Shown one piece after another: positions 1-64,000 of a stretch of DNA of 64,000 nucleotides. The stretch comes from Parasphingopyxis algicola (GTDB lineage: Bacteria; Pseudomonadota; Alphaproteobacteria; Sphingomonadales; Sphingomonadaceae). Position 1 is the first letter of the stretch, and each line of letters opens with the position of its first letter. A program made the translations under genes and the position numbers. The stretch covers positions 3,298,501 to 3,362,500 of the forward strand of contig NZ_CP051131.1 of the NCBI RefSeq assembly GCF_013378075.1, written 5' to 3'. The notes below the pieces were generated by a model. That model saw nothing but the letters and a program-made list of their open reading frames with translations. It was not told where the DNA came from and ran no database searches.

Positions 1-426
1 GCCGTAGACATCGCCGAAATCGTCGTTGACGATGGATTCCTGGGCTCCAGGCGGTAGCGAGCCCTGCGCATCGCGCACACGATTTCTGAGCTTGGTCCAT
101 ACGAGCTGGAGAGCGTCACGCGTGGTTGAGTCGCCATATTTGACCTCGACGGTAATCCGCGAAAGCCCGTCGGACGAAACCGAGCGGACCTCTTCGACTT
201 CCGCCATCTGCTGGATGGCGCTTTCGAGCGGCTCGGTGACTTCATTCGCAACCTCTTCGGGCGTCGCCCCCGGATATTGGGTGATGACGACGGCTTCGCG
301 GATCGTAAACTCGGGGTCCTCGAAGCGCGGCATATTGCCATAGGCTATCCAGCCGCCGACCAGCACGCCGATAATCACGATGAAGCTGATCAGGCGGTTC
401 TTTATGGAAAATTCTGCCGGCCCCAT
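1..426 (-). CDS. RND efflux transporter permease, N-terminal part (cut by window edge)
   Basis: The 142 codons readable here start with a short cytoplasmic stretch (MGPAEFSIKNR), then one hydrophobic segment (about residues 12-28), then a periplasmic domain beginning FEDPEFTIREAVVITQYPGATPEEVANEV. This is the classic start of AcrB/HAE1-type inner-membrane proton-driven exporters, in the subfamily with PxFEDPEF after the first membrane helix. It follows the adaptor gene with a gap of only nine bases, so the two form an operon transcribed leftwards. The rest of the protein, roughly 900 residues, lies outside the window. Substrate cannot be told. It lies to the left of the first tRNA-Ser fragment, so it belongs either to a neighbouring element or to the chromosome. 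Confidence 0.93.
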   Translation of the reverse strand, partial: MGPAEFSIKNRLISFIVIIGVLVGGWIAYGNMPRFEDPEFTIREAVVITQYPGATPEEVANEVTEPLESAIQQMAEVEEVRSVSSDGLSRITVEVKYGDSTTRDALQLVWTKLRNRVRDAQGSLPPGAQESIVNDDFGDVYG

Positions 427-435
427 ATCTGTGCC

Positions 436-1530
436 CTATTCTTCGTAGGGCCTGATCCGCATACCCTCATGCAGATAGGAGGCACCGGCACCGACGATCG
501 TATCGCCTTCGCTAAGGCCATTGGTGATCGTCAGCACCTCGCCATTGGCAGACCGCGTTGTAACGTTCCGCCGCGATACGGTCATATTCTCCTCGTCGAC
601 CATCCAGACATAGCGATCGTCGCCGTCCGAAAGGATGGCCGCCAGCGGCACGGATATGCCCTCATCGTCGATATCGGCCGTTTCCAGCGACAGGCGCGTC
701 CGGATCGTCCCGGTCATGCCGGGCAGGATCAGGACGCCCGATGGCGGCTGGAAATTGAACCTTACCTCGAACGTCTGGGTCGACGGGTCGGCCTGGGTCG
801 ATGTCGAATAGATCGAAACCGGAATGCTGACCTCAGGAGCCGCGTCCAGCGTCAGCACGCTTTCGAGCGGCTGAATCTGACCCGAATTTGCGACCAGAGT
901 AGCCGGAACTTGTACCACGGCATGCGCTCTGCCCTGCGTTTGCAGCGTCACGATTTCCTGTTGCGCGCCGATATTCTCGAACCGCTCGACATAGGTCCGG
1001 GCGATGACGCCGGAGAAGGGCGCACGCAGCGCCGTATCGCCCATCCGGACACGTGCCGTATCGAGCTGTGCGCGTGCGACTTCGCGAGCGGTGCGGCGCT
1101 GTTCATATACGTTTTGCGCAATCGCATCCTCGGCCACGAGCCGGGCCGCGCGCTGATACTCGGCCTCGGCATTGTTGAACTCGGCCCGCGCCGTGGCGAG
1201 ATCGTTTTGATAGGTGCGTGGATCGAGCCGCGCGATTACCTGCCCTTGGCGAACATTGTCGCCCTCGCGCACGAGCAATTGCTGCAGCGTACCACTAATC
1301 TCGAACGTAAGATCGGACGAGCGCGCCGCCTCTATAACAGCCGGCAGGTTCTGCGTACGAATATCGTCGCTCGTCGAAACCTCGATCAGCTTTACCGGGC
1401 GAGCCGGCGGTTCAGTCTCTTCACCGCCACCACCCGAACAAGCCGAAATCAGCAAAGCCACCGCGAAAGGTATCCAACGAAAACTCGATCGCCTTCCCCC
1501 TGCAAAATTTCCGCGATAGCGCCGAGTCAT
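436..1530 (-). CDS. RND efflux periplasmic adaptor (membrane fusion lipoprotein)
   Basis: The 364-residue protein has a lipoprotein signal: a basic start (MTRRYRGNFAGGRR), a hydrophobic run, and a lipobox ending at Cys31 (LISAC), followed by a Gly/Glu-rich linker. Next come the split lipoyl-like hairpin (residues about 60-200, with REGDNVRQGQVIARLD and later DTALRAPFSGVIA) and the beta-barrel domain typical of HlyD/AcrA adaptors. It bridges the inner-membrane pump encoded directly downstream and an outer-membrane channel, which is not in this window. The start has no strong Shine-Dalgarno sequence, so a start a few codons away is possible. Family certain; substrate unknown. Confidence 0.93.
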   Translation of the reverse strand: MTRRYRGNFAGGRRSSFRWIPFAVALLISACSGGGGEETEPPARPVKLIEVSTSDDIRTQNLPAVIEAARSSDLTFEISGTLQQLLVREGDNVRQGQVIARLDPRTYQNDLATARAEFNNAEAEYQRAARLVAEDAIAQNVYEQRRTAREVARAQLDTARVRMGDTALRAPFSGVIARTYVERFENIGAQQEIVTLQTQGRAHAVVQVPATLVANSGQIQPLESVLTLDAAPEVSIPVSIYSTSTQADPSTQTFEVRFNFQPPSGVLILPGMTGTIRTRLSLETADIDDEGISVPLAAILSDGDDRYVWMVDEENMTVSRRNVTTRSANGEVLTITNGLSEGDTIVGAGASYLHEGMRIRPYEE

Positions 1531-1648
1531 GCACTGATCGATATTCTAACTGTGCAACAGAAGCGAGCCCCCAATCTGCACTCAACTGGCGATGTTCTGA
1601 TCTTATGCAAGCGGTTTTAGCCGCGCTGGATCAGCTACGATGAGATAC

Positions 1649-1836
1649 CCGCTTTCGGCCAATAGCGGGCAGATTGCAGTAGCCTCAAAGCAGTCTCGTA
1701 ATGAAGAAAAAGTTCGACATGGTATCAGATATGGCATTCGATTGAATTTATCGGGTAAAGTTATTATATTTCAGTAACTTGACTCGTTATTGTGAATTCC
1801 ACCCTCTCCGCCAAAAATTATTTAATAAAATCAATA
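1649..1836 (+). repeat. tRNA-Ser 3'-end fragment with element end, copy 1 (attachment-site-like)
   Basis: This lies in a 523-base gene-free stretch (1531-2053). The parts in order are an inverted repeat CCCGCT/AGCGGG (1648-1669), the box AAGAAAAAGTTCGACA (1704-1719), tandem boxes ATGGTAT and ATGGCAT 12 bases apart (1719-1737), and a serine-tRNA 3' end ending in CCACCCTCTCCGCCA at 1813. An AT-rich block AATAAAATCAATA follows at 1824-1836. No 5' half of a tRNA precedes it, and the T-arm part is already mutated (GTGAATTCC instead of TTCGAATCC). The layout matches an attR/attL junction of a tRNA-targeting integrative element. The remaining bases of the gap show no gene. Confidence 0.75.
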
Positions 1837-2053
1837 TCTTAGGTTTTATATGCTCAATGCTTCGCGGCGATTCACCAGCGGATAAATCAGATTGCTGATC
1901 CGGATCAGTCACGGGCTGCCGAATGAACTGAGCACGACCGACCAATCGGGCTATCTGCCAGCTCAGCATATGCATGCTTTGCGCCCATTGCCGACAATCC
2001 GATCAGCCACTTGCACCCCAAAAATGGCCAGTATGTTGAGTACATCGCGATAC

Positions 2054-3337
2054 TCAACCAAAAACGGGAGCGATGATTTTCCGTGTGATCCAGGGAATCA
2101 TCCGCCGTGCGCAGATGCGCGGTGGACGCGTTATCGGAACCGCACAGCTTTCAAGATCGTCGTGGCCGATCGCTTTGGCGAGCTCTTTCCCCAAACCGAA
2201 CGCCGCAATCGATCCGCTTCCGGAATATCCGAGCGGCGCGAGTAACCCCGGTGCCAATTCCAGAATCTGGACGACGCGACCCGGCACAACGTCCAGATAG
2301 CCGCTCCAGGCATGGTCCCATTCCGGCAAAGGCATGTCGGGATAATAGGCCTTGAGATGCCTCTCGAACCGGCTCGCAAGTTCGGTAAAGGATTGGTTGC
2401 TATTTGATGGATAAAGCATCGATCCGACGAGCCGGCCTGCGCCATCCTGCATGAGCCAGAAAAGCCGGAGCGGATGATTGCTGGCGATTGGCAATGCGCC
2501 CGTCATCAGCATGTTCGCAATCTCCGGCGCCGGTTTGGATGCGAAGACCATGAGCGGTATCTTGTACTGGCTGGCGGTCAGCTTGACGAAGGGATCGTCG
2601 CTATAAGCGCCCGTCGCGGCGATCGCGTAGCGCGCTTTCACCGAGCCCTCGCGCGATCTCACGCGCCAAAAACCGTTTTCCCGAGCAATCTCGGTAACGG
2701 CCGATCTTTCGTAAACTCCGGCACCGGCTCCGACGGCAAGTGAGGCCATCCCGCGGCAATAATTGACAGGGTTGAGTGTGCCGGCGTTGCGATAGATCGC
2801 CGCGTCGGAAAAGGCAGACGTTCCGGTCAGCGCAGAGACGTTTTCCGGCGAAACCTCGTCGATCGAAATGCCGAAGCGCCGCCATTGATCGGCGATCATG
2901 TGAAGCCGTTTGGCCAGCGCAGCGGACGGCGCGCACATTGCGACACCCGATTTCCGGAACTCGGGATCCAGCCGGTGCTCTTCGACGAACAGCGGAAATT
3001 CTCTGGAAGCGTCCGCAATCATCTGATTGAGCCGCCGACCTTTTTCCTTGCCGAGCACGCGCTCTACATCGTCAGGGCCGGGTCCTGGCCAGCCGGGTAT
3101 CCAGCCCGCCGCGTTGCGCCCCGACGCGCCAGCTGCGATGCAGCCCCGCTCGAGGAGGGCCACCGACTTCCCTGCTTTGGCCAAATGATATGCCGCGGAT
3201 AAACCGGTATATCCGCCTCCGATAACAACAACATCGGCGTCGATATCCCCGGCAAGGGGATCAGCGGCAAACTGCACGGACGCAGTGGTCGTCCATAAAG
3301 GCGTGGATCTGACAGGATCAGTCGAAAGGCTGTTCAC
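2054..3337 (-). CDS. FAD-dependent oxidoreductase, D-amino-acid oxidase (DAO) family
   Basis: The 427-residue protein has an N-terminal dinucleotide-binding fold: VVVIGGGYTGLSAA (Gly40, 42 and 45), then LLERGCIAAGASGRNAAG, which fits the FAD-ribose acid and the loop typical of the glycine oxidase / DadA / gamma-glutamylputrescine oxidase group. The C-terminal APLGYSGSG motif corresponds to the flavin-contacting segment of that family. Such enzymes oxidise secondary or primary amines, releasing an imine and reducing FAD. It is the last gene of a leftward operon after a Rieske oxygenase and two SRPBCC proteins, with a 55-base gap from the preceding gene. It could oxidise an amine intermediate or pass electrons; the substrate is not visible from sequence. 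Confidence 0.85.
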   Translation of the reverse strand: MNSLSTDPVRSTPLWTTTASVQFAADPLAGDIDADVVVIGGGYTGLSAAYHLAKAGKSVALLERGCIAAGASGRNAAGWIPGWPGPGPDDVERVLGKEKGRRLNQMIADASREFPLFVEEHRLDPEFRKSGVAMCAPSAALAKRLHMIADQWRRFGISIDEVSPENVSALTGTSAFSDAAIYRNAGTLNPVNYCRGMASLAVGAGAGVYERSAVTEIARENGFWRVRSREGSVKARYAIAATGAYSDDPFVKLTASQYKIPLMVFASKPAPEIANMLMTGALPIASNHPLRLFWLMQDGAGRLVGSMLYPSNSNQSFTELASRFERHLKAYYPDMPLPEWDHAWSGYLDVVPGRVVQILELAPGLLAPLGYSGSGSIAAFGLGKELAKAIGHDDLESCAVPITRPPRICARRMIPWITRKIIAPVFG

Positions 3338-3392
3338 GCGCTGCCCTCCGGATTGTCGGCCGTATCGCCGGCTTGGACATCGCGGTCACGTG

Positions 3393-3842
3393 TCAGCTCG
3401 CCGGTTCGGCCAGATATTCCCGAATGCGCGCGACATCCATCAGGCAATGGGTGATGAAGATATTGCGGCACTCTTCGTCCGAAATGTCGACCGGTGTTAT
3501 GTCCACGGTGAATTTTATCGCGCAGGCATCGGGGCCACAGGGCGTCACCCTGATCTCGCCCTTATAGTCGGTCCATGGCAGTGGACCGTTGTCCGGCATG
3601 CAATATTCGTAGAACATCCTGTCCGTATCGATCGAAACAAGCTCCTCGGCGATGAAACCGCCGCCGAGCCGCTCCTTGTTGACTTCGAATATCCGCCGCG
3701 CGCCGACACCGTCTCCTTCGAAACGAACATTTTCCATCTGGCCCGGTATCGGCATCAAGGCTTCGCAGCCTTTCCAGTTGACCAGCGCCCAGACCTTGCT
3801 GGCCGGCGCCTCAATGCGCTTGGCGATAATTGCCTGAACCAT
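3393..3842 (-). CDS. SRPBCC-fold (START/Bet v1-like) small protein
   Basis: The 149-residue protein opens with MVQAIIAKRIEAPASKVWALVNW, the characteristic first strand and helix of polyketide cyclase / SRPBCC proteins, and keeps the family length. No enzyme residues can be assigned with confidence. The fold forms a hydrophobic cavity for aromatic or sterol-like ligands. It sits 15 bases downstream of the Rieske oxygenase gene. A second SRPBCC gene lies directly upstream of that oxygenase, so the oxygenase is bracketed by two related putative ligand-binding proteins. It might act as a cyclase, hydratase or substrate carrier; which of these cannot be decided here. Confidence 0.85.
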   Translation of the reverse strand: MVQAIIAKRIEAPASKVWALVNWKGCEALMPIPGQMENVRFEGDGVGARRIFEVNKERLGGGFIAEELVSIDTDRMFYEYCMPDNGPLPWTDYKGEIRVTPCGPDACAIKFTVDITPVDISDEECRNIFITHCLMDVARIREYLAEPAS

Positions 3843-3857
3843 TGGCCTTGCAACCTC

Positions 3858-4892
3858 CTATTTGATGAACGGTCCGGATGCGTGACTACGCGGATAGGCG
3901 CGCAGGAATTTCAGATACCGGCTAAGCGTCGTATCGCCTTTGGTCAGGGTTCCGGGCCGATAATGTATGGTGTTCAATATGTCGCTGTCTTCGCCGACCG
4001 TGCGGTGCATCAGCGCTTCGGCTGTTTCGAAACGCTCCTCCACGAGACTTTCGTCCTCGACATTTTCCAATGCGAGAACCGCAAATACCTCATGTTTGCC
4101 AACGACCGGCAATCCAAAGCCGACCAGTCCACCGATCCAGAAATCGCCATAGGGGCCTTCCTGCCAAAAGAGCGATGTTCCGCGAATACCGAGTGTCCAT
4201 TCAATCGGAATACCCTTTTGATGCGCGGCGATGATCTTGTAGCGAAAACCCCAGTCGTCCCAATCAACGTTCGCATGCGGGTCGTCGATCGCAAATTGCG
4301 CACCATGGACCGCCTTGAAATGCTGCATGTCCGGCGTGTTCGCCGCAAAGACCCAGGGATCGCAGTTGAAATAGTCCGGGAACCGGTATGACCGGAACGT
4401 GATCTTGTCGTCCGGCACTTCGAATTCGGGTATGTTCCAATGCGGCTTTTCGCCGTTGAACACCCATATGATTCCGTAACATTCCTGGGTCGGAAATTTG
4501 AACAGCCGCGCCTTTTTCGGCGCAGGATCGCCGATAAAAGTCTTCACGCATGTTCCCGAGCCGTCATATTCCCAAAGGTGGAAGGCACATTGGACGTTAT
4601 TGCCCACCACGGCGCCAACGCTGAGATCGGCGCCGACATGAGGGCAATAGGCGCTCATCGCGCGAGCAACGCCATCCTCGCCGCGGAAAATGATGATCTT
4701 GCCGTCGAGGAATGTTTCGCCCCTGATCTGACCGGCTTGCACTTCCGAAGACAGGCAGACCGGGTACCAGGATTCCGCAAAGACCCCGTTCTCGCCTTCC
4801 GCCGGCAGCAAGGTGCCCAGCCGCGTGTCCGGATTGCCGTTTGGCAACTCAATCTCACTGCGCACGGCCGGGGATGATGTTGATTGCGTCAC
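3858..4892 (-). CDS. Rieske non-heme iron oxygenase, catalytic subunit
   Basis: The 344-residue protein carries a complete [2Fe-2S] Rieske site: Cys83 and His85 in CPHVGADL, and Cys102 and His105 in CAFHLWEYDG, with the usual 17-residue spacing. The mononuclear iron motif follows as Asn185, Asp188, His191 and His196 (NTPDMQHFKAVH). The length and single-subunit build fit the KshA / vanillate-demethylase type of monooxygenase or demethylase rather than two-subunit ring dioxygenases. These enzymes need a ferredoxin or ferredoxin-reductase; none is encoded in module A, so one must come from elsewhere. Its ATG overlaps the stop of the upstream SRPBCC gene by four bases, indicating translational coupling. 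Confidence 0.93.
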   Translation of the reverse strand: MTQSTSSPAVRSEIELPNGNPDTRLGTLLPAEGENGVFAESWYPVCLSSEVQAGQIRGETFLDGKIIIFRGEDGVARAMSAYCPHVGADLSVGAVVGNNVQCAFHLWEYDGSGTCVKTFIGDPAPKKARLFKFPTQECYGIIWVFNGEKPHWNIPEFEVPDDKITFRSYRFPDYFNCDPWVFAANTPDMQHFKAVHGAQFAIDDPHANVDWDDWGFRYKIIAAHQKGIPIEWTLGIRGTSLFWQEGPYGDFWIGGLVGFGLPVVGKHEVFAVLALENVEDESLVEERFETAEALMHRTVGEDSDILNTIHYRPGTLTKGDTTLSRYLKFLRAYPRSHASGPFIK

Positions 4893-5374
4893 GGGCAGTC
4901 CTTTCTGGCTTCTGAAGACGGGTTATCTGCCGGCTCGTCTTTTACGAGGCGCCGCATATTGCCTTCTAACACATTGAGAATAGCGAGCGATCGCTGTCTG
5001 AATTCTTCGGCATCGCCAGCCGGTGCGGTGTAGCGGTTCGTCCAGATCACCGATGTCGAACGAGGCCCGGTCGGTATCGCGTGCGCGGACCCATAATAGT
5101 CGTCGAAGGGCATCGGTCCATAATCGAGGATTTCATAAGCATAGTAACAGCCGCTCTCGTCTCGCGCGGCTTGTCGCTCGACGATGGTGCCGCCGCCAAA
5201 TTCCTCGGCGATATGCAGGGTCCGGACGGCGCCGACCTCATTGCCATCGCCAACAAGTTCACGCACGAAGCCCTTACCCAATTCGGAGTGCGCGAAGTCT
5301 CCCAAAATCGCCCACACGCGATCGACCGGTGCATCTATGATATGGGTTGCGTGGAGGAAAACCTGCTCTCGCAT
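4889..5374 (-). CDS. SRPBCC-fold small protein, second copy
   Basis: A 161-residue reading starting MREQVFLHATHIIDAPVDRVWAILGDF has the SRPBCC N-terminus and length. The frame stays open further upstream, but that extension overlaps the receptor gene antisense to nothing useful and has a low-quality, arginine-rich composition, so the ATG at 5374 is chosen. It is encoded eight bases after the TonB receptor and overlaps the Rieske gene by four bases. It differs clearly from the SRPBCC gene at 3393-3842 (for example GFVRELVGDGNEVGAVR against the other's IPGQMENVRFEGDGVGARR), so the two are old paralogues rather than a recent duplication. Confidence 0.82.
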   Translation of the reverse strand: MREQVFLHATHIIDAPVDRVWAILGDFAHSELGKGFVRELVGDGNEVGAVRTLHIAEEFGGGTIVERQAARDESGCYYAYEILDYGPMPFDDYYGSAHAIPTGPRSTSVIWTNRYTAPAGDAEEFRQRSLAILNVLEGNMRRLVKDEPADNPSSEARKDCP

Positions 5375-5382
5375 CCCGATGC

Positions 5383-7701
5383 TCAAAACCTCGCGCTTAC
5401 ACTCACGCCCCATTCGCGGGGGCGGCCATAGCTGACATCGGTGGTACCGAGCGTGTCGGCCTGGCTCAGGCCATTGGTAATGTAGAGTTCGTCGCCGATG
5501 TTGGTCCCGAAAACGGCCAGCTCCCAACTTTCGTCCGACGGCCCAAAGGCAAGGCGGGCATTGAAAACACCATAGCCCGATTGTTCGAGCAGCGGATTGT
5601 TGTCGGCGACGTGCTGGACGGTGGATCGGTAGGCGTAGTCGCCACGTATTGTGAGTTGCCAATCGTCTGAGAGGTCCGCTGTATATTCGGCACCGAGCGA
5701 AAGGCTCCACTCCGGCGTTTTGACGAGATCATCGCTCAAGGTGATCGTATTGACGCTGGCGTCCAGCTGCCGGTACTCCGCGTCGAGATAGCCGAGGCCG
5801 GCATCGAAGCGCAGACCCGGAACAGGCATTGCCGTCAACTCCAACTCAAAGCCCATGATCCGTGCTTTGCCGGCGTTTTCTACCAGGGCGACGATCCCAC
5901 CTTGCGGATCCGAGGTGATGCTCAACAGCTGCAAGTTGGAATAGTCGCTGTAAAACGCAGCGCCGTTGAGAATGACGCGGCGGTCGGCGAACATCGAGTT
6001 GAAACCCAGCTCATAGGTCCAGACGAATTCCGGGGCGAAGGGCGTTCGCGCGACAAATTCGGTGGTTGGCCGACCGTTGAAGCCACCCGATTTGAACCCG
6101 CGCGCCACCGACGCATAGGTCATCAGATCGTCCGACCAATCATATTCGACGCCGATTCTGGGTGTCCATGCGTTCCAGCTATCTCCGGTTTCCACGTCGT
6201 GCGTCGTCACGCCGGCCGAAAGGCGATCGAAGCGGGAATCGAAATCTTTCTCGTCCGATGTGTATCGCAAGCCGCCGGAAACGCTGAGCCGGTCAGTGAT
6301 GTCGAAGCTGAAATGGCCATAAGCCGAATAGCTGTCATTGTTGATCCGGGATGTGAGCAGCCCGTCGAAATCAAGCGCCGGGTGGATCGGATTCCCCGCG
6401 CCACCAAGACCTGGGATGATCCCCGGCGGCAGTGCTTCCAGCGCGTCGAAAAGCCCCGGTGCGAAGACGACTCGATATTGATCGAAACCGCTTTCATGGA
6501 AATACATCGCGCCGACGATCCAATCGAGCCGATCGTCGATGGCCGTGCCCGATATCTGCAATTCTTGCGAGAACTGTTCCTGTTCGTCGAGAACCGACTG
6601 CTCGAAATATCGGATCGGTGAATGGTCAGAGTCTGCCCCAAATACCGCATCCTGCTCCCGATAGGCGGTTATCGACTTGATCGTGACAGCGCCGAGCTCG
6701 AGGGTAGCCGTGGAGGAAATGCCCCACAGGTCCAGATCGCTCTGATTGAACCCCGTACCGAAGCTGACGAACGGATCGCTTGAGATGAACCGGTCATCGT
6801 AAATCGTCCCCAGTGCCGGCGCGACAAGCCCGTTATAGAGCCCGATGAGGCTGCCGGACTGATCGACATCGATCAGCGTATTGGCGATGCTGTCCTCGCG
6901 CTTTCGCGTATAATCGGCGGCGACAAGAATATCGAAATTGGGAGAGGGCTTCCAAAGCAGCTGTCCGCGCAATCCTGTTGAATTGATGCCGCCCAGTCTC
7001 GTCCCGTCATTGACACGCCGGACGTAGCCATCCCGATCCCGCGATGAAAAGGCGACGCTCGCGAGCAGAGTGTCCGTGACAAGCGGAAGGTTCACCGAAC
7101 CACCAATGTCCACACGATCGAAAGATCCATATGTTGCGGAAACCCGACCGCCAAACTCCGGTTGCGGACGCCGCGTGACGATATTCACCGCACCGCCGAC
7201 ACTGTTCTTTCCGAAGAGCGTTCCTTGGGGTCCGCGAAGAACCTCTACCCGTTCGAGATCGACCAGATCCATGATCGAGCCGATCGAGCGCGGCAGATAC
7301 ACGCCATCGACATAGATGCCGACGCCGGGCTCGGTCGTGAACAGGAAATCGGCCTGGCCAATGCCGCGGATGTAGATCTGCGACGACGTGCTGCCGCCTG
7401 TGTTGCCAGTGCCTTGGTCGAAAACGAGGTTCGGCGTGAAATCGCCGATACCTGAGAGGTTGGAAATGCCGCGGTCGACCAGTGCGTCCGCATCGAATGT
7501 CGTTATCGAAATCGGCGTTTCCTGAAGCGTTTCCTCGCGCCTGCGCGCGGTAACGACAATCGCGCCAAATCCGCTTTGGGCTTGTGTACCATCGGCTTCT
7601 GCTTGCGCCTGGAGCGGCTGGGCAAAAGCGGCCAGCGGCCCCAGCATCGCTGCATGCAGGAGAAGCCGTTTTCTTGCTCGTCCATAACCCATCATCGCCA
7701 C
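5383..7701 (-). CDS. TonB-dependent outer-membrane receptor (module A)
   Basis: The 772-residue protein has a signal peptide (LLLHAAMLGPLAAFAQPLQAQA) and a plug domain starting GAIVVTARRREETLQETPISITTF, with the hallmark VEVLRGPQGTLFGKNSVGGAVNIVTRRP near residue 140. A long beta-barrel ends in an aromatic-terminated strand (WGVSVSARF). It would import a substrate across the outer membrane using TonB-ExbBD energy. In sphingomonads this receptor class is commonly linked to organic substrates rather than only iron. It is the first gene of the leftward operon that ends with the FAD oxidoreductase, so its ligand is probably the substrate of the Rieske pathway. An AT-rich inverted repeat lies 53 bases upstream. 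Confidence 0.94.
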   Translation of the reverse strand: MAMMGYGRARKRLLLHAAMLGPLAAFAQPLQAQAEADGTQAQSGFGAIVVTARRREETLQETPISITTFDADALVDRGISNLSGIGDFTPNLVFDQGTGNTGGSTSSQIYIRGIGQADFLFTTEPGVGIYVDGVYLPRSIGSIMDLVDLERVEVLRGPQGTLFGKNSVGGAVNIVTRRPQPEFGGRVSATYGSFDRVDIGGSVNLPLVTDTLLASVAFSSRDRDGYVRRVNDGTRLGGINSTGLRGQLLWKPSPNFDILVAADYTRKREDSIANTLIDVDQSGSLIGLYNGLVAPALGTIYDDRFISSDPFVSFGTGFNQSDLDLWGISSTATLELGAVTIKSITAYREQDAVFGADSDHSPIRYFEQSVLDEQEQFSQELQISGTAIDDRLDWIVGAMYFHESGFDQYRVVFAPGLFDALEALPPGIIPGLGGAGNPIHPALDFDGLLTSRINNDSYSAYGHFSFDITDRLSVSGGLRYTSDEKDFDSRFDRLSAGVTTHDVETGDSWNAWTPRIGVEYDWSDDLMTYASVARGFKSGGFNGRPTTEFVARTPFAPEFVWTYELGFNSMFADRRVILNGAAFYSDYSNLQLLSITSDPQGGIVALVENAGKARIMGFELELTAMPVPGLRFDAGLGYLDAEYRQLDASVNTITLSDDLVKTPEWSLSLGAEYTADLSDDWQLTIRGDYAYRSTVQHVADNNPLLEQSGYGVFNARLAFGPSDESWELAVFGTNIGDELYITNGLSQADTLGTTDVSYGRPREWGVSVSARF

Positions 7702-7753
7702 CCCATTTTAGATCGTCGATCGAGCGCCGACGAATCAGAATATCTGTGGCTAG

Positions 7754-7771
7754 ATTATATTTTTATATAAT
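7754..7771. promoter_or_regulatory. AT-rich inverted repeat upstream of the module A receptor operon
   Basis: ATTATAT-TTTT-ATATAAT is a perfect 7+7 inverted repeat with a four-base spacer in the 129-base gap between the receptor start and the TetR stop. The gap is very AT-rich compared with its surroundings. The centre resembles the inner palindrome of the TetR/RidA intergenic region (ATTCTA-TTTA-TAGAAT), so both could be targets of the same TetR repressor. It could also simply be the AT-rich core of a promoter. Confidence 0.45.
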
Positions 7772-7830
7772 TATGTCAAATATTATATTTTTGCACGTTG
7801 ATCGAAAGACTGGCCGGTGTTCGGACGCGG

Positions 7831-8457
7831 TTACTCCGTATCTTGAGTTTCCCAGCATTCGAACATCACACGCAATCTGCGCTGCATGTTCACGATCATC
7901 TCCTCGTAATGCATCTCGCCTCGGGCGGCCAAATAGTCCTCGAAATGCGAAATCAGGAGCATGTACAAGAGCGCCACGACATCATCGAAATCCAGTGAAT
8001 CCGGGAAAACACCCTGTTCTGCGAGCTTTTCAAGAAGCTCTCGCAATTGACGTTTCTTTACGCGCTCAAACGCGGTTTTGATATCGTCCAGGGCTGAGTC
8101 GGCACGATCCGTCGAATAGGCATCGAAGGCAGCCAGGATGTTGAGCGATTTCCAGTCATCGCTAAAGCGATACGCCTCGAAAATGGCGGCAACGGCATCC
8201 ACTCCCCTTTTTGGCGGGCTCGCAATGATACGTGCGGCTTTCTCTTCCATATGATCGACAATTGGCAGCATCAGGGCGCTTAAAACCCCACCCTTTGAGC
8301 CAAAATAGGAATAGAGGGTACCGACGCTCACATCGGCCGCTCCGGCGATCTCGTCGATCGTCGTCTGGCTATATCCATTTTTCCGAATTAGCGCTTCCGC
8401 CGCCGATAATATGGTCTGGCGGCGCTTCTGCTTGGAACGCTCACGAAGCCCGGTCAC
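7831..8457 (-). CDS. TetR/AcrR-family transcriptional regulator (module A)
   Basis: The 208-residue protein carries the TetR helix-turn-helix at about residues 12-60 (RQTILSAAEALIRKNGY, TTIDEIAGAADVSVGTLYSYFGSK). A variable helical ligand-binding domain follows, with no further recognisable motif. It lies between the receptor operon, which runs the same way downstream of it, and the divergent RidA-E1-lipoyl genes. Its own upstream gap holds a long imperfect palindrome (8522-8575), a good candidate for its operator and for control of both directions. The ligand is probably an intermediate of module A. Confidence 0.9.
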   Translation of the reverse strand: MTGLRERSKQKRRQTILSAAEALIRKNGYSQTTIDEIAGAADVSVGTLYSYFGSKGGVLSALMLPIVDHMEEKAARIIASPPKRGVDAVAAIFEAYRFSDDWKSLNILAAFDAYSTDRADSALDDIKTAFERVKKRQLRELLEKLAEQGVFPDSLDFDDVVALLYMLLISHFEDYLAARGEMHYEEMIVNMQRRLRVMFECWETQDTE

Positions 8458-8521
8458 GATTATCTCCTGTCGGTTGCCCCTTACCAGAGGCGGGGGCAGT
8501 CACGAAAGCCCAAAATCATAA

Positions 8522-8575
8522 ATGAAATATTCTTATTGCGATTCTATTTATAGAATTATAATAGGAATGTTTCAT
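8522..8575. promoter_or_regulatory. Nested palindromes between divergent tetR and ridA-like genes (candidate operator)
   Basis: The outer arms ATGAAATATTCTTATT (8522-8537) and AATAGGAATGTTTCAT (8560-8575) are inverted copies matching at 14 of 16 positions. Nested inside is the perfect inverted repeat ATTCTA-TTTA-TAGAAT (8541-8556). The whole lies in the 132-base gap between the TetR start (8457, minus) and the RidA-like start (8590, plus). Divergent TetR genes commonly bind such repeats and repress both promoters. No other function is suggested by the sequence. Confidence 0.6.
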
Positions 8576-8589
8576 TTGGAGGGTGGCAC

Positions 8590-8976
8590 ATGCATTTGGA
8601 ACGCGTTCATGTCTCAGACGATGCAGAGAGACAATTGGGATTTTCGCAGGCGGTCAAGGTTGGCGAGACCCTCTGGGTTTCCGGGGCGGTAAGCTGGGAT
8701 GAAAACCTGAATCCGCTCCACGTCGGCGACATGGTCGGCCAGATGCGCCAGATATACGGCGCATTGGGCGAACTGCTCAAGCGCTTCGATCGGGGCATGG
8801 ATGCGATCGTCAAAGAGACGGTCTTTGCGACCGATCTCGATCTAGCGTTAAAGAACACGGAAGTTCGTCGCGATTTTTTCCCCGACGACAAGTTTCCCGC
8901 CTCGACCTGGGTCGAGGTTAAGCGGCTGGCCCATCCGGACCTTCTGCTTGAGGTCGAGATCGTCGCCCAGCTCTGA
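8590..8976 (+). CDS. RidA/YjgF/YER057c/UK114-family protein
   Basis: The 128-residue protein has the family's length and pattern (GETLWVSGAVSWDENLN, MRQIYGALGELLKRF, FPASTWVEVKRLAHPDLLLEVEIVA). RidA enzymes hydrolyse reactive enamine/imine intermediates and need an arginine in the segment P-A-R-S-x-V. Here that position is Ser105 (PASTWV), so classical imine deaminase activity is doubtful; many catabolic paralogues lack the arginine. A role linked to the imine-producing FAD oxidoreductase of the same module is attractive but not shown. It starts the rightward transcription unit with the E1 and lipoyl genes. Confidence 0.88.
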   Translation: MHLERVHVSDDAERQLGFSQAVKVGETLWVSGAVSWDENLNPLHVGDMVGQMRQIYGALGELLKRFDRGMDAIVKETVFATDLDLALKNTEVRRDFFPDDKFPASTWVEVKRLAHPDLLLEVEIVAQL

Positions 8977-9032
8977 GCGTCAAGACCAACCGGCATTTCC
9001 ATTCCCCGAGACCAATTTCGCGAGGCTCCGTT

Positions 9033-11063
9033 GTGAATCACATAGCCAATGAACCCGAAATCTCTGCCGATACGGCAATCGACATTTTTCGAACGATGTA
9101 CCGGATCCAAGCGACCGATCAGCGGATCCAGCAGGAACTGGCCGCTGGCAATCTGCAGTTCCAATATTATCCTTGCGGCGGTCAGGAAGCCATCCCGGCT
9201 GCCATCGCTCCATCGCTTCAGAATGACGATTTGGCGGTCATCACCTATCGCTGCATTCACGATATTGTCGCGAAAGGAACGCCGATCCGGGACATCCTCG
9301 CCGAGATGTTCGGCAAGGAGACCGGCACGTCAAAGGGAAAAGGCGGCCCCATGCATCTCTCCGATCCGCATTCGGGGCTGATGGTCACGACCGGGATCGT
9401 CGGAGCGGGTGCGCCGATCGCAAGCGGGATCGCGCTTGGCGAGCAGCTCAAGGGAACCGGGCGGATTGTGACATGCAGTTTTGGAGATGGGGCTGCCAAT
9501 ATCGGCGCCGTTCACGAGGCGCTCAACCTCGCCGCGCTTTGGCAACTGCCCGTGGTCTTCATATGTCAGAACAATCTCTATGCCGAATATACGAGTTTCG
9601 AACGCTCGACCCGGAGCGAGAGTATCGCCGATCGCGCACGCGGATATGGCATGCCGGGAGAGCGCGTCGACGGCACCGATCCGTTTCTCGTCTACCAAGC
9701 GGCCGATCGCGCCATCACACGGGCCCGAGAGGGCGGTGGGCCGACCTTGCTCGAATGCGTAGCGCACCGTTTGCAGGGACACAGCTTCGGATCGGATGAA
9801 GCGCATATGAATGCGGAAGCGCTGGAGGCAGCGCGCGCGCAGACGCCGTTGCAGCTGTACCGAACACAGTTGCTTGAACAGGAGATAGCAACCGACGATC
9901 TGCTGACCGAGATCGAGGCGGCGGCCGACGCTGAAGTGACGGACGCGCTGGATTTTGCGCATATCTCGAAATCGCCTGATGATGACGAATTGATGATCGA
10001 TATTTTCGACGATCCCGACCATCTTCCCTTCGATCGCCCCGCAACCGACCGACAATATTCACTACCATCTGCAGCCGGACGCTCGATCACTTATGGAGCG
10101 GCGATCAACGAAGCCCTGGACCAGGCGCTGGCTCAAGACGAGAATGTCATCCTTCTCGGAGAAGATATCGAAGACCCTGCGGGCGGCATCGTGAAGGCGA
10201 CCGCCGGCCTGTCGACCAAATATGGGAATGAAAGGGTCAGAGGCACGCCGATTTCCGAACAAGCCATTGTCGGCGCAGCGATCGGCGCGAGCCTTGTCGG
10301 GTTGCGTCCGGTTGCCGAGGTGATGATCGTCGATTTCGCTATGGTGTGCATGGATCAGATCGCTAATCACGCCGCCAAACTCCGCTACATGTCCGGCGGC
10401 AGAACGGGCGTGCCGATCACCCTGCGCATGCTGACGGCTGGTAATGTCGGCTCCTTTGGCGCTCAGCACAGCCAATCGCTCGAAGCATGGTTCGCCCATA
10501 TACCGGGGCTCAAGATCGTAGCACCCAGCAACGCGGCCGATGCCAAGGGGTTGCTGCTATCCTGTATAGACGATCCGGACCCGTGCATCGTGTTGGAGTC
10601 GATGCGCTGTTACTTCACGCCTGGCGAGGTTCCGGTCGAACCCTATAAGATACCTTTGGGCCAGGCCGACATCGCCCGTCCCGGCAAGGATGTGACGATT
10701 ATTTCATACGGATGGGCGGTGATCGAAGCGCTGGCTGCAGCCGAAATTCTGGCCGAAAACGGGATCGATGCGGAGGTCATCGATCTTCGGTCAATCGTAC
10801 CGCTGGATATGGAAACCGTCTGCCGGTCCGTCGAGAAAACCGGACGGGCATTGATCACCCATGCAGCCGTTGAATTTTGCGGGTTCGGCGCAGAGTTGGC
10901 TGCCCGCATTCAGCAAGAGACATGGAAAAAACTCAAGGCGCCGGTCAAACGGGTTGGAGCTCGCTATTCGCCAGTCCCTTTCACGCAATCACTGGAAGCC
11001 GAGCATTTCCCGAACGCCAACAGTATCGCGCAAGCGGCACGGGCACTGAACGCGTTCGCCTGA
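9033..11063 (+). CDS. Fused 2-oxoacid dehydrogenase E1 (alpha-beta), thiamine-diphosphate dependent
   Basis: The 676-residue protein joins two normally separate subunits. Residues about 15-320 are E1-alpha, with the thiamine-diphosphate motif GDG at 151-153 and NN at 180-181. Residues about 355-676 are E1-beta (SITYGAAINEALDQALAQDENVILLGEDI, then the C-terminal transketolase domain with VIDLRSIVPLDMETV). Such proteins decarboxylate a 2-oxo acid (pyruvate, branched-chain or acetoin type) and acylate a lipoyl group. The start codon is GTG. Its stop overlaps the start of the lipoyl-domain gene (TGATG). No E2 acyltransferase or E3 gene follows, which is unusual for this operon type. Confidence 0.88.
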   Translation: MNHIANEPEISADTAIDIFRTMYRIQATDQRIQQELAAGNLQFQYYPCGGQEAIPAAIAPSLQNDDLAVITYRCIHDIVAKGTPIRDILAEMFGKETGTSKGKGGPMHLSDPHSGLMVTTGIVGAGAPIASGIALGEQLKGTGRIVTCSFGDGAANIGAVHEALNLAALWQLPVVFICQNNLYAEYTSFERSTRSESIADRARGYGMPGERVDGTDPFLVYQAADRAITRAREGGGPTLLECVAHRLQGHSFGSDEAHMNAEALEAARAQTPLQLYRTQLLEQEIATDDLLTEIEAAADAEVTDALDFAHISKSPDDDELMIDIFDDPDHLPFDRPATDRQYSLPSAAGRSITYGAAINEALDQALAQDENVILLGEDIEDPAGGIVKATAGLSTKYGNERVRGTPISEQAIVGAAIGASLVGLRPVAEVMIVDFAMVCMDQIANHAAKLRYMSGGRTGVPITLRMLTAGNVGSFGAQHSQSLEAWFAHIPGLKIVAPSNAADAKGLLLSCIDDPDPCIVLESMRCYFTPGEVPVEPYKIPLGQADIARPGKDVTIISYGWAVIEALAAAEILAENGIDAEVIDLRSIVPLDMETVCRSVEKTGRALITHAAVEFCGFGAELAARIQQETWKKLKAPVKRVGARYSPVPFTQSLEAEHFPNANSIAQAARALNAFA

Positions 11064-11299
11064 TGGCCAGCATGACGCTCAAAATGCCAAAACTGGCCGT
11101 GTCGATGCAGGAAGGCACGCTCGTCGAATGGCTGGTTGGCGCGGGAGAAGCCGTGTCCGTAGGTCAGGCGATCTATGCCGTCGAATCGGAAAAAACGACA
11201 TTCGAGGTGGAAAGCCCGTTCGGCGGTACGATAACGCCAATCGCGGAGGTAGGCGAAACCTACCCGGTCGGCTCATCGATCGCAAAGATCGAGGTTTGA
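11063..11299 (+). CDS. Stand-alone lipoyl (biotinyl/lipoyl attachment) domain protein
   Basis: The 78-residue protein is a single lipoyl domain: MPKLAVSMQEGTLVEWLVGAGEAVSVGQ at the start and the hairpin turn ESEKTTFEVESP, with Lys44 the predicted lipoylation site. The E-S-E-K context is that of lipoyl, not biotin (A/V-M-K-M), domains. Its first base is shared with the last base of the E1 stop, so the two are translationally coupled. It would carry the acyl group from the E1, but there is no peripheral-subunit-binding or acyltransferase domain attached. Either a chromosomal E2/E3 takes over or the acyl group is transferred in another way. Confidence 0.85.
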   Translation: MASMTLKMPKLAVSMQEGTLVEWLVGAGEAVSVGQAIYAVESEKTTFEVESPFGGTITPIAEVGETYPVGSSIAKIEV

Positions 11300-11549
11300 A
11301 GCGCGCAAGAGGCTTGAGCCGCCAAAGAGGGTATGGCTGCCGGCGAAACTTGATAGAGCCGATCCCATAACGCCATCGATGGAGAGCGTTCGCTTTCGAT
11401 TAGAAGCGGCGTGTCTGCTAGTGGCCAATTCTTGCTATATGTTGAAGCTGAACGAACGGCCGCTCTCAGGCATTCGGTGTCGCACGACGAACGTCTTAGA
11501 TTGGTCGGAAGCTACCGTTGATTGCGAGTGTCTGCCTTTGCGTCAGTCT

Positions 11550-11578
11550 GGCCGGAACCAGACAGTCCGGTTCCGGCC
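11550..11578. repeat. GC-rich inverted repeat in the 970-base gap 11300-12269
   Basis: GGCCGGAACC (11550-11559) and GGTTCCGGCC (11569-11578) are perfect 10-base inverted arms separated by nine bases. The position, about 250 bases after the lipoyl gene, would allow a transcription terminator, but there is no T-run. Similar CCGG/GCGG-rich hairpins occur before repeat copies 1 and 5, so it may be a scattered intergenic repeat. Apart from this and repeat copy 2, the gap shows no gene. Confidence 0.5.
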
Positions 11579-11730
11579 CGATTGTGTTGAAAAACTCGGA
11601 TCGCCGCTCGGCCACGCCAATTTTCAGCAACATTGAATCAGCGGAAGCCGTCCGCTTGAATCTTTGCTGCGCATATTGCCGTTGGAACATACAAATATTA
11701 CTCTTAGAAATTGCTCGCGGAGTTTTTTAA

Positions 11731-11916
11731 CACAATCGGCCCAGAAGCAGACTCACGGTAATTGGTAGGAAGCGGTCTCATCGTAAAGAAAAAGTTCGAT
11801 ATGGTATTAAACGTGGTATCTGATTAGGTATCACAAGAAAAATAATTATAAATCAGTAGCTTACCTCATCGCTGCGAATCCCACCCTCTCCGCCAGAGTG
11901 TTGAATAAAATCAATA
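11731..11916 (+). repeat. tRNA-Ser 3'-end fragment with element end, copy 2 (attachment-site-like)
   Basis: The order is the same as in copy 1: AAGAAAAAGTTCGATA, tandem boxes ATGGTAT and GTGGTAT 12 bases apart starting at 11801, then CGAATCCCACC-CTCTCCGCCA ending at 11895. The distance from the first box to the final A is 94 bases, identical to copy 1. The AT-rich block AATAAAATCAATA follows at 11904-11916. Similarity to copies 1 and 5 extends roughly 70 bases upstream of the boxes, in degenerate form (AAGCGGTCTCATCGTAAAG). This copy separates module A from module B. Confidence 0.75.
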
Positions 11917-12269
11917 ACTTAAAGACAATTCCTGCCGTTGATTGCCGGCTAAGCCGAGCGTGAGTCGCCCTAGCCGGATGTCTTCCAGCTCCAGCATTAT
12001 GCCTGCTTACGGCTGATTGCGGAATGGCCGCTCCTAGCCTTTCGGTCCAGATAGTGGGACGCCCACAAACGACGCAAAAGCGGCTATCCGCAATCCTAAC
12101 GCGATTATTGAAAAAATTGCCCAGAATTGTTTCCCGACAGGACAAGGCAATTCCTACATGACACGGATATGCAAAAGGCACGAAACGACTTCGGCAAGTT
12201 GCGCTAGCCATCGCGGCATGAACGCGACAACGCCGTTCTCTGCGCGCACAATTATCTCGGGATCATCGC

Positions 12270-12698
12270 GTGAACCTATCCGATCACATGGCCATTCAGA
12301 GCCACCTCGCGAAGTATTGCATCCTGGTCGATATGGGTGAGCCTGCTCAGATAGCCGAACTTTTCTGGGATGATGCGCGCCTCGAATTCGATGGGGAATT
12401 CAACGGCGCGGACGAGATCAGGCGATGTTTTGAAAACTGGGCCGAGGAGATGCGCGACCCGATCGAGGGGCTGCGCCATCTCTTGCACATTCCGTATGTT
12501 CAGATCGATGGTGATCGTGCGAGTTCGGTTTCGTACGCCGATGCCGATGGCCATGTGCGGCGCAGCGGAAAGCCTATTCAGAATCGCGCGATGTATGTCG
12601 ATACGCTCGGAAAGCGCGACGGCGTGTGGAAGTTCGAAGAGCGCAAGATCGTCTGGATGCGGGGACTGAAGGAGCCGAGTTCCCCGTCCGGGGAATAG
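12270..12698 (+). CDS. SnoaL-like / NTF2-fold small protein
   Basis: The 142-residue protein reads SDHMAIQSHLAKYCILVDMGEPAQIAELFWDDARLEFDGEFNGADEIRRCFENWAEE, the first helices and strand of NTF2-fold SnoaL-like proteins, with the family length. These proteins act as isomerases, hydratases or dehydratases on hydrophobic ring compounds, or as binding proteins; the sequence alone does not decide which. The start codon is GTG at 12270, with an in-frame ATG seven codons later as an alternative. It precedes the CoA-transferase-like gene by 120 bases and is the first gene of module B. Confidence 0.78.
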   Translation: MNLSDHMAIQSHLAKYCILVDMGEPAQIAELFWDDARLEFDGEFNGADEIRRCFENWAEEMRDPIEGLRHLLHIPYVQIDGDRASSVSYADADGHVRRSGKPIQNRAMYVDTLGKRDGVWKFEERKIVWMRGLKEPSSPSGE

Positions 12699-12818
12699 CT
12701 CCGGCTTGGCGGCGCCGTTCAGACGGACCGTTATGGCTGGACCTTTTGAAAACCATGCCGTGGATCGCCGTGGCGTGGCGCCGAAAACCGGCTTGGGGCG
12801 GCGCATAGAGGAGTATTA

Positions 12819-13613
12819 ATGGAACACGATCCCACTGCTTATGCGACCAAGGAACTTCTCGCCGCGTTCATATCCGGGGAAATCGCGGATGATGATGCGG
12901 TTTCGTTCCCGGCGGGCATTCCGGAGATCCGGGCTGGCGTTTTTCTCGCCAATCTCACGCATGCGCCGAACCTCAAGATCCAAACGACCATGTCCGCCGT
13001 GAACGTCCAGCTTGCTGACAGGCTGGAAGATTTTGATTCCGCCATGGATTGGCGCTTCCATCGCTTCGCGGAAGGCTATTATCTGCATCACGAATGTTTC
13101 GACTTTGCCGGAAAGCATTCGACCGCCTTCTTCGTGGGTGGGCTCCAGATAGACAAGTTCGGCAACACGAACCTTATCGGAACGGGCAAGGGTCCCCAAA
13201 ATCTTGCGTTTCGCGGGCCGGGTTCCCTGGGTTCGACGTCGATGGCGACGCAGGCCGGGCGCTATTACATTTACACGAACGCGCATTCCAAGCGGATCTT
13301 CGTGGAAAAGTGCGATTTCATCTCCGCTTTTGGCTGGGGTGAGGGCGGTGCCGATGCGCGGACCAAGCTGGGCCTGCCGGGCGGTGGTCCCAAATATGTG
13401 ATTACGCCGTTGTGCGTGATGGACTTCGAGGAGCAAAGCAAAGCGTTGCGCCTGAAATACCTACATCCCGGAGTCTCCAAGGATCAGGTAGTAAGCGAAA
13501 CCGGCTTCGAACTTGTGATTCCGGAAACGGTGGAAACGACGCCGATCCCTACCGGGAGCGAGCTGAAGTTATTGCGGGAACGTGTCGATGTGGCCGGCAG
13601 GCTGCGCGCATAG
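12819..13613 (+). CDS. CoA-transferase family protein, beta-subunit type (IpdB/GctB-like)
   Basis: The 264-residue protein has the fold markers of a family I CoA-transferase beta subunit: a central GGLQIDKFGNTNLIGTG segment, a GGGPKYVITPLCVMDF strand and the C-terminal LHPGVSKDQVVSETGFELVIPE. The usual S-E-N-G catalytic glutamate motif near residue 55 is not visible (QTTMSAVNVQL there), as expected for IpdB-like hydrolases that open rings of CoA thioesters rather than moving CoA. Its partner alpha subunit is encoded 3.7 kb downstream (17284-18171), with five genes between. An RBS (GAGGAG) lies just before the ATG. Confidence 0.85.
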   Translation: MEHDPTAYATKELLAAFISGEIADDDAVSFPAGIPEIRAGVFLANLTHAPNLKIQTTMSAVNVQLADRLEDFDSAMDWRFHRFAEGYYLHHECFDFAGKHSTAFFVGGLQIDKFGNTNLIGTGKGPQNLAFRGPGSLGSTSMATQAGRYYIYTNAHSKRIFVEKCDFISAFGWGEGGADARTKLGLPGGGPKYVITPLCVMDFEEQSKALRLKYLHPGVSKDQVVSETGFELVIPETVETTPIPTGSELKLLRERVDVAGRLRA

Positions 13614-13835
13614 ATCACCATCTGCAACCACAACCCGCGATCCGTGGCCCGGTCCGAAGTTGACCACTAATTTTGTCTGCGGGGACCAAGAGGACCGCGC
13701 AAAGGCTGCCAAGATGACCGGAAGTTTGCGGACAGCGGCGTTCCGAAGTCACTGACCGGAAGGCACGCGGCCGAAAGGCCCAAGCGCTCCGCAAGCGAAC
13801 AACAAATCGCGACGCGCACGCGAAGGCAGAGGGCG

Positions 13836-14612
13836 ATGGATTTCAGCAATATCATTCTGGAGAAGTCGGAGAGAATCGCGACCATAACCCTTGACAGGCC
13901 GAACGCTCTCAACAGCTTGAGTTCCGCGCTGCTCGCCGAGCTCGAAAAGGCGCTGATAGAGGTCGAGCAGGACGATGAGATTGACGTCCTCATCGTGACT
14001 GCCGCCGGCGACAAGGCGTTCTGTGCGGGGATGGATCTTCGCGACTTCGAAGCCGGCAACACCGATCTGAGTTTCACCAAGCGCGTGCTCGACAAGCTTG
14101 AGGATTTGAGCAAGCCGACCATTGCAGCGATTACCGACGGCTACTGCATCACCGGCGGTCTCGAATTCGCGCTGTCGTGCGACATCCTGGTTGCGTCCGA
14201 CAAGGCGGTGTTCGGAGATACGCACAGCAGGATCAACGTGAGCGGCGGTGGGGCAACGGCGCGGATGCCGAGATTGATAGGCCTTATGCAGGCCAAATAC
14301 CTCATCTTTACCAGCCAGTTTATTGACGCCGAGCAGGCCAAGGAAATGGGCCTTGTTATCGATGTCTTCCCTTCCGCGGAATTGCTGGAGGGCGCGCGGG
14401 GAATCGCGACGAAGATGCTCGAGCAGGATCAGAAGATTCTTCGAAAAATGAAGGAATTGCTGAATCGTGGCTGGAGGACGGATCTCTACGGTGCCTGGTG
14501 CCTAGAGGAGGCCGAGTGTCGTCGCGGCATGGAAGCGCAGATGGCCAGCGGTTTCAAGATGGATGATGCGGTCGGCCAAGCGAGATCGGACGCGGGAGCC
14601 GGCGATCAGTGA
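13836..14612 (+). CDS. Enoyl-CoA hydratase/isomerase (crotonase) family protein
   Basis: The 258-residue protein has the crotonase core: ITLDRPNALNSLSSALLAELEKAL, the oxyanion-hole strand KAFCAGMDLRDFE, and GYCITGGLEFALSCDILVASDKAVFGDTHSR. Glu in GGLEFAL is at the first hydratase glutamate position. The second acid (P-E in FGLPE) is replaced by a D-T-H-S-R segment, a variant common in crotonases of secondary pathways. It may hydrate, isomerise or cleave a CoA thioester of the module B pathway. The upstream 222-base gap (13614-13835) contains GC-rich repeat-like sequence and no gene. Confidence 0.88.
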   Translation: MDFSNIILEKSERIATITLDRPNALNSLSSALLAELEKALIEVEQDDEIDVLIVTAAGDKAFCAGMDLRDFEAGNTDLSFTKRVLDKLEDLSKPTIAAITDGYCITGGLEFALSCDILVASDKAVFGDTHSRINVSGGGATARMPRLIGLMQAKYLIFTSQFIDAEQAKEMGLVIDVFPSAELLEGARGIATKMLEQDQKILRKMKELLNRGWRTDLYGAWCLEEAECRRGMEAQMASGFKMDDAVGQARSDAGAGDQ

Positions 14613-14678
14613 CGCGCCTTGGTCAGCAGATAAGTCATGCCTGTCGAAGCGGGCAATATACGGAGGACAGGTAATTCG

Positions 14679-15572
14679 ATGCAACGTCTGAGCGGAAAGG
14701 TCGCGATCGTCACCGGGGCCGGCAGGGGCATTGGCCGGGCTCACGCTCTGGCCTTGGCTGCCGAAGGCGCCAAGGTCGTCGTCAATGATTACGGCGGAGA
14801 GCTGGACGGGCAAGGGGGCTCGATGAGCCCGGCCGAAACCGTCGTGTCGGAAATTGCCTCCAGCGGAGGCGAAGCTGTCGCGAACTTCGATGACGTTGTG
14901 AGCCCTGACGGCGGGCAAAGCATTGTCGACACCGCGCTGGAGGCATTTGGCCGAATAGATGTGCTGGTCAACAATGCGGGCAATTATCGCCCGAAGATGA
15001 TCTTCAACATGCCGTTCGACGATTGGGATGCGGTCGTCAAAGTACATCTCTATGGGCATTTCAACTGCATTCGCGCGGTTTCGGGAATCTTCCGGGAACA
15101 GAGGAGCGGACGCATTATCAACACCGCGTCCGAAGCGTGGTTGGGCGAAGCCGCCGTGTCCAATTATGGCGCCGCGAAAGCAGGGATCGTCGGCCTCACG
15201 CGCGTGGTTGCCCGTGATCTGGGCAAATATGGCGTCACCTGCAACTGCATCTGCCCAAGGGCCTCGACGCGCATGACCGAGGGCCTGGCCTTCGACCAGA
15301 GCGCCGAGAGGGAAGGTTTATCGGACGTCCTGAGCAAGCTGGAGCCTGAAGATGTCAGCCCGCTGGTCGCTTATCTTGCGACCGAGGGCGCCAAAGACAT
15401 CAACGGCCAGGTGTTCCTCGCAAGCGGAGGCCTGATCGCACTGTTCTCCGAACCCCGGCCGATAAAGACGATCGCCAAGGACGGTCGCTGGACGGTCGAC
15501 GAGATCAGCCGGCTCGTTCCGCAAACCCTCGCCGCTGAGCTCGAAAACCCCGCCCCGGCGAAGGAGGGGTAA
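14679..15572 (+). CDS. Short-chain dehydrogenase/reductase (SDR)
   Basis: The 297-residue protein has the cofactor motif TGAGRGIGR (12-20), NNAG (98-101) and the catalytic Ser151, Tyr163 and Lys167 (YGAAK). The extended insert after VVVNDYGG (residues 37-60) resembles the dehydrogenase half of peroxisomal multifunctional enzyme 2, which oxidises 3-hydroxyacyl-CoA esters. The ATG at 14679 is chosen because GGAGG stands 12 bases upstream and the next residues are family-typical; an in-frame ATG at 14637 is the alternative. It likely oxidises the product of a hydratase in the module. Confidence 0.9.
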   Translation: MQRLSGKVAIVTGAGRGIGRAHALALAAEGAKVVVNDYGGELDGQGGSMSPAETVVSEIASSGGEAVANFDDVVSPDGGQSIVDTALEAFGRIDVLVNNAGNYRPKMIFNMPFDDWDAVVKVHLYGHFNCIRAVSGIFREQRSGRIINTASEAWLGEAAVSNYGAAKAGIVGLTRVVARDLGKYGVTCNCICPRASTRMTEGLAFDQSAEREGLSDVLSKLEPEDVSPLVAYLATEGAKDINGQVFLASGGLIALFSEPRPIKTIAKDGRWTVDEISRLVPQTLAAELENPAPAKEG

Positions 15573-15654
15573 ATATGAAGTCACCCATTCGCCATCCAAA
15601 CACATTGCTTGCCCCGCATATGCCTGCGGCCGTCCGCACCGAGGCCTTTTAGCC

Positions 15655-16827
15655 ATGAGTGCGCTCCGAAACGCGTGCTCGATTGCCGGGATTGGTCAGA
15701 CCGATTATCTGGTGGATTCCGGCAGAGACCCGCTTCTCCTCGCGCTGGAAGCAATCGGTAGTGCCGTCGACGATGCTGGGCTGCGGCCGTCGGACATCGA
15801 TGGCATCGTGACGTCGTCAATCGACGCCTCCGGATCAGAGCAGTTCATCGCTTCCAATCTCGGCTTGTCGAATGTCAGCTACACATCAGAAGTCACCGGC
15901 CTTGGAGGCGCGGCCTGTGCTACCGTCGCCCATGCCGCGATGGCGGTGGCGAGCGGCATGGCAAACCATGTGGTCTGCTTCAGGGCGTTTACGCCGTTCG
16001 ATTTCATGCAAGGGGCAAAGCACAATCAATCGACGCTCTGGGCAAAAGCCTCGGGCGTAGGCGAGTTCCTGCGGCCGTTCGGCTGGTCGGCGATGATCGA
16101 CACGTTCGCGATGGGCTGCCGCCGGCACATGCACGAATATGGTACGACCAGCGCCCAACTCGGCGCGATCGCGGTGGCCGCGCGCAAACATGCCGCGATG
16201 AACCCCAGGGCGATCAGGCGGGATCCGATAACGATCGACGATCATCAGAATTCGGCCTTCGTTACGCAGCCGCTGAGAGAGCTGGACTGTCTCATCTCCG
16301 CCAATGACGGCGCCTGCGCGATGATCGTGACGACGACCGAGCGGGCAAAAGACCTCAAGCGTCCGCCGGCCAGGATCATGGCCGCGGCCCAGTCGCTTGG
16401 CTCGCATCCCGGTCTGTTGTGGGAGCTGTCGCCCTTCAAACCGACGATTACCGAGAGCGAGGCAGCCCATATCGCGCCCAGACTTTATCGGATGGCCGGT
16501 CTCGGCCCGCAGGATATCGACGTGGCGCAGTTATATGATTGCTACACCTATACCCAACTCTTGCTGCTTGAGGATTACGGCTTTTGCGAGAAGGGCGAAG
16601 GCGGATCGTTCGCGGAAGACGGGCGCATAGAGATCGGCGGAGAGCTGCCGGTAAACACGCATGGAGGCCATCTGGGCGAGGCCTATATTCACGGCTTCAC
16701 GCACATTCTGGAGGGTGTGAAACAGCTGAGGGGAACCTCGACTGCCCAGGTTCAGGGTGCGGAAACAACTCTGGTCGCCAGCGCCGTTCCCGGTCCGACA
16801 AGCGCATTGATCCTGGGGAAGCAATGA
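15655..16827 (+). CDS. Thiolase-fold aldolase, Ltp2-like (SCP2-thiolase superfamily)
   Basis: The 390-residue protein has the SCP2-thiolase layout (AGIGQTDYLV start, GLGGAACATVAHAAMA, C-terminal GG-L-GEAYIHG). At the place where true thiolases have H-D-C-F it has Y-D-C-Y-T, as in Ltp2-type retro-aldolases that release propionyl-CoA or acetyl-CoA from steroid side chains. The next gene, one base further on, is the OB-fold DUF35 protein that Ltp2 enzymes need as a partner, which supports this reading. The true-thiolase GHPLGATG motif is absent. It would therefore cut a 3-hydroxy-CoA intermediate without adding CoA. Confidence 0.82.
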   Translation: MSALRNACSIAGIGQTDYLVDSGRDPLLLALEAIGSAVDDAGLRPSDIDGIVTSSIDASGSEQFIASNLGLSNVSYTSEVTGLGGAACATVAHAAMAVASGMANHVVCFRAFTPFDFMQGAKHNQSTLWAKASGVGEFLRPFGWSAMIDTFAMGCRRHMHEYGTTSAQLGAIAVAARKHAAMNPRAIRRDPITIDDHQNSAFVTQPLRELDCLISANDGACAMIVTTTERAKDLKRPPARIMAAAQSLGSHPGLLWELSPFKPTITESEAAHIAPRLYRMAGLGPQDIDVAQLYDCYTYTQLLLLEDYGFCEKGEGGSFAEDGRIEIGGELPVNTHGGHLGEAYIHGFTHILEGVKQLRGTSTAQVQGAETTLVASAVPGPTSALILGKQ

Positions 16828-16828
16828 C

Positions 16829-17251
16829 ATGACCGATTATGCCAGGCCGCTGCCCAAGATTACCAGCGAGACGATGCCATTCTGGGAAGGATGCAAGTCG
16901 CACGAGTTGAGGATCCAAAGATGTGCGTCCTGCGCGCGATTTCGTTTTCCTCCCCAGAAGATGTGCCGCCACTGCAATTCCCTCGAAGCGAATTGGGACT
17001 CGGTAAGCGGAGAGGGGACTGTCTACAGTTTCACGGTTCCTTCCCAACCCTCCCCGGGCGAGCTCGCCGCGCGCGGCTTCGACTATCCATTTGCGGTAGT
17101 TCTGGTCGAACTCGACGGTACGGGCGGCGTTAGAATTGCAAGCAACATCGTCGAGTGTTCGATCGAAGATATTGAGATCGGGATGCCGGTCGAAGTGACC
17201 TTCGAGCGAGTTACCGATGAGGTCGTGCTGCCAAAATTCAGGCCGGCCTGA
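16829..17251 (+). CDS. DUF35 / Zn-ribbon OB-fold partner protein
   Basis: The 140-residue protein has a rubredoxin-like zinc ribbon with Cys32, Cys35, Cys46 and Cys49 (CASC and CRHC), then an OB-fold (EGTVYSFTVPSQPSPGELAARGFDYPFAVVLVELD). DUF35 proteins bind thiolase-like aldolases such as Ltp2 and are required for their activity. The start lies one base after the stop of the aldolase gene, so a stoichiometric complex is likely. Function as a partner is inferred from this pairing. Confidence 0.9.
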   Translation: MTDYARPLPKITSETMPFWEGCKSHELRIQRCASCARFRFPPQKMCRHCNSLEANWDSVSGEGTVYSFTVPSQPSPGELAARGFDYPFAVVLVELDGTGGVRIASNIVECSIEDIEIGMPVEVTFERVTDEVVLPKFRPA

Positions 17252-17283
17252 GGCTTGCACGGATATTTTGAAAGGGATGGCAG

Positions 17284-18171
17284 TTGCGGAAGAGCAGAAT
17301 TCTTGCCGAGGACGATGCGCTCGATCTGATCGAAGACGGCATGACCGTCTCGATTGGCGGACATCTGAATTCGGCGCACCCAATGGCCCTCATCAGGGGG
17401 ATCATTCGAAGACAGGTCAAAGACCTCACGATCGTCACTTCGGCGCAGGGAGGGCCGGACATCGGATTCCTGATCGCTGCCGGATGCGTGCGTAAACTGA
17501 TCACCTCCGGCGTTCACGCCGAAAGTCTGGCGGCCATAGATCCGTGCTACCGATTTGCCGCGCAAAGCGGTGAAGTCGAAATCTGGGAAGCTGACGAAGG
17601 TATTTGCTATGCGGGATTGAGAGCCGCAGCCCAGGGCCTGCCATTCACGACCTGGCATGGCGGAGTCGGAACGTCCATTCCCGAACTCAACCCGGATTTG
17701 AAGGTAATCGAGGATCCGTTCACGGGAAAACCGATACTCGCGGTTCCGGCGATCAAACCCGATGTCGCGATCCTGCATGCAGCGTGCGCAGACGCCTATG
17801 GCAATGTACGGCACGTGCACGGATGGGGTGACCGGGCCCATTATCGCGCGGCCGACAAGACGATCGTGCAGGTCGAAAAAATTATATCCAACGAGGATAT
17901 CCGGCGCGATCCGTCGCGCACCTCGATCATCGGCGCGGACGTTATCGTCCGAGCACCCTATGGCGCCCATCCTTTCGCCAGTCCCGAATTTTATCTGGAG
18001 GATCGCGAATTCATCGCGGAATACGTCGCACTCGCCAACAGCTCATACAAGAATGGCGAGATGGCAGAGTTGAACGCGTTTGTCCGTGACAGGTTCGTCT
18101 CGCCCAGGGATCATGTGGAATACCTGGAACGTATCGGCGTGAGGCGTCTGTTATCGCTGCAAGAATATTGA
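17284..18171 (+). CDS. CoA-transferase family protein, alpha-subunit type (IpdA/GctA-like)
   Basis: The 295-residue protein starts with LAEDDALDLIEDGMTVSIGGHLNSAHPMALIRGII, the glycine-rich first strand of alpha subunits, and continues with KDLTIVTSAQGGPDIGFLIAAG and the ADEGICYAGLRAAAQGLPF segment that in IpdA relatives carries an acidic active-site residue. It pairs with the beta subunit at 12819-13613. In steroid degradation IpdAB hydrolyses a ring of a CoA thioester; a plain CoA-transferase remains possible. The start is TTG, with AAAGGG upstream; there is no better in-frame ATG. It closes the rightward run of pathway genes before the regulator. Confidence 0.85.
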   Translation: MRKSRILAEDDALDLIEDGMTVSIGGHLNSAHPMALIRGIIRRQVKDLTIVTSAQGGPDIGFLIAAGCVRKLITSGVHAESLAAIDPCYRFAAQSGEVEIWEADEGICYAGLRAAAQGLPFTTWHGGVGTSIPELNPDLKVIEDPFTGKPILAVPAIKPDVAILHAACADAYGNVRHVHGWGDRAHYRAADKTIVQVEKIISNEDIRRDPSRTSIIGADVIVRAPYGAHPFASPEFYLEDREFIAEYVALANSSYKNGEMAELNAFVRDRFVSPRDHVEYLERIGVRRLLSLQEY

Positions 18172-18333
18172 AACGATGCGTGTAACCTTACCCCTGTCTG
18201 TCGGTTGCCCGAGCGATCAAGCATATCAGATGCGCGTCGCTCGGCTTGCTGGATTGGCGAAAATCCTCAATTTTCCGGCGCCAGTGCTACTCTGCCGTCA
18301 TCAATATCGTATGAGTACGCTTTGAGGTAAGGG

Positions 18334-19326
18334 ATGAAATACACCACCTATTCCGGCTTTCAGGCCATTGTGCGCGCCATGGAGCATTACGGTATCGAGC
18401 GAGATGCGATTACCACCAAACATGGAATCCACATTCCGGAAATTGCCGATAGCGGTCAGCACATTTCTCCTAAATTGACGGAGCAGCTCCTGCGCCTTGC
18501 GGTGAACGAGATCGACGATCCCGCTTTCCCCCTTAAAGTGGCCGAATATATTTCCCCCTCCACCTTCGGCGAGTTTTCCATCGGGCTGCTGACCAGTTCG
18601 AGCTTGCGAAACTTCCTTTTGCGGTTCGCGAAATATTATCCCTACATTGCGACGACCCAGAAACTTCGCCTTGTCCAAAGCCCTGATGAGGTCATCCTGA
18701 TCAGCCACTTTGCGGAAAAGTCGATCAGCGAGGATTTGCGATCGGTGTGGACGGAAGTCACCCTGGCCTTTGTGTTCCGGTTTATGAGGCTGATGGGTCG
18801 GCCGGATTACAGTGCGCTCAAGATCGAGTTGACCAGCAAATTCCGGGGACAGAACAGCGAAAGATATCGCGAATTCTTCGGTGTAGTCCCTGAATTCGGA
18901 TCGACCAGGAACGCGATGCATCTTCCCCTGGCTGGAATTGACGATCATTTGGCAAACGGCGGTTCGGAAATCGCAGTGGAATATGAAATACGGATTGCCG
19001 CGAAAATCTCCGAAATCGAACAGAGCAGCCTGCCACTTCGCGTGCATGCGTTCCTGGTAAAGGAATTACCGCAGCAAATCCTGTCCAAGGAGATTGTCGC
19101 ATCGCATTTTGCCATGAGCCCGAAGACCTTTCAAAACCGGCTGGGCGAGGCGGGGACGAGCTATCAACAATTGCTTGATCAGGCCCGTCGCGAGCTGGCT
19201 GAGTTATATCTGCCATTTCCCGATATCACCCTCGCCGAGGTCGCCGACCTTGTCGGTTATAGCGATGCCAGCAATTTTTGCCGCGCCTACAAGCGATGGA
19301 CCGGGCATGTGCCGCGGGCCGGTTGA
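18334..19326 (+). CDS. AraC-family regulator (OruR-like, arabinose-binding-type N-domain)
   Basis: The 330-residue protein has the N-terminal ligand domain of the OruR/ArgR-like AraC group (SPKLTEQLLRLAVNEIDDPAFPLKVAEYISPSTFGEFSIGLLTSSSL). The C-terminal double helix-turn-helix is at about residues 225-330 (LSKEIVASHFAMSPKTFQNRLGEAG and LAEVADLVGYSDASNFCRAYKRWTGHVPRAG). These proteins usually activate a neighbouring catabolic operon on binding a pathway intermediate. It lies between the aldolase/CoA-transferase genes and the convergent crotonase, so it is the evident module B regulator. Its stop lies 34 bases from the stop of the next gene. Confidence 0.92.
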   Translation: MKYTTYSGFQAIVRAMEHYGIERDAITTKHGIHIPEIADSGQHISPKLTEQLLRLAVNEIDDPAFPLKVAEYISPSTFGEFSIGLLTSSSLRNFLLRFAKYYPYIATTQKLRLVQSPDEVILISHFAEKSISEDLRSVWTEVTLAFVFRFMRLMGRPDYSALKIELTSKFRGQNSERYREFFGVVPEFGSTRNAMHLPLAGIDDHLANGGSEIAVEYEIRIAAKISEIEQSSLPLRVHAFLVKELPQQILSKEIVASHFAMSPKTFQNRLGEAGTSYQQLLDQARRELAELYLPFPDITLAEVADLVGYSDASNFCRAYKRWTGHVPRAG

Positions 19327-19360
19327 GTTGCCGCTGCTCCAAGGACGACGCCTCGAAGCT

Positions 19361-20128
19361 TCACCCTTTCCCGAAGGAATCGATCAAGGTCCGCGACTCG
19401 TCCGTCAGAACCAGTTCGGCCTGTACTTTCGCTTCATATTCCAGCGTTGCATCGAGGGTCGAATTTGCCGCGAAGCCGAACTGCCGTTTCATCGCGGCAA
19501 GCGCCGGCGATGTGGAGCGGGCCAGCATTTCCGACCCGATTTTCCGGGCACCCTCAAGCAAAGCTCCATCCGGAAAGATTTCCAGCGCTAGGCCCCAATC
19601 CTTCGCCATGGCCGCGTCAAGGGCCGTGCCCAGCATCGCCAGATGTCTCGCGCGGTGCAACCCGATTGAGCGCATCAAGGTCCACGATGCCCCAAGGTCC
19701 ATGGCAACGCCGATCTTCCCGAAGCTCAGAATGAACTCTGCCGATGCCGAACAGACGATAAGGTCGCAGACAAGGGCAAGGCTGCAGCCGGCGCCTGCGG
19801 CCGGGCCATTCACAGCGGCAATTACCGGCAAGGGAGAGGACGCAATCCTGCTTGCCAGCGGGTTGAGCTGCTCGTTGATCCACTCCTCGAACGCGCCGTC
19901 TCGCATATCGACGATCTCGGACGTGAGGTTCGCGCCAGAACAGAATCCTCTGCCGGCACCGGTTACGATGATCGCATCGGCGTCTGATCCTCGTTCACAG
20001 TCCGTCAGCGCCGTTAGGAAGGCCTCCATCATCGCAGGATTGAGAGAATTGAGCGTCGCCGGGTCGTTCAAGGTGATCGTGGCGATGCCGTCCCTGATCG
20101 TCATCTCGATAAAGTCGTGGGCTGACAT
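19361..20128 (-). CDS. Enoyl-CoA isomerase/hydratase, PaaG-like crotonase
   Basis: The 255-residue protein has the crotonase signature ITLNDPATLNSLNPAMMEAFLTAL and the oxyanion segment RGFCSGANL. Where hydratases have GG-x-E-L it has GAGCSLALVCDL. The later FGKIGVAMDLGASW matches PaaG-type isomerases, which keep a single acidic residue (D in M/P-D-L-G). An isomerase moving a double bond or closing an oxepin-like ring is therefore more likely than a hydratase. The start at 20128 is chosen for the GGAGA sequence eight bases upstream; the open frame extends 24 codons further. It is divergent from the acyl-CoA ligase. Confidence 0.85.
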   Translation of the reverse strand: MSAHDFIEMTIRDGIATITLNDPATLNSLNPAMMEAFLTALTDCERGSDADAIIVTGAGRGFCSGANLTSEIVDMRDGAFEEWINEQLNPLASRIASSPLPVIAAVNGPAAGAGCSLALVCDLIVCSASAEFILSFGKIGVAMDLGASWTLMRSIGLHRARHLAMLGTALDAAMAKDWGLALEIFPDGALLEGARKIGSEMLARSTSPALAAMKRQFGFAANSTLDATLEYEAKVQAELVLTDESRTLIDSFGKG

Positions 20129-20161
20129 TGCAGTCTCCATGCTCCGAAGAATGTTCGCGGC

Positions 20162-20290
20162 ACTGTTGTAGAACAGTCTTTGCGTCATTTCGGGCAGCAA
20201 AATCGGTCAGGCTGGCGAGGCCATTTACCGAAATCTCAACGTCTCGCGGCCGCTGCCTGTTGTGACCAACATTATTGTCTGGTCGGACAA
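20162..20290. promoter_or_regulatory. Divergent intergenic region with two inverted repeats
   Basis: This is part of the 339-base gap between the crotonase (minus, start 20128) and the CoA ligase (plus, start 20468). It holds ACTGTT-GTAG-AACAGT (20162-20177, perfect) and TTGTC-TGGTCG-GACAA (20275-20290, perfect arms). Either could be an operator for the module B regulator, though AraC sites are usually direct repeats. No gene is seen in the rest of the gap. Confidence 0.4.
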
Positions 20291-20467
20291 CTCAGCTCTC
20301 GCGGAATGATCTATTCTTTCCGAAGCTTAGACAAGCTGCGCGGCAGGTGAACGCCGGCGAAAGGCCGTCGTGTCCTGCCCATGCCATTGGCCTTCACCGC
20401 AGCGGCTGTGTCGTAGATTGGCCTGACAATCTCGGCGAACCGGCGGTCGAAAGAGTTGGAGATGCTT

Positions 20468-22129
20468 ATGCTGCTGCAGAATGAGGATTTACTGGGCAGC
20501 TTCAGGCGGCACCGCGCAGAACGGGGCGATGATCTTTACCTGATCGACCATCGCACACGGTCCTACACCTGGAGCGAAAGCGTCGACGCGATCGAAGCGA
20601 TCGCCAAATCCTTGGCCAAGCTTATCGACGGCGCGGGCGAGCGCATAGCGATCCTGTCCGACAATTGTGCCGAGTGGATCCTGGCTGATTGGGGTATCAT
20701 GCTCAGCGGTCACGTTTCATCCCCGCTCTTCACGACGATGATGGCCGAAAAGCTTGCATATGTCGTCGTCCAACTGGACGTGAAACTGCTTTTCCTCGGA
20801 AACGCCGCGAACTGGGAAGCTGTCGAGGCAATCCTGCCCGATGGCATCACGGTCGTCTCCTTGCCGCATATCGAAACCGCGCCGGGCACGATGCCGTTCG
20901 CGGACTTCGTCGCACTGGGAGAGGCGCAGGCATTACCGCAATCCGGAGATCCGGACGCGCTTTGCAGCCTGATACTGACCTCGGGCACTACAGGCTATCC
21001 GAAAGCGGTGATGCACTCGCAGCGGTCGCTGCTCAACGTCGCGCAGTCCTTCATGCAGCTCACCGGCCAGGAGGACTTGGATGAGAACCGCCTGTTTTGC
21101 CATTTGCCGTTGGCGCATATCGGCGAGAAAACCGTGAGCGTCGTCCAGTCGGTGCTTACCGGGGCCAGCATTACGTTCAGCCGCGGGCCAGATTATTTCA
21201 TCGAAGATCTCAGGCGCGCCCGACCTACTCTGATGCTGGCCGTGCCGAGAATTTGGGAACGCCTTCTGGCCGCCGCTCTCGAACATTTTCGGATCTCAGG
21301 CGACAATTCCGAAAGTACGGCTGACGTACAGCAATCCGGGGATTCTGGAGCTGCGGTAAGGGAGCATCTCGGGCTGCAAGACGTGACCTGTTTCATCAGT
21401 GGCGGGGCGATCTGCCCGCCTTATGTGAAACGCGAATTTCGCCAGTTCGGGATCGATATCTCGGACTTCTACGGACAAACCGAAATCCTCCCTCTGACAT
21501 ATCAGGACGGCGGAGCGGCTGTGCCGGACAGTGTCGGGACTGCAGCGCCCGGGTTCGACGTGGCGATCGGTTCCGACGGCGAAATTCTCGGCCGCGGTCC
21601 GGGCATAGCGCTGGGATATTTCCAGGATGAGGCCAAGACGGCGCAGACGTTCAAGGATGGATGGGTGCACACCGGCGACAAAGGCCGGATCGATGACAAC
21701 GGCTATCTGTTCATCACCGGACGGGTCAGTGAAGAGTTCAAGACTGCAAAAGGCAAGTTCGTCGCGCCCGGGCCGATCGAGAAACGATATTCGGAAATCG
21801 AACTGGTCGAACAATGTGCGCTGGTCGGCCTTGGCCTGACCCAGCCGGTCATTCTTTGCACTCTCAGTGAGACCGCCCAGGAGCTCGCCGAGGATGCAGT
21901 CGAACGGCAGCTGCTAGCCGATACCGCATCACTAAATCGCGATCTGGAGCCGCATGAGCGGATCGGGGCCATCCTTGTTTGCCGGGCCCCTTGGACGATC
22001 GAGGACGGCCTTCTCACACACACGCAGAAGATCATTCGCGCAAAGCTGGCGGAAAGCGTCGCCGGCGAGATCTCGCAATTGGCGACGGAGTTGTCCGCCG
22101 GATCCAGGGGATTTGTCCGGTGGAACTAG
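20468..22129 (+). CDS. Acyl-CoA synthetase (AMP-forming ligase), long-chain/FadD15-like
   Basis: This is an ANL-superfamily enzyme of about 553 residues with the phosphate loop LTSGTTGYPKAVMHSQ (around 170-185), FYGQTE in the adenine motif and HTGDKGRIDDNGYLFITGR at the hinge. A lysine in LLTHTQKIIRAKL takes the place of the usual C-terminal catalytic lysine motif. The pattern HLPLAHIGEKTVSV is that of long-chain and steroid-acid CoA ligases. It would activate the free acid entering the module B pathway. GGAG at 20458-20461 favours the ATG at 20468 (an earlier TTG or ATG is possible). The acyl-CoA dehydrogenase follows. Confidence 0.9.
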   Translation: MLLQNEDLLGSFRRHRAERGDDLYLIDHRTRSYTWSESVDAIEAIAKSLAKLIDGAGERIAILSDNCAEWILADWGIMLSGHVSSPLFTTMMAEKLAYVVVQLDVKLLFLGNAANWEAVEAILPDGITVVSLPHIETAPGTMPFADFVALGEAQALPQSGDPDALCSLILTSGTTGYPKAVMHSQRSLLNVAQSFMQLTGQEDLDENRLFCHLPLAHIGEKTVSVVQSVLTGASITFSRGPDYFIEDLRRARPTLMLAVPRIWERLLAAALEHFRISGDNSESTADVQQSGDSGAAVREHLGLQDVTCFISGGAICPPYVKREFRQFGIDISDFYGQTEILPLTYQDGGAAVPDSVGTAAPGFDVAIGSDGEILGRGPGIALGYFQDEAKTAQTFKDGWVHTGDKGRIDDNGYLFITGRVSEEFKTAKGKFVAPGPIEKRYSEIELVEQCALVGLGLTQPVILCTLSETAQELAEDAVERQLLADTASLNRDLEPHERIGAILVCRAPWTIEDGLLTHTQKIIRAKLAESVAGEISQLATELSAGSRGFVRWN

Positions 22130-22199
22130 CCGCATCCTCGCGATCCACATCGCGCGACATCCAAAACATATTGTACTTATTTCAGAGGCTTGAAACGTA

Positions 22200-23375
22200 A
22201 TGTCGGACATTTGCAGATATGGCTTCGGCCCGGAATACCAGCAATTGTTCGACATGGTTGAACGCTATTCGCGGGAAAATTTGCACGAGCTCTCGGCCAG
22301 AATGGATGACGAGGACTGGTTTCCCAGAGACGAGTATCGCAAGCTCGGCGCGCTCGGGGTTTTGGGGATTACACTGCCGGCCGAATATGGCGGCGCCGAC
22401 ATGGACGAAGCGGCGCAGGCCATGGTCGCTCACGCAATCGCCAAGTGGAATCCGTCGATTTCGCTCAGCTACCTGGCGAGCGACAATCTCTGCGCAAACA
22501 ATTTGAACCGGCATGGCAGCGCTGCCCAGCGCGAGAAATATCTGCCGGGAATATGCGACGGCTCGCTCCTCGGTGCCTTGGGGCTGACCGAACCGGGCGC
22601 CGGGTCCGATGCGCTTGGCAGCATGGCGACACGCGCGCGCCGGGACGGCGACAATTACATTCTGAACGGCAGGAAGCTCTATATCACCAACGGACCCGAA
22701 GCCGATTTGGTACTCGTCTACGCCAAGACATCTCCCGAGCATGGCGCGCACGGCATCTCCGCTTTTGTGGTGGAGCGCGGCTTTTCCGGGTTTGGCATCG
22801 AAAAAGAACTCGACAAGATGGGCTATCGCGGAAGTCCGACCGGTGAATTGGTCTTTGAAGACTGTATCGTTCCCGCCGAGAATCTGATCGGCGAAGAGAA
22901 TAAGGGTGTCAGGGTCGTCATGAGCGGGCTTGATCTCGAGCGGGCCCTGCTTGCCGCCCATTGCGTCGGGATATGCGAAAGAGCGTTGGAGCTGTCGGTT
23001 GAGTTCGCAAAAGGCCGGGAGCAGTTCGGCACAGCTATCGGGAACCATCAGCTCGTCCAGCGCATGTTGGCGCACATGTATACCGAAACGGCGTCGATGC
23101 GCGGCTTCTGCTATCAGATCCTGAAGGAATGCGAAGGCCTGAGCGACGATGAAGTTGGCCATGGAGAGATTCACATGAGGACCGCAGCCAGCGTTTTGCT
23201 CGCCGGGCGCGCGATCAACCGGGTCCTTGACAATGGAATGCAGATCCATGGCGGAATGGGCTTTATGCGCGAGATGGAAATCAACCGGCTGTATCGGTGC
23301 GCCAAGATCCTGGAGATCGGCGCCGGAACCAGGGAAATTCGCGAACTGATTATCGGCGGAGAGCTCGTCAAGTAG
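22200..23375 (+). CDS. Acyl-CoA dehydrogenase, isovaleryl-CoA-dehydrogenase-like
   Basis: The 391-residue flavoprotein has GALGLTEPGAGSDALGS (substrate/FAD segment, about 126-141), the C-terminal QIHGGMGFMREMEINRLYRCAKILEIGAGTREIRE, and the catalytic glutamate at Glu247 in SGLDLERALLA. That is the position used by isovaleryl-CoA dehydrogenases and long-chain enzymes rather than by short/medium-chain ones. It introduces an alpha-beta double bond into an acyl-CoA and passes electrons to ETF. It sits 70 bases after the CoA ligase and likely forms a unit with it: activation, then first oxidation. Confidence 0.92.
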   Translation: MSDICRYGFGPEYQQLFDMVERYSRENLHELSARMDDEDWFPRDEYRKLGALGVLGITLPAEYGGADMDEAAQAMVAHAIAKWNPSISLSYLASDNLCANNLNRHGSAAQREKYLPGICDGSLLGALGLTEPGAGSDALGSMATRARRDGDNYILNGRKLYITNGPEADLVLVYAKTSPEHGAHGISAFVVERGFSGFGIEKELDKMGYRGSPTGELVFEDCIVPAENLIGEENKGVRVVMSGLDLERALLAAHCVGICERALELSVEFAKGREQFGTAIGNHQLVQRMLAHMYTETASMRGFCYQILKECEGLSDDEVGHGEIHMRTAASVLLAGRAINRVLDNGMQIHGGMGFMREMEINRLYRCAKILEIGAGTREIRELIIGGELVK

Positions 23376-23662
23376 CTAGACCTCAGTTCCCTTTTTCGCG
23401 GTGTTGAAGGGCTTCACTTCAAAGTCTGGCTTTCCAGGCCGAAGGCTTGAGATGGCCTTTCGCCCAGGCGATGGTGTCTTGGTCCAGCTACCGGCATGGA
23501 CCCTGCATCGCCCGAAATGACCACATAAATTGCCGCCCAAGAATTTGGCCCTGCAGTAGCGTCGAAGCGTCGACGGCGAGTGGGCGCCTTCTGTGTTCCG
23601 TGCCGCAAGACGAACAAAAAACCAGCGCTAGCAAATAGCGTGAAGGGCGAGGAGAACGGGCC

Positions 23663-25909
23663 ATGCAAAGGAAACTGAAAATCAGGCGGACAATGGGGCT
23701 CCTGCTGTCTTCATGTGCCATTGTCTGTACAAACGGGATTATAGTGCCCAAGGCCGCGGCGCAAACCGAAGCGTTTTCCGAACCGATCATCGTTACGGCG
23801 CGTAAGCGGGAAGAGAATCTTCAGGATGTCCCCCTGTCGGTGGCGGCGCTGGGATCCGACCAGATCGAGGCTCTGAAGATTCGTGATCTGGGGGACTTAT
23901 CGGTCGGCATTCCGAACGTTTCCTTTGACGATGTGGGCACGCAGCGCGGAACAGCCAATTTCGCTATCCGTGGCTTGGGCATCAACAGCTCCATACCGTC
24001 TATCGATCCTACGGTGGGCACCTTCGTGGACGGCGTCTATCTTGGCACGAACGCCGGCCTCGTCTTCGATGTGTTCGACTTGGAGAGTATCGAGATCTTG
24101 CGCGGTCCGCAGGGCACTCTATTCGGCCGAAACGTTACTGGCGGCGCCGTGTTGCTCAGGACCCAACGACCCGGCGACGAATTCGAGGGCGCGGTGCGGG
24201 TCGCGATCGATGGCGGCGGCGATGGCGGGATCAACACCTATGTGATGGGCAATATCGGCGGGCCGATCACCGACTCACTGCGCGCGAGAGTCTCCGCCTA
24301 TTACAACGACGATCAGGGCTGGTTCGAAAATCTGAATACGGGCGAGAATTTTGGTGAGCTGAGGCAATTCATGATCCGCCCGACGATCGTGTGGGAGCCG
24401 AGCTATAATACGGAACTCGTGCTACGATACGAATATACGGATATCGAAGGAGACGGTCCGGCGGGCCAGTCGCATATCAACGGGCTGGGTGTGCCCGGTA
24501 CGCCGGTCAATCATCCGCGGGACAGTTTCGATTTCAGCATCAATACCGAAGGGTATCACCGCTCGACGACCCATTTCGCGACGGCGGAATTCAATGTCGA
24601 TGTGGGCGACAATGGTACGATCACCAACATTGCCGGTTACCGGGATCTCAGCCAGGATTCGGTGTCCGATCTGGATGCGCAGCCGATTTCTCTTTTCGAC
24701 GCGCGTTTCCAGATAGAGTCGGAGCAGTTCAGCAACGAGCTGCGCTATTCCGGAACGATCGGCGACAACCTCGATCTGACAGCCGGCCTCTACTATTTCG
24801 AGCTCGACCTGAGCTATGGCGAAGGCCGCCGCATTCTTGGTGCGCTCACGCCCGACGGCTCACCGGCTCTCACGCAAGATGGTGGCGGCGACTATGAGGT
24901 CACGACCTTCGCGGCCTTCATGGCGCTGGACTATGCCCTCAGCGAACACTGGTCCGTCCAGGCCGGCCTTCGCTATACGCATGAGGAGAAGTCGGTCGAT
25001 ATCGCTTCGCTGAGCTTGAATGTGAATTCGCCGTGCAGCGTAATCGACAACAGCTGTGCTTTCGACTTTTCGGACGAGGAAAGCTGGACAAGCCTCGATC
25101 CCAAGATCGGGGTTACCTACAATATCAATGACGATGCACTCGTCTATGCGCACTGGGCCAGGGGACACCGGTCAGGCGGTTACAATTTGAGGAACACGGC
25201 GGCCGACACCGTCAATTTCGGGCCTGGTCCGTTCGACGAGGAGACGGTCGACAATTTCGAACTGGGCTTCAAATCGGAGTGGGATTTTGGCCGCATCAAT
25301 GCCGCACTGTTCTTCAATGACATCAGCGACATGCAACGGGAAGTCGTGCTGACCGATCCGACTTCGGGTGTCGTGCAGCTTGTCAGGAATACCGCTGATG
25401 CCGAGATTTTCGGCTTCGAAGCTGACGGCCTGTTCTTCCTCACGCCTTCGCTGGTTCTCGACGCCTCGATTGGCTGGCTCGATGCCGATTACACGGACAT
25501 CTTCTTCGATCTGTCGGGCGATGGGGTCATCAACGCCGCCGACTTTGACTTGCGGATCCCGCGGGCGGCTGATTTGACCTGGTCTATCGGTCTCAACCAC
25601 GATCTCGATATCGGGAGCTGGGGAACGCTTTCGTCGAGGATCAGCTATTCATATCGCGACGACGAGGCGTTCTCGGACGACAATCGCGGCTTCATCCTGG
25701 ATCAGGAAATCCTGAACGCCGGGTTCGATCTGCGTTCGGCAGACGGAATGTGGACATTCTCGATCTACGGCCGGAACCTGCTCAATTCGGTCAAGCACGG
25801 AGGCGATGGCCAGTTGCCGACCAACCTCGGCCCGCTCCCGCTTGGCGGAACATTTGCGCCACTCAACAAAGGCCGCGTAATCGGGGCGCAGCTTACCATT
25901 GATTTCTAG
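23663..25909 (+). CDS. TonB-dependent outer-membrane receptor (module B)
   Basis: The 748-residue protein has a signal region (MGLLLSSCAIVCTNGIIVPKAAAQ), a plug starting EPIIVTARKREENLQDVPLSVAALG with IEILRGPQGTLFGRNVTGGAVLLRTQRP, and a beta-barrel ending in GRVIGAQLTIDF. It belongs to the same sphingomonad catabolic receptor class as the other four. It is the last gene of module B and lies 287 bases after the acyl-CoA dehydrogenase, so it probably has its own promoter. The ligand is likely the acid or ring compound that the module activates. Confidence 0.94.
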   Translation: MQRKLKIRRTMGLLLSSCAIVCTNGIIVPKAAAQTEAFSEPIIVTARKREENLQDVPLSVAALGSDQIEALKIRDLGDLSVGIPNVSFDDVGTQRGTANFAIRGLGINSSIPSIDPTVGTFVDGVYLGTNAGLVFDVFDLESIEILRGPQGTLFGRNVTGGAVLLRTQRPGDEFEGAVRVAIDGGGDGGINTYVMGNIGGPITDSLRARVSAYYNDDQGWFENLNTGENFGELRQFMIRPTIVWEPSYNTELVLRYEYTDIEGDGPAGQSHINGLGVPGTPVNHPRDSFDFSINTEGYHRSTTHFATAEFNVDVGDNGTITNIAGYRDLSQDSVSDLDAQPISLFDARFQIESEQFSNELRYSGTIGDNLDLTAGLYYFELDLSYGEGRRILGALTPDGSPALTQDGGGDYEVTTFAAFMALDYALSEHWSVQAGLRYTHEEKSVDIASLSLNVNSPCSVIDNSCAFDFSDEESWTSLDPKIGVTYNINDDALVYAHWARGHRSGGYNLRNTAADTVNFGPGPFDEETVDNFELGFKSEWDFGRINAALFFNDISDMQREVVLTDPTSGVVQLVRNTADAEIFGFEADGLFFLTPSLVLDASIGWLDADYTDIFFDLSGDGVINAADFDLRIPRAADLTWSIGLNHDLDIGSWGTLSSRISYSYRDDEAFSDDNRGFILDQEILNAGFDLRSADGMWTFSIYGRNLLNSVKHGGDGQLPTNLGPLPLGGTFAPLNKGRVIGAQLTIDF

Positions 25910-26102
25910 TTTTTCGGTTGAATGAGCGTCTTCGGACCAACCGTCAGACGAAGGCATGTGCTGCGGGACCATTACAAAAGAGATAGGAAAGCAAAGACTT
26001 TCCACTACCTGTACGGTTCCGCCAGTAAAAACAAAGACCGCGATTCTGGATTCTAAGGCTGATACCATATTGCCCGTTCCCAGCCCTGTAGCCTCTTTGC
26101 GT

Positions 26103-26236
26103 CTAAGAAAAAGCTCGGCATGGTATCAAACATGGCATTCCTCAAAGAACTGCAGGTATAGATCTTATATTCCAGTGGCTTAATTGATAATTTCGAATCC
26201 CACCCTCTCCGCCGTTTTATTGACTTAAAATCAAAG
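26103..26236 (+). repeat. tRNA-Ser 3'-end fragment with element end, copy 3 (attachment-site-like)
   Basis: This lies in the 495-base gene-free gap 25910-26404. AAGAAAAAGCTCGGCA precedes tandem boxes ATGGTAT and ATGGCAT 12 bases apart (first A at 26120). The tRNA part TTCGAATCCCACC-CTCTCCGCC ends at 26213; the last A of CCA is replaced by G at 26214. The box-to-end distance is again 94 bases. A related AT-rich block (CTTAAAATCAAAG) follows at 26224. It separates modules B and C. This copy keeps the T-arm TTCGAATCC intact, which most strongly shows the tRNA origin. Confidence 0.75.
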
Positions 26237-26404
26237 ATTTGAGAGGCGCGCCAAGCCAATAAGGCATGCCGTCGCTCTTTCGCGCCGTGGGATGCCTTTT
26301 TGAACGGCGCCGTCAGGATGTCTGGACGAAAAAGTGCCGAATTCAGCGGTTTTGGATGGTCGGCTCTGATGATCCTATCGAAAAGGGGGACAAGACGTCC
26401 ATGC

Positions 26405-27412
26405 CTATATGCGAACGAGCAGTTTTCCCGTGTTGCCGCCGGTATAGAGGAGGTTGAGCGCATCCGGTGCCGCGTCCAGCCCCTCGACGACATGGAGTGG
26501 CATGGTCAGCTTGCCGTCTGCGATCAGGCCGACCAGGATACTCATGACATCAGGCAGCCGGTCGGCATGGTCGAGGATGACGAACCCCCGGATCGTCAGC
26601 CGCCGCATGATGACGTTGCGGAACATGAAGGGGCCCGGCACGGGATCCTTCGCATTGTAGGAGGAGATCAGGCCGCAAATCACGACGCGGCCGAAATCCT
26701 TCATATGGGCGAGCGAGGCGTCCAGTATCTCGCCGCCGACATTTTCAAAGCAGAGATCGATGCCGTCCGGGCACAGCGCGCCGATCCGCCGCTCCACATC
26801 CTCCGTCTTGTAGTTGATCGCCGCATCGAAACCGAGTTCGTCCGTGAGCATCCGGCATTTGTCGCCGCTGCCGGCGATGCCGATCACGCGGCATCCCAAA
26901 AGCTTCGCAATCTGGCCGACCATCACGCCGACCGCGCCGGCCGCGCCGCTGACGACGATCGTGTCGCCTCCCTTGAGCTCGCCGATATCGTGCAGGCCGA
27001 CATAGGCGGTGGGGCCGGCGACGCTGAGCACCGCAAAGGCTTCGGCCAGATCGACCCCGTCGAGTGGCGGGAAAACCGAAAATCCCGCGCCGTCGCTGAC
27101 GATATGGTTGGCCCAGCTGTGCAGGCCGGCGGCATGGGCGCCGACCGGAAAGTCCGGATGCCGGCTTTCGACGATCTCGCCGAAGACGAAGCCGCGCATC
27201 GGCTCGCCGATAAGGACGGGCTCCATGTAGATGTCCCAGTCGCTGAGCCAGACGCGGTTGGTGGCGTCGAGCGAGAGATAGAGGGTCCGGAACAGGAATT
27301 CGCCGTCCTCCAGCGCGCGGACCGGTGTTTCGCGGAGGACGAAGGTGTTCGCGTCCACCATCTCCTTCGGCCGTTCGTTGAAATGCCAGCACCGTGCGAC
27401 GATCTCGCCCAT
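26405..27412 (-). CDS. NADP-dependent MDR-family reductase (CurA/prostaglandin-reductase-like)
   Basis: The 335-residue medium-chain reductase has no zinc-binding cysteines. The nucleotide fold GDTIVVSGAAGAVGVMVGQIAK is at about residues 149-170, followed by CFENVGGEILDASLAHM, and the C-terminus ends GNTGKLLVRI. The family reduces alpha-beta double bonds of enones or enoyl compounds with NADPH. The gene lies 31 bases downstream of the thiolase gene in the same direction, so the two are co-transcribed leftwards. In module C it might saturate an unsaturated ketone before or after carboxylation; this is inferred. Confidence 0.88.
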   Translation of the reverse strand: MGEIVARCWHFNERPKEMVDANTFVLRETPVRALEDGEFLFRTLYLSLDATNRVWLSDWDIYMEPVLIGEPMRGFVFGEIVESRHPDFPVGAHAAGLHSWANHIVSDGAGFSVFPPLDGVDLAEAFAVLSVAGPTAYVGLHDIGELKGGDTIVVSGAAGAVGVMVGQIAKLLGCRVIGIAGSGDKCRMLTDELGFDAAINYKTEDVERRIGALCPDGIDLCFENVGGEILDASLAHMKDFGRVVICGLISSYNAKDPVPGPFMFRNVIMRRLTIRGFVILDHADRLPDVMSILVGLIADGKLTMPLHVVEGLDAAPDALNLLYTGGNTGKLLVRI

Positions 27413-27443
27413 TCCCGCTCTCCTGTCTTGCCGCGGCCGGGCC

Positions 27444-28637
27444 TTATGCCCGTCCCGCCCGGTTCTCGTACAGTGTCACCACGCAGGCGCCGCCCAGCCC
27501 GATATTGTGTTGCAGCGCCAGCCGTGCGCCGTCCACCTGCCGTTCGCCCGCGGCGCCGCGCAGCTGGGTGACGAGCTCAAAGCATTGGGCCAGGCCCGTC
27601 GCCCCGAGCGGATGACCCTTCGACAGCAATCCGCCCGACGGGTTGGTTACGACCGTCCCGCCATAGCTGTTGTCGCCGTCGCGGATGAAGCGTTCGGCGG
27701 TGCCTTTCTCGGTCAGGCCCAGCGATTCGTAGCTCAGCAGTTCGTTGGCGGTGAAGCAGTCGTGGAGTTCGACAAGATCGATATCCGTCGGCCCGATCCC
27801 CGCTTCGGCATAAACGTTCCGGGCCGCGGCGCGGGACATGCCGGCGCCCACGGTGATCGCCAGATCGTCGCCGTCGAAGGAATCGGGCCGGTCGGTCGTC
27901 ATCGCCTGCCCGGCTATTGCGACATCGTCAGCTATTCCGTGCTTTTTTGCGAATTCCTTGCTGCATAGGACAGCTGCGGCAGCGCCGCAGGTCGGCGGGC
28001 AGCATTGCAGCCGGGTCAGCGGGCCGTACATCGGCGGCGAGGCGAGGATATCCTCAACGCTGAGCGGATCGCGGAACACGGCGAACGGATTCTTCGCGGC
28101 GTGGCGCCGCGCCTTTTCGGCGATCAGCGCGAAGGTCCGGTCCTCAGCGCCGTAGCGCCGCTGGTAATCGAGGCCGGCGCCGCCGAAGAGACGCAATGCC
28201 ATCGGGCTGTCGGACGGTCCGAGGCGTTTTTCGACGGTGTCGAGAAAGGGGTCGAGCGGATCGGGCCGGTCGTCATAGACGCTTGCGAGCGCCCCCTGGC
28301 CCATCTGCTCGAAACCGAGGGCCAGCACGCATTCGGCCGTGCCGCCGGCCACCGCCTGGCGGGCGAGGAAGAGCGCGGTCGATCCCGTCGCGCAATTGTT
28401 GTTCACGTTGACGATCGGGATGCCGGTCAGGCCGCTCGCATAGAGCGCGGCCTGGCCAGACGTGCTGTCGCCATAGACATAGCCGGCATAGGCCTGCTCG
28501 ATCCGGTCATAGTCCAGTCCGCCGTCGGCGAGCGCGTCGCCGACGGCGTCGCGCGCGAGACTCCGATAGTCGCGCGACCGGCGCGGCGTCGCGAAAGGCG
28601 TCATGGCGACGCCGGCGACGATGGCGGTGCGGGGCAT
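27444..28637 (-). CDS. Thiolase (acetyl-CoA acetyltransferase, SCP2/SCPx type)
   Basis: The 397-residue protein has the full catalytic set: Cys82 in NNCATGSTA, His292 in LHDCFTANEL, His342 in SKGHPLGATG and a C-terminal GGACVV cysteine. Unlike the thiolase-fold aldolase of module B, it is thus a real thiolase that splits a 3-oxoacyl-CoA with free CoA. The start at 28637 (MPRTAIVAGVAMTPF) is taken because GGAGA stands just upstream; the frame stays open 31 codons further. It is divergent from the MalT-like regulator. In module C it would cleave the 3-oxoacyl-CoA made by the carboxylase and CoA ligase. Confidence 0.92.
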   Translation of the reverse strand: MPRTAIVAGVAMTPFATPRRSRDYRSLARDAVGDALADGGLDYDRIEQAYAGYVYGDSTSGQAALYASGLTGIPIVNVNNNCATGSTALFLARQAVAGGTAECVLALGFEQMGQGALASVYDDRPDPLDPFLDTVEKRLGPSDSPMALRLFGGAGLDYQRRYGAEDRTFALIAEKARRHAAKNPFAVFRDPLSVEDILASPPMYGPLTRLQCCPPTCGAAAAVLCSKEFAKKHGIADDVAIAGQAMTTDRPDSFDGDDLAITVGAGMSRAAARNVYAEAGIGPTDIDLVELHDCFTANELLSYESLGLTEKGTAERFIRDGDNSYGGTVVTNPSGGLLSKGHPLGATGLAQCFELVTQLRGAAGERQVDGARLALQHNIGLGGACVVTLYENRAGRA

Positions 28638-28706
28638 CGATCGATCTCCAAAACCGGGTGAAAACGGGAAGCCGGACCGCTTTCGACGGGGTTCCCGGCG
28701 ATCGCA

Positions 28707-28727
28707 CCGCCCAAAAGGGTAGGGCGG
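28707..28727. promoter_or_regulatory. CCGCCC-N9-GGGCGG inverted repeat between thiolase and regulator genes
   Basis: CCGCCC (28707-28712) and GGGCGG (28722-28727) are perfect inverted arms with a spacer AAAAGGGTA. They lie in the divergent gap between the thiolase and the LuxR-type gene. The region also contains repeated GGGTAGGG / ACGGG runs up to 28760. G/C-rich half sites of the same kind occur before the carboxylase operon and the receptor of this module, so it may bind the same regulator. Confidence 0.4.
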
Positions 28728-28803
28728 CATGCCCCTTTCCCGTTAGAACGGGTAGGGTAACGGAAAGAATCGGCCGAAAAGGCCGTCGGAGAAGCGATAG
28801 CCT

Positions 28804-31434
28804 TTGGACTTGCGACGCGAAAACCTGCTCGAGAGAATCCGCGCCAGCGGTGCGCAGCTGATTCTCGTCCAGGCGCCGGCCGGCTATGGCAAATCGTCCC
28901 TGCTGCGCCAGCTCGCGGCGGAGGAAGAGGCCGCCGGTGGCCGGGTCGCCTGGATAACGCCGGTTTCGCAGGATTCCGATCTCTCGCGGTTCGTGCAGAT
29001 GTTCGTCGGCGCCGCCGAACGGCTGGTCGAGGAATCGGGCGGCGAATATACGGGCGCGCGCCGCGATATTCCCGGGCTGGTTGCCGCCATCAAGGGCTCC
29101 GCGCTGCTGCTGCTCGACGAATATGACCAGTTCGCGGACGGCCAGGCCGACGCCCTGCTCGAACGAATCATCGAAGCCCTGCCGCCGGGCAAGCGGATCG
29201 CCGTCGCGACGCGCGCCGTGCCCGATATCGCGAGCGCCCGGCTCAAGCTTTCTGGCCGGGCGATCATGCTGGGCAGCGTCGATCTGCGGTTCGATCTCGG
29301 CGAGGCCTATCAGTTCCTTGCCGAGCGCTGCCGGCTCGGTCTTGAGGAGGTCCGCCGCCTGCACAGGCGCATCGACGGCTGGCCCGCGGCGCTCCAGTTC
29401 ATCAACCTCTCGCTCTCCTCGACCAAGCAGGGATCGGCGACCGCCCTGCGCAGCGGCATGACGCACGAGGTGGTCGACTATCTCGCGCAGGAGGTCTTTT
29501 CGGCGCAGAGCAAGGAGACCCGCGAGGCGATGCTGGCGATCTGCCTTGCGGACCGGCTATGCGGCGAACTGGTCGATCACCGGCTCGGCGGCAAGACGGG
29601 CGGGGTGCTGCTCAATCGGCTGTGTGACGAGGGGCTGTTCCTCGATCCCGTCGACGGCGACAAGCATTGGTTCCGCTTTCACCCGTTGTTCGGCGATTTT
29701 CTGCGCGCACAGCTCAAGCAGGAGATCAGCGCCGAGGCGCTGGCGGACCGGCACGCCCACAAGGCCGAATGGTTCGCCGCGGCGGGGATGAACGAGGTCG
29801 CGATCAGCCATTACCTGGCCGCCGGCCACACCGAGAAGGCGGCCGAATGCCTCGAACAGGTCGCCGACCAGCTGGTGCGCGAGGAGCGGCTCGGCCTGCT
29901 GGTGTCGCTCCTCGAACAGCTGGGCCTCGAGATCGTCCAGGCGCGGCCCAAGCTGCTCGATGCGGCGATCATCGCCTATGGATTCCGCCGACAGTTCGCC
30001 AAGGCGCACAACCTGCTCAACCTGTGCGAGGCCGCGCTCGCCGAAACCGATGCCGACGCCGTGCAGCGCGCCGAACTCGAAGTGCTGCGGATTTTCGTGC
30101 TGGCCGCCGAAGACCGGGTCGCCGAAATGGGCGAGCGTGCCCGCGATGCGGAAAAATGGCTCACCGAGGACCAGCCTTTCTCGAAAGCCGTCGCGTTCAA
30201 TGCCTTCGCTTTCTGGCTCGGCACGCAGAGCCAGTTTCCCGAAGCGCACGACCTGCTGCTGCGGGCGGTGCCGCTCCACGAAAAGGCACAGAATTATTTC
30301 GGCCGGTCCTATGCCGATTCGATCCATGCCAGCCTCAAACTGTCAGAAGGGGAACTGGGCGAGGCGATCGACCATCTGCGGCGCGCGCTGCGCGAGATCG
30401 ACATGGAGGCGCCGGCCGGCATCCTTGCCGGAAGCGTGGTCGCCGCGCATCTCGGCGAGGCGCTGTACGAACGCAACAATCTCGTCGAGGCCGAGCAGGT
30501 CATCTCGGCCTATCTGCCCCTGATCCAGCAACAGTCGATCGTCGATCCCCTGTGCCTGGGCGTAGTGACTCTGGCCCGCATGGCCGCGCTCAAGGGCAAG
30601 AGCGAATATGCGCACGAACTCTATGAATATCTGATCAGTTCTGGGCACAAATACGGGCTGGCGAGGCTCGTCAATTGCGGCCGCGCGGAGCTCGTGCGCG
30701 AGGCGACGCTGCACGGCGATTTCGAGACCGCCGAGCGGCGGCTGCGCGCGCTCGGCGCAGATGCGCGGTTGCCGACCGAAGGGCAGCTGATCTTCGTCAG
30801 CGGTGAGCTCGAAGCGCAGCGGATCACCTATGCCCGCTTCCTCGTCCATAGCGGCCGGCACGCCGAAGCGCGGGCGGTGCTCCAGGCCGAAATCCGCACG
30901 GCATCGGTCAAGCGGCGCGTTCGCCGACTGATCCGGCTGAAGACACTGCTGGCGATCAGCCTGGAAATGGACCGGCAGCTGGCCCATGCGCGGCGGGTGA
31001 TGATCGAGGCGGTCGAACTGGCCGCGCCTGGCCGCATGCAGCGCATCTTTCTCGACGAGGGGTCGGCCGCGATCCGCATGCTCAACCACCTTGCCAGCGA
31101 AAATTTCGCGACGGCGCCGCAATGGGCCGAGGACGATGTGGCGCAGTATGTGAAGACGCTCGTCAAGCTCGGCGAAGGCGGCAGCATCGGAACGGACGAC
31201 AAGGGCGACGACCGGGAAATGGCGATCGAAGGCCCGAGCGAAAGCCTGACGCCGCGCGAAATCGATATTCTCCACTTTCTCGCCAAGGGCCATTCGAACC
31301 GGGATCTGGCCGATCGCCTCTCGGTTTCCCAGAACACGGTCAAATTCCACCTGCGGAACATCTTCGCCAAGCTCGACGCGGGTAATCGGATGCAGGCGGT
31401 CCAGGCGGCGCGGCACTTCAAGCTGATCGATTAG
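28804..31434 (+). CDS. MalT-like LuxR-family ATP-dependent transcriptional activator (module C)
   Basis: The 876-residue regulator starts with a STAND-type ATPase: Walker A APAGYGKSS (24-32) and Walker B LLLLDEYD (101-108). A winged-helix/arm region and a long helical repeat (TPR-like, about 330-790) follow, and the C-terminal LuxR helix-turn-helix runs from about 812 to 876 (SLTPREIDILHFLAKGHSNRDLADRLSVSQNTVKFHLRNIFAKL). MalT relatives oligomerise on binding inducer and ATP and activate catabolic operons. TTG is the start codon, with GGAG about 12 bases upstream. Position between the thiolase and the carboxylase operon suggests it controls both. Confidence 0.93.
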   Translation: MDLRRENLLERIRASGAQLILVQAPAGYGKSSLLRQLAAEEEAAGGRVAWITPVSQDSDLSRFVQMFVGAAERLVEESGGEYTGARRDIPGLVAAIKGSALLLLDEYDQFADGQADALLERIIEALPPGKRIAVATRAVPDIASARLKLSGRAIMLGSVDLRFDLGEAYQFLAERCRLGLEEVRRLHRRIDGWPAALQFINLSLSSTKQGSATALRSGMTHEVVDYLAQEVFSAQSKETREAMLAICLADRLCGELVDHRLGGKTGGVLLNRLCDEGLFLDPVDGDKHWFRFHPLFGDFLRAQLKQEISAEALADRHAHKAEWFAAAGMNEVAISHYLAAGHTEKAAECLEQVADQLVREERLGLLVSLLEQLGLEIVQARPKLLDAAIIAYGFRRQFAKAHNLLNLCEAALAETDADAVQRAELEVLRIFVLAAEDRVAEMGERARDAEKWLTEDQPFSKAVAFNAFAFWLGTQSQFPEAHDLLLRAVPLHEKAQNYFGRSYADSIHASLKLSEGELGEAIDHLRRALREIDMEAPAGILAGSVVAAHLGEALYERNNLVEAEQVISAYLPLIQQQSIVDPLCLGVVTLARMAALKGKSEYAHELYEYLISSGHKYGLARLVNCGRAELVREATLHGDFETAERRLRALGADARLPTEGQLIFVSGELEAQRITYARFLVHSGRHAEARAVLQAEIRTASVKRRVRRLIRLKTLLAISLEMDRQLAHARRVMIEAVELAAPGRMQRIFLDEGSAAIRMLNHLASENFATAPQWAEDDVAQYVKTLVKLGEGGSIGTDDKGDDREMAIEGPSESLTPREIDILHFLAKGHSNRDLADRLSVSQNTVKFHLRNIFAKLDAGNRMQAVQAARHFKLID

Positions 31435-31446
31435 CCGGCCGACCTA

Positions 31447-31460
31447 CCCACCCGGGTGGG
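31447..31460. promoter_or_regulatory. CCCACCC/GGGTGGG palindrome upstream of the carboxylase operon
   Basis: CCCACCCGGGTGGG is a perfect 14-base palindrome 90 bases before the first carboxylase gene, in the 115-base gap after the regulator. A near copy with four extra central bases lies before the module C receptor (40573-40590). As a hairpin it could also act as a terminator for the regulator gene, but no T-run follows. Confidence 0.5.
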
Positions 31461-31549
31461 GCCGTGGACGCGGTGCTGGGTCAGATGATTCTCTTGAACG
31501 ATGAAAAGGGGTGGGACGACCCGCCCGACGTTCGGGGGAGAGTGCGGTT

Positions 31550-33424
31550 ATGGGCCTGCTGGTCAATATCGACAATGGCGGTACGCTGACGGACATTTGC
31601 GCCTTTGACGGCGAAAGGACCGTCCATGCGAAAACGCTGACGACGCCGCACGACCTGACCGAATGCCTGATGGCCGGGCTGGAAACGCTCGGCGAGAGTC
31701 TCGGATGGGAAGGCGATCTCGTTCAGCTCGTCGCCGCGATCGACCATCTCCGCTATTCGACCACGCAAGGCACCAACGCCATCGCGCAGCGCAAGGGGCC
31801 GCGGCTCGGGCTCCTGGTCGCGAACGAGGCCCAGGCGGTCGCGATACGCGAGGCCGCGCCGGAGCTTTTCGCGGGACTGATCGATACGCGATGGGCGGCG
31901 ATCGACGGCGTTTCGACCCTGGAATCGGTTCAGGCCGTGCGCGCGCTGATCGCCGACGGCGCGAGCCGGCTCGTAATCTGTCTTGACGGCGATCGGGCCA
32001 CGGACGCCGAAGCCGACCTCCGGCGCGCGCTCTATGCGGCGTTCCCCCGGCATCTTCTCGGTGCCGTCCCGCTGCTGTTTTCGACCGACCTCGCCCCGGG
32101 CGCCGATGCGGTTCGCCGCGCCTGGTCGGGTTTGATCAACGCCTTTCTCCACCCGTCGATGGAGCAGTTTCTCCATCACGCGGAGGACAAGCTGCGGCGG
32201 CACCGCATCCGCAATCCGCTGCTCGTTTTCCGCAACGATGGCGGGTCGACCCGGGTTTCGCGCACCATCGCGCTCCATACCTATTCGTCGGGACCGCGCG
32301 GCGGCGCCGTCGGCGCGGCGGTGCTGGCGCGCCATTACGGGTTCGAGCGGTTCGTTTCGATCGATATCGGCGGCACGACGACCGACCTCGCCATATTCGA
32401 AAAGGGCGAGGTGGCCGAGCATCGCTTCGGCGACGTCGATGGCGCGCCGATCGCCTTTCCGGTCGCCGATGTGCGGAGCGTCGCGGTGGGCGGTGGCTCG
32501 GTCCTGTCGGTGGCCGAGGGCGAGATCCGGGTCGGGCCGGAAAGCATGGGCGCCCTGCCGGGCCCCGCCTGCTTCGGCCGCGGCGGCACGGCGGCGACGA
32601 TGACCGACGTCATGCTGTTGGCCGGCATTCTCGATCCCGATAGCTATTTCGGTGGCAAGCTGGCGCTCGACAGGGAGCGAGCCGAAAAGGCGGTGCGCGC
32701 CCATATCGCCGATCCGCTCGGCATCGATCTCGATCAGGCGATCGCGGCGGCAACGCAGGCTTATGAAGGGAAGATCGCCGATGCAATCGGGGATCTGGCA
32801 GGGGGCGGTGCGATCGACGCGATGATCGCCTTTGGCGGCGCCGGGCCGATGAGCGCGTGCGGCATCGCCGAGAAAGCCGATATAGGCCGCGTTGTCGTTC
32901 CGCGATTCGCCGCCGTGTTCAGCGCCTTCGGCATCGGCTTCAGTCCGGTCCGCCACGATCATGCGGAACCCGTTTCGGCCTTCGCGCCCGAGCCGGTCGA
33001 GCGAGCGCGCGCCGCTCTCGAGCAGCGTGCGGCGCGCGCGATGGAAAGCGAGGGGTTCGCGCTCGATGAATGCGAATTGCGATGGAGCGGGCTCGTCGGG
33101 TCCGGCGACGAGGCGCAATCCGTCCCATTGGACCAGGCGCCTACGGACGCCGCCGGTCTGGTCACCCTCGAGGTCGTTCGCGCCATCCCGGCGACGGCGC
33201 TCGGTCCGGCAAGCCAGTCAACCGAGAACGAAGCGGCGTCGGCGGAGCAGCGGGTGGCGATGGGCGGCATGCCGCTTTACCGGCTCGAAGCATTGTCTCC
33301 CGCCGATGGCGCGAGCGGCCCGTGTCTCGTCGAGGAGCAGTTCTTCACGGCCTGGATCCGCCCGGGCTGGCGCTTCGCGATTACCGGAAACCACGATCTC
33401 CTCGTCGAGCGGGAAGGAGCCTGA
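31550..33424 (+). CDS. HyuA-type subunit, ketone carboxylase ApcA-like
   Basis: The 624-residue protein is a hydantoinase-A/oxoprolinase-type ATPase subunit: DNGGTLTDICAFD (8-20) in the N-domain and the ASKHA core RFVSIDIGGTTTDLAIFEKGEV, with AVGGGSVLSV and GPACFGRGG further on. The ATG at 31550 follows GGGGAG and gives the family N-terminus. It opens a six-gene, mostly overlapping operon whose order and sizes (624, 136, 718, 753 and 245 residues, then a CoA ligase) parallel acetophenone carboxylase apcABCDE plus benzoylacetate-CoA ligase of Aromatoleum. The predicted role is ATP-dependent, biotin-free activation for carboxylation of a ketone. Confidence 0.85.
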   Translation: MGLLVNIDNGGTLTDICAFDGERTVHAKTLTTPHDLTECLMAGLETLGESLGWEGDLVQLVAAIDHLRYSTTQGTNAIAQRKGPRLGLLVANEAQAVAIREAAPELFAGLIDTRWAAIDGVSTLESVQAVRALIADGASRLVICLDGDRATDAEADLRRALYAAFPRHLLGAVPLLFSTDLAPGADAVRRAWSGLINAFLHPSMEQFLHHAEDKLRRHRIRNPLLVFRNDGGSTRVSRTIALHTYSSGPRGGAVGAAVLARHYGFERFVSIDIGGTTTDLAIFEKGEVAEHRFGDVDGAPIAFPVADVRSVAVGGGSVLSVAEGEIRVGPESMGALPGPACFGRGGTAATMTDVMLLAGILDPDSYFGGKLALDRERAEKAVRAHIADPLGIDLDQAIAAATQAYEGKIADAIGDLAGGGAIDAMIAFGGAGPMSACGIAEKADIGRVVVPRFAAVFSAFGIGFSPVRHDHAEPVSAFAPEPVERARAALEQRAARAMESEGFALDECELRWSGLVGSGDEAQSVPLDQAPTDAAGLVTLEVVRAIPATALGPASQSTENEAASAEQRVAMGGMPLYRLEALSPADGASGPCLVEEQFFTAWIRPGWRFAITGNHDLLVEREGA

Positions 33425-33426
33425 CC

Positions 33427-33837
33427 ATGCGTGTCTTCATCACCGACGCCCTCGCAATCGATCTCGACAGCGAGCAATGGATCTGCACCGGCTGCGACGC
33501 CGAACTCGGATCGGCGCGGGAGAACTACAAGAAGGGGCTGCGTGTCCGTCCGCGCGATCCGCGCGAGATCCACGCGCCGATCATCGATCCCGACCGTTAT
33601 GAATTCACCTTCGCGCCCGACCCCGAATGGGTGCGGATCGTCGAATATTACTGCCCGCACTGCGCCCGGCAGATCGAGGCCGAATATCTGCCGCCCGGCC
33701 ATCCGCCGGCGCATGACATCGATTTCGATCTCGATGCGCTCAAGGCCCAATGGGCGGACCGCGAGCCGCTTGCCGAGCCGGCGCTCGGTCCGGAATTCGT
33801 CGCGCCGCCGCATCATCACAAAAAGGGAGGCGGCTGA
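33427..33837 (+). CDS. Acetone/acetophenone carboxylase gamma-type Zn protein (ApcB/AcxC-like)
   Basis: The 136-residue protein has two zinc-ligand pairs: CTGC at about residues 17-20 and CPHC at about 76-79. The sequence is otherwise of the carboxylase gamma family (QWICTGCDAELGSARENYKKG; VRIVEYYCPHCARQIEAEYLPPGHPPAHDI). The gamma subunit is structurally required in acetone and acetophenone carboxylases. It is encoded two bases after the first HyuA gene, and its stop overlaps the next start. A longer open frame upstream of the ATG at 33427 is out-of-frame reading of the preceding gene. Confidence 0.88.
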   Translation: MRVFITDALAIDLDSEQWICTGCDAELGSARENYKKGLRVRPRDPREIHAPIIDPDRYEFTFAPDPEWVRIVEYYCPHCARQIEAEYLPPGHPPAHDIDFDLDALKAQWADREPLAEPALGPEFVAPPHHHKKGGG

Positions 33838-35993
33838 TGCAGCGCGTTTCCGTCGATATCGGCGGCACCTTCACCGATTGCTTTCTCGTCTGGGGCGACG
33901 ATTACGTCTCCGCCAAGGCGCTGACGACGCACCAGAATCTGGCGCTCGGCTTCAATGCCGCGCTCGGCCAGGCGTTCGAAGAGGTCGGCGTTTCGCTGGA
34001 AGAGGTCATGCGCGAGGTCGACAGCGTCCGCTACGCGACGACGCTCGGCACCAACGCGCTGATCGAACGGCGCGGGCCGGCCGTCGGGCTGATCACCACG
34101 GCGGGCTTCGAAAGCAGCATACCGCTGAGCCGCGGGCGCGGTTACGGCGAGGGTCTGTCCGATCGCTATCGCAAGGACCTGCCGATGGCCGAGCGGCCCG
34201 CGCCGATCGTGCCGATCCCGATGATCGCCGGCGTACGCGAACGGATGTCCGAGCGCGGCGAGGTGATCATGACCCTCGACGAGGACGATGTCCGCGCGCA
34301 GGTCAGGACGCTCGTTGACCGAGGCGCCCAGGCCTTCGTCGTCAGCCTCGTCAACTCGGTCGTCAATCCGGCGCACGAGCTGCGCGTCGAGGAACTCATC
34401 CGGTCCGAATATCCCGAGCATATGCTGGGCTCGGCGCCGATCATCCTCGCCCATCTCGTCGCAGGCCGGAAAGGCGAATATGCGCGGACATCCTCGGCCA
34501 TACTCGACGCCTTTCTCCACAAGGCGATGTATCTGGGCCTGTCGACGCTCGAACTGAACCTGCGCGAGAACGGGCATGAGCGCCCGATGCAGGTCGTCCA
34601 CAATTCGGGCGGCATGGCGCAGCTCAATTCGACCGACGCGCTCCAGACCATCCATTCGGGGCCGGTCGCCGGTATCGGCGCGTCCGAACATCTCGCCGCG
34701 GAGACAGATCTCGGCAACATCGTCTGCAGCGACATGGGGGGCACCTCCTTCGATATCGGGCTGGTCGTCGAGGGCGGCGTCAAATTCTACGATTTCAATC
34801 CCGTGATCGACCGCTGGATGGTCAACATCCCGATGGTCCATCTCGTCACGCTCGGCGCGGGCGGGGGATCGATCGCGCGCTACGACCGGTTGCGGCGGAC
34901 CGTCGCCGTCGGCCCGGAAAGCGCGGGCTCCGATCCCGGCCCGGCCTGTTACGACAAGGGCGGGCGCGAGGCGACGGTGACCGATGCCGATCTGCTGCTC
35001 GGCTATCTCGAGCCCGACAATTATGCGGGCGGGCGCATCGCGCTCAGCGAAAAGCGCGCGGCCGCGATGTTCAAGCGCAATGTCGCCAAGCCGCTCGGCA
35101 TCGACGAGATCGCCGCCGCCAAGCTCGTCAAGCAGAAGATCGATCACGACATGGCGAACGGCATCGCCCAGGAATTGCGCGCGCGGGGCTATGAGCCGCG
35201 CCAGTTCACCCTGCTCGCCTATGGCGGCAACGGCGCGCTCCATGCCTGCGGAATCGCCAACGCCATCGGGATCGAGAAGGTTCTGGTGCCGCCGTTCAGT
35301 TCGATCTTCTCGGCGGTCGGCGCGGGCAATATGGACCAGCTCCATATCCATGAACGCTCGCTCTACCTGCAAATCTACGACAGCGTGACCCGGGCGCTGC
35401 TCGACGATTTCGACGCGTTCAACGCGATCGTCGAGGGGCTGGAGGCACGGGGCCGCGCCGATCTGCAACGTCAGGGCTATGCCGACGGGGATATCGAACA
35501 CCGGCTCGAACTCGACATGCGCTACGGGAACCAGCTCGCCCAGACCGCGGTCGTCGTCGGCCGCAACCGGATCACGAGCAGCGCGGAACTGCTCGAGCTG
35601 ATCGAGCTGTTCGGACGCGATTACGGCAAGCGGTTCGGCGAAGGCAGCCAGGCGCCCGAAGCCGGCATTCGCGTCAACACGATCCGCGTCGCCTCCTATG
35701 TCCGGACCCCCAAGCTCCAGTTCAAGAAGGTGTTGCCCGCCGCCGACAGGCTGCGTCCGGCGCCCGAACCCGTCGAGCGCCGCGCCTGCCATTTCGTCGA
35801 TCACGACGGGCCCGTCGAAACCGGTTTTTACCGGCTCGAGGATCTCGAACCGGCGATGCTGGTGACCGGCCCCGCGGTCGTGGTCTCGGAATCGATGACC
35901 TTCCTCGTCGAACCCGGCTGGCGGCTCGCGATCGGCGACTATGGCGCGGGTTGGCTCGAACGCGTCGACACCAACAGCGGAGAACGGCCATGA
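33837..35993 (+). CDS. HyuA-type subunit, ketone carboxylase ApcC/AcxA-like
   Basis: The 718-residue protein has MQRVSVDIGGTFTDCFLVWGDD at the start, ATTLGTNALIERRG, the phosphate-binding VCSDMGGTSFDIGLV and LGAGGGSIA, and GSDPGPACYDKGG. This is the full hydantoinase-A architecture. It is about 95 residues longer than the other HyuA protein of the operon; acetophenone carboxylase likewise has two unequal HyuA-like subunits. The start overlaps the upstream stop (TGATG), with AGGGAGG before it. Expected role: ATP-dependent phosphorylation of bicarbonate or ketone enol in the carboxylase complex. Confidence 0.88.
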   Translation: MQRVSVDIGGTFTDCFLVWGDDYVSAKALTTHQNLALGFNAALGQAFEEVGVSLEEVMREVDSVRYATTLGTNALIERRGPAVGLITTAGFESSIPLSRGRGYGEGLSDRYRKDLPMAERPAPIVPIPMIAGVRERMSERGEVIMTLDEDDVRAQVRTLVDRGAQAFVVSLVNSVVNPAHELRVEELIRSEYPEHMLGSAPIILAHLVAGRKGEYARTSSAILDAFLHKAMYLGLSTLELNLRENGHERPMQVVHNSGGMAQLNSTDALQTIHSGPVAGIGASEHLAAETDLGNIVCSDMGGTSFDIGLVVEGGVKFYDFNPVIDRWMVNIPMVHLVTLGAGGGSIARYDRLRRTVAVGPESAGSDPGPACYDKGGREATVTDADLLLGYLEPDNYAGGRIALSEKRAAAMFKRNVAKPLGIDEIAAAKLVKQKIDHDMANGIAQELRARGYEPRQFTLLAYGGNGALHACGIANAIGIEKVLVPPFSSIFSAVGAGNMDQLHIHERSLYLQIYDSVTRALLDDFDAFNAIVEGLEARGRADLQRQGYADGDIEHRLELDMRYGNQLAQTAVVVGRNRITSSAELLELIELFGRDYGKRFGEGSQAPEAGIRVNTIRVASYVRTPKLQFKKVLPAADRLRPAPEPVERRACHFVDHDGPVETGFYRLEDLEPAMLVTGPAVVVSESMTFLVEPGWRLAIGDYGAGWLERVDTNSGERP

Positions 35994-38251
35994 CCCTCGA
36001 CACGTCCGACGCGCCCGGCGGGGCCGCGGGAGAAACGCCCGACGAGGGCGTCAGCGAATTCCTGCGCGACGCGAGCCTGTTCCTCGCGCCCGACAAAACG
36101 ATCATGGAAAATCACGGCATCGAGGAGCGCACCCCGCTCGAGGACCGCTGCATGGCGGCGGAGAGCGATCCGGCGCGGCTCGAGATCGTCCGCGAACGGC
36201 TGCTCGCGGGCGCCAACGAGAGTTTCGACATGCTCGAAAGCATGGGCGCCGCACCGGGCGCGAAATGGGGCGACTGCGTGTCGGCGATCTTCACCGCCAA
36301 GGGCGATCTCAGCCTGGCGAGCACCGGCGGCGTCGTTATCTTCTGCAATCTCGTCCAGTATCCGATCAAGTTCATCAACAAATACTGGACTGGCGAACCG
36401 ACGGTCGGCGTGAAGGAGGGCGACGTCTTCCTCGTCAACGACGCGCGCTACGGCCAGGCGCACAATACCGACCAGTCGATGATGATGCCGGTCTTCTGGG
36501 AGGGCGAACTCGTCGCCTGGGCCGGCGCGACCGTCCATGAAGGCGAGAATGGCGCGATCGAGCCGGGCGGCATGCCCTCCATGGCCGAGCAGATCTGGGA
36601 CGAGGGGCTGAAGATGTCGCCGTTCAAGGTCGCCGAGAATTACACCTTGCGCCGCGACATCGTCACCTTCCTCCAGAATTCGGTGCGCGAGCCCAAGCTC
36701 CAATATTCGGACATGAAGGTGAAGATGTTCACCTGCCGCCGGCTAGAACAGCGGATCCACGAGGCGATCCGCGAATTCGGCGTCGAGGCGGTCGTGTCCT
36801 GCCTGCGTTCGAACCTCGAAGACACCGACACCGAGGTCCGCCGCCGGCTCGAGGAATGGCCCGACGGCACGGTGCGCCACAGCTGGTGGACCGACGGCAC
36901 CCTGCGCGAGAATGCTCTGATCAAGATCAACCTGGCGCTCACCAAGAAGGGCGACACGCTGATCTTCGACTATCGCGGCTCGTCGCCCGAATTCACCAAC
37001 CGGTCCAACAATTCGCTCGACATCACGCTGAAGGGCATGCTGGCCCAGCTGTTCCTGACCTATGTCTGGCCGGACCTGCCGCGCAACCAGGGAGTGCTCA
37101 ACCCGATCGAGTTCGTCTTCGACGAGCGCTCGATCCTGAAACCCGATTTCGGCACGCCGAACGCGCAGAGCATGATGTCGGTCTTCACCTCGTGGAGCGT
37201 CGCCCAGGTCTCGGTGATGAAGTTCCTCTATTCGGTGCCGCGCAAATATACCCGGGTGCTCGCGCCCTGGTTCAACATGATTAACACCTTCCTGTTCGGC
37301 GGCGTCACCCAGCATGGCGAGATGGTCGGCAATGTCTGTGCGGACATCAACGGCATGGGCGGCGGCGCGCTGCCCGACCGCGACGGCCAGCACAGCTGCG
37401 CGCCGATCTTCGCGACGATGGCCGATATCGGCGAGCAGGAATTCATGGAGGAGGAGATGCCCTTCGTGCAGCTCGTCTCCAAGAAGCTGATGAAGGACAA
37501 TCAGGGTTTCGGCCGCCAGCGCGGCGGCATGGGCTATCAGATGATCCTCGCGCTGCGCGACAGTCCGATCTGGGGCTTCATGCTGACCGCGATCGGTTCC
37601 AAATTCCCCAACGTGCCGGGCCTGTTCGGCGGCTATGGCTGCCCCACCTATCCGCTCTCTCGCATTTCGGGCGTCGACGTTTTCGAGAAGATGCAGAGCG
37701 ATCCGGCCAGCTTCCGCTATTCGATCGAGGCGCTGATGAACGAGCGGCCCTTCGAGGACGGCGAATACAGTACGCATCCGATGTTCCTGCCCTATGCGCT
37801 GGCCGAGCGCGGCGAGCTTTACATGATCGCGCAAGGCACGGGCGGCGGCTTCGGTGATCCGCTCGAACGCGATCCCGAAGACGTGATGCGCGATTTCGAG
37901 GAAGAGCTTGTTTCCGACGATGTTGCATGGCGCATCTATCGCGTCGTCTTCGATCCGGAAACGCGGATCGTGGACCGGGAGGCGACCGCCGCCGCGCGCG
38001 ACGATGTGCGCAAGGAGCGGCTCGCCGAAAGCCTCTCCTTCGACGAGTATTGCGCGCAGCATGTCGCCGACGGGCCGCCGGCGGAGCTGCCCTATTTCGG
38101 ATCGTGGGACGATCCGGCGATGGTCTATGCCGGATCGCGCGATCGCTATTTCCCGGCCGGCGCGGTCAATCCGCCGGTGATCATGCAGAATCCGCTCGAG
38201 GCGAAGATCGAGCGGCTCGAAGCCGAACTGGCCCGGGCCGGCAGGGGCTGA
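35990..38251 (+). CDS. HyuB-type subunit, ketone carboxylase ApcD/AcxB-like
   Basis: The 753-residue protein belongs to the hydantoinase-B family. Landmarks are FLVNDARYGQAHNTDQSMMMPVFW (metal and substrate region), WAGATVHEGENGAIEPGG, DTLIFDYRGSSPEFTNRSNN and, near the end, GELYMIAQGTGGGFGDPLERDPE. HyuB-type subunits hold the carboxylation site in acetone/acetophenone carboxylases. The ATG overlaps the upstream stop by four bases (ATGA), so the N-terminus MTLDTSDAPGG is preferred to the longer arginine-rich open frame. With the two HyuA proteins and the zinc protein it makes a complete predicted core enzyme. Confidence 0.9.
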   Translation: MTLDTSDAPGGAAGETPDEGVSEFLRDASLFLAPDKTIMENHGIEERTPLEDRCMAAESDPARLEIVRERLLAGANESFDMLESMGAAPGAKWGDCVSAIFTAKGDLSLASTGGVVIFCNLVQYPIKFINKYWTGEPTVGVKEGDVFLVNDARYGQAHNTDQSMMMPVFWEGELVAWAGATVHEGENGAIEPGGMPSMAEQIWDEGLKMSPFKVAENYTLRRDIVTFLQNSVREPKLQYSDMKVKMFTCRRLEQRIHEAIREFGVEAVVSCLRSNLEDTDTEVRRRLEEWPDGTVRHSWWTDGTLRENALIKINLALTKKGDTLIFDYRGSSPEFTNRSNNSLDITLKGMLAQLFLTYVWPDLPRNQGVLNPIEFVFDERSILKPDFGTPNAQSMMSVFTSWSVAQVSVMKFLYSVPRKYTRVLAPWFNMINTFLFGGVTQHGEMVGNVCADINGMGGGALPDRDGQHSCAPIFATMADIGEQEFMEEEMPFVQLVSKKLMKDNQGFGRQRGGMGYQMILALRDSPIWGFMLTAIGSKFPNVPGLFGGYGCPTYPLSRISGVDVFEKMQSDPASFRYSIEALMNERPFEDGEYSTHPMFLPYALAERGELYMIAQGTGGGFGDPLERDPEDVMRDFEEELVSDDVAWRIYRVVFDPETRIVDREATAAARDDVRKERLAESLSFDEYCAQHVADGPPAELPYFGSWDDPAMVYAGSRDRYFPAGAVNPPVIMQNPLEAKIERLEAELARAGRG

Positions 38252-38253
38252 CG

Positions 38254-38991
38254 ATGGGGCGGACGCTCTGGATCGAGGCCCATGGCTACGCGACCGCGCT
38301 CCTGCAGGGCGGCGAAGAGCCGTGGAGCGCGCCAGGCGAGATCGGGCGGCTCTGCGCCGAGGCGGCGGAATTGCTCGATGCCGACCGGTTGCTGCTGCCG
38401 CTCGCGCCGCTGCTCGACCGGTTCGCGCCGCCCGGTGGCGACGCTCCGGAAGACCGGGCCGAACGCCTCGACGATGCGGTGGCCGACGGTGCCTTGCTCG
38501 CGGCGCTGACGGATGCGCTGGCTTCGCTGGACGGTGCCGCGATGCTGGACAGGATCGTCCCGGTTCTGCCCGGCCCCGCAGCGGCTATCGGCGGGAAGGA
38601 TGACGAAGATGCGCTCGACACCGCCGCGATGGCGCTCGGCGATATCCTGCGCACGCTGGGCGAGTATCGGCTGGCGGCGGTGGCGATCGCGGAAGCCGAC
38701 GCGGCCGGCCTGGCGGCGGCGAATCCGCTGTTTCGCATCGCCGACCATCTGGGCTGCGCGATGGCGGTGCTCGGCCAGGCCGACCATCCGCACGCCGAAT
38801 TCTGCTTCCCCGAACCCCGCGACGCCATCTCGCCGGTCGGCAAGGGCGATTGCCAGACGATCGGTGCCCGGGCGCTGGTCCGGGCCGATATCGCGCGCGC
38901 CGAGGCCGCACAGCTTCAGATCGCGATCGGCGCCGATATGGGTCCCGAAATCGTCCTGGAATGCCTGGCGGCGTTAAGGGCCGGCGAATGA
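38254..38991 (+). CDS. Small accessory subunit in ketone carboxylase operon (ApcE position)
   Basis: The 245-residue protein begins MGRTLWIEAHGYATALLQGGEEPW and is mainly alanine-rich helix, with DTAAMALGDILRTLGEYRLAAVAIAEAD and a C-terminal QLQIAIGADMGPEIVLECLAALRAGE. No catalytic motif is recognised. It occupies the fifth place, as ApcE (a separate acidic subunit of acetophenone carboxylase) does, and this position is the main evidence for its role; homology was not tested. It starts two bases after the HyuB stop and overlaps the CoA ligase by four bases. Confidence 0.7.
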   Translation: MGRTLWIEAHGYATALLQGGEEPWSAPGEIGRLCAEAAELLDADRLLLPLAPLLDRFAPPGGDAPEDRAERLDDAVADGALLAALTDALASLDGAAMLDRIVPVLPGPAAAIGGKDDEDALDTAAMALGDILRTLGEYRLAAVAIAEADAAGLAAANPLFRIADHLGCAMAVLGQADHPHAEFCFPEPRDAISPVGKGDCQTIGARALVRADIARAEAAQLQIAIGADMGPEIVLECLAALRAGE

Positions 38992-40562
38992 ACGAGACGC
39001 TGCTGTTCCACGACATGTTCGATTTTCTGGCCCGCAGTCGGCCGGACCAGCTGTGCATCGACGACGGGACGCGCGTCTTGCGTTTCGGCGAGGCGGCGGA
39101 CGAGGTGAACCGGATCGCCAATGGCCTTCTCGCCCTGGATTTGGGCAAGGGAGACCGGTTCGGCTATCTGTCGCAGAACTGCGCCGATATGTGGCTGATG
39201 TATCTGGCCGCGGCGCGGACCGGCGCGGTTCCCGTGCCGCTCAACTATCGTCTCGCGCCCGCCGAATGGCGCTATATCCTCACCGATGCCGAGGCCAAGG
39301 CGCTGTTCATCGGCAGCGGTTACGACGCGGCGATCGCCTCGATCGCCGATGAGCTGCCCGGCATCTCGCACTATCTCTCGTTCGACGCGAGCTGGGATCG
39401 GGCGCGTGGCTGTCGGGACTGGCTGGCCGAACAGTCGGCCGCGCCCGTCACTTGCGAAATCGCGTCAGACGATATCTTCTACCAGATGTATACGAGCGGC
39501 ACGACCGGACTGCCCAAGGGCGTGATAGTCACCCATGCCAATTATGCCGCCAATCTCGCCCAGGCCGCGAACATGATCACCCGGCTGCCCGATGCCGGCG
39601 ACACGGCCCTTGTCGTCACGCCGCTCTATCATGCGGCCGCGGTCTGGATCGCGGCGCTGTGCACGGCGCGCGGCATGGCGATCATCCTCAAGACGGAATT
39701 CGATCCGGCCGATGTCGTCGACACGCTCGATCGCGAGCGCGTCGCCTTCACTTTCCTCGTGCCGGCGATGATCCAGGCCTGTTTGACGCAGGTTCCGGAT
39801 ATTGCGGAGCGCGACTGGTCGGCGCTGAAACTGCTGATGTACGGGGCCTCGCCGATCGCCGAGGACGTGTTGCGGCGGACGGTCGGCCTGTTCGGCTGCG
39901 ACGTCTACCAGGCCTATGGCCTGACCGAGACCACCGCGATCCTGACCCTGCTGGGCGCCGACGAGCATCGCCGGGCGCTGTCCGGGGAAGCACATCTGCT
40001 GCTTGCCGCTGGCCGGCCGTTGCCAGGCACCGATTTGCGGATAGCCGACGAAGACGATGCGCCGCTCGGCGAAGGGCGGATCGGCCAGATACTGGCCCGC
40101 GGGCCGCAGATCGTGCCCGGATACTGGAAGCTCGACGAGGCGACCGCCGGTTTCCGCGAGGGCGGCTGGGCGCATACCGGCGATGCCGGCGAAGTCGACG
40201 CCGAGGGCTATCTCTATATCCGCGACCGGATCAAGGACATGGTCGTCAGCGGCGGCGAGAATATCTATCCGCGCGAAGTGGAGAATGTGCTGTTCGACCA
40301 TCCCCGGATCGTCGATGCCGCCGTGATCGGCGTGCCGGATCAAAAATATGGCGAGGCGCTGCTCGCGCTGGTCGTCACGGACGACGGTGCGGACATCGAT
40401 GCCGACGAGGTCATCGCCTTCTGCCGCACGCGGCTCGGCGGTTACAAGGTGCCGCGGCGCATCGAGCGGACGGATGCGCTGCCGCGCAACGCCAGCGGCA
40501 AGGTTCTCAAGACGGAATTGCGCAAACCCTATTGGGAGAAAGCCGGACGGTCGGTGGGATAG
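38988..40562 (+). CDS. Acyl-CoA ligase in ketone carboxylase operon (benzoylacetate-CoA-ligase-like position)
   Basis: This 524-residue ANL ligase has the phosphate loop YTSGTTGLPKGVIVTHANY (about 165-183), the YGLTETTAI motif, HTGDAGEVDAEGYLYIRDRIKDMV at the hinge and the catalytic lysine in RNASGKVLKTELRK. Its ATG overlaps the previous stop (ATGA). In Aromatoleum, acetophenone carboxylase is followed by Bal, which makes benzoylacetyl-CoA; the present gene fits that place. The product would be a 3-oxoacyl-CoA, the substrate of the thiolase at 27444-28637. The exact acid is not decidable from sequence. Confidence 0.88.
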   Translation: MNETLLFHDMFDFLARSRPDQLCIDDGTRVLRFGEAADEVNRIANGLLALDLGKGDRFGYLSQNCADMWLMYLAAARTGAVPVPLNYRLAPAEWRYILTDAEAKALFIGSGYDAAIASIADELPGISHYLSFDASWDRARGCRDWLAEQSAAPVTCEIASDDIFYQMYTSGTTGLPKGVIVTHANYAANLAQAANMITRLPDAGDTALVVTPLYHAAAVWIAALCTARGMAIILKTEFDPADVVDTLDRERVAFTFLVPAMIQACLTQVPDIAERDWSALKLLMYGASPIAEDVLRRTVGLFGCDVYQAYGLTETTAILTLLGADEHRRALSGEAHLLLAAGRPLPGTDLRIADEDDAPLGEGRIGQILARGPQIVPGYWKLDEATAGFREGGWAHTGDAGEVDAEGYLYIRDRIKDMVVSGGENIYPREVENVLFDHPRIVDAAVIGVPDQKYGEALLALVVTDDGADIDADEVIAFCRTRLGGYKVPRRIERTDALPRNASGKVLKTELRKPYWEKAGRSVG

Positions 40563-40572
40563 TCGACGCCAG

Positions 40573-40590
40573 CCCACCCATCCGGGCGGG
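40573..40590. promoter_or_regulatory. CCCACCC-ATCC-GGGCGGG inverted repeat upstream of the module C receptor
   Basis: Six of seven arm positions are complementary. The arms repeat the half sites of the perfect palindrome at 31447-31460, here opened by four bases. It begins 11 bases after the CoA ligase stop and about 95 bases before the receptor start, close to the 90-base offset seen at the carboxylase operon. A shared activator site for the MalT-like regulator is the suggested role. Confidence 0.5.
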
Positions 40591-40685
40591 GCGAATTGGC
40601 CCTGCCTCCACAATCACGACACATGGCGTCGTCTATCTGACGCCGCGACAGAGCCCGAAAACGGGACGGACATTGGGAGGGAAGA

Positions 40686-42968
40686 ATGACGATCACGCGG
40701 GGAGCATTATTGGCTGGAATCGCGGCGATGGCGATACCGGCGGCGGTTCACGCGCAGACGGACGGCGCTTCGCCGGACGCCGAACCTTCGGTTCTGGCGT
40801 CGCCGGCCGAAGAGACCACAGGCTTTCGCCCCATCATCGTGACCGCCCAGCGGCGCGAGGAATCGCTGCAGGATGTCCCGCTTGCGATCAGCGCGTTCGA
40901 TTCCGAGCGAATAGCGGAAAGCGGTTTCAACGATGTCGAGGACCTGTCCTCGACCGTCCCGAACCTCAATATCAGCGCGCTCTGGGGCACCTCCAATCCC
41001 AAGATCTTTATGCGCGGCATCGGCAACAACAACTTCAACCAGACGGCCGAGAGCAAGGTTGCCGTCTATCTCGATCAGGTCTATCTTTCGGCCCCGTCGG
41101 GTCAGCTTTTCCAGATGTACGATCTCGACCGGATCGAGGTCCTGCGCGGACCGCAGGGAACGCTCTACGGCAAGAACGCGACCGGCGGCGCGATTTCGGT
41201 CTATTCGCGCCTGCCGGACGGCGATCTCGAAGGCTATGTCCGCGCCGGCTACGGCAATTACGACGCGTTCGACGTCGAGGGCGCAGTTTCGGTGCCGCTC
41301 GGCGACACGCTGTCGGCGCGCTTCGCCGGCACCTATCAGCGCCGCGACGGCTATCTGACCGATCTCGGCACCGGCCGGCAGGTCAACGATGTCGATCAAT
41401 GGGCGGCGCGGGCGATCTTCCGCTGGCAGCCGACGAGCGACATCGACATCCGGCTCAACATCCATGGCGGCGGATCGGACTCGACACACAACAACAGCGC
41501 GCATCGCGGCATCTTCGATCCGGTCCAGCTGGCGGGCGGCGCGTTCGTCAAACTGCCGTCGAGCGCGATCATCGCCGGGCAGGGCGTCGATCTTCTCGGC
41601 TATCAGGATCCCAACCCCGATCCCTATGTGAACACTTATGAACGCGGCACCTTTGCCGATATCGATCTGATCGGCGTGTCGCTGGTTGGCGATTTCACCT
41701 TCGGACGCGGGTTCACGCTGACCTCGGTGACCGGCTTCGAACGGTCCGAACGCCATGTGTTGCAGGAAGGCAACGGCGCGCCGAGCACGATCTTCACGAT
41801 CGATTGGGGGCCGTCCGAGTTCGAGACGATCTCGCAGGAGCTGCGCCTGAGCTCGCCGGCGGAGGACCGGTTCAGCTGGCTGATCGGCGTGTTCGCCTAT
41901 CACGAGCGGGGCGAGGTCAACAATTTCTACAATCTCGCCGATGTCAGTTTCGCGCTGGGCGGGCTCGAGGCGTTCGACCAGTTCTACGTCCAGGAAACCG
42001 ACACCTATGCGGCCTTCGCCCAGGCCGAGTTCGACATCACCGAGCGGCTGAGCCTGACGATCGGCGGCCGGATCAACTATGAGGAGCGGAATCTCGATCA
42101 TCGGAGCTTCGGCACGGATGCCAATCGCATGTCGCTGCTCCCCGGACCGCTGTTCGACATCGCGCTCGAGGAAGGCTGGACCGAATGGTCGGGCCGCGCC
42201 GCGCTCAGCTACGAGTTCACCGAAGACGTCATGGCCTTTGTCAGCGTCAACCGCGGCTTTACCAGCGGCGGCTTCAATACCGGCGCCTTCAACGACCCGG
42301 TCGGCGCGCTCGAAATCTACGATCCGGAGATCGTGGTCAGCTACGAGGCGGGGCTGCGCACGACCCTGCTCGACCGGCGGGTGCAGTTCAACGCGACGGC
42401 GTTCCTCTACGATTACAGCGATCTCCAGGTGTTCACCTTCACCGCCGGCGGGCTGCAATTCATCGAGAACGCGTCGGACGCCCGGATTTCGGGGCTCGAA
42501 TTCGAACTCCAGGCGCTGGTGACCGACAATTTCGAGGTCGGCGGCAGTCTCGGCCTGCTCGACAGCGAATATCGCAACTTCACGCGGCAGGTCGGCGGGG
42601 TCGTCGAGGATCTGAGCGGCAACCGGCTGACCGGAGCCCCGAACACGCAGTTCAACCTCTACGGCCGCTATACCGTCCCGACCGATATCGGCGATTTCAC
42701 CCTGCGCGGCGATTTCACCTATACCGGCAACCGTTTCTACGACGAGCGGCAGCTGCGCGAGTTGAGCAGCGAGGGCGCGACGACCAATCTCGATATGCGG
42801 TTCAGCTGGACGAGCATCGACGAGCGGGTCGAACTGGCCGTCTGGGCGAAGAACCTGACCGACGAGGTCAATATCATCGATGTCGTCGAGGTCGGCCTCT
42901 TCGGATACCAGAATGTCTGGTACAACACGCCGCGGACCTACGGACTCACGTTGGGATACCGCTTCTAG
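40686..42968 (+). CDS. TonB-dependent outer-membrane receptor (module C)
   Basis: The 760-residue protein has a signal peptide (MTITRGALLAGIAAMAIPAAVHAQ), a plug starting PIIVTAQRREESLQDVPLAISAF with IEVLRGPQGTLYGKNATGGAISVYSRLP, and a barrel ending RTYGLTLGYRF. It is the last gene of module C, 123 bases after the CoA ligase and behind its own candidate operator. It would take up the ketone or its precursor. The long antisense open frame over this gene is a consequence of GC-rich codon use. Confidence 0.94.
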   Translation: MTITRGALLAGIAAMAIPAAVHAQTDGASPDAEPSVLASPAEETTGFRPIIVTAQRREESLQDVPLAISAFDSERIAESGFNDVEDLSSTVPNLNISALWGTSNPKIFMRGIGNNNFNQTAESKVAVYLDQVYLSAPSGQLFQMYDLDRIEVLRGPQGTLYGKNATGGAISVYSRLPDGDLEGYVRAGYGNYDAFDVEGAVSVPLGDTLSARFAGTYQRRDGYLTDLGTGRQVNDVDQWAARAIFRWQPTSDIDIRLNIHGGGSDSTHNNSAHRGIFDPVQLAGGAFVKLPSSAIIAGQGVDLLGYQDPNPDPYVNTYERGTFADIDLIGVSLVGDFTFGRGFTLTSVTGFERSERHVLQEGNGAPSTIFTIDWGPSEFETISQELRLSSPAEDRFSWLIGVFAYHERGEVNNFYNLADVSFALGGLEAFDQFYVQETDTYAAFAQAEFDITERLSLTIGGRINYEERNLDHRSFGTDANRMSLLPGPLFDIALEEGWTEWSGRAALSYEFTEDVMAFVSVNRGFTSGGFNTGAFNDPVGALEIYDPEIVVSYEAGLRTTLLDRRVQFNATAFLYDYSDLQVFTFTAGGLQFIENASDARISGLEFELQALVTDNFEVGGSLGLLDSEYRNFTRQVGGVVEDLSGNRLTGAPNTQFNLYGRYTVPTDIGDFTLRGDFTYTGNRFYDERQLRELSSEGATTNLDMRFSWTSIDERVELAVWAKNLTDEVNIIDVVEVGLFGYQNVWYNTPRTYGLTLGYRF

Positions 42969-43052
42969 CATCCATCGTCGGCGGCAAAGACGCGATCTAA
43001 GTATTTCCCCAGCTTCGAATTTCAGGGCCCCAACCAGAGCGAATTGTTTTTC

Positions 43053-43147
43053 GTGGTATTTCTTGTGGTGCCCCGCAAGAAATCCCGGAGGAAGATTTTT
43101 TAAAATCAAATATTTACCGTCTGTGTTCGAATCCCACCTCTCCGCCA
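43053..43147 (+). repeat. tRNA-Ser 3'-end fragment with boxes, copy 4 (divergent form)
   Basis: GTGGTAT and GTGGTGC boxes, 12 bases apart, start at 43053, and the tRNA part GTTCGAATCCCACCTCTCCGCCA-like end stops at 43147, again 94 bases. This fragment is one C shorter in the CCACCTC run than the others, yet it keeps the best T-arm (GTTCGAATCC). The upstream AAGAAAAAGTTCGAC box is missing. An AT-rich TTAAAATCAAATATTTA block lies before, not after, the tRNA part. It may stem from a different serine tRNA or a related but different element. It separates modules C and D within the 287-base gap 42969-43255. Confidence 0.6.
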
Positions 43148-43255
43148 GTAGCTTACTTCTGCCCAATTCACACAGTTGCTTGCGGCCCGTTCGAACGCTG
43201 GTCGCACACGCGCCAGTTAGGCGTTGCATAAGGGCTATGAACTGTCTGCCAGGCG

Positions 43256-45205
43256 TCAGGCAGGCTTCTTCCTCTCGGTCCCGCGGGGGTCGCAACCGAA
43301 AGTCAAATGCTGCGGATCGGCTTCCCGCGTCATCCGCCAGAAGGCGTCATTTCGCCACGGCGTGATGGCGATGACACGGCCACGGGAATTGCGGTACCAG
43401 TTTCCCGTCCCCGGATGGGTCCAGACCAGCCGTTCGTGTGCCGCGTCGATCTTGCCTCTGTATTCCTCATATACCGGCTCGCGGACTTCGACGGTTTCGG
43501 CGCTCCGTTCGACAAGCTTCTCGATAATCCGCCCGGAATAATGCACCTGATTCTCGATATTGCGGATCATGCTGCCGCCATGCCCCGATCCGACGTTTGG
43601 GCCCAACAGGACGAAGAAATTCGGGAAGCCGGGTACGAGCGTTCCCAGATAGGCAGCAGCATCGTCATTGTCCCAGAAATCGCGCAGTACCCGTCCGTCG
43701 CGGCCGATCACGTCATAGGAACCAAGTACCTGGGTCGTCTGATAGCCTGTCGCCAGGATGATGACGTCGGCTTCCACCGCGTCTCCTGAACCGGAAGCCA
43801 GCGTGTTGCCGTCCACGTTCGCGAGCCGGTCCGGCACCAGCGTGACGTTGGGCTTCCGCAACGTCCGATACCAGCCATTGTCGAGCAGCATCCGTTTTGC
43901 AAAGGGCGGATAGGTCGGAAGGACGTGCGGCAGCAAATCCTGCCGATCATCCAACTGCTCGCGAACATAGTGAGTGAAATGTTCGCGATGCCCATCGTTG
44001 ATCGCGTTAACGGCGCGGTCGGGTTCCGGCCAGTCGGGATCCCGATGCAAAGTGCCGAGGACACGATCGTTGAACGTCCATGACAGCCGCTGTTCGAACC
44101 AGGCCCTGTACAGCGGCACCGCCTGCATCAGGTACCGGACCCCGTCGGGCACCTCCTTGCGAAACTGCGGAAAGGGTGCGGCCCACTGCTTGGAACGTGC
44201 GAAGATCGTCAGTTCCGAAACGGTGTCCGCTATGGCCGGAACCACCTGCATTGCCGACGCGCCGTTACCAATCACCGCGACGCGCTTGCCGGCAAGGTCG
44301 AGATCGGCGGGCCATTGGCAGGTGTGGACGACCCGGCCGGCAAATGTTTCGAGACCGGGAATCTCGGGCATGTTCGGTGTATTGAGAATGCCGACCGCGC
44401 TGAAGAGGATATCGGCACGGTGGATGTGTTCATTGCCGTCGCGATCGGCGACGGTGACCTTCCATTTTGGTTCGTCGGCGAGCCATTCGGCTTTCCGCAC
44501 GGTCGTTCCGAAATCCGTATGGTCGTGGAGACCATATTCTCCAGCCGTATCTAAAAGATAGTCCTTGATCTCGTCGCGGAGCGGGAAATATTTGGACCAG
44601 TCATTGGGGCGGAACGAAAAGGTATAGGTGAGGTTCGGTGTGTCGACGCCGCAGCCCGGATAGCGGTTTTCCCACCAGGTTCCGCCAAACTCTTCGTTCT
44701 TTTCCAGAATGCGGAAGTCGACACCCATTTTCTGCATCTGGATGGCTGCACAAATTCCGGAAATGCCCCCACCGATAATGACCGCTTCTCGCTTGCGCTT
44801 GACCTTGGCCGGCGCGTGCGCAGGATCGAGCTGCATGCCCGCGGCAATGATGTCTCCATATTCCGCCGGAACCGCTTCGCCCATCGCAACGGCCAGCATT
44901 TCCGCCAGTTCCGCATTGTCCGGCCGGGGAAGCCGAAGCGGACGACCCTTGAGCCATTGCGCAATCGCTTCGAACGCCGCGTCGCGGATCTCGTGCTGGA
45001 TCGACGGCTCCAGACCAGCTGTGTCATTGTCGTCAAGGCCGCGGCCGCGATGCGGCGTATAGGGCGCGTCGAGCCATTTGCGTTCGCCGGTCATCTGGAC
45101 GAGGCACATGAGTAGGGTAGGAATATTGGCCTGCTCGACGCCGCTGCGCAACCTGTCCCAGTCAATGTCTGCCCGCTCCACAGGCCGCTGTTCGATGTCA
45201 CTCAT
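43256..45205 (-). CDS. Baeyer-Villiger monooxygenase, 4-hydroxyacetophenone-monooxygenase-like
   Basis: The 649-residue flavoprotein has two dinucleotide folds (GGGISG at 145-150 and VIGNGASA at about 311-318) and the diagnostic BVMO fingerprint FAGRVVHTCQW at 288-298. The N-terminal extension of about 135 residues before the first fold is typical of the 4-hydroxyacetophenone monooxygenase group and absent from cyclohexanone-type enzymes. It uses NADPH and oxygen to insert an oxygen next to a ketone carbonyl, giving an ester. It is divergent from the decayed CaiB-family gene, with a regulatory palindrome between them. Confidence 0.92.
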   Translation of the reverse strand: MSDIEQRPVERADIDWDRLRSGVEQANIPTLLMCLVQMTGERKWLDAPYTPHRGRGLDDNDTAGLEPSIQHEIRDAAFEAIAQWLKGRPLRLPRPDNAELAEMLAVAMGEAVPAEYGDIIAAGMQLDPAHAPAKVKRKREAVIIGGGISGICAAIQMQKMGVDFRILEKNEEFGGTWWENRYPGCGVDTPNLTYTFSFRPNDWSKYFPLRDEIKDYLLDTAGEYGLHDHTDFGTTVRKAEWLADEPKWKVTVADRDGNEHIHRADILFSAVGILNTPNMPEIPGLETFAGRVVHTCQWPADLDLAGKRVAVIGNGASAMQVVPAIADTVSELTIFARSKQWAAPFPQFRKEVPDGVRYLMQAVPLYRAWFEQRLSWTFNDRVLGTLHRDPDWPEPDRAVNAINDGHREHFTHYVREQLDDRQDLLPHVLPTYPPFAKRMLLDNGWYRTLRKPNVTLVPDRLANVDGNTLASGSGDAVEADVIILATGYQTTQVLGSYDVIGRDGRVLRDFWDNDDAAAYLGTLVPGFPNFFVLLGPNVGSGHGGSMIRNIENQVHYSGRIIEKLVERSAETVEVREPVYEEYRGKIDAAHERLVWTHPGTGNWYRNSRGRVIAITPWRNDAFWRMTREADPQHLTFGCDPRGTERKKPA

Positions 45206-45364
45206 GTCTTGTCGGTCTCCTTAGCGGGCGACGGGAGCGCCTTGCGGCTGGCCCGGTGATGGCTAAGTCGGGGTCGGGAAGCATGAACCTTCGGTAAAAG
45301 TCGCACTTTACCTCGCCTCTCCGACCTTGGCCTTTTCTCGGATCGATACTGACATAGCTTGAAG

Positions 45365-45378
45365 ATACTTGCCAGTAT
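45365..45378. promoter_or_regulatory. ATACT-N4-AGTAT palindrome, module D site 1
   Basis: ATACT-TGCC-AGTAT is a perfect inverted repeat in the divergent 280-base gap between the BVMO gene and the CaiB-family pseudogene. Three further copies with the same four-base spacer precede other module D units (46741-46754, 50416-50429, 60678-60691). The TetR-family protein encoded at 47995-48753 is the likeliest binder. Confidence 0.6.
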
Positions 45379-45485
45379 AATTTTCGTCTTTTAGGAAAGT
45401 TAGGCTCTAGACAAGGTGAAACCGACCGGAAAGGGATGCTGTCGTCGCCTATTGTCGGTCGGAGCTACGAAGGAAAGGAGGCGAT

Positions 45486-46629
45486 ATGGGCGAAGGGCCG
45501 CTGCGAGGGTATACGCGTTCTCGAATTTGCGGGTCTGGGGCCTACCCCGTTCGCTGCGATGATGCTGGCGGACATGGGTGCGGAGATATTGCGCGTCGGA
45601 CGGATCGGCGCACCGTCGCCGGTGGGCGGCGACGAGCGCTTCAACCATCTCCACCATGGGCGGGCGTCGATCGCTGTCGACCTGAAATCGGCAGAAGGGC
45701 TGACTCTGGCCAAGGATCTTGCTGCCAATGCCGACATATTGCTTGAAGGTTTTCGGCCCGGCGCGATGGAAAAACTGGGCCTCGGTCCGGACGTACTCAT
45801 GAATGACAATCCGGAACTCATATACGGGCGCATGACTGGTTGGGGGTAGGACGGTTCGCTGGCGCAAAAGGCCGGGCATGACATCAACTATCTGTCGGTA
45901 ACCGGCGGACTGTATCTGATGGGGCCGCATGACGGACCTCCGGTCCCGCCGCTCAATCTCGTCGGGAATTTCGGCGGCGGCGGCATGCTGATCGTCGCTG
46001 GGCTGCTTGCAGCGCTTGTGGAACGAGCAGGGAGCGGCCGCGGCCAGCTGGTCGACGCGGCGATGGTCGATGGCGCGTCCCTGCTGCTGACCCAGATATT
46101 CGCTTGGTCGCAAATGGGCATCTGGAGAGCCGGGCGGGGCGGAAATCTGCTTGACGGGAGCGCATATTTCTACCGCTGCTATGAGACAGCGGACGCGAAG
46201 TTTCTGGCCGTCGGCGCACTCGATTCGGAGTTTCACGCAGAGTTTCTGCGTGGCCTGGATCTTGATCCGGGCGATTATGGCGATCATCTGAATCCGGTGC
46301 ATTGGGAGGCCCGCAGCACCAGGATTTCAGCCATAGTCAGGCAAAGGTCACAGGCCGAATGGCTCGATATTTTCGATACGCGGGACGCATGCGTCACCCC
46401 GGTTCTGTCGCCGGACGAGGCCGTCGACTATCCGCCCAAAGTGATGCGGAACGTTCATGGCGATGCGGGCATGGGTATGCGGCCCGCGCCGGCACCCCGC
46501 TTCGGTCGGACACCCAGCCATGGTCCGGACGCGGTAGCGTTCGGAATGCGGGAAAGTCTCCGATCTTGGAAAATCGACACCGCCCGCATCGATCGACTGA
46601 TCGGACAACAGTTGGTGGCGATGGATTAG
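45486..46629 (+). pseudogene. CaiB/BaiF CoA-transferase or alpha-methylacyl-CoA racemase, disrupted by frameshift and amber codon
   Basis: A perfect ribosome binding site (AAAGGAGG) precedes the ATG at 45486, which reads MGEGPLRG and then loses frame. Skipping the single T at 45510 continues as IRVLEFAGLGPTPFAAMMLADMGAEILRV, the standard family N-terminus. The same frame then meets TAG at 45847-45849 within TGWG-stop-DGSLAQKAGHDINYLSVTGG, where relatives have Gln, and runs on to 46629. Both catalytic-region segments (GHDINY and the later part) lie behind the lesions. Two independent defects make a nonfunctional gene likely. The frame-1 pieces 45436-45849 and 45919-46629 are its remains. Confidence 0.85.
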
Positions 46630-46738
46630 ATGCTCTTGGGAGGACAGTGACGGCGCGGGCCGGGATGGAGAGATCGGCTTATTCTCTTGGCCGCCACTGG
46701 ACAGAGTTACACAAGCTGAATATACCCAATGCTTGAAA

Positions 46739-46756
46739 ATATACCGATGAGTATAT
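46739..46756. promoter_or_regulatory. ATATAC-N6-GTATAT palindrome, module D site 2
   Basis: ATATAC-CGATGA-GTATAT is a perfect 6+6 inverted repeat; its core ATACC-GATG-AGTAT (46741-46754) aligns with the other module D sites. It lies about 50 bases before the iron alcohol dehydrogenase, which starts the dehydrogenase-TetR-CoA ligase run. Confidence 0.6.
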
Positions 46757-46804
46757 GGGAGGCGGCGAGCGACCGGCAAGAACCGGCGAAGGCCATGAGA
46801 GGAG

Positions 46805-47998
46805 ATGTCTGCGGTGACCCAGTCCGGGCAAATGGTATTTACCTCGACCGAAAGCGTGGTTTTCGGCCGCCCGGCCGCCGAGGCGCTGTCCGATATCGCG
46901 GATGCTCGCGATGCGCGCCGGATATTCTTACTGGCCAGCGAAACGCTGCGTACCAGCACGCCCGAAATCGAACGAATCGAGAAGGCGCTTGGCAAGCGTC
47001 ACGCGACGACGTGGAGCGGATTGGCACCCCATGTGCCGAGAAAGGATGTCGTCGCCGCGGCCGATGCGGCGCGCGCCTGCGACGCCGATCTCATCGTCAC
47101 AGTCGGTGGCGGCTCGGTCACTGACGGCGGAAAGATCGTCTCGCTGCTCCTCAAGCACGGTGTCGATGCGGTCGAAGCGATGGAAGCGCTTCGCGTTTAT
47201 GTGACCGAAGAAGGCGAAGTCGTGAACCCGATAGCCGACGATCCCGATGCCGGTCCGGACGTCCGCACAATCTGTATTCCGACGACCCTGTCCGGCGGTG
47301 AGTTCAACGCCCTCTCCGGCGCGACCGACGAAGTGACCGACCATAAGCAGGGGTATGAGCATCGGGCGATGGCGCCGGTCGCCGTCTTGCTCGATCCCGC
47401 GATGACGGTACACACGCCCGAATGGCTCTGGCTGTCCACCGGGGTGCGGTCCGTCGACCATGCGGTCGAAACTTTGGCCTCGAACCAGTCGAACGATTTT
47501 GCCGACGGGCTGGCCGAGAATGCGTTGCGCATGCTGGCCGAGGGAATGCCGAGGTCCAAGCGCGACCCGAACGATCTCGACGCGCGCCTCAAATGCCAGA
47601 TGGGAGCCTGGCAGTCGATGATCCCGATCATCGGCGGCGTCCCGATGGGCGCCAGCCATGCGATCGGTCATATTCTGGGCGGCGCCTGCGATGTGCCGCA
47701 CGGTTACACCTCCTGCGTGATGTCTCCCTATGTGCTGGCCTGGAATGCCGAGCATGACGACAGCCGCCAAGTTCGTATTCGCGCCGCCTTGGGCGCGGGC
47801 GACAAATCCGCATCGGAGGCGCTCGACGGCATGATCCGGTCCCTCGGCATGCCCCGTACGCTGGCCGAGGTCGATGTCGGTGAAGATCGCTTCGCGCAGG
47901 TTGCCGAGCTGACTCTCGAAGACATTTGGGGCCGCACCAATCCGCGTCCGGTAACCGGCGCGGATGACATTATGACCATCTTGCGGCGCGCCGCATGA
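46805..47998 (+). CDS. Iron-containing alcohol dehydrogenase (maleylacetate-reductase-like)
   Basis: The 397-residue protein has the NAD(P)-binding GGGSVTDGGK (101-110), IPTTLSGGEFNALSGAT, a metal-site helix with STGVRSVDHAVE (His219) and MGASHAIGHILGG, and HGYTSCVMSP. The threonine/glycine-rich region and MGASH-x2-GH are like maleylacetate reductases, but the protein is some 40 residues longer than those. It may reduce maleylacetate or oxidise an alcohol. With a BVMO of hydroxyacetophenone type, a hydroquinone-to-maleylacetate route is conceivable, but no ring-cleavage dioxygenase is present. Its stop overlaps the TetR start. Confidence 0.87.
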   Translation: MSAVTQSGQMVFTSTESVVFGRPAAEALSDIADARDARRIFLLASETLRTSTPEIERIEKALGKRHATTWSGLAPHVPRKDVVAAADAARACDADLIVTVGGGSVTDGGKIVSLLLKHGVDAVEAMEALRVYVTEEGEVVNPIADDPDAGPDVRTICIPTTLSGGEFNALSGATDEVTDHKQGYEHRAMAPVAVLLDPAMTVHTPEWLWLSTGVRSVDHAVETLASNQSNDFADGLAENALRMLAEGMPRSKRDPNDLDARLKCQMGAWQSMIPIIGGVPMGASHAIGHILGGACDVPHGYTSCVMSPYVLAWNAEHDDSRQVRIRAALGAGDKSASEALDGMIRSLGMPRTLAEVDVGEDRFAQVAELTLEDIWGRTNPRPVTGADDIMTILRRAA

Positions 47999-48753
47999 GT
48001 CGCGCCGGCTTCGCCTCGACCGAAATTCCCGCTACTGATCGTCGGACAAGTGCGACGCGAAGAAGGGAAGGGCAATTGGCGAAACTGGAGCTGAAAGACC
48101 GTGGACGGCTGAAGTCGGAATTGCTTGCCTACAAGCGAAACCGGATAGTCGAGGAAGCCGGCCATTTGTTCTATGAACTCGGCTATAGCGGAACGACGCT
48201 GGATGCGCTGGCCGATCGACTCCACGTCACTAAGCCGTTTCTCTATTCCTACTTCAAGAACAAGGATGCGATCCTTGCGGCCATTTGCGAGACGGGCATC
48301 AGCGAATCGCTCGAAGTGCTCGAGCAGGCATTGGCCACTGGCGGCACGCCGCGTGCGCAGCTGATCGAACTTGTCCGTCGCGTCGGACGGATCGTGATCG
48401 AACGGCAGGAACATATCGTCGTCTACCAGCGCGAGATGAAGAATCTCGGCCGGGCCGATTTTCAGCGGATTCTCGGTCTCAGGCACGAATTCGATCATCG
48501 GATTGCGCAGCTGTTGAGAGCCGGAACCCGGGCGGGCGATTTTGCGACCGATGCGGACTCGCTCGTGTCGGTATGGGTCGGCGGCCTGATCAGCTGGATC
48601 CCGGTATGGTTCTCGCCGGGCGGACGGCGGTCCGAGGAGAATGTCATCGACCAGCTTGTCGATGCCTGTCTGCGCATGGCGGGCGCGCGTCCCCTTGATG
48701 ACGATGAACGGCTTGAATCTCCGGACCGCGTGTCCGGCAGAGGACAAGAATAG
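47995..48753 (+). CDS. TetR-family transcriptional regulator (module D)
   Basis: The 252-residue protein has the helix-turn-helix at about residues 47-95 (RIVEEAGHLFYELGY, TTLDALADRLHVTKPFLYSYFKNKDAI) followed by a helical ligand domain. About 45 unusual residues precede the DNA-binding domain. The ATG overlaps the dehydrogenase stop (ATGA), but a TTG at 48076 with AAGGGAAGG before it could be the true start. Sandwiched in an operon with a dehydrogenase and CoA ligase, it is the candidate repressor for the four ATACT-N4-AGTAK palindromes in module D. Confidence 0.9.
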   Translation: MSRAGFASTEIPATDRRTSATRRREGQLAKLELKDRGRLKSELLAYKRNRIVEEAGHLFYELGYSGTTLDALADRLHVTKPFLYSYFKNKDAILAAICETGISESLEVLEQALATGGTPRAQLIELVRRVGRIVIERQEHIVVYQREMKNLGRADFQRILGLRHEFDHRIAQLLRAGTRAGDFATDADSLVSVWVGGLISWIPVWFSPGGRRSEENVIDQLVDACLRMAGARPLDDDERLESPDRVSGRGQE

Positions 48754-48765
48754 GAGCGTGGTGCG

Positions 48766-50400
48766 TTGAGCGACACCGAAGGCATGGCCGACTTTCCCGA
48801 TCCCCGTGTGCCGGACCGGGATCATTGTGTCGCGCGCTACCTCATCGATCGCTGGGCCGTCGAGCGTCCGGAAAAGGATTACGTGATCTTCGAGGACGGC
48901 GAGCGCTGGACCTACGCCGAACTGCGCGAGCGGGTTCGCACCTGCGCGGCGGGGCTGCAGAAACTGGGCGTCCAACATGGCGATACGGTGTCCGTCTGGC
49001 TCCCCAATGGCAAGGATGTGCTGCTGGCCTTTTATGCGATCAACTATCTCGGCGCGGTCTTCGTACCCTTCAACACCGCCTATCGCGGGTCGCTCCTCGC
49101 GCATGTCATCGAAAATGCGGATTCGCGACTGATCATTGCCCACTGCGGACTGGTCGATCGGCTTGCCGAGATCGAGCTTGCCAGTCTCGAAACACTGGTC
49201 GTGACCGGCGCCCTGGAGGACAACCCTACCGATCTCGCGCTGCACGCCTTTGCCGACCTGTCCGACAATGACGGCGAGGTGTCGGATCCGGAACGGCGGA
49301 TCGATCCCTGGGACCCGCAATCGATCATCTACACGTCGGGAACGACGGGCCCGTCGAAAGGCGTGCTGTCTTCCTATCTTCACATGTACAGCAACGCGGG
49401 CCCGGAATCCTGGCCGATGGTGGGCGAGGACGACCGATATCTGGTGGCCGCGCCTATGTTCCACATCGGCGGCATGGGCGCAGCGTTCGTCATGCTGGCC
49501 CGTGGTGCGTCGATTGCCCTGCTCAACAATTATTCGACCGACACCTTCTGGGAGCTTGCCCGCAAATATGAGGCGACGGTTGTTTTCCTGCTCGGCGTCA
49601 TGGCGACGTTCCTGCTCAAGCAGCCGCCGAGCGAACAGGATCGCGCCCACCAGGTCCGGGCGGCATTCATGGTGCCGCTGTCCGACGACGCGCCGGCATT
49701 CACCAAGCGATTCGGCCCCGACATCTATACGATCTTCAACATGACCGAGATTTCCTCGCCGATCGTTTCCGAGCCCAATCCGGTCAAGCGGGGCACGTGC
49801 GGCAAGGTACGGCCGGGCGTGGAGGTGCGGCTGGTCGACCAGAATGATTGCGAAGTCGTGGTCGGCGAGATCGGCGAGATGCTCGTCCGGACCGATCGGT
49901 CTTGGGCGATGAACAGCGGGTATTACCGCAACCCCGAGGCGACGGCCGAAGCTTGGCGCAACGGCTGGTTCCATACGGGCGATGCCTTCAGGCAGGACGA
50001 GGACGGCAATTTCTATTTCGTCGATCGGGTCAAGGATGCGATCCGGCGACGCGGCGAGAATATCTCCTCTTTCGAGGTCGAGGTCGAGGTCTGTACCTAT
50101 CCGCAGGTTCGCGAAGCGGCTGCTATCGGTGTCCCCAGCGAATATAGCGAAGACGAGGTGATGGTGGTCGTAGCGCCAGTTCCCGGTGAAACCATCGATC
50201 CGATCGAACTCAGCACATTTCTTGCCGAACGGATGCCGTATTTCATGGTGCCCAAATATGTCCGGATCGTCGACGAACTGCCGAAAACGCCGTCCGCCAA
50301 GGTGCAGAAGGCCGAACTTCGCAAAGAAGGCGTGACCGCGGACACATGGGATCGCGAGGCCGCCGATATCCGGCTGCGGCGCGAGGTTCTGAGCAGCTAA
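48766..50400 (+). CDS. Acyl-CoA synthetase (AMP-forming), CaiC-like
   Basis: This 544-residue ANL ligase has IIYTSGTTGPSKGVLSSYLH, a fairly rare NMTEISSPIVSEPNPVK form of the adenine motif, HTGDAFRQDEDGNFYFVDRVKDAIRRRGENIS at the hinge and the catalytic lysine in PSAKVQKAELRK. The DAIRRRGENISSFEVE signature is that of crotonobetaine/carnitine-CoA ligases and their relatives. TTG at 48766 has GGAG ten bases upstream; ATG at 48784 is the alternative. It is last in the dehydrogenase-TetR-ligase unit, 60 bases before the receptor. Confidence 0.9.
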   Translation: MSDTEGMADFPDPRVPDRDHCVARYLIDRWAVERPEKDYVIFEDGERWTYAELRERVRTCAAGLQKLGVQHGDTVSVWLPNGKDVLLAFYAINYLGAVFVPFNTAYRGSLLAHVIENADSRLIIAHCGLVDRLAEIELASLETLVVTGALEDNPTDLALHAFADLSDNDGEVSDPERRIDPWDPQSIIYTSGTTGPSKGVLSSYLHMYSNAGPESWPMVGEDDRYLVAAPMFHIGGMGAAFVMLARGASIALLNNYSTDTFWELARKYEATVVFLLGVMATFLLKQPPSEQDRAHQVRAAFMVPLSDDAPAFTKRFGPDIYTIFNMTEISSPIVSEPNPVKRGTCGKVRPGVEVRLVDQNDCEVVVGEIGEMLVRTDRSWAMNSGYYRNPEATAEAWRNGWFHTGDAFRQDEDGNFYFVDRVKDAIRRRGENISSFEVEVEVCTYPQVREAAAIGVPSEYSEDEVMVVVAPVPGETIDPIELSTFLAERMPYFMVPKYVRIVDELPKTPSAKVQKAELRKEGVTADTWDREAADIRLRREVLSS

Positions 50401-50415
50401 AAAATTTCGGCCTGT

Positions 50416-50429
50416 ATACTGATCAGTAG
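50416..50429. promoter_or_regulatory. ATACT-N4-AGTAG palindrome, module D site 3
   Basis: ATACT-GATC-AGTAG contains the perfect palindrome TACTGATCAGTA (50417-50428). It lies 32 bases before the receptor start and overlaps a TATACT stretch that could be a -10 box, a position that would suit repression. Confidence 0.6.
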
Positions 50430-50460
50430 AATAAACGAGAGAAGATAAAGGGAGTAGGCA

Positions 50461-52737
50461 GTGGGTAAATCGAAATCACGGGCGCTGACATTGGCTATAG
50501 CATCCAGTTCGCTGCTGGCGCTCCAGCCCGCCCATGCGCAGGCGTCCGGCGCGGCCGACACGGAATCGGCAAACGCGCCGATCGTCGTCACGGCAACCAG
50601 GCAGAATGCATCGCTGGAAGATACTGCAGGATCGGCATCGGTACTCGGCGCCGACGAGCTTGGGCCGGGCGGCATCCAGAATGTCAGCGATCTTTCCGCG
50701 GCGGTTCCCAATGTCTCGGTGGGCGATCAGTTCGGCGTCAATCGGACCTTCATCCGCGGGATCGGGCTGACCAGTATTGACCTCGGCGCCGACGGCGCGG
50801 TCGCATTCCTGCAGAACGGCGCGATTATCAGCCGACCCGCAGCCCAGCTTTCGGGCTTTTACGATCTTCAACAGGTCGAGGTGCTGCGCGGACCGCAGGG
50901 AACGCTCTACGGCCGCGGCGCAACGGCGGGCGTCATTAATCTCGTCACGACGCGGCCGAGCGATGAACTGGAAGGTTATGGCCGGCTGACCTACGGCAAT
51001 TACGATGCGATCACCGTCGAAGGCGCGGTGGGCGGCCCGATCACCGATGGTGTGATGGCGCGCGTCGCCGGCAGGTATGAAAATCGCGACGGATATGGTG
51101 TGAATCTGTTCACCGGGAACCCGGTCGACGATCGTAACGCTTGGGCCATTCGCGGTTCGTTGCTGTTCGAAGCGGCGCCGGATCTCGAAATACTGGTGGT
51201 CGGCGATTATTTCCGCGAAGACGACAATAATTACGCTTTCCACTATTTCGGCCCGACGGTCGTTCCCGAGGCTGCGCTGCCCGGCGCGGTGCTCGGTGGG
51301 CAGACGATCTTCGATATTGCTGCCGCCGAAGGCCGCGAGCCGGACCTGCGCAACATCTATTCGAACGAGGAGGCGATCAACGATCGCGAGGGTTGGAGCG
51401 CGCAAGCCGTGATCAGTTGGACTCCGGGCGATGTCTCGATCGTTTCGACCACTTCCTATCGCGATTTCGATCGGTTTAACCGCAACGATCTCGACGTCTC
51501 GGACGTCTGGGCGTTCGGGCGGAACGACTATACCGAGCAGAGCGAGTCCTTCAGCCAGGAAATCACCGTCGGCTATGAAAACGGGCCGCTGTCGCTTCTC
51601 GGCGGCGCGATGTATTTCACCGAAGATCTGTTCGGCGAAGTCCGGGTGCCGACGGTCAATCTAGCCGGCTATTTCAATTTCCTGCTGGGCACCAATTTGC
51701 CGGTCGACCTGTTCGATGACGGCAATTTCCTCCAGCGCGGGACGGTTGAGACCGAGGCTTTCGGCGCCTTTCTGCAAGCTTCTTATGAGGTCGTGCCCGA
51801 TCTGACGATCACTGCCGGTGCGCGATACAATTATGAAGAGCGCGTCGGCGTCGGCCGCTTCACCTTCGAAGCGCAGGGGCTCGATGTCCCGACCGACCGG
51901 TCGGCAAGCTGGGACTCGATCACGCCGAAATTCCTCGTCGAATATCGGACGGCCGGGGACACGCTGCTTTATGCCAGCGTGACGCGGGGCTTTAAATCCG
52001 GCGTGATCAATATCGGCAGCGTAAACGATGTCATCGATCCGGAATTCGTCTGGAGCTATGAAGCCGGTTTCAGGACGGAGACGGCGGACAGCAGTTTCGC
52101 GTTGAACGGTTCGGCCTTCTATTATGACTATACCGATCTCCAGATCGGTTTCGTCAACGAGAACAATATCGTCGAAACGATCAACGCCGCGTCGGCGCGG
52201 ATCTGGGGCGTCGAGCTCGAGGCCGTGATGCGCCCGGCGGACAATCTCACGGTCCGGGCCTTTGCGACCTATCTCAATTCCGAATTTCAGGATTTCTGCA
52301 ACGGCTATTATGCCGCGGGCGTTTCCTCTCGCCGGCAATTCCCGGCCTGTCCGGACAATCCGCTGATCAGCGATCTGTCCGGAAATCAGCTGCCCAACGC
52401 GCCCGAGCTGACCGTGGCGCTGTTTGCGGACTATCGGATCGATCTGGGCGGCAATGGTTTTCTCGACCTGTCCGGCGATGTGAATTTGCAGGACGAGGTG
52501 TTTTTCACCGAGTTCAACAATCAGGACGCCCGCCAGCAAAGCTTCGTTCTGGCCAATGCGAGCATCACCTATCGCTCGCCCGACGAGCGCTGGTCACTGG
52601 CCGTTTGGGGCCGCAACCTTTTCGATACCTTTGCGATCGCCAACAACATCACCACGGCACCGCTTTACGGCTTCGTGCGGGTGGGTTCGCTGCGTCCGCC
52701 GCGCACCTATGGCGCGACCTTCGGCGTCAACTTCTAA
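50461..52737 (+). CDS. TonB-dependent outer-membrane receptor (module D, first)
   Basis: The 758-residue protein (GTG start behind GGGAG) has a signal peptide (ALTLAIASSSLLALQPAHAQ), a plug beginning PIVVTATRQNASLEDTAGSASVLG, which differs from the RREE-LQD form of the other four receptors, then VEVLRGPQGTLYGRGATAGVINLVTTRP, and a barrel ending RTYGATFGVNF. The hydrolase and P450 genes follow within 11 bases each, so receptor, hydrolase and P450 probably form one transcript started at the palindromic site 3. Confidence 0.94.
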   Translation: MGKSKSRALTLAIASSSLLALQPAHAQASGAADTESANAPIVVTATRQNASLEDTAGSASVLGADELGPGGIQNVSDLSAAVPNVSVGDQFGVNRTFIRGIGLTSIDLGADGAVAFLQNGAIISRPAAQLSGFYDLQQVEVLRGPQGTLYGRGATAGVINLVTTRPSDELEGYGRLTYGNYDAITVEGAVGGPITDGVMARVAGRYENRDGYGVNLFTGNPVDDRNAWAIRGSLLFEAAPDLEILVVGDYFREDDNNYAFHYFGPTVVPEAALPGAVLGGQTIFDIAAAEGREPDLRNIYSNEEAINDREGWSAQAVISWTPGDVSIVSTTSYRDFDRFNRNDLDVSDVWAFGRNDYTEQSESFSQEITVGYENGPLSLLGGAMYFTEDLFGEVRVPTVNLAGYFNFLLGTNLPVDLFDDGNFLQRGTVETEAFGAFLQASYEVVPDLTITAGARYNYEERVGVGRFTFEAQGLDVPTDRSASWDSITPKFLVEYRTAGDTLLYASVTRGFKSGVINIGSVNDVIDPEFVWSYEAGFRTETADSSFALNGSAFYYDYTDLQIGFVNENNIVETINAASARIWGVELEAVMRPADNLTVRAFATYLNSEFQDFCNGYYAAGVSSRRQFPACPDNPLISDLSGNQLPNAPELTVALFADYRIDLGGNGFLDLSGDVNLQDEVFFTEFNNQDARQQSFVLANASITYRSPDERWSLAVWGRNLFDTFAIANNITTAPLYGFVRVGSLRPPRTYGATFGVNF

Positions 52738-52748
52738 CGGGTCACGGC

Positions 52749-53633
52749 ATGGAGCCCCTTTTCCGGATCGGACGTCATCGCGTTTGGCGGATCGAGGAAT
52801 GGGGCGGCAAATTCGCGCCGCCGCAGGATCTGTTCGCCGAACATGACGAACAGACCTTCGCCGGCGAAGCGGCAGCGTTCACGCCGGATTATCTGCGGGA
52901 TGGCGAGCTTTACGCCTTCCTGCAGAGTTGGTTGATCGATGCCGACGGTGTTCGAATCCTCGTCGATACAGGCGCGGGAAACGGCAAGGACCGTCCGCAT
53001 ATCCCGGTGTTTGGGCAGCTGGATACCGATTTCCTCGCGCGGTTCGGCGAGACCGGCGTCAAGCCGGACGAGATCGACATCGTCGTCTGCACGCATCTGC
53101 ATATCGACCATGTCGGTTGGAACACGCGCTGGGATGGCGAAGACTGGATACCGACATTCCCGAACGCCCGCTACCTGTTTCCAGCGATTGATCGGGAGGT
53201 TTGGGATCCTGCCGGTTCGCATTATGCCGCGATGTTGGGACGCGACGTCAATGCCAATGTGTTCGAGGACAGCGTCAAGTCCGTGCTCGACGACGGACTC
53301 GTCGAACTGGTCAAAAACGGGTTCGAGGTCGGCCCGGGCATCACGATGCGCGACGCCCCGGGGCATACGCCCGGACACATGGTCCTGGACGTTCGCAGCG
53401 AAAGCGATTCCGCCCTGTTCACCCGCGACGTGCTGCATCATCCGATGCAGGTCATCCGGCCCAACTCGAACAGCATCTATTGCGAAAATCGGGCCGTTGC
53501 GGCCGGAACCCGGCGGAGGATCGTCGCGGAGGCAGCATCGCAAGGCGCACGGATCGTCCCGGCGCATTTCGGCGGTACGCACAGCGTTTTCGTCCGGCAG
53601 ACGGATCAGGGCTTCAGGCCTGTAAAGGGGTGA
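52749..53633 (+). CDS. Metallo-beta-lactamase-fold hydrolase (lactonase-like)
   Basis: The 294-residue protein has the metal motif CTHLHIDHVGW (His116, His118, Asp120, His121), the later His in PGHTPGH (residue 206 or 210), the bridging Asp in FTRDVLHH and a C-terminal AHFGGTH. There is no signal peptide, so it is cytoplasmic. The arrangement is that of AiiA/AttM-like lactonases and related ester or thioester hydrolases. Following a BVMO, which makes esters or lactones, a lactone hydrolase would be logical in this module. It starts 11 bases after the receptor stop. Confidence 0.88.
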   Translation: MEPLFRIGRHRVWRIEEWGGKFAPPQDLFAEHDEQTFAGEAAAFTPDYLRDGELYAFLQSWLIDADGVRILVDTGAGNGKDRPHIPVFGQLDTDFLARFGETGVKPDEIDIVVCTHLHIDHVGWNTRWDGEDWIPTFPNARYLFPAIDREVWDPAGSHYAAMLGRDVNANVFEDSVKSVLDDGLVELVKNGFEVGPGITMRDAPGHTPGHMVLDVRSESDSALFTRDVLHHPMQVIRPNSNSIYCENRAVAAGTRRRIVAEAASQGARIVPAHFGGTHSVFVRQTDQGFRPVKG

Positions 53634-53644
53634 GGAGAGCAGAC

Positions 53645-54877
53645 ATGGCCATTAGCGAAACGATCAGTCCATTCAACCCCGACGCGCCGCATCTCAGGGT
53701 CGATCCCTATCCGACATTTGGGGATTTGCGCGAACAGGATCCCGTCCACCGGGCGGAATTCAGCTATTGGGTCGTCAGCCGCTATAACGATGTCCGCAGT
53801 GTCCTCATGGACCGCACGGGGTACGGGCAGGGCGATTTCGTCAAGAATATCCAGCTCTTCTACGGGCCGGATTTCGATGTTCTGGCGCATCCCTCCTACC
53901 GATGGCTGTCGGAAGTCTTTCTCATGCAGGACCCGCCACGGCATACGCGGGTCCGCGGTCTGGTGACGGGCGGGCTCACGGCGAAGCGCGTTCGCGCGAT
54001 GGAGCCGCGCATTCGGGAGATCACCAACCACCTGATCGACGCCTTTATCGATGAAGGGCAAACCGACATGATCGCGAATTTCGCATACGAGCTGCCGGTT
54101 CTCGTAATGTGCGACATGCTCGGCATCGAATCGGAGGATGAACGGCTCGCTTCGGTCATCGACGCGATTGCGCAAAGCTTTATCGTCTTCGAGGCGCGTG
54201 CGTTGGACGAGCAAGAGCTTGAGACAGCCGACCGGGAAATCATTCGGCTCGAGACATTTTTCGCTGAATTGTTCGAACGCCGAAAGGTCGAACCCAAGGA
54301 TGATCTGACGACCGCGCTCGTGCAGTCCGGTACGGCGGAAGATGCTCTGACCCACCATGAGCTCGTAACGGTTGCGATAGGCCTGTTCGGCGCGGGGTTC
54401 GAGACGACCGCACACATGATCGGCAACGGGCTGCTCTGTTTCAGCCGCTTTCGTGATCAATGGCGGAAGTTGCGCGAGGATCCCAAAGGGCTGGCAGCGA
54501 GCGCCGTCAATGAGGTTCTGCGCTATGAGAGCTCCCTGATTGCTACCTATCGGACCGCCCTGGAGCCGCATACGATCCGTGGCCAGGATATCATGCCGGG
54601 GGAGAAGGTGCTGACGCTGATCGGTGCCGCCAATCGCGATCCGAGACAATTTGATCGACCGGACGAATTCGACATCACGCGCGAGGATGCCACCCATATG
54701 AGTTTCGGAGGCGGTATCCACTTTTGCGCCGGAGCCGAGCTCGCGCGGCTCGAAGGCCGCATCGCCTTTACGGAGCTGGCCCGGCGATTACCCCATTTGA
54801 CGGTCGAGACCGAAAGCCCCGCCTGGCGCGAAGGCTTCCTGTTCAGGGGCATGAGCCGTTTGCCTGCCTCCTGGTGA
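53645..54877 (+). CDS. Cytochrome P450
   Basis: The 410-residue soluble P450 has the I-helix AGFET (250-254), the K-helix ExxR at Glu290-Arg293 and the heme loop FGGGIHFCAGAELAR with the thiolate ligand Cys361. The ATG at 53645 gives the typical bacterial start NPDAPHLRVDPYPTFGDLRE; a longer frame upstream is out-of-frame reading of the hydrolase gene. It lies 11 bases after that gene. No ferredoxin or reductase is encoded nearby, so electrons must come from chromosomal partners. It likely hydroxylates the imported substrate. Confidence 0.93.
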   Translation: MAISETISPFNPDAPHLRVDPYPTFGDLREQDPVHRAEFSYWVVSRYNDVRSVLMDRTGYGQGDFVKNIQLFYGPDFDVLAHPSYRWLSEVFLMQDPPRHTRVRGLVTGGLTAKRVRAMEPRIREITNHLIDAFIDEGQTDMIANFAYELPVLVMCDMLGIESEDERLASVIDAIAQSFIVFEARALDEQELETADREIIRLETFFAELFERRKVEPKDDLTTALVQSGTAEDALTHHELVTVAIGLFGAGFETTAHMIGNGLLCFSRFRDQWRKLREDPKGLAASAVNEVLRYESSLIATYRTALEPHTIRGQDIMPGEKVLTLIGAANRDPRQFDRPDEFDITREDATHMSFGGGIHFCAGAELARLEGRIAFTELARRLPHLTVETESPAWREGFLFRGMSRLPASW

Positions 54878-54973
54878 CGAATTCCGGACAGGCCGCCGTG
54901 CGCCGGATTTTCGTCTTCTGGAATTATCTGCCGCGTCTGATTGCCTTTGCGCAACTGTCTGAAAGCAGCCGAT

Positions 54974-57157
54974 TCAGAATTCGAAACCGAGTTCGACGCC
55001 TAATCTCCGGGTGGGTCCGAACCAGGCGACAGTCACATCCTGGCTGCCTGAGGTCTGAGCGTAAGTGCGATAGGCTTGATCGAACAGATTCTCAGCGAAG
55101 AGCGTGATCCGCCAGCCGTCAGCCTCTTCATTTAGGGTGATACTGGCATTAACGAGCGAATAGGCCGGGATGCGCGCCGCCGGAGACGGATCAAATTGTG
55201 GCGTGAAGCTCGACGTGTAGCTGTAATCTGCGCCGAATGAGAGCACCAGCGTATCGGTGAGGTCCGCATCATATCTCCCGCCGGCCGAGATCGTCCATTC
55301 CGGCGATGTGGGCAGTTCGGTAGCGCCGAAAGTGAAACCCGTCTTTTCCTCGAGCGAGTTCTCCAGGAATCCCACAGATCCGAACAATGTTAGCGCATTG
55401 GTCGGGCGGGCTTCGAGTTCGGCTTCGAACCCATAGATTTCGGCGGTGGCCGCATTACCCGTACGCACCACTGTAGCGCCGCCACTATTGGTCACGGCGG
55501 TGAGCTGAATATCCGTATAGTCGTTGTAGAACGCTGCCGCGTTGAAGCGAATACGGCGATCGGCGAGCTCCGATTTGAAGCCGACTTCGTAAGACGTCAC
55601 CGTCTCGGCGTCGAACGAGGTCAGATCTGCGGGCGAAAAAGGTCTGCCGTTGAATCCGCCGCTGCGAAAGCCCCGCGTTGCGGATGCATAGAGCAACAAA
55701 TCGTCGGAGACCCGGTAGTCGATACCGATTTTGGGCGAGAAGTTGTCGAAGCTATCGGAAAGATCGGTCGGCGGCACCAATACGAAACCACCGAAGTTCG
55801 TGGTGACGCCGTCCAGCCGCTTGGTTTCGTCGGTGTAGCGCGCGCCGAGCGTGACCCTAAAATCGTCGAACAGCTCGTAGCTTAACTGTCCGTAACCGGC
55901 CCAGCTCTCTGTATGGTTGTTCGTCAGGATGGTGATCGGAGTGCCGGACAACAGGATCGAACTGTTGAATCTACCGTCTTCGGCAAAGTAATAGCCGCCC
56001 AGAATCCAGTTCAGCCGCCCGAGATCATCCTCGCCCGAAAGCTGAATTTCCTGGCTGAACTGCCACTGGCGGGAATCGATGAACTGATCGAGAAAGATCG
56101 CAGGCGTCCCGTCAAAATCTTGGCCGGATCGACCTTCCTGATGTCTATAGGAGGTGATCGATTTCAAGGTGACGTTATCGAAATCATGGGCGGCGGTGAA
56201 AGCGACACCATAGACTTCCAGGTCATCCACCATCGGCGCGCTCAATCGGACTGCATCCAGATCCGGTTCGCTGTTCAGAAATTGCGCGCCGATCGGATTG
56301 GCTGGAAACGCCGCATTATAGGCGGCAGTTGCGGCCGAGGGCTGAAAAGCGACAAGTGTATGCGGCGCCGGCGTACCTTCATGGTCCAGATAGTCGAATG
56401 CCAAGTCGAGCGTGGTGGCATCCGAGGGCATGGCGTGAAGCTGCAGCCGCGCCGCGTAATCCTCGGCCTTGCCAAGCTGCTGACTACCGGTTTGGGACGT
56501 AAGATTGGTGCCATAACCAGAATCGGTGCGCGCCATCACCGTCAGGCCGGCAGCAAGGCCGTCCGCGAGACCGCCGCTGATACCGGCCATCAGCGAGAAG
56601 CGATCCTGACTGCCGCCGCTGATCTCGAGCCGCCCTTCGAAAGCCTCGCGAGGAGTGCGGGTGACTACGTTCACCGCGCCGCCGATCGTGTTCCGGCCGA
56701 ACAATGTGCCTTGCGGCCCGCGTAGCACCTCGACGCGTTCGACATCGGCGAGATCCAAGGCCGCGCCCGTGACGCGCGCGAGATAGACGCCGTCGAGATA
56801 GACCCCGACACCGGGTTCGGCGGTGGTAATGAAGTCGATCTGTCCAATGCCGCGAACAAATACCGACGAGGCGCCCGTCGTCCCCGAAGCGGCCGTGCTG
56901 AACTGGACATTGGGAACGTAGCGATACACTTCGGTCAGCGTCTCGATCTGCCGGTTTTCGAGTTCCGCTGCGGAAAGCGCGCTCACCGCAACGGGCGTGT
57001 CTTGCAGGGATTCCTCGCGGCGGCGTGCGGTAACAACGATAGTACCGACCTGCCCTGTTTCGGCTTGCGGTTGCTCGGTTGCCTGAGCCTGTGCCGCCGG
57101 GGCCAGAGTGGTCGAAGCGAGAAGCGTGGACACCAAGATTGTAGGTCGGATGCTCAT
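54974..57157 (-). CDS. TonB-dependent outer-membrane receptor (module D, second)
   Basis: The 727-residue protein starts MSIRPTILVSTLLASTTLAPAAQAQA, a clear signal peptide, with GGGGAG just upstream. The frame continues 101 codons beyond, but that part is arginine-rich and overlaps the racemase gene region. The plug reads GTIVVTARRREESLQDTPVAVSAL with VEVLRGPQGTLFGRNTIGGAVNVVTRTP, and the barrel ends RLGVELGFEF. It is the last gene of the leftward HyuA-DUF917-racemase unit and convergent with the P450, dividing module D into two halves. Confidence 0.94.
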   Translation of the reverse strand: MSIRPTILVSTLLASTTLAPAAQAQATEQPQAETGQVGTIVVTARRREESLQDTPVAVSALSAAELENRQIETLTEVYRYVPNVQFSTAASGTTGASSVFVRGIGQIDFITTAEPGVGVYLDGVYLARVTGAALDLADVERVEVLRGPQGTLFGRNTIGGAVNVVTRTPREAFEGRLEISGGSQDRFSLMAGISGGLADGLAAGLTVMARTDSGYGTNLTSQTGSQQLGKAEDYAARLQLHAMPSDATTLDLAFDYLDHEGTPAPHTLVAFQPSAATAAYNAAFPANPIGAQFLNSEPDLDAVRLSAPMVDDLEVYGVAFTAAHDFDNVTLKSITSYRHQEGRSGQDFDGTPAIFLDQFIDSRQWQFSQEIQLSGEDDLGRLNWILGGYYFAEDGRFNSSILLSGTPITILTNNHTESWAGYGQLSYELFDDFRVTLGARYTDETKRLDGVTTNFGGFVLVPPTDLSDSFDNFSPKIGIDYRVSDDLLLYASATRGFRSGGFNGRPFSPADLTSFDAETVTSYEVGFKSELADRRIRFNAAAFYNDYTDIQLTAVTNSGGATVVRTGNAATAEIYGFEAELEARPTNALTLFGSVGFLENSLEEKTGFTFGATELPTSPEWTISAGGRYDADLTDTLVLSFGADYSYTSSFTPQFDPSPAARIPAYSLVNASITLNEEADGWRITLFAENLFDQAYRTYAQTSGSQDVTVAWFGPTRRLGVELGFEF

Positions 57158-57195
57158 TATATGTCTCCCCTGAGTCATTCTGTCGTTGGGGCGGC

Positions 57196-57936
57196 TCAGC
57201 CCTGAAAGGTTGCGAGGCCGGCCATGCTTTTCGGTCCCGGCTTGGGATAGGTCTTGCTCGAATGTGTGAGGCCGGCTTTGACCAATGCCTGGGCGACACA
57301 GACCGTCGCCGGAACGGGATCGATCACAGGCACGCTGTACCCGCGGCTTTCCAGCCGTTCGGTGATCGCGTCGGCGCATCCCAGAAAACCGGTGCAACCA
57401 AGCACGATCACATCGGCGCCATCCTGTTCGACCGCCGCGAGCGCGATCTCGGCGAGACAATCCTGAACCTCGGCGATGCGTTGCTCGATCTCGAGCACGG
57501 GAATGTTGATAACGCGGATCGAGGCGAGTTTGTCATGCACGGCATAAACCCGCGCGAGATCGTCAAGCAGCGGCCTCACGCTGTCGAGCACGGTCACGAT
57601 GCTGAACTTGTGCCCGAGCATCGCAGCCAGATGCATCGATGTTTCGGCCGGACCCAGCACCGGTATGCGGACGAGCTCGCGCGCGGCCTTGAGGCCCGGA
57701 TCGCCCATGCAATCGATGATCACGGCGTCCGCTCCCGATTCTTCAGCGGCTAGCGCAGCTTGCATGATCCCGGGAACGGCCAGCGCCTCATCTACTTCGG
57801 ATTCGATCGAGCTTGGGCCCTTTTCGAGCAGCGAATGCGTAAAATGCAGATCCTTGCCGGCAAGCGGCGCGACGTCGTCGAGGCTGCGAATGCCTTCGGT
57901 GATGACCGGGGTGATGATGTGAATCGTGGCGGTCAT
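57196..57936 (-). CDS. Asp/Glu/hydantoin racemase-family protein
   Basis: The 246-residue protein has the two catalytic cysteines of cofactor-independent racemases: Cys76 in IIDCMGDPG and Cys181 in VLGCTGFLG, plus the GPAETSMHLAAMLGHKFSIVTVL central segment. The family includes hydantoin, aspartate and glutamate racemases and maleate isomerases. It overlaps the DUF917 gene by four bases and stands with a HyuA protein, which points to inversion of a chiral amide, hydantoin or carboxylic acid. Substrate not determined. Confidence 0.9.
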   Translation of the reverse strand: MTATIHIITPVITEGIRSLDDVAPLAGKDLHFTHSLLEKGPSSIESEVDEALAVPGIMQAALAAEESGADAVIIDCMGDPGLKAARELVRIPVLGPAETSMHLAAMLGHKFSIVTVLDSVRPLLDDLARVYAVHDKLASIRVINIPVLEIEQRIAEVQDCLAEIALAAVEQDGADVIVLGCTGFLGCADAITERLESRGYSVPVIDPVPATVCVAQALVKAGLTHSSKTYPKPGPKSMAGLATFQG

Positions 57937-59036
57937 GAGCGTTGCTCCTTTTGGTTCAGTGCCTCGATCGGGACAAAAGCCTCCTCCGATCCGAAGGCGG
58001 CCGGCCCCATGAATTCAAGCGCTTCGGGCGCCCGCAACCGGCCCGGCGCGCCGCAGCCGATTACGGCCACGCGCTGGCCGTAGCGCAGGCTTTCGGTCGG
58101 GATCGGCATGGCCGTTTCCCGGTCGACGATGCAGATCAGGTCGGGCACGATCGCCTTCAGCTCGCCATCGACGACGATCGAGATATTCTCGTTTTGAAAG
58201 CCGATCTCGGCGCCGCCGTCGCCGTCGAGCGCGGCAAGTGTGCAGCTACCGAATACCCAGCCGGCCGAAGTGTCGCGCGAGATGTCGGTAACCTTGCCGT
58301 CGAACAGCCGATAGGCGCTGCCATAGCCCTCCAGCCCGTCCAGCGCCGTCAACAGACGGTCGACCGGATGCGCGTCGCCCTCGCGGATGGCTTTCCCAAC
58401 CGCAATCGCCGCGCTCACCGTGGCCGGCAGCGCTGCGCGCTTCGCTTCGGCACCCGTCATCGGATAGCAGGACAGGCTGACGCTCGCTCCCATCGCGGCG
58501 ACCAGGGGGCGCGCAAGTTCCTCGGCCTTGCGGGCATTCTCAGCCTCTATGATCGCGACATTGCCGTGTTCATCGGCAATCGCCAGCGGCGTGCAGCTGA
58601 CGCCTGCAACATTGAAATTGATCATGTGAATCGAAGGAAAAGCGCGGCCCATGCCATCGGCGTCGATGAGGGGAAGGCCGCGGCTCGCAGCATAGGCGAC
58701 CGGCATCACCGAATTCAGTCCGCCGATTTCGGCCGATATGATCATGTCGGCGCTCCGCCCTAGGGCTTTCTCCAGGGCCGACACCGCGCGGTGCGCGTCT
58801 TCGACGGCGTAGAGCTTCTCTATCATGACGGTCGGGGCACCCATCGCCGCCGCGACGAACACATCGGCATCGTCGGGCACGTCTTCGAGCGCTGCCAACT
58901 TGACCGCGCCATGATGCGCAATGGCTTCCTTGCAGAGCAGCGATCCCACATACGGGTCGCCGCCGCCGCCGGTCCCTAGAAACGCCGAGCCGATCGCGAG
59001 ATCATCAATATCGACCTGCGCTATAACATCAGCCAT
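57933..59036 (-). CDS. DUF917-family protein
   Basis: The 367-residue protein has the family's N-terminal glycine motif FLGTGGGGDPYVGS, then MGAPTVMIEKL, SAEIGGLNSVMPVAYAASRGLPLIDADGMGRAFPSIHMINF, and a C-terminal VIGCGAPGRLRAPEALE. DUF917 proteins are regularly encoded next to short HyuA-like proteins; their reaction is, to my knowledge, not established. The ATG at 59036 overlaps the HyuA stop by eight bases, and the racemase follows with a four-base overlap, so the three are tightly coupled. The longer frame upstream is out-of-frame HyuA sequence. Confidence 0.88.
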   Translation of the reverse strand: MADVIAQVDIDDLAIGSAFLGTGGGGDPYVGSLLCKEAIAHHGAVKLAALEDVPDDADVFVAAAMGAPTVMIEKLYAVEDAHRAVSALEKALGRSADMIISAEIGGLNSVMPVAYAASRGLPLIDADGMGRAFPSIHMINFNVAGVSCTPLAIADEHGNVAIIEAENARKAEELARPLVAAMGASVSLSCYPMTGAEAKRAALPATVSAAIAVGKAIREGDAHPVDRLLTALDGLEGYGSAYRLFDGKVTDISRDTSAGWVFGSCTLAALDGDGGAEIGFQNENISIVVDGELKAIVPDLICIVDRETAMPIPTESLRYGQRVAVIGCGAPGRLRAPEALEFMGPAAFGSEEAFVPIEALNQKEQRS

Positions 59037-60600
59037 GGCTGGCCTCCTCGAACGCACCGAGATTGCCAACCGCACGGCAAACGACCCGTGTTGCACCGCC
59101 AGGAAGATATTGCAGCGGAAATTCCTCGACCTCGACGATCTCGACTGAAGCTTCGCGGGCGCCGGCCGCAACCGCCTGTTGCACGGCGAGCTCGCGTGCT
59201 TCGCACAGCATGGCGTCGCGTACACCGCTTTCCATATTATAGATGCGGTCGATCTCGCCGCTGACTTGGCCAATGGCGGCGCCGACCGCGTTCGCGACCT
59301 CGGCGCCTTCAGGCCGGTGGACCTCGTTCACCCCCCTGATATCGCCCGCCACAAGCACCGCCCCGCCGCCGACAAGTATCAAGGGAACCGCTGTCTTGCT
59401 CGTCTTCATACGATCAATGCCGTTCTCGATCATGCCGGTGATGAGAGCCGCGGCGTCGGCGACCGCCGCTGCGGGAAGTCCATCGACGCGCGACCGATCG
59501 CCAAAATCCGCGTTACCCGCCGCCACCGCGATGTCACTCGCCGTGAGGATGGACCCGCCGAAGACGAGCGCGTCCCGGTGCAATCTGTTGCCAACGGAAT
59601 CGGGCCCGATAGCAAGCGATGCCGGATCGCCGATGTCGCGTACGCGGCTGCCGCCGCCCAGCCCGAGCGAGAGGATGTCAGGCATACGGAAATTCGTCCG
59701 GACCCCGCCAATGTCGACATGCATGCTCGACTGGCGCGGAAATCCGTCCATAAGCACGCCGATATCGGTCGTCGTGCCGCCGATATCGGCGACCAAGGCG
59801 TTGGAGAGTCCGGCTAGAAGGGCCGCGCCGCGAAGCGAATTGGTCGGTCCCGCGGCAAAGGTACGCACCGGATAGCGGTGCATATGCGCAACGCTCATCA
59901 ACGTGCCGTCATTCTGACTGATGAAGAATGGCGCATCGATACCGAGTGCGTGCAGCGCCTGCGCAAAGGCATCGGCGACATGGGCGGCAAGCGTTTTGAG
60001 GCTCGCATTCATGATGGCCGCGTTTTCGCGTTCGAGCAGCCCGATCCGTCCGACCTCGCTCGACAGAGTAATATCGGCTTCGGGCATACAATCCCGGACG
60101 ATTTCGGCGGCGCGTTCCTCGTGGCTGGCGTTGAGCTGGCTGAAGACCCCGGAGATGGCGATATGCGTCACACCCGAAGCGCGAATGCCCTTCGCACATT
60201 CAGCCACCGCTGTTTCGTCGAGTGCCGCTATGGGCTGGCCAGTGAATTCGAAGCCACCGCGCACGACATGCCTGCCGCCGTCGACCGCGTCCGACAGTGC
60301 CTTAGGCCAGCCAGCGAGTGGCGGAATTCCTCGTGCCGCCGGAAAGCCTATCCGGATCGTGGCGACGCGATTCAACGTTTGCGCCTGAACAAAGGCGTTG
60401 GTGAACTGGGTCGTGCCGATCATGACGCTGCGTATCGATTCGGGCCTGCACTGGCTTTTCGTGAGCAGCGCACCGATCGCCTCCCGAATACCGCCACTGA
60501 TATCGTCGGATGTCGCGCGTTTTTCGAAACTCTGGACGTCGCGACCGGACATCAGCACGGCATCAGTGTTGGTCCCTCCGACATCTACTCCGATATGCAT
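59029..60600 (-). CDS. Short HyuA-type hydantoinase/oxoprolinase-family protein
   Basis: The 523-residue protein begins MHIGVDVGGTNTDAVLMSGRDV after GAAGGAGG and has MIGTTQFTNAFVQ, the phosphate motif ALVADIGGTTTDIGVLMDGFP and GLGGGSRVRDIGDPASLAIGPDSVG. It is about 100-200 residues shorter than the carboxylase HyuA proteins of module C because the C-terminal domain is missing, as is usual for the DUF917-linked subgroup. No HyuB gene accompanies it. It is the first gene of a leftward unit (HyuA-DUF917-racemase-receptor), preceded by palindromic site 4. Confidence 0.88.
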   Translation of the reverse strand: MHIGVDVGGTNTDAVLMSGRDVQSFEKRATSDDISGGIREAIGALLTKSQCRPESIRSVMIGTTQFTNAFVQAQTLNRVATIRIGFPAARGIPPLAGWPKALSDAVDGGRHVVRGGFEFTGQPIAALDETAVAECAKGIRASGVTHIAISGVFSQLNASHEERAAEIVRDCMPEADITLSSEVGRIGLLERENAAIMNASLKTLAAHVADAFAQALHALGIDAPFFISQNDGTLMSVAHMHRYPVRTFAAGPTNSLRGAALLAGLSNALVADIGGTTTDIGVLMDGFPRQSSMHVDIGGVRTNFRMPDILSLGLGGGSRVRDIGDPASLAIGPDSVGNRLHRDALVFGGSILTASDIAVAAGNADFGDRSRVDGLPAAAVADAAALITGMIENGIDRMKTSKTAVPLILVGGGAVLVAGDIRGVNEVHRPEGAEVANAVGAAIGQVSGEIDRIYNMESGVRDAMLCEARELAVQQAVAAGAREASVEIVEVEEFPLQYLPGGATRVVCRAVGNLGAFEEASHG

Positions 60601-60677
60601 GGATACGTCGCCTCCTTCACCGACAAGAGAGCGGGCGAGGCTGCCGGGCACAAACCATTATCTTAGTAGGATGCGGT

Positions 60678-60691
60678 ATACTGCCTAGTAG
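60678..60691. promoter_or_regulatory. ATACT-N4-AGTAG palindrome, module D site 4
   Basis: ATACT-GCCT-AGTAG lies 78 bases upstream of the short HyuA gene, inside the 139-base gap after the MalT-like regulator. It has the same spacer length as sites 1-3 and a TATACT overlap like site 3. It links the racemase half of module D to the BVMO half through a common putative operator. Confidence 0.55.
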
Positions 60692-60721
60692 GTATAACTT
60701 ATGGAAGTGATGGAAGGATGC

Positions 60722-60738
60722 TACTAGATCATGTAGTA
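60722..60738. promoter_or_regulatory. TACTA-N7-TAGTA inverted repeat next to the MalT-like regulator stop
   Basis: TACTA (60722-60726) and TAGTA (60734-60738) are perfect arms around GATCATG, immediately downstream of the regulator stop and about 120 bases upstream of the HyuA start. It could be a second operator for the HyuA unit; it is too weak in GC to be a good terminator. Confidence 0.35.
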
Positions 60739-60739
60739 T

Positions 60740-63196
60740 CTAATGCGGTTCGGCGTGTTTCGCCTTGGCCAGCGCGTCGACCCGGTCGTGCACACGCAGT
60801 TTTCTATAGATGTTTTTCAGGTGGAATCGGACGCCATGTTCACTGATACCGAGCCTGCGTCCCACGACTTTGTCCGAACCACCTTGCTCCAGCGCGTCAA
60901 GGACTTCGCGCTCGCGTGGCGTAAAGACCGCTCCATTCACTCGCGTTTCTTGATCCCCGAACCACCGGCGCAGTGAACCGAACAGTTTGGCGTGATCGTC
61001 TTGACCTGGAGGCTCGTCCAGACGCGCCCGTATTCGCGAGGCGACCGGGTCTCCGCCGAATTCTGCAAATGCGCGGCTAAATCCGTGCCTCGATCCGATC
61101 CCCAGGGCTCGCTCAAAACGACGATCGGCCGCGTCGCTTTCGCCGATCCGATCGTGCGCCGCAACCAGCAACAGCAAGCCTCGTAATTCACTGCGACGCA
61201 GCTTGCGCTGTGCGGACCGTTCGACGAATTCGTCCAGCCTGGCGCACGCCTCCTTAGTTTCACCTGCGGCGAGCAGCGCATAGCCGTTCGACAAGGCGAT
61301 CAGCTCGCTGGCCTGCCAGGCAACTACGGCGTCGGGCACATTGACCGCCGTCGGAGGCTCGGTGCCGTCCTCCCCGCGCAACCATGCCTCGCCGGACAGA
61401 CAATTGCCGACATCCCTCACAAAGTCGGCGACCCGCCCCAAATCCTGCGCGCGGAGCTGCTCTTTTTGCGCGTCAAGCGCCGCAAGCGTTGAGGATAGAC
61501 CGATCTCGGCGGCCAACAGCCGCGCATAGGGCTCATAGGCTGCAGAATAGACGTCAAACCAAGCTTCGCTTTGCGGCATTCGGTGCGCGGATTTGCGTAA
61601 ATGCGAACGCGCGCTCGAGAGGCGGCCAGTCTCGAATTCGAGATAGGCGGTGATGGCGTGGAGCACGGTCTCCACCCCGGCATCCTTGGGGAATTTCTTG
61701 CGGAAAGATCGCTGCGCGCCCTTCAACATCGCGCGCGCGGTCGCAATCTCGCCGCGTGCCAACTCGATATTGGCGCGGTGAATGTCGAGAAACATCAGAT
61801 TGTAATCCGAGCCGGCGTCGCGCGAATAGCCGACCGCCTCGGCAAAATAGCCGAGCGCACGATCAAGGTCGCCCGACTGTGTCCGCAATATGCAGCGCAG
61901 AGTCGTAATATAGGCTTTCCAGGCCGGATCGTCATTGTTGCGCAAAACGATACGATTAAACGGCTCCAGGTCGCTCTCACTCGCCGCCCGGCAGCCATAT
62001 ATCAGGATCGTCGTGCGAATAACCTCCGCATCGCGCAGTCCGTCCGGATCTCCTTCAAGCAATGGCAGGCTTTCGGCGAGCAGGGCTTCGGCCTCCGCGA
62101 TCCGTCCTTCTTTCAGATGAATGACGCATTGGAGTAGCCTGAACCGCGGCTCTTCCGCCAATTCCAACGGTGCGGCGCGATCGACGAGTAGCTTGATGAC
62201 ATCGAAGCCGCCGGTGACCCACAATTTCAATCCCTGCGCTCGCCGCAAATACTCGCTGCTCGCGCTTCCGCCGCCGGACTGGATGGCGAGCGATGCCGCC
62301 TCGGGAATGCGTCCCGCCGCGTCGCAGGCCAGTGAGGCGTGTGCCATGATCGCTTGTCGATCGATCCGAGGCAGCATATCGAAGCGGCGCTGGAGGTGCT
62401 GTTTTAGGAGCGGGTAGACATGCAGCTCGTCTTCCTTCCAGATGACTAACCCCTCCAATCTCATGGCAATGTCGGGAAGCAGCGTGCCAAGAACGTCATC
62501 GGGGCTGACCGCATTGAGCATCTCACTGCTGCATCCGTCCAACAGGCTCGTCATCATCAACGCACGAACCCAGTCGGCTGGCAGATCCGAGAGCACCTCC
62601 TGTTCAATATAGGCGCCGATGCCAGATTGAGCGATAAACTGGCCCCTTTTATCCAGCCGGTTGCGGGGCCGGGCTAGCCAGTCGGTCAGCGTTCGCACCG
62701 CGGCAGGCCAGCCTTGTGCCCAGTGCGCAATTTTAATCGCCGCAGCACGCCCGACTGCGCCCTGGCACTGGCGGATTATCTGTTTCCGTTCGATGCGCAA
62801 TTCGTCGACGCCGATCAGCTGGACCCCGCCTTCCATTCGTAGGCGCGCGATCGGCAGGTTGAACAGATCACGGGCTGCTATGACCGCGCTGCCGGAGCGG
62901 CTTTCCAGTACGCGCGTTAGCAATCCCGGATCGGCGAAATCCGCTATGAACGCATGCGGTTCGTCAAGGAGCAAGATATGGTCCGACGGTGCCTTCGCCA
63001 TCAGGTCGAGCAATGTCACATGTCCTGCGAACTGGCTTGCCTTATAACAAACGCATGGCACTTTCGACAGCCGTGCGAAAGTCTCGAGCAGGCTGGTCTT
63101 GCCGTACCCGGCCGGAGCATGAACGATCGAACAGCGCGCACTGTGGAGGCTCGCGGCCAACTCCGTCTTGTCGAATTCTAGTCCACGCCAATCCAT
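60740..63196 (-). CDS. MalT-like LuxR-family ATP-dependent transcriptional activator (module D)
   Basis: The 818-residue protein has a STAND ATPase (Walker A APAGYGKTSLL at 27-37, Walker B ILLLDE at 74-79), a long helical repeat region, and a C-terminal LuxR helix-turn-helix (VFTPREREVLDALEQGGSDKVVGRRLGISEHGVRFHLKNIYRKL). It resembles the module C regulator in build but diverges throughout, so it is not a recent copy. It runs in the same direction as, and just upstream of, the HyuA-DUF917-racemase-receptor unit and is its probable activator. Both MalT-type regulators in the window stand next to HyuA-family operons. Confidence 0.92.
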   Translation of the reverse strand: MDWRGLEFDKTELAASLHSARCSIVHAPAGYGKTSLLETFARLSKVPCVCYKASQFAGHVTLLDLMAKAPSDHILLLDEPHAFIADFADPGLLTRVLESRSGSAVIAARDLFNLPIARLRMEGGVQLIGVDELRIERKQIIRQCQGAVGRAAAIKIAHWAQGWPAAVRTLTDWLARPRNRLDKRGQFIAQSGIGAYIEQEVLSDLPADWVRALMMTSLLDGCSSEMLNAVSPDDVLGTLLPDIAMRLEGLVIWKEDELHVYPLLKQHLQRRFDMLPRIDRQAIMAHASLACDAAGRIPEAASLAIQSGGGSASSEYLRRAQGLKLWVTGGFDVIKLLVDRAAPLELAEEPRFRLLQCVIHLKEGRIAEAEALLAESLPLLEGDPDGLRDAEVIRTTILIYGCRAASESDLEPFNRIVLRNNDDPAWKAYITTLRCILRTQSGDLDRALGYFAEAVGYSRDAGSDYNLMFLDIHRANIELARGEIATARAMLKGAQRSFRKKFPKDAGVETVLHAITAYLEFETGRLSSARSHLRKSAHRMPQSEAWFDVYSAAYEPYARLLAAEIGLSSTLAALDAQKEQLRAQDLGRVADFVRDVGNCLSGEAWLRGEDGTEPPTAVNVPDAVVAWQASELIALSNGYALLAAGETKEACARLDEFVERSAQRKLRRSELRGLLLLVAAHDRIGESDAADRRFERALGIGSRHGFSRAFAEFGGDPVASRIRARLDEPPGQDDHAKLFGSLRRWFGDQETRVNGAVFTPREREVLDALEQGGSDKVVGRRLGISEHGVRFHLKNIYRKLRVHDRVDALAKAKHAEPH

Positions 63197-63390
63197 TCGT
63201 TTTCGATGCTAGCGAATTTGCAACTGCAATGGCAAATTGGCGGTTGAGCCGTGATGTGTCCGCTGGCGAATATGGCGTGGAAGCGATTTCCCTTATGGCT
63301 GGACGTTCGTGTCCACTGACTTGAATGTCCGCTATGGCTCGGTAGCCGAACGGCGGATTTCTCACCTTGGAAGTCCAAAAACCGGACAGG

Positions 63391-63556
63391 CCGCTTCCGG
63401 CCGTAAGCGGACTTGTTCGGAAATGGCCGGAAGCGGTCACATCGTGAAGAAAAAGTTCGACGTGGTATTAAACATGGTATTCGACTGACAATTTCACGAA
63501 TAGTTTTTATACTTCAATGACTTGCTTGCCCATTGCGAATCCCGCCCTCGCCGCCA
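63391..63556 (+). repeat. tRNA-Ser 3'-end fragment with element end, copy 5 (probable outer right end)
   Basis: Within the 593-base gene-free stretch 63197-63789, a hairpin CCGCTT/AAGCGG (63391-63410) is followed by AAGCGGTCACATCGTGAAG and AAAAAGTTCGAC. Boxes GTGGTAT and ATGGTAT, 12 bases apart, start at 63462, and the tRNA part CGAATCCCGCC-CTCGCCGCCA ends at 63556; box-to-end is 94 bases. Unlike copies 1-3, no AATAAAATCAA block follows. The next gene is a sodium/calcium exchanger, so this copy may be the outer border of the whole array. The remaining bases show no gene. Confidence 0.72.
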
Positions 63557-63789
63557 TTTTCCTGTTCGCATACCTTCGTGGATGTGCGCTAAAGCCCTTA
63601 AAATCTGAAGTGTATTGGCGATGCGCGGTTCGCGCTCATCCATTGATGATCGCCCGCATCCGCGTCAAAATATGGAGACGGATTTGAGAAACAAGCGCCA
63701 TGGGTGAGTTTACGGCCACCAGGGTCAAATCGTTGAACGAACCCGGCCGCCACACTGATCGTGGATGCGGTGACAGCGCAAAGAGCCGT

Positions 63790-64000
63790 CTAGAGCGCTG
63801 TCAAAAAAATTGCATAGACGTTTAGAATATAGACCAAAAACAGCGCGATGCTCGTCCAGCCGACGGTCCTGAACAGGCGGGTTTTCGGGCGGTAGAGCAG
63901 CCCGGCGATCACCACGCCGCACATGATTACGGCCGCCATCGCGGTGACGGCATGGCTGTTCGAAGCGTCGTCCAGCAGGATGCCCCTCGAATAGATGACA
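63790..64000 (-). CDS. Sodium/calcium exchanger-family protein, C-terminal part (cut by window edge)
   Basis: The readable 70 residues contain SRGILLDDASNSHAVTAMAAVIMCGVVIAGLLYR, then a short basic loop KTRLFRTVGWTS and a last membrane segment ALFLVYILNVYAIF before the stop. Two hydrophobic helices separated by R-x-GW-TS are the ending of cation/Ca exchanger (YrbG-like) inner-membrane proteins. The start lies outside the window. It is the only gene right of the last tRNA fragment and, being a general transport function, is probably chromosomal. Confidence 0.7.
   Translation of the reverse strand, partial: VIYSRGILLDDASNSHAVTAMAAVIMCGVVIAGLLYRPKTRLFRTVGWTSIALFLVYILNVYAIFLTAL

Follow-up and report, generated by a model that had tools for sequence, protein, structure and literature searches.

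Evidence for a tandem array of tRNA-Ser(CGA)-targeted, mostly catabolic islands without integrases of their own in Parasphingopyxis algicola

Background

The stretch of Parasphingopyxis algicola DNA considered here (64,000 nucleotides, called the window below) poses a simple question: why does the 3' end of a serine tRNA recur in it five times, with sets of genes for catabolic pathways lying between the copies? The initial annotation answered that the blocks are non-autonomous elements, placed at tRNA 3' ends by an integrase acting in trans. In our opinion, the window quite probably covers the right-hand stretch of a row of tRNA-Ser(CGA)-targeted islands, stacked in tandem and CIME-like or otherwise non-autonomous, that were serially integrated, and the modules probably arrived with a borrowed or since-lost integrase.

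Results

The tRNA-Ser 3' ends and the array to which they belong

A search of the window for the 14-nt tRNA-Ser end CACCCTCTCCGCCA, with at most 2 mismatches, returned five matches, all on the + strand and ending at 1813, 11895, 26214, 43147 and 63556, exactly where such ends had initially been placed. Shuffled windows held 0.45 matches on average, and none of 100 reached five. ARAGORN called no tRNA in the window, and all five ends indeed lack a 5' half. With a stricter, composite definition of the site (23-nt core with up to 3 mismatches plus arms with up to 1 mismatch), four matches were found in the window and none in 20 block-shuffled windows. The site at 43147 is an outlier, with a 1-nt deletion in the core and 2 mismatches in the arms at unchanged spacing. 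Coordinates are collected in Table 1.

Table 1. Attachment sites and modules, in window coordinates
Feature	Position	Strand	Content	Basis
Att site 1	1720..1841	+	arms TGGTATCAGATATGGCAT 1720-1737; core 1791-1813, 3 mismatches; IHF-consensus match 1829-1841; outer left hairpin CCGCTTTCGGCCAATAGCGG 1649-1668	
Module A	1814..11795		FAD oxidoreductase, Rieske oxygenase, two cyclase-like proteins, L-PSP/RidA-like; TonB receptor 5383-7647; TetR 7831-8457; E1 dehydrogenase/transketolase 9033-11063	Pfam, gene calls
Att site 2	11802..11921	+	arms TGGTATTAAACGTGGTAT 11802-11819; core 11873-11895; IHF-consensus match 11909-11921	
Module B	11896..26115		SnoaL-like, CoA-transferase pair, two enoyl-CoA hydratases, SDR, thiolase-like, AMP-dependent ligase, acyl-CoA dehydrogenase; AraC regulator 18334-19326; TonB receptor 23693-25909	
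Att site 3	26121..26241	+	arms TGGTATCAAACATGGCAT 26121-26138; core 26192-26214; IHF-consensus match 26229-26241, beyond it no similarity to the right half of other sites	
Module C	26215..43046		ADH-family oxidoreductase, thiolase, MalT/LuxR-type regulator 28804-31434, AMP-dependent ligase, two hydantoinase A, acetone-carboxylase gamma, hydantoinase B, 245-aa protein without Pfam match; TonB receptor 40728-42968	
Att site 4, off-type	43054..43147	+	arms TGGTATTTCTTGTGGTGC 43054-43071, 2 mismatches; left IHF-consensus match 43104-43116; core ends 43147, one base deleted; right half not conserved	
Module D	43148..63456		two clusters, D1 and D2	
Cluster D1	43256-54877		FMO-like, CoA-transferase III, Fe-ADH, TetR 48076-48753, ligase, TonB receptor, metallo-hydrolase, P450	
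Cluster D2	54974-63196		TonB receptor, Asp/Glu racemase, S-Me-THD, hydantoinase A, MalT/LuxR-type regulator	
Att site 5, last of the array	63463..63556	+	arms TGGTATTAAACATGGTAT 63463-63480; core 63534-63556, 3 mismatches; right half absent after the core	

Extending the sequence leftwards, as had been suggested, leads to an intact tRNA-Ser(CGA) at 3180044-3180132 of the same genome, 118 kb left of the window. It heads an array of eight 3'-end copies, all on the + strand, that stretches behind it over 182 kb to 3362056; the first 89.5 kb hold a single, degenerate site. The proposed insertion at a tRNA-Ser 3' end thereby gains support, and the observation that could have overturned it, a genome lacking any tRNA-Ser with this 3' end, was not made. 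ARAGORN's tRNA-Ser(GCT) at 3278078-3278151 was regarded as a false match (74 nt, inside the called gene 3277776-3278744).

A lone, integrase-less element of 4.65 kb sits at tRNA-Ser(GGA), and each of its two ends carries CACCCGCTCCGCCA, the 3' end of this particular tRNA. Judged by sequence, an intact tRNA followed by a displaced 3' fragment in the same orientation, the mark of a tRNA-integrated island, is thus seen at both tRNA-Ser(CGA) and tRNA-Ser(GGA). In four array modules (starting at 3269596, 3288420, 3300313 and 3310395), the side nearer the tRNA has an IHF-consensus match with 0-1 mismatch and the opposite end has perfect arms; the GGA element has the same kind of match, with one mismatch in its far-end arms. 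These five therefore appear to retain both attL and attR, as CIMEs do, and the array modules share with CIMEs the absence of an integrase. The remaining three array modules have one degenerate half each.

Anatomy of the attachment sites

The repeats are longer than a tRNA end, reaching leftward to the arms and partly to -164, and rightward to about +135 at some sites. The arms are paired at a 12-nt spacing and of TGGTAT type, and the second one ends 76 nt before the CCA end at all ten sites measured in this genome, with no arm mismatch at seven, 1 at two and 2 at one; within the array they are perfect at 7/8 sites. Even at two weak sites with differing cores (3181.8 kb and 359.5 kb) the gap from arms to TTCGAAT is 53 nt, as elsewhere. 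Outside this genome the spacing is 75, 77 and 76 nt at three sites of the sister species (G236), 74 in a member of another genus (G115) and 76 at a single Chlorobiaceae site, which came from a scan with 29 permitted spacings. Arm-type repeats at a fixed distance from the core are a feature of the lambda-type attP of a tyrosine integrase, and the sites have it, with the arms as putative integrase-binding sequences. In a control on three true tRNA genes, 5-7 arm mismatches were counted and arms were absent from all three. Together with the shuffles above, which exclude chance repeats, this makes it extremely improbable that the repeats are accidental or merely non-functional tRNA-like sequence.

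A perfect right IHF consensus is found at 4/8 array sites, 13-15 nt past the CCA end, in what looks like a lambda-like attP arrangement. Across the 16 sites examined, six have it within 45 nt right of the core (the four of the array, the tRNA side of the GGA element and one site of G236), whereas 0.09% of background windows match perfectly and shuffled flanks average 0.03 of 8. A putative left IHF site, with at most 1 mismatch to the consensus, is present at 5 of 13 arm-bearing sites.

Five modules have a similar right half (alignment z 25-91), which suggests that at least some of the ends are not very old. The likeness holds across modules of unrelated cargo, across two species and, more weakly, across two tRNA genes, and it ends where the cargo begins; cargo genes start 109-393 bp past the core in 6/7 modules. 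The sites at 26214 and 43147 lack the common right half. Outer left parts are alike among a subset of the sites that excludes 3269596, 3324714, 3341647 and the GGA element. The hairpin CCGCTTT..AAAGCGG occurs at six distinct places in 300 kb, five of which lie +109/+110 or -164/-211 from a core; it is present at 4/8 array sites, and at both ends only of the 4.6-kb module 3288420-3292982. Mutations are present in some of the array's cores, and a portion of it may therefore be dead.

Cargo and its distribution

Blocks estimated at 10, 14, 17 and 20 kb measure 10.1, 14.3, 16.9 and 20.4 kb from core to core (modules A, B, C and D). Each has at least one TonB receptor and, as was claimed, its own regulator: TetR in A, AraC in B, MalT/LuxR-type in C, and both TetR and MalT/LuxR-type in D. 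Module D consists of two clusters that are distributed separately among other genomes, hence the description "single-purpose" suits A-C better than D. Stacking of catabolic pathways likewise describes most of the cargo, an exception being the efflux set found in one of the array modules beyond the window.

All 12 called genes of module B are collinear in G359 (67-87% at the amino acid level), and 9/10 genes of module C keep their order in G189 and G150. As blocks, B occurs in one and C in two other genomes among the 397 searched, and neither in any of nine other genus members. The modules are thus units of presence and absence, not fixtures of all relatives, which would have spoken against mobility. 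In the other genera B and C are not edged by tRNA-Ser sites, so a module does not have to travel as a unit bounded by att sites. An independent array in the sister species lends support to the proposal. A plasmid origin was checked by megablast of three stretches covering the window and was rejected: positions 1-25000 gave no match, and the rest gave short gene-level matches only, none above 4% of the query among the matches listed (8 of 13 records, and 2 of 2).

The sister species' array has three sites behind the same tRNA, no integrase and different cargo. DNA left of the tRNA is kept, at least partly, in 10/10 genus genomes. On the right, the seven sides read have in common only att repeats and stretches of 160-261 bp, and two of the genomes (G074 and G301) have one common 1.8-kb stretch far from the tRNA. 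Neither an empty site nor an excised circle was seen; in these relatives the array's right flank was not found adjoining the tRNA, and the seven right sides differ. DNA right of the GGA element had no match to the G236 locus.

A strict-pattern scan of the family matched 2/298 genomes (this one and G236). Model R1, at E up to 1e-8 with stricter filters, matched 2/159 (this one and G115) in a sample that may omit G236; within the genus it matched 5/10 genomes, three of them (G074, G301, G142) at tRNA genes only. Viral contigs gave no match to the left-arm pattern and 12 stretches with the right-arm pattern, five of which were not tRNA. Six (L134, L138, L139, L140, L142, L143) lie directly behind tRNA-Ser ends, five of these called by ARAGORN, with two anticodons; L134 is cut by a contig end, and L140 and L142 are identical in the sequence shown. 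L144 lies behind a tRNA-like end not called by ARAGORN. Among these seven a recognisable P4-type integrase was found in L142 only, at the far end of the contig.

Integrases

A PF00589 search of the genome gave seven matches, none within 3150001-3410000. At maximum sensitivity, a P4-integrase HMM detected a relic of a P4-type integrase at 3180299-3180570, adjoining tRNA-Ser(CGA), and nothing else below E 0.1 in 3150001-3450000; the other matches had E 0.47, 1.9 and 4.9, the last lying opposite a gene in module B. The same HMM found nothing in 100 kb of G236. Hence the modules do lack an integrase, as initially noted, while a decayed one stands outside the window next to the complete tRNA, where an integrase had been expected. 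By sequence the modules do not qualify as ICEs or IMEs, which have their own integrase, nor does the array, being without an intact recombinase, fit the tycheposon, which the relevant passages of PMC10872708 define by a tyrosine recombinase together with a tRNA-border cargo element.

Which enzyme could have served the array? Two integrases of this genome, at 358556 and 1739138, are 91% identical over 1.76 kb, and the former has the P4-type domain order. We keep both as weak candidates for a trans-acting enzyme, because their arms, TGTGGTAAC/TGTGGGATC or TGTGGTAAC/TGTGGTATC, and core differ. In G142 and G272 the same tRNA-Ser(CGA) is taken up by islands that have an integrase. P4-like integrases with arms of another type adjoin tRNA-Ser genes in G142, G272 and G074. 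In G115, tRNA-Ser(CGA) is followed by a P4-type integrase, with TGGTAT-type arms at both ends of a 42-kb stretch. Thirty loci were returned for relatives of this integrase: tRNA-Ser lies just upstream in 23, tRNA-Gln, -Met and -Lys in one each, and none was found in four. A clade of P4-type integrases adjoining tRNA-Ser genes is thus present in the family. Only two of the 30 loci (L179, which is G115, and L185) have the strict arm pattern, and an IHF match with fewer than 2 mismatches was seen on the corresponding right side in 0/23 tRNA-Ser loci. Given this unlike right half and the rarity of strict arms, we do not consider any member of the clade established as the cognate enzyme. Close relatives of the G115 integrase (E up to 1e-80) were found in none of seven genus genomes listed, this one included; the array is therefore probably stable until a matching integrase arrives.

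Discussion

The nearest precedent, as far as the passages of PMC3146451 on them go, is that of the ssrA islands of Dehalococcoides, which stand in tandem behind one tmRNA gene, are bounded by 3'-end repeats and carry respiratory and catabolic genes, within 100 kb. There, 15/31 islands have no integration module and cis-mobilizable elements were suggested. The stack behind one RNA gene, the repeats and the catabolic cargo are common to both systems. However, sixteen Dehalococcoides islands retain the serine recombinase DsiB, whereas here the target is tRNA-Ser, the sites look like those of tyrosine integrases (arms, IHF-like) and no array module has an integrase. CIMEs, as outlined in the sections concerned of PMC5704250, have lost integration and transfer genes, keep attL and attR and accrete in tandem at the target gene. 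The kept ends and the tandem stack recur here, and the lack of an integrase may go back to loss or to original absence. Yet in that route the decayed element is joined by a functional newcomer, while here a run of modules has common ends and the functional partner is absent. In Methylophilaceae, the passages of PMC10872708 on fGI-2 describe additive islands marked by copies, varying in number, of the final 20 bp of tRNA-Lys; a large share of that cargo has unknown function, and attP anatomy is not described in those passages. CALINs (from what PMC11389934 says of them) are likewise cargo arrays behind recombination sites that rely on an integrase elsewhere, which we offer as an analogy only. 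Among the titles found in the open-licence PubMed Central literature, none concerned an array of tRNA-Ser modules in sphingomonads, an absence that proves little.

In our model, each module would have come in when its attP recombined site-specifically with the 3' end of the tRNA-Ser or of a resident module. We would expect the enzyme to be a P4-type tyrosine integrase (Arm-DNA-bind_3) specific for tRNA-Ser and brought by a visiting element, and the same integrase could excise single modules or runs of them. Mobilisation in trans, as first suggested, is what we infer from this.

How the modules came to lack integrases can be read in more than one way. They may once have been autonomous islands (ICE, IME or prophage), whose integrase and transfer genes were later deleted, leaving att scars. 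This is the usual CIME route according to the part of the review PMC5704250 that treats it, and it would agree with the decayed integrase beside tRNA-Ser(CGA) and with the integrase-bearing islands at the same tRNA in G142, G272 and G115. Still, we rate such ordinary decay at somewhat under an even chance, for no relic below E 0.1 is left in any module or in 100 kb of G236, five modules have kept similar right halves and cargo follows so closely upon the core. Right halves alike despite unrelated cargo, species and tRNA gene, a likeness that stops at the cargo, hairpins at fixed core offsets in five of six places and modules free of integrase relics could instead suggest a dedicated non-autonomous family. 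Its portable attP unit, at most about 300 bp long and made up of two arms, an IHF-like site, the tRNA-Ser core, an IHF site and, in some, outer hairpins, could carry any cargo and would be integrated and stacked by tRNA-Ser-specific P4-type integrases in trans, much like integron cassette arrays without integrase (CALINs) or MITEs. Catabolic pathways would then build up and be reshuffled in the manner of large cassettes. We find this rather unlikely. The unit is pieced together from several sites and is complete at none, the patchy occurrence of hairpins, outer left parts and right halves does not favor it, and homologous recombination among the ends could equalise them.

Such recombination is also central to a further reading, in which the array is a fixed, dead relic and cargo is swapped between the repeats by ordinary homologous recombination with no integrase. 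Mutated cores, the lack of a close relative of the G115 integrase in the seven genus genomes listed, and the cargo that other genera have without att ends would all suit it. We nevertheless hold it improbable, since the exact 76-nt spacing at all ten sites and the lone element at another tRNA gene, which bears the variant end of that gene, speak for site-specific recombination, in the past if not now.

Implications

If serial integration of non-autonomous islands is correct, action in trans can be put to the test: arms, spacing, core and, at several copies, IHF sites fix the attachment site to the single base, and the family has an integrase clade associated with tRNA-Ser, one member of which has matching arms and lies behind the same tRNA. 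The 4.65-kb GGA element would serve as a minimal natural substrate. For the bacteria themselves, it would mean a concrete route for gathering catabolic pathways: whole pathways would arrive at one address as ready modules, each with its own receptor and regulator, and without carrying the machinery that placed them there.

Layout of the array

The five serine-tRNA 3' ends that the initial annotation placed in the window are indeed present, in a single orientation and without 5' halves. The leftward extension that it proposed reveals a complete tRNA-Ser(CGA) gene and three more sites on the single contig (3,669,801 bases) of this genome, of which the window takes up G000:C1:3298501-3362500. In total, the array has eight sites across 182 kb, separating seven modules of 18.8, 4.6, 7.3, 10.1, 14.3, 16.9 and 20.4 kb, in that order. 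The 89.5 kb directly behind tRNA-Ser(CGA) contain only a single, degenerate site. The G+C content of the modules is 0.54-0.61, except for module C (0.653); two flanking stretches have 0.643-0.655. To the right of the array, an open reading frame as long as 2740 aa occupies G000:C1:3370472-3378694.

Positions of the array, its modules and related features (own chromosome unless stated)
Feature	Position	Content or remark
tRNA-Ser(CGA)	3180044-3180132	complete gene
Integrase relic	3180299-3180570	P4-type
Degenerate site	~3181827-3181945	altered core
Array sites left of window (ends)	3269596, 3288420, 3292982	same orientation
Array sites in window (ends)	3300313, 3310395, 3324714, 3341647, 3362056	same orientation
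Module	3269596-3288420	Rieske enzyme, cycloisomerase family, intradiol dioxygenase, dienelactone-hydrolase family, Fe-ADH, CoA-transferase subunits, LysR, TonB receptor
Module	3288420-3292982	
Module	3292982-3300313	cyclase-domain protein, RND efflux set
Module A	3300313-3310395	Rieske oxygenase, FAD oxidoreductase, E1-type dehydrogenase, TonB receptor, TetR
Module B	3310395-3324714	beta-oxidation-like set with CoA transferases, AraC, TonB receptor
Module C	3324714-3341647	hydantoinase/acetone-carboxylase-like proteins, CoA ligase, thiolase, MalT/LuxR-type regulator, TonB receptor
Module D	3341647-3362056	two clusters
Hairpins	window:1649-1668; G000:3269705, 3288530, 3292818, 3292771	offsets from core +109/+110, -164, -211
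Lone 4.65-kb element	tRNA-Ser(GGA) 1869029-1869119, to 1873764 (L026:9029-13764)	own genome

Anatomy of the attachment site

The array repeat is more than a tRNA end; it is an attachment site. About 145 nt can be aligned among seven sites, and a model of these finds 13 places in the own genome. Upstream of the core (the tRNA-Ser 3' end) stands a pair of arms, TGGTATnnnnnnTGGYAT, perfect at seven of ten sites and with one or two mismatches at three; at all ten own-genome sites measured, precisely 76 nt separate the end of the pair from the CCA end. At the weak sites near 3181.8 and 359.5 kb, whose cores are altered, the gap from arms to TTCGAAT is 53 nt, as elsewhere, with two and one arm mismatches respectively. 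The spacing is 75, 77 and 76 at three sites of G236, a genome of the same genus, and 74 in G115, a member of another genus. Three true tRNA-Ser genes, used as controls, lack the arms (five to seven mismatches).

A match to the consensus WATCAANNNNTTR, quoted for IHF in PMC7581858, is located 13-15 nt to the right of CCA. It is perfect at 6 of the 16 sites examined (four of the eight array sites, the tRNA side of the GGA element and one G236 site), and site 3288420 departs from it at one position, 3292982 at two; only 0.09% of background windows match perfectly, and shuffled flanks gave a mean of 0.03 of 8. On the left side, 5 of 13 arm-bearing sites have an IHF-like match next to the core with no more than one mismatch (background 0.5%), and the remaining eight have two or three mismatches. 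Judged by sequence, the order of arms, IHF-like match, core and IHF match is the layout used by a lambda-type tyrosine integrase, and proteins would be expected to bind at the arms and IHF-like sites.

Similar sites occur elsewhere. A lone one, with no tRNA close by, lies at G000:C1:398642-398750, and the weak one at G000:C1:359534-359639 is just downstream of the P4-type integrase (the type with Arm-DNA-bind_3) at 358 kb. This weak site and the degenerate one at 3181.8 kb have the core variant GAGTTCGAATGCTGCGCTATC and the 53-nt gap in common. The same paired arms with a tRNA-Ser core are seen in a Chlorobiaceae MAG (L035:2630-2726, JAAXWX010000012.1), at a spacing of 76 nt where the scan pattern had allowed 29 spacings, and on the label of this contig the arm geometry may span phyla.

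The likeness reaches beyond the site itself and breaks off at the start of the cargo. In pairwise alignments of the right half, taken as the 160 nt that follow the core, z is 25 to 91 among the modules starting at 3269596, 3288420, 3292982 and 3310395 and the G236 module at 36652; the likeness is weaker for 3300313 and the tRNA-Ser(GGA) element (z 3 to 15), and 3324714, 3341647 and 3362056 give z of at most 3.1 with these and with each other; the intact-tRNA flank gives z 4.8 against 3324714. Among 3288420, 3292982, 3300313, 3310395, 3362056 and one G236 site, many pairs also resemble each other in the outer left part (-230 to -115; z up to 10), with no such likeness at 3269596, 3324714, 3341647, the GGA element or G236 77758. 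A hairpin, CCGCTTT..AAAGCGG, has six distinct matches in 300 kb, five of them at the tabulated offsets; it is present at four of the eight array sites, and at both ends only in module 3288420-3292982. It may be a terminator, a factor site or a boundary. By our own gene calls, the distance from core to first cargo gene is 109-393 bp in six of the modules and 1317 bp in the seventh, the 4.6-kb one.

Probable independent insertions

The lone element behind tRNA-Ser(GGA) has the right half with a perfect IHF match adjoining the tRNA, and arms (one mismatch) and core at its far end. Its core at both ends, CACCCGCTCCGCCA, is the variant of tRNA-Ser(GGA) itself. Its reading frames predict a LytS-like kinase, a LytTR-like regulator and further proteins, and none of the PF00589 genes of the genome is located there; the element is the smallest complete example of this integrase-less type that we have seen. 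In G236, tRNA-Ser(CGA) is followed by three sites (36652, 77758 and 98286 on the reversed contig), and there is no PF00589 gene on that contig. The cargo there is also catabolic but different, with matches to own-array proteins only 23-44% identical.

DNA to the left of this tRNA is retained at least partly in all ten genus genomes. What the right sides have in common in the seven genomes read is limited to the attachment repeats, in own and G236, to stretches of 160-261 bp, and to a single 1.8-kb stretch that G074 and G301 have far from the tRNA; no clean empty site was found among these seven. To the right of the tRNA, G142 has a 9.8-kb and G272 a 9.9-kb island; both islands encode a P4-like integrase and carry a displaced end of their own. 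Past its island, G272 has DNA that is left of the tRNA in other genomes. On these observations, tRNA-Ser(CGA) is an integration hot spot.

Search for the integrase

The claim that the modules lie without any integrase holds for intact genes but needs amendment, as a decayed P4-type relic adjoins tRNA-Ser(CGA). None of the seven PF00589 genes of the genome is within 3150001-3410000. A profile of ten P4-type integrases, applied at maximum sensitivity to 3150001-3450000 and 100 kb of G236, gave only the relic below E 0.1 (9e-4 and 0.038). The other matches had E 0.47 (3175796-3176149), 1.9 (3391707-3391874) and 4.9 (3314063-3314404), the last on the opposite strand of a module B gene. The profile re-finds the intact genes of G115 and G000:358 kb, both of them its members. 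The relic is interrupted by stops and frame changes, and among 40 integrase sequences compared its best scores are with members of the G115 clade. The stretch G000:C1:3180250-3181641 (L013:10250-11641) reads as a P4-type integrase N-terminus followed by an Xre/MbcA antitoxin and RES-domain pair with open frames; this pair could stabilise the array head.

When 159 family genomes were scanned with R1, a model built from own attachment sites, one further site was returned, in G115. The site marks the far end of an island of 42 kb that follows tRNA-Ser(CGA) and has a P4-type integrase 153 bp past the tRNA; the island's arms read TGGTATCGAGTATGGTAT next to its integrase and, at the far end, TGGTACCGAATATGGTAT. 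Relatives of this integrase (E up to 1e-80) exist in 60 of 308 family genomes; the seven listed genus members, own among them, have none. Among 30 returned loci (more matches exist), a tRNA-Ser is just upstream in 23 (four anticodons), another tRNA in three, and no tRNA was found upstream in four. The strict arm pattern precedes the integrase at two of the 30 (G115 and L185, TGGTATAAAGCATGGCAT) and a looser one at nine others, in one case inside the tRNA. The IHF-type right half is absent at all 23 tRNA-Ser loci (best at least two mismatches). Several viral contigs do have that right half behind their tRNA-Ser ends, and in one of them a P4-type integrase lies at the far end. Lineage aside, the partner enzyme of the array is, on this sequence evidence, probably a tRNA-Ser P4-type integrase.

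In the IMG/VR contigs L134, L138-L140, L142 and L143, tRNA-Ser ends are followed by AATAAAATCAATA with IHF-consensus-like sequence, and repeats spaced by 12 nt were read by eye; these contigs perhaps represent a widespread tRNA-Ser element type. Separately, the own genome has two copies of an integrase-bearing unit (L031/L032, at 358 and 1739 kb), 91% identical over 1.76 kb; at the outer edge of each, a tRNA-like 3' end GTTCCCGTAGGGGTCACCA on the reverse strand was read by eye.

Cargo and its recurrence

Each block had been described as one coherent catabolic set; module D consists of two clusters. Left of the window, module 3269596-3288420 looks like an aromatic intradiol (ortho-cleavage) pathway, and, given the RND efflux set in module 3292982-3300313, part of the array cargo is non-catabolic.

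Modules B and C recur as blocks elsewhere. Module C DNA matches 3 of 397 family genomes (own, G189 and G150; E up to 1e-100). G189 and G150 both have nine of its ten genes, first and last included, collinear and 57-83% identical in amino acids, with no neighbour genes of the own array extending the block; the tenth (245 aa) was not reported there, and a gap of similar size lies at its position. In G150 the block end adjoins a 47-nt tRNA-Arg(CCG) 3' part (39/47 identical), whose CCA end is separated from the first gene by 80 bp. This part is 236 bp from an intact tRNA-Arg(CCG) (L157/L158, G150:C2); module C cargo has another tRNA address there. Module B DNA likewise has matches in three of 397 genomes (E up to 1e-60): own, G359, the only other one with a strong match, and G230, with a single short match. 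In G359 the 12 called genes are all present (67-87%), to the right of a tRNA-Ser(GGA), and no tRNA-Ser fragment was found at the block edges. Parts of module D match in 30 of 397 genomes, own included; modules B, C and D have no match in nine other genus members listed. This recurrence in other genera identifies the clusters as coherent transfer units, yet they are found without these ends, which cuts against movement solely as attachment-bounded elements.

Origin of the array

In our opinion, integrase-less islands would have been inserted serially and site-specifically at the tRNA-Ser 3' end. Serial integration would explain the fixed geometry, the common orientation and the partly common ends with unrelated cargo, as well as the second insertion at another tRNA-Ser with the variant end of that gene, and the patchy distribution. 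How the modules came to lack an integrase can be read in two ways. Each may have lost its own and become a CIME, keeping its attachment ends while integration and transfer genes decayed; the relic adjoining tRNA-Ser(CGA) leans this way, and decay is a known route. The modules themselves hold no relics and have common ends, which leans towards a non-autonomous family that never had an integrase.

The closest known case is Dehalococcoides, for which PMC3146451 describes tandem islands that have tRNA/tmRNA 3'-end repeats and lack integration modules; PMC5704250 treats such tandem islands as CIMEs with accretion. The kind is therefore already known. What this array adds is its state without any intact integrase, an attP anatomy resolved to the base in two species and for two tRNA genes, and catabolic cargo that is met again, as blocks, in other genera.
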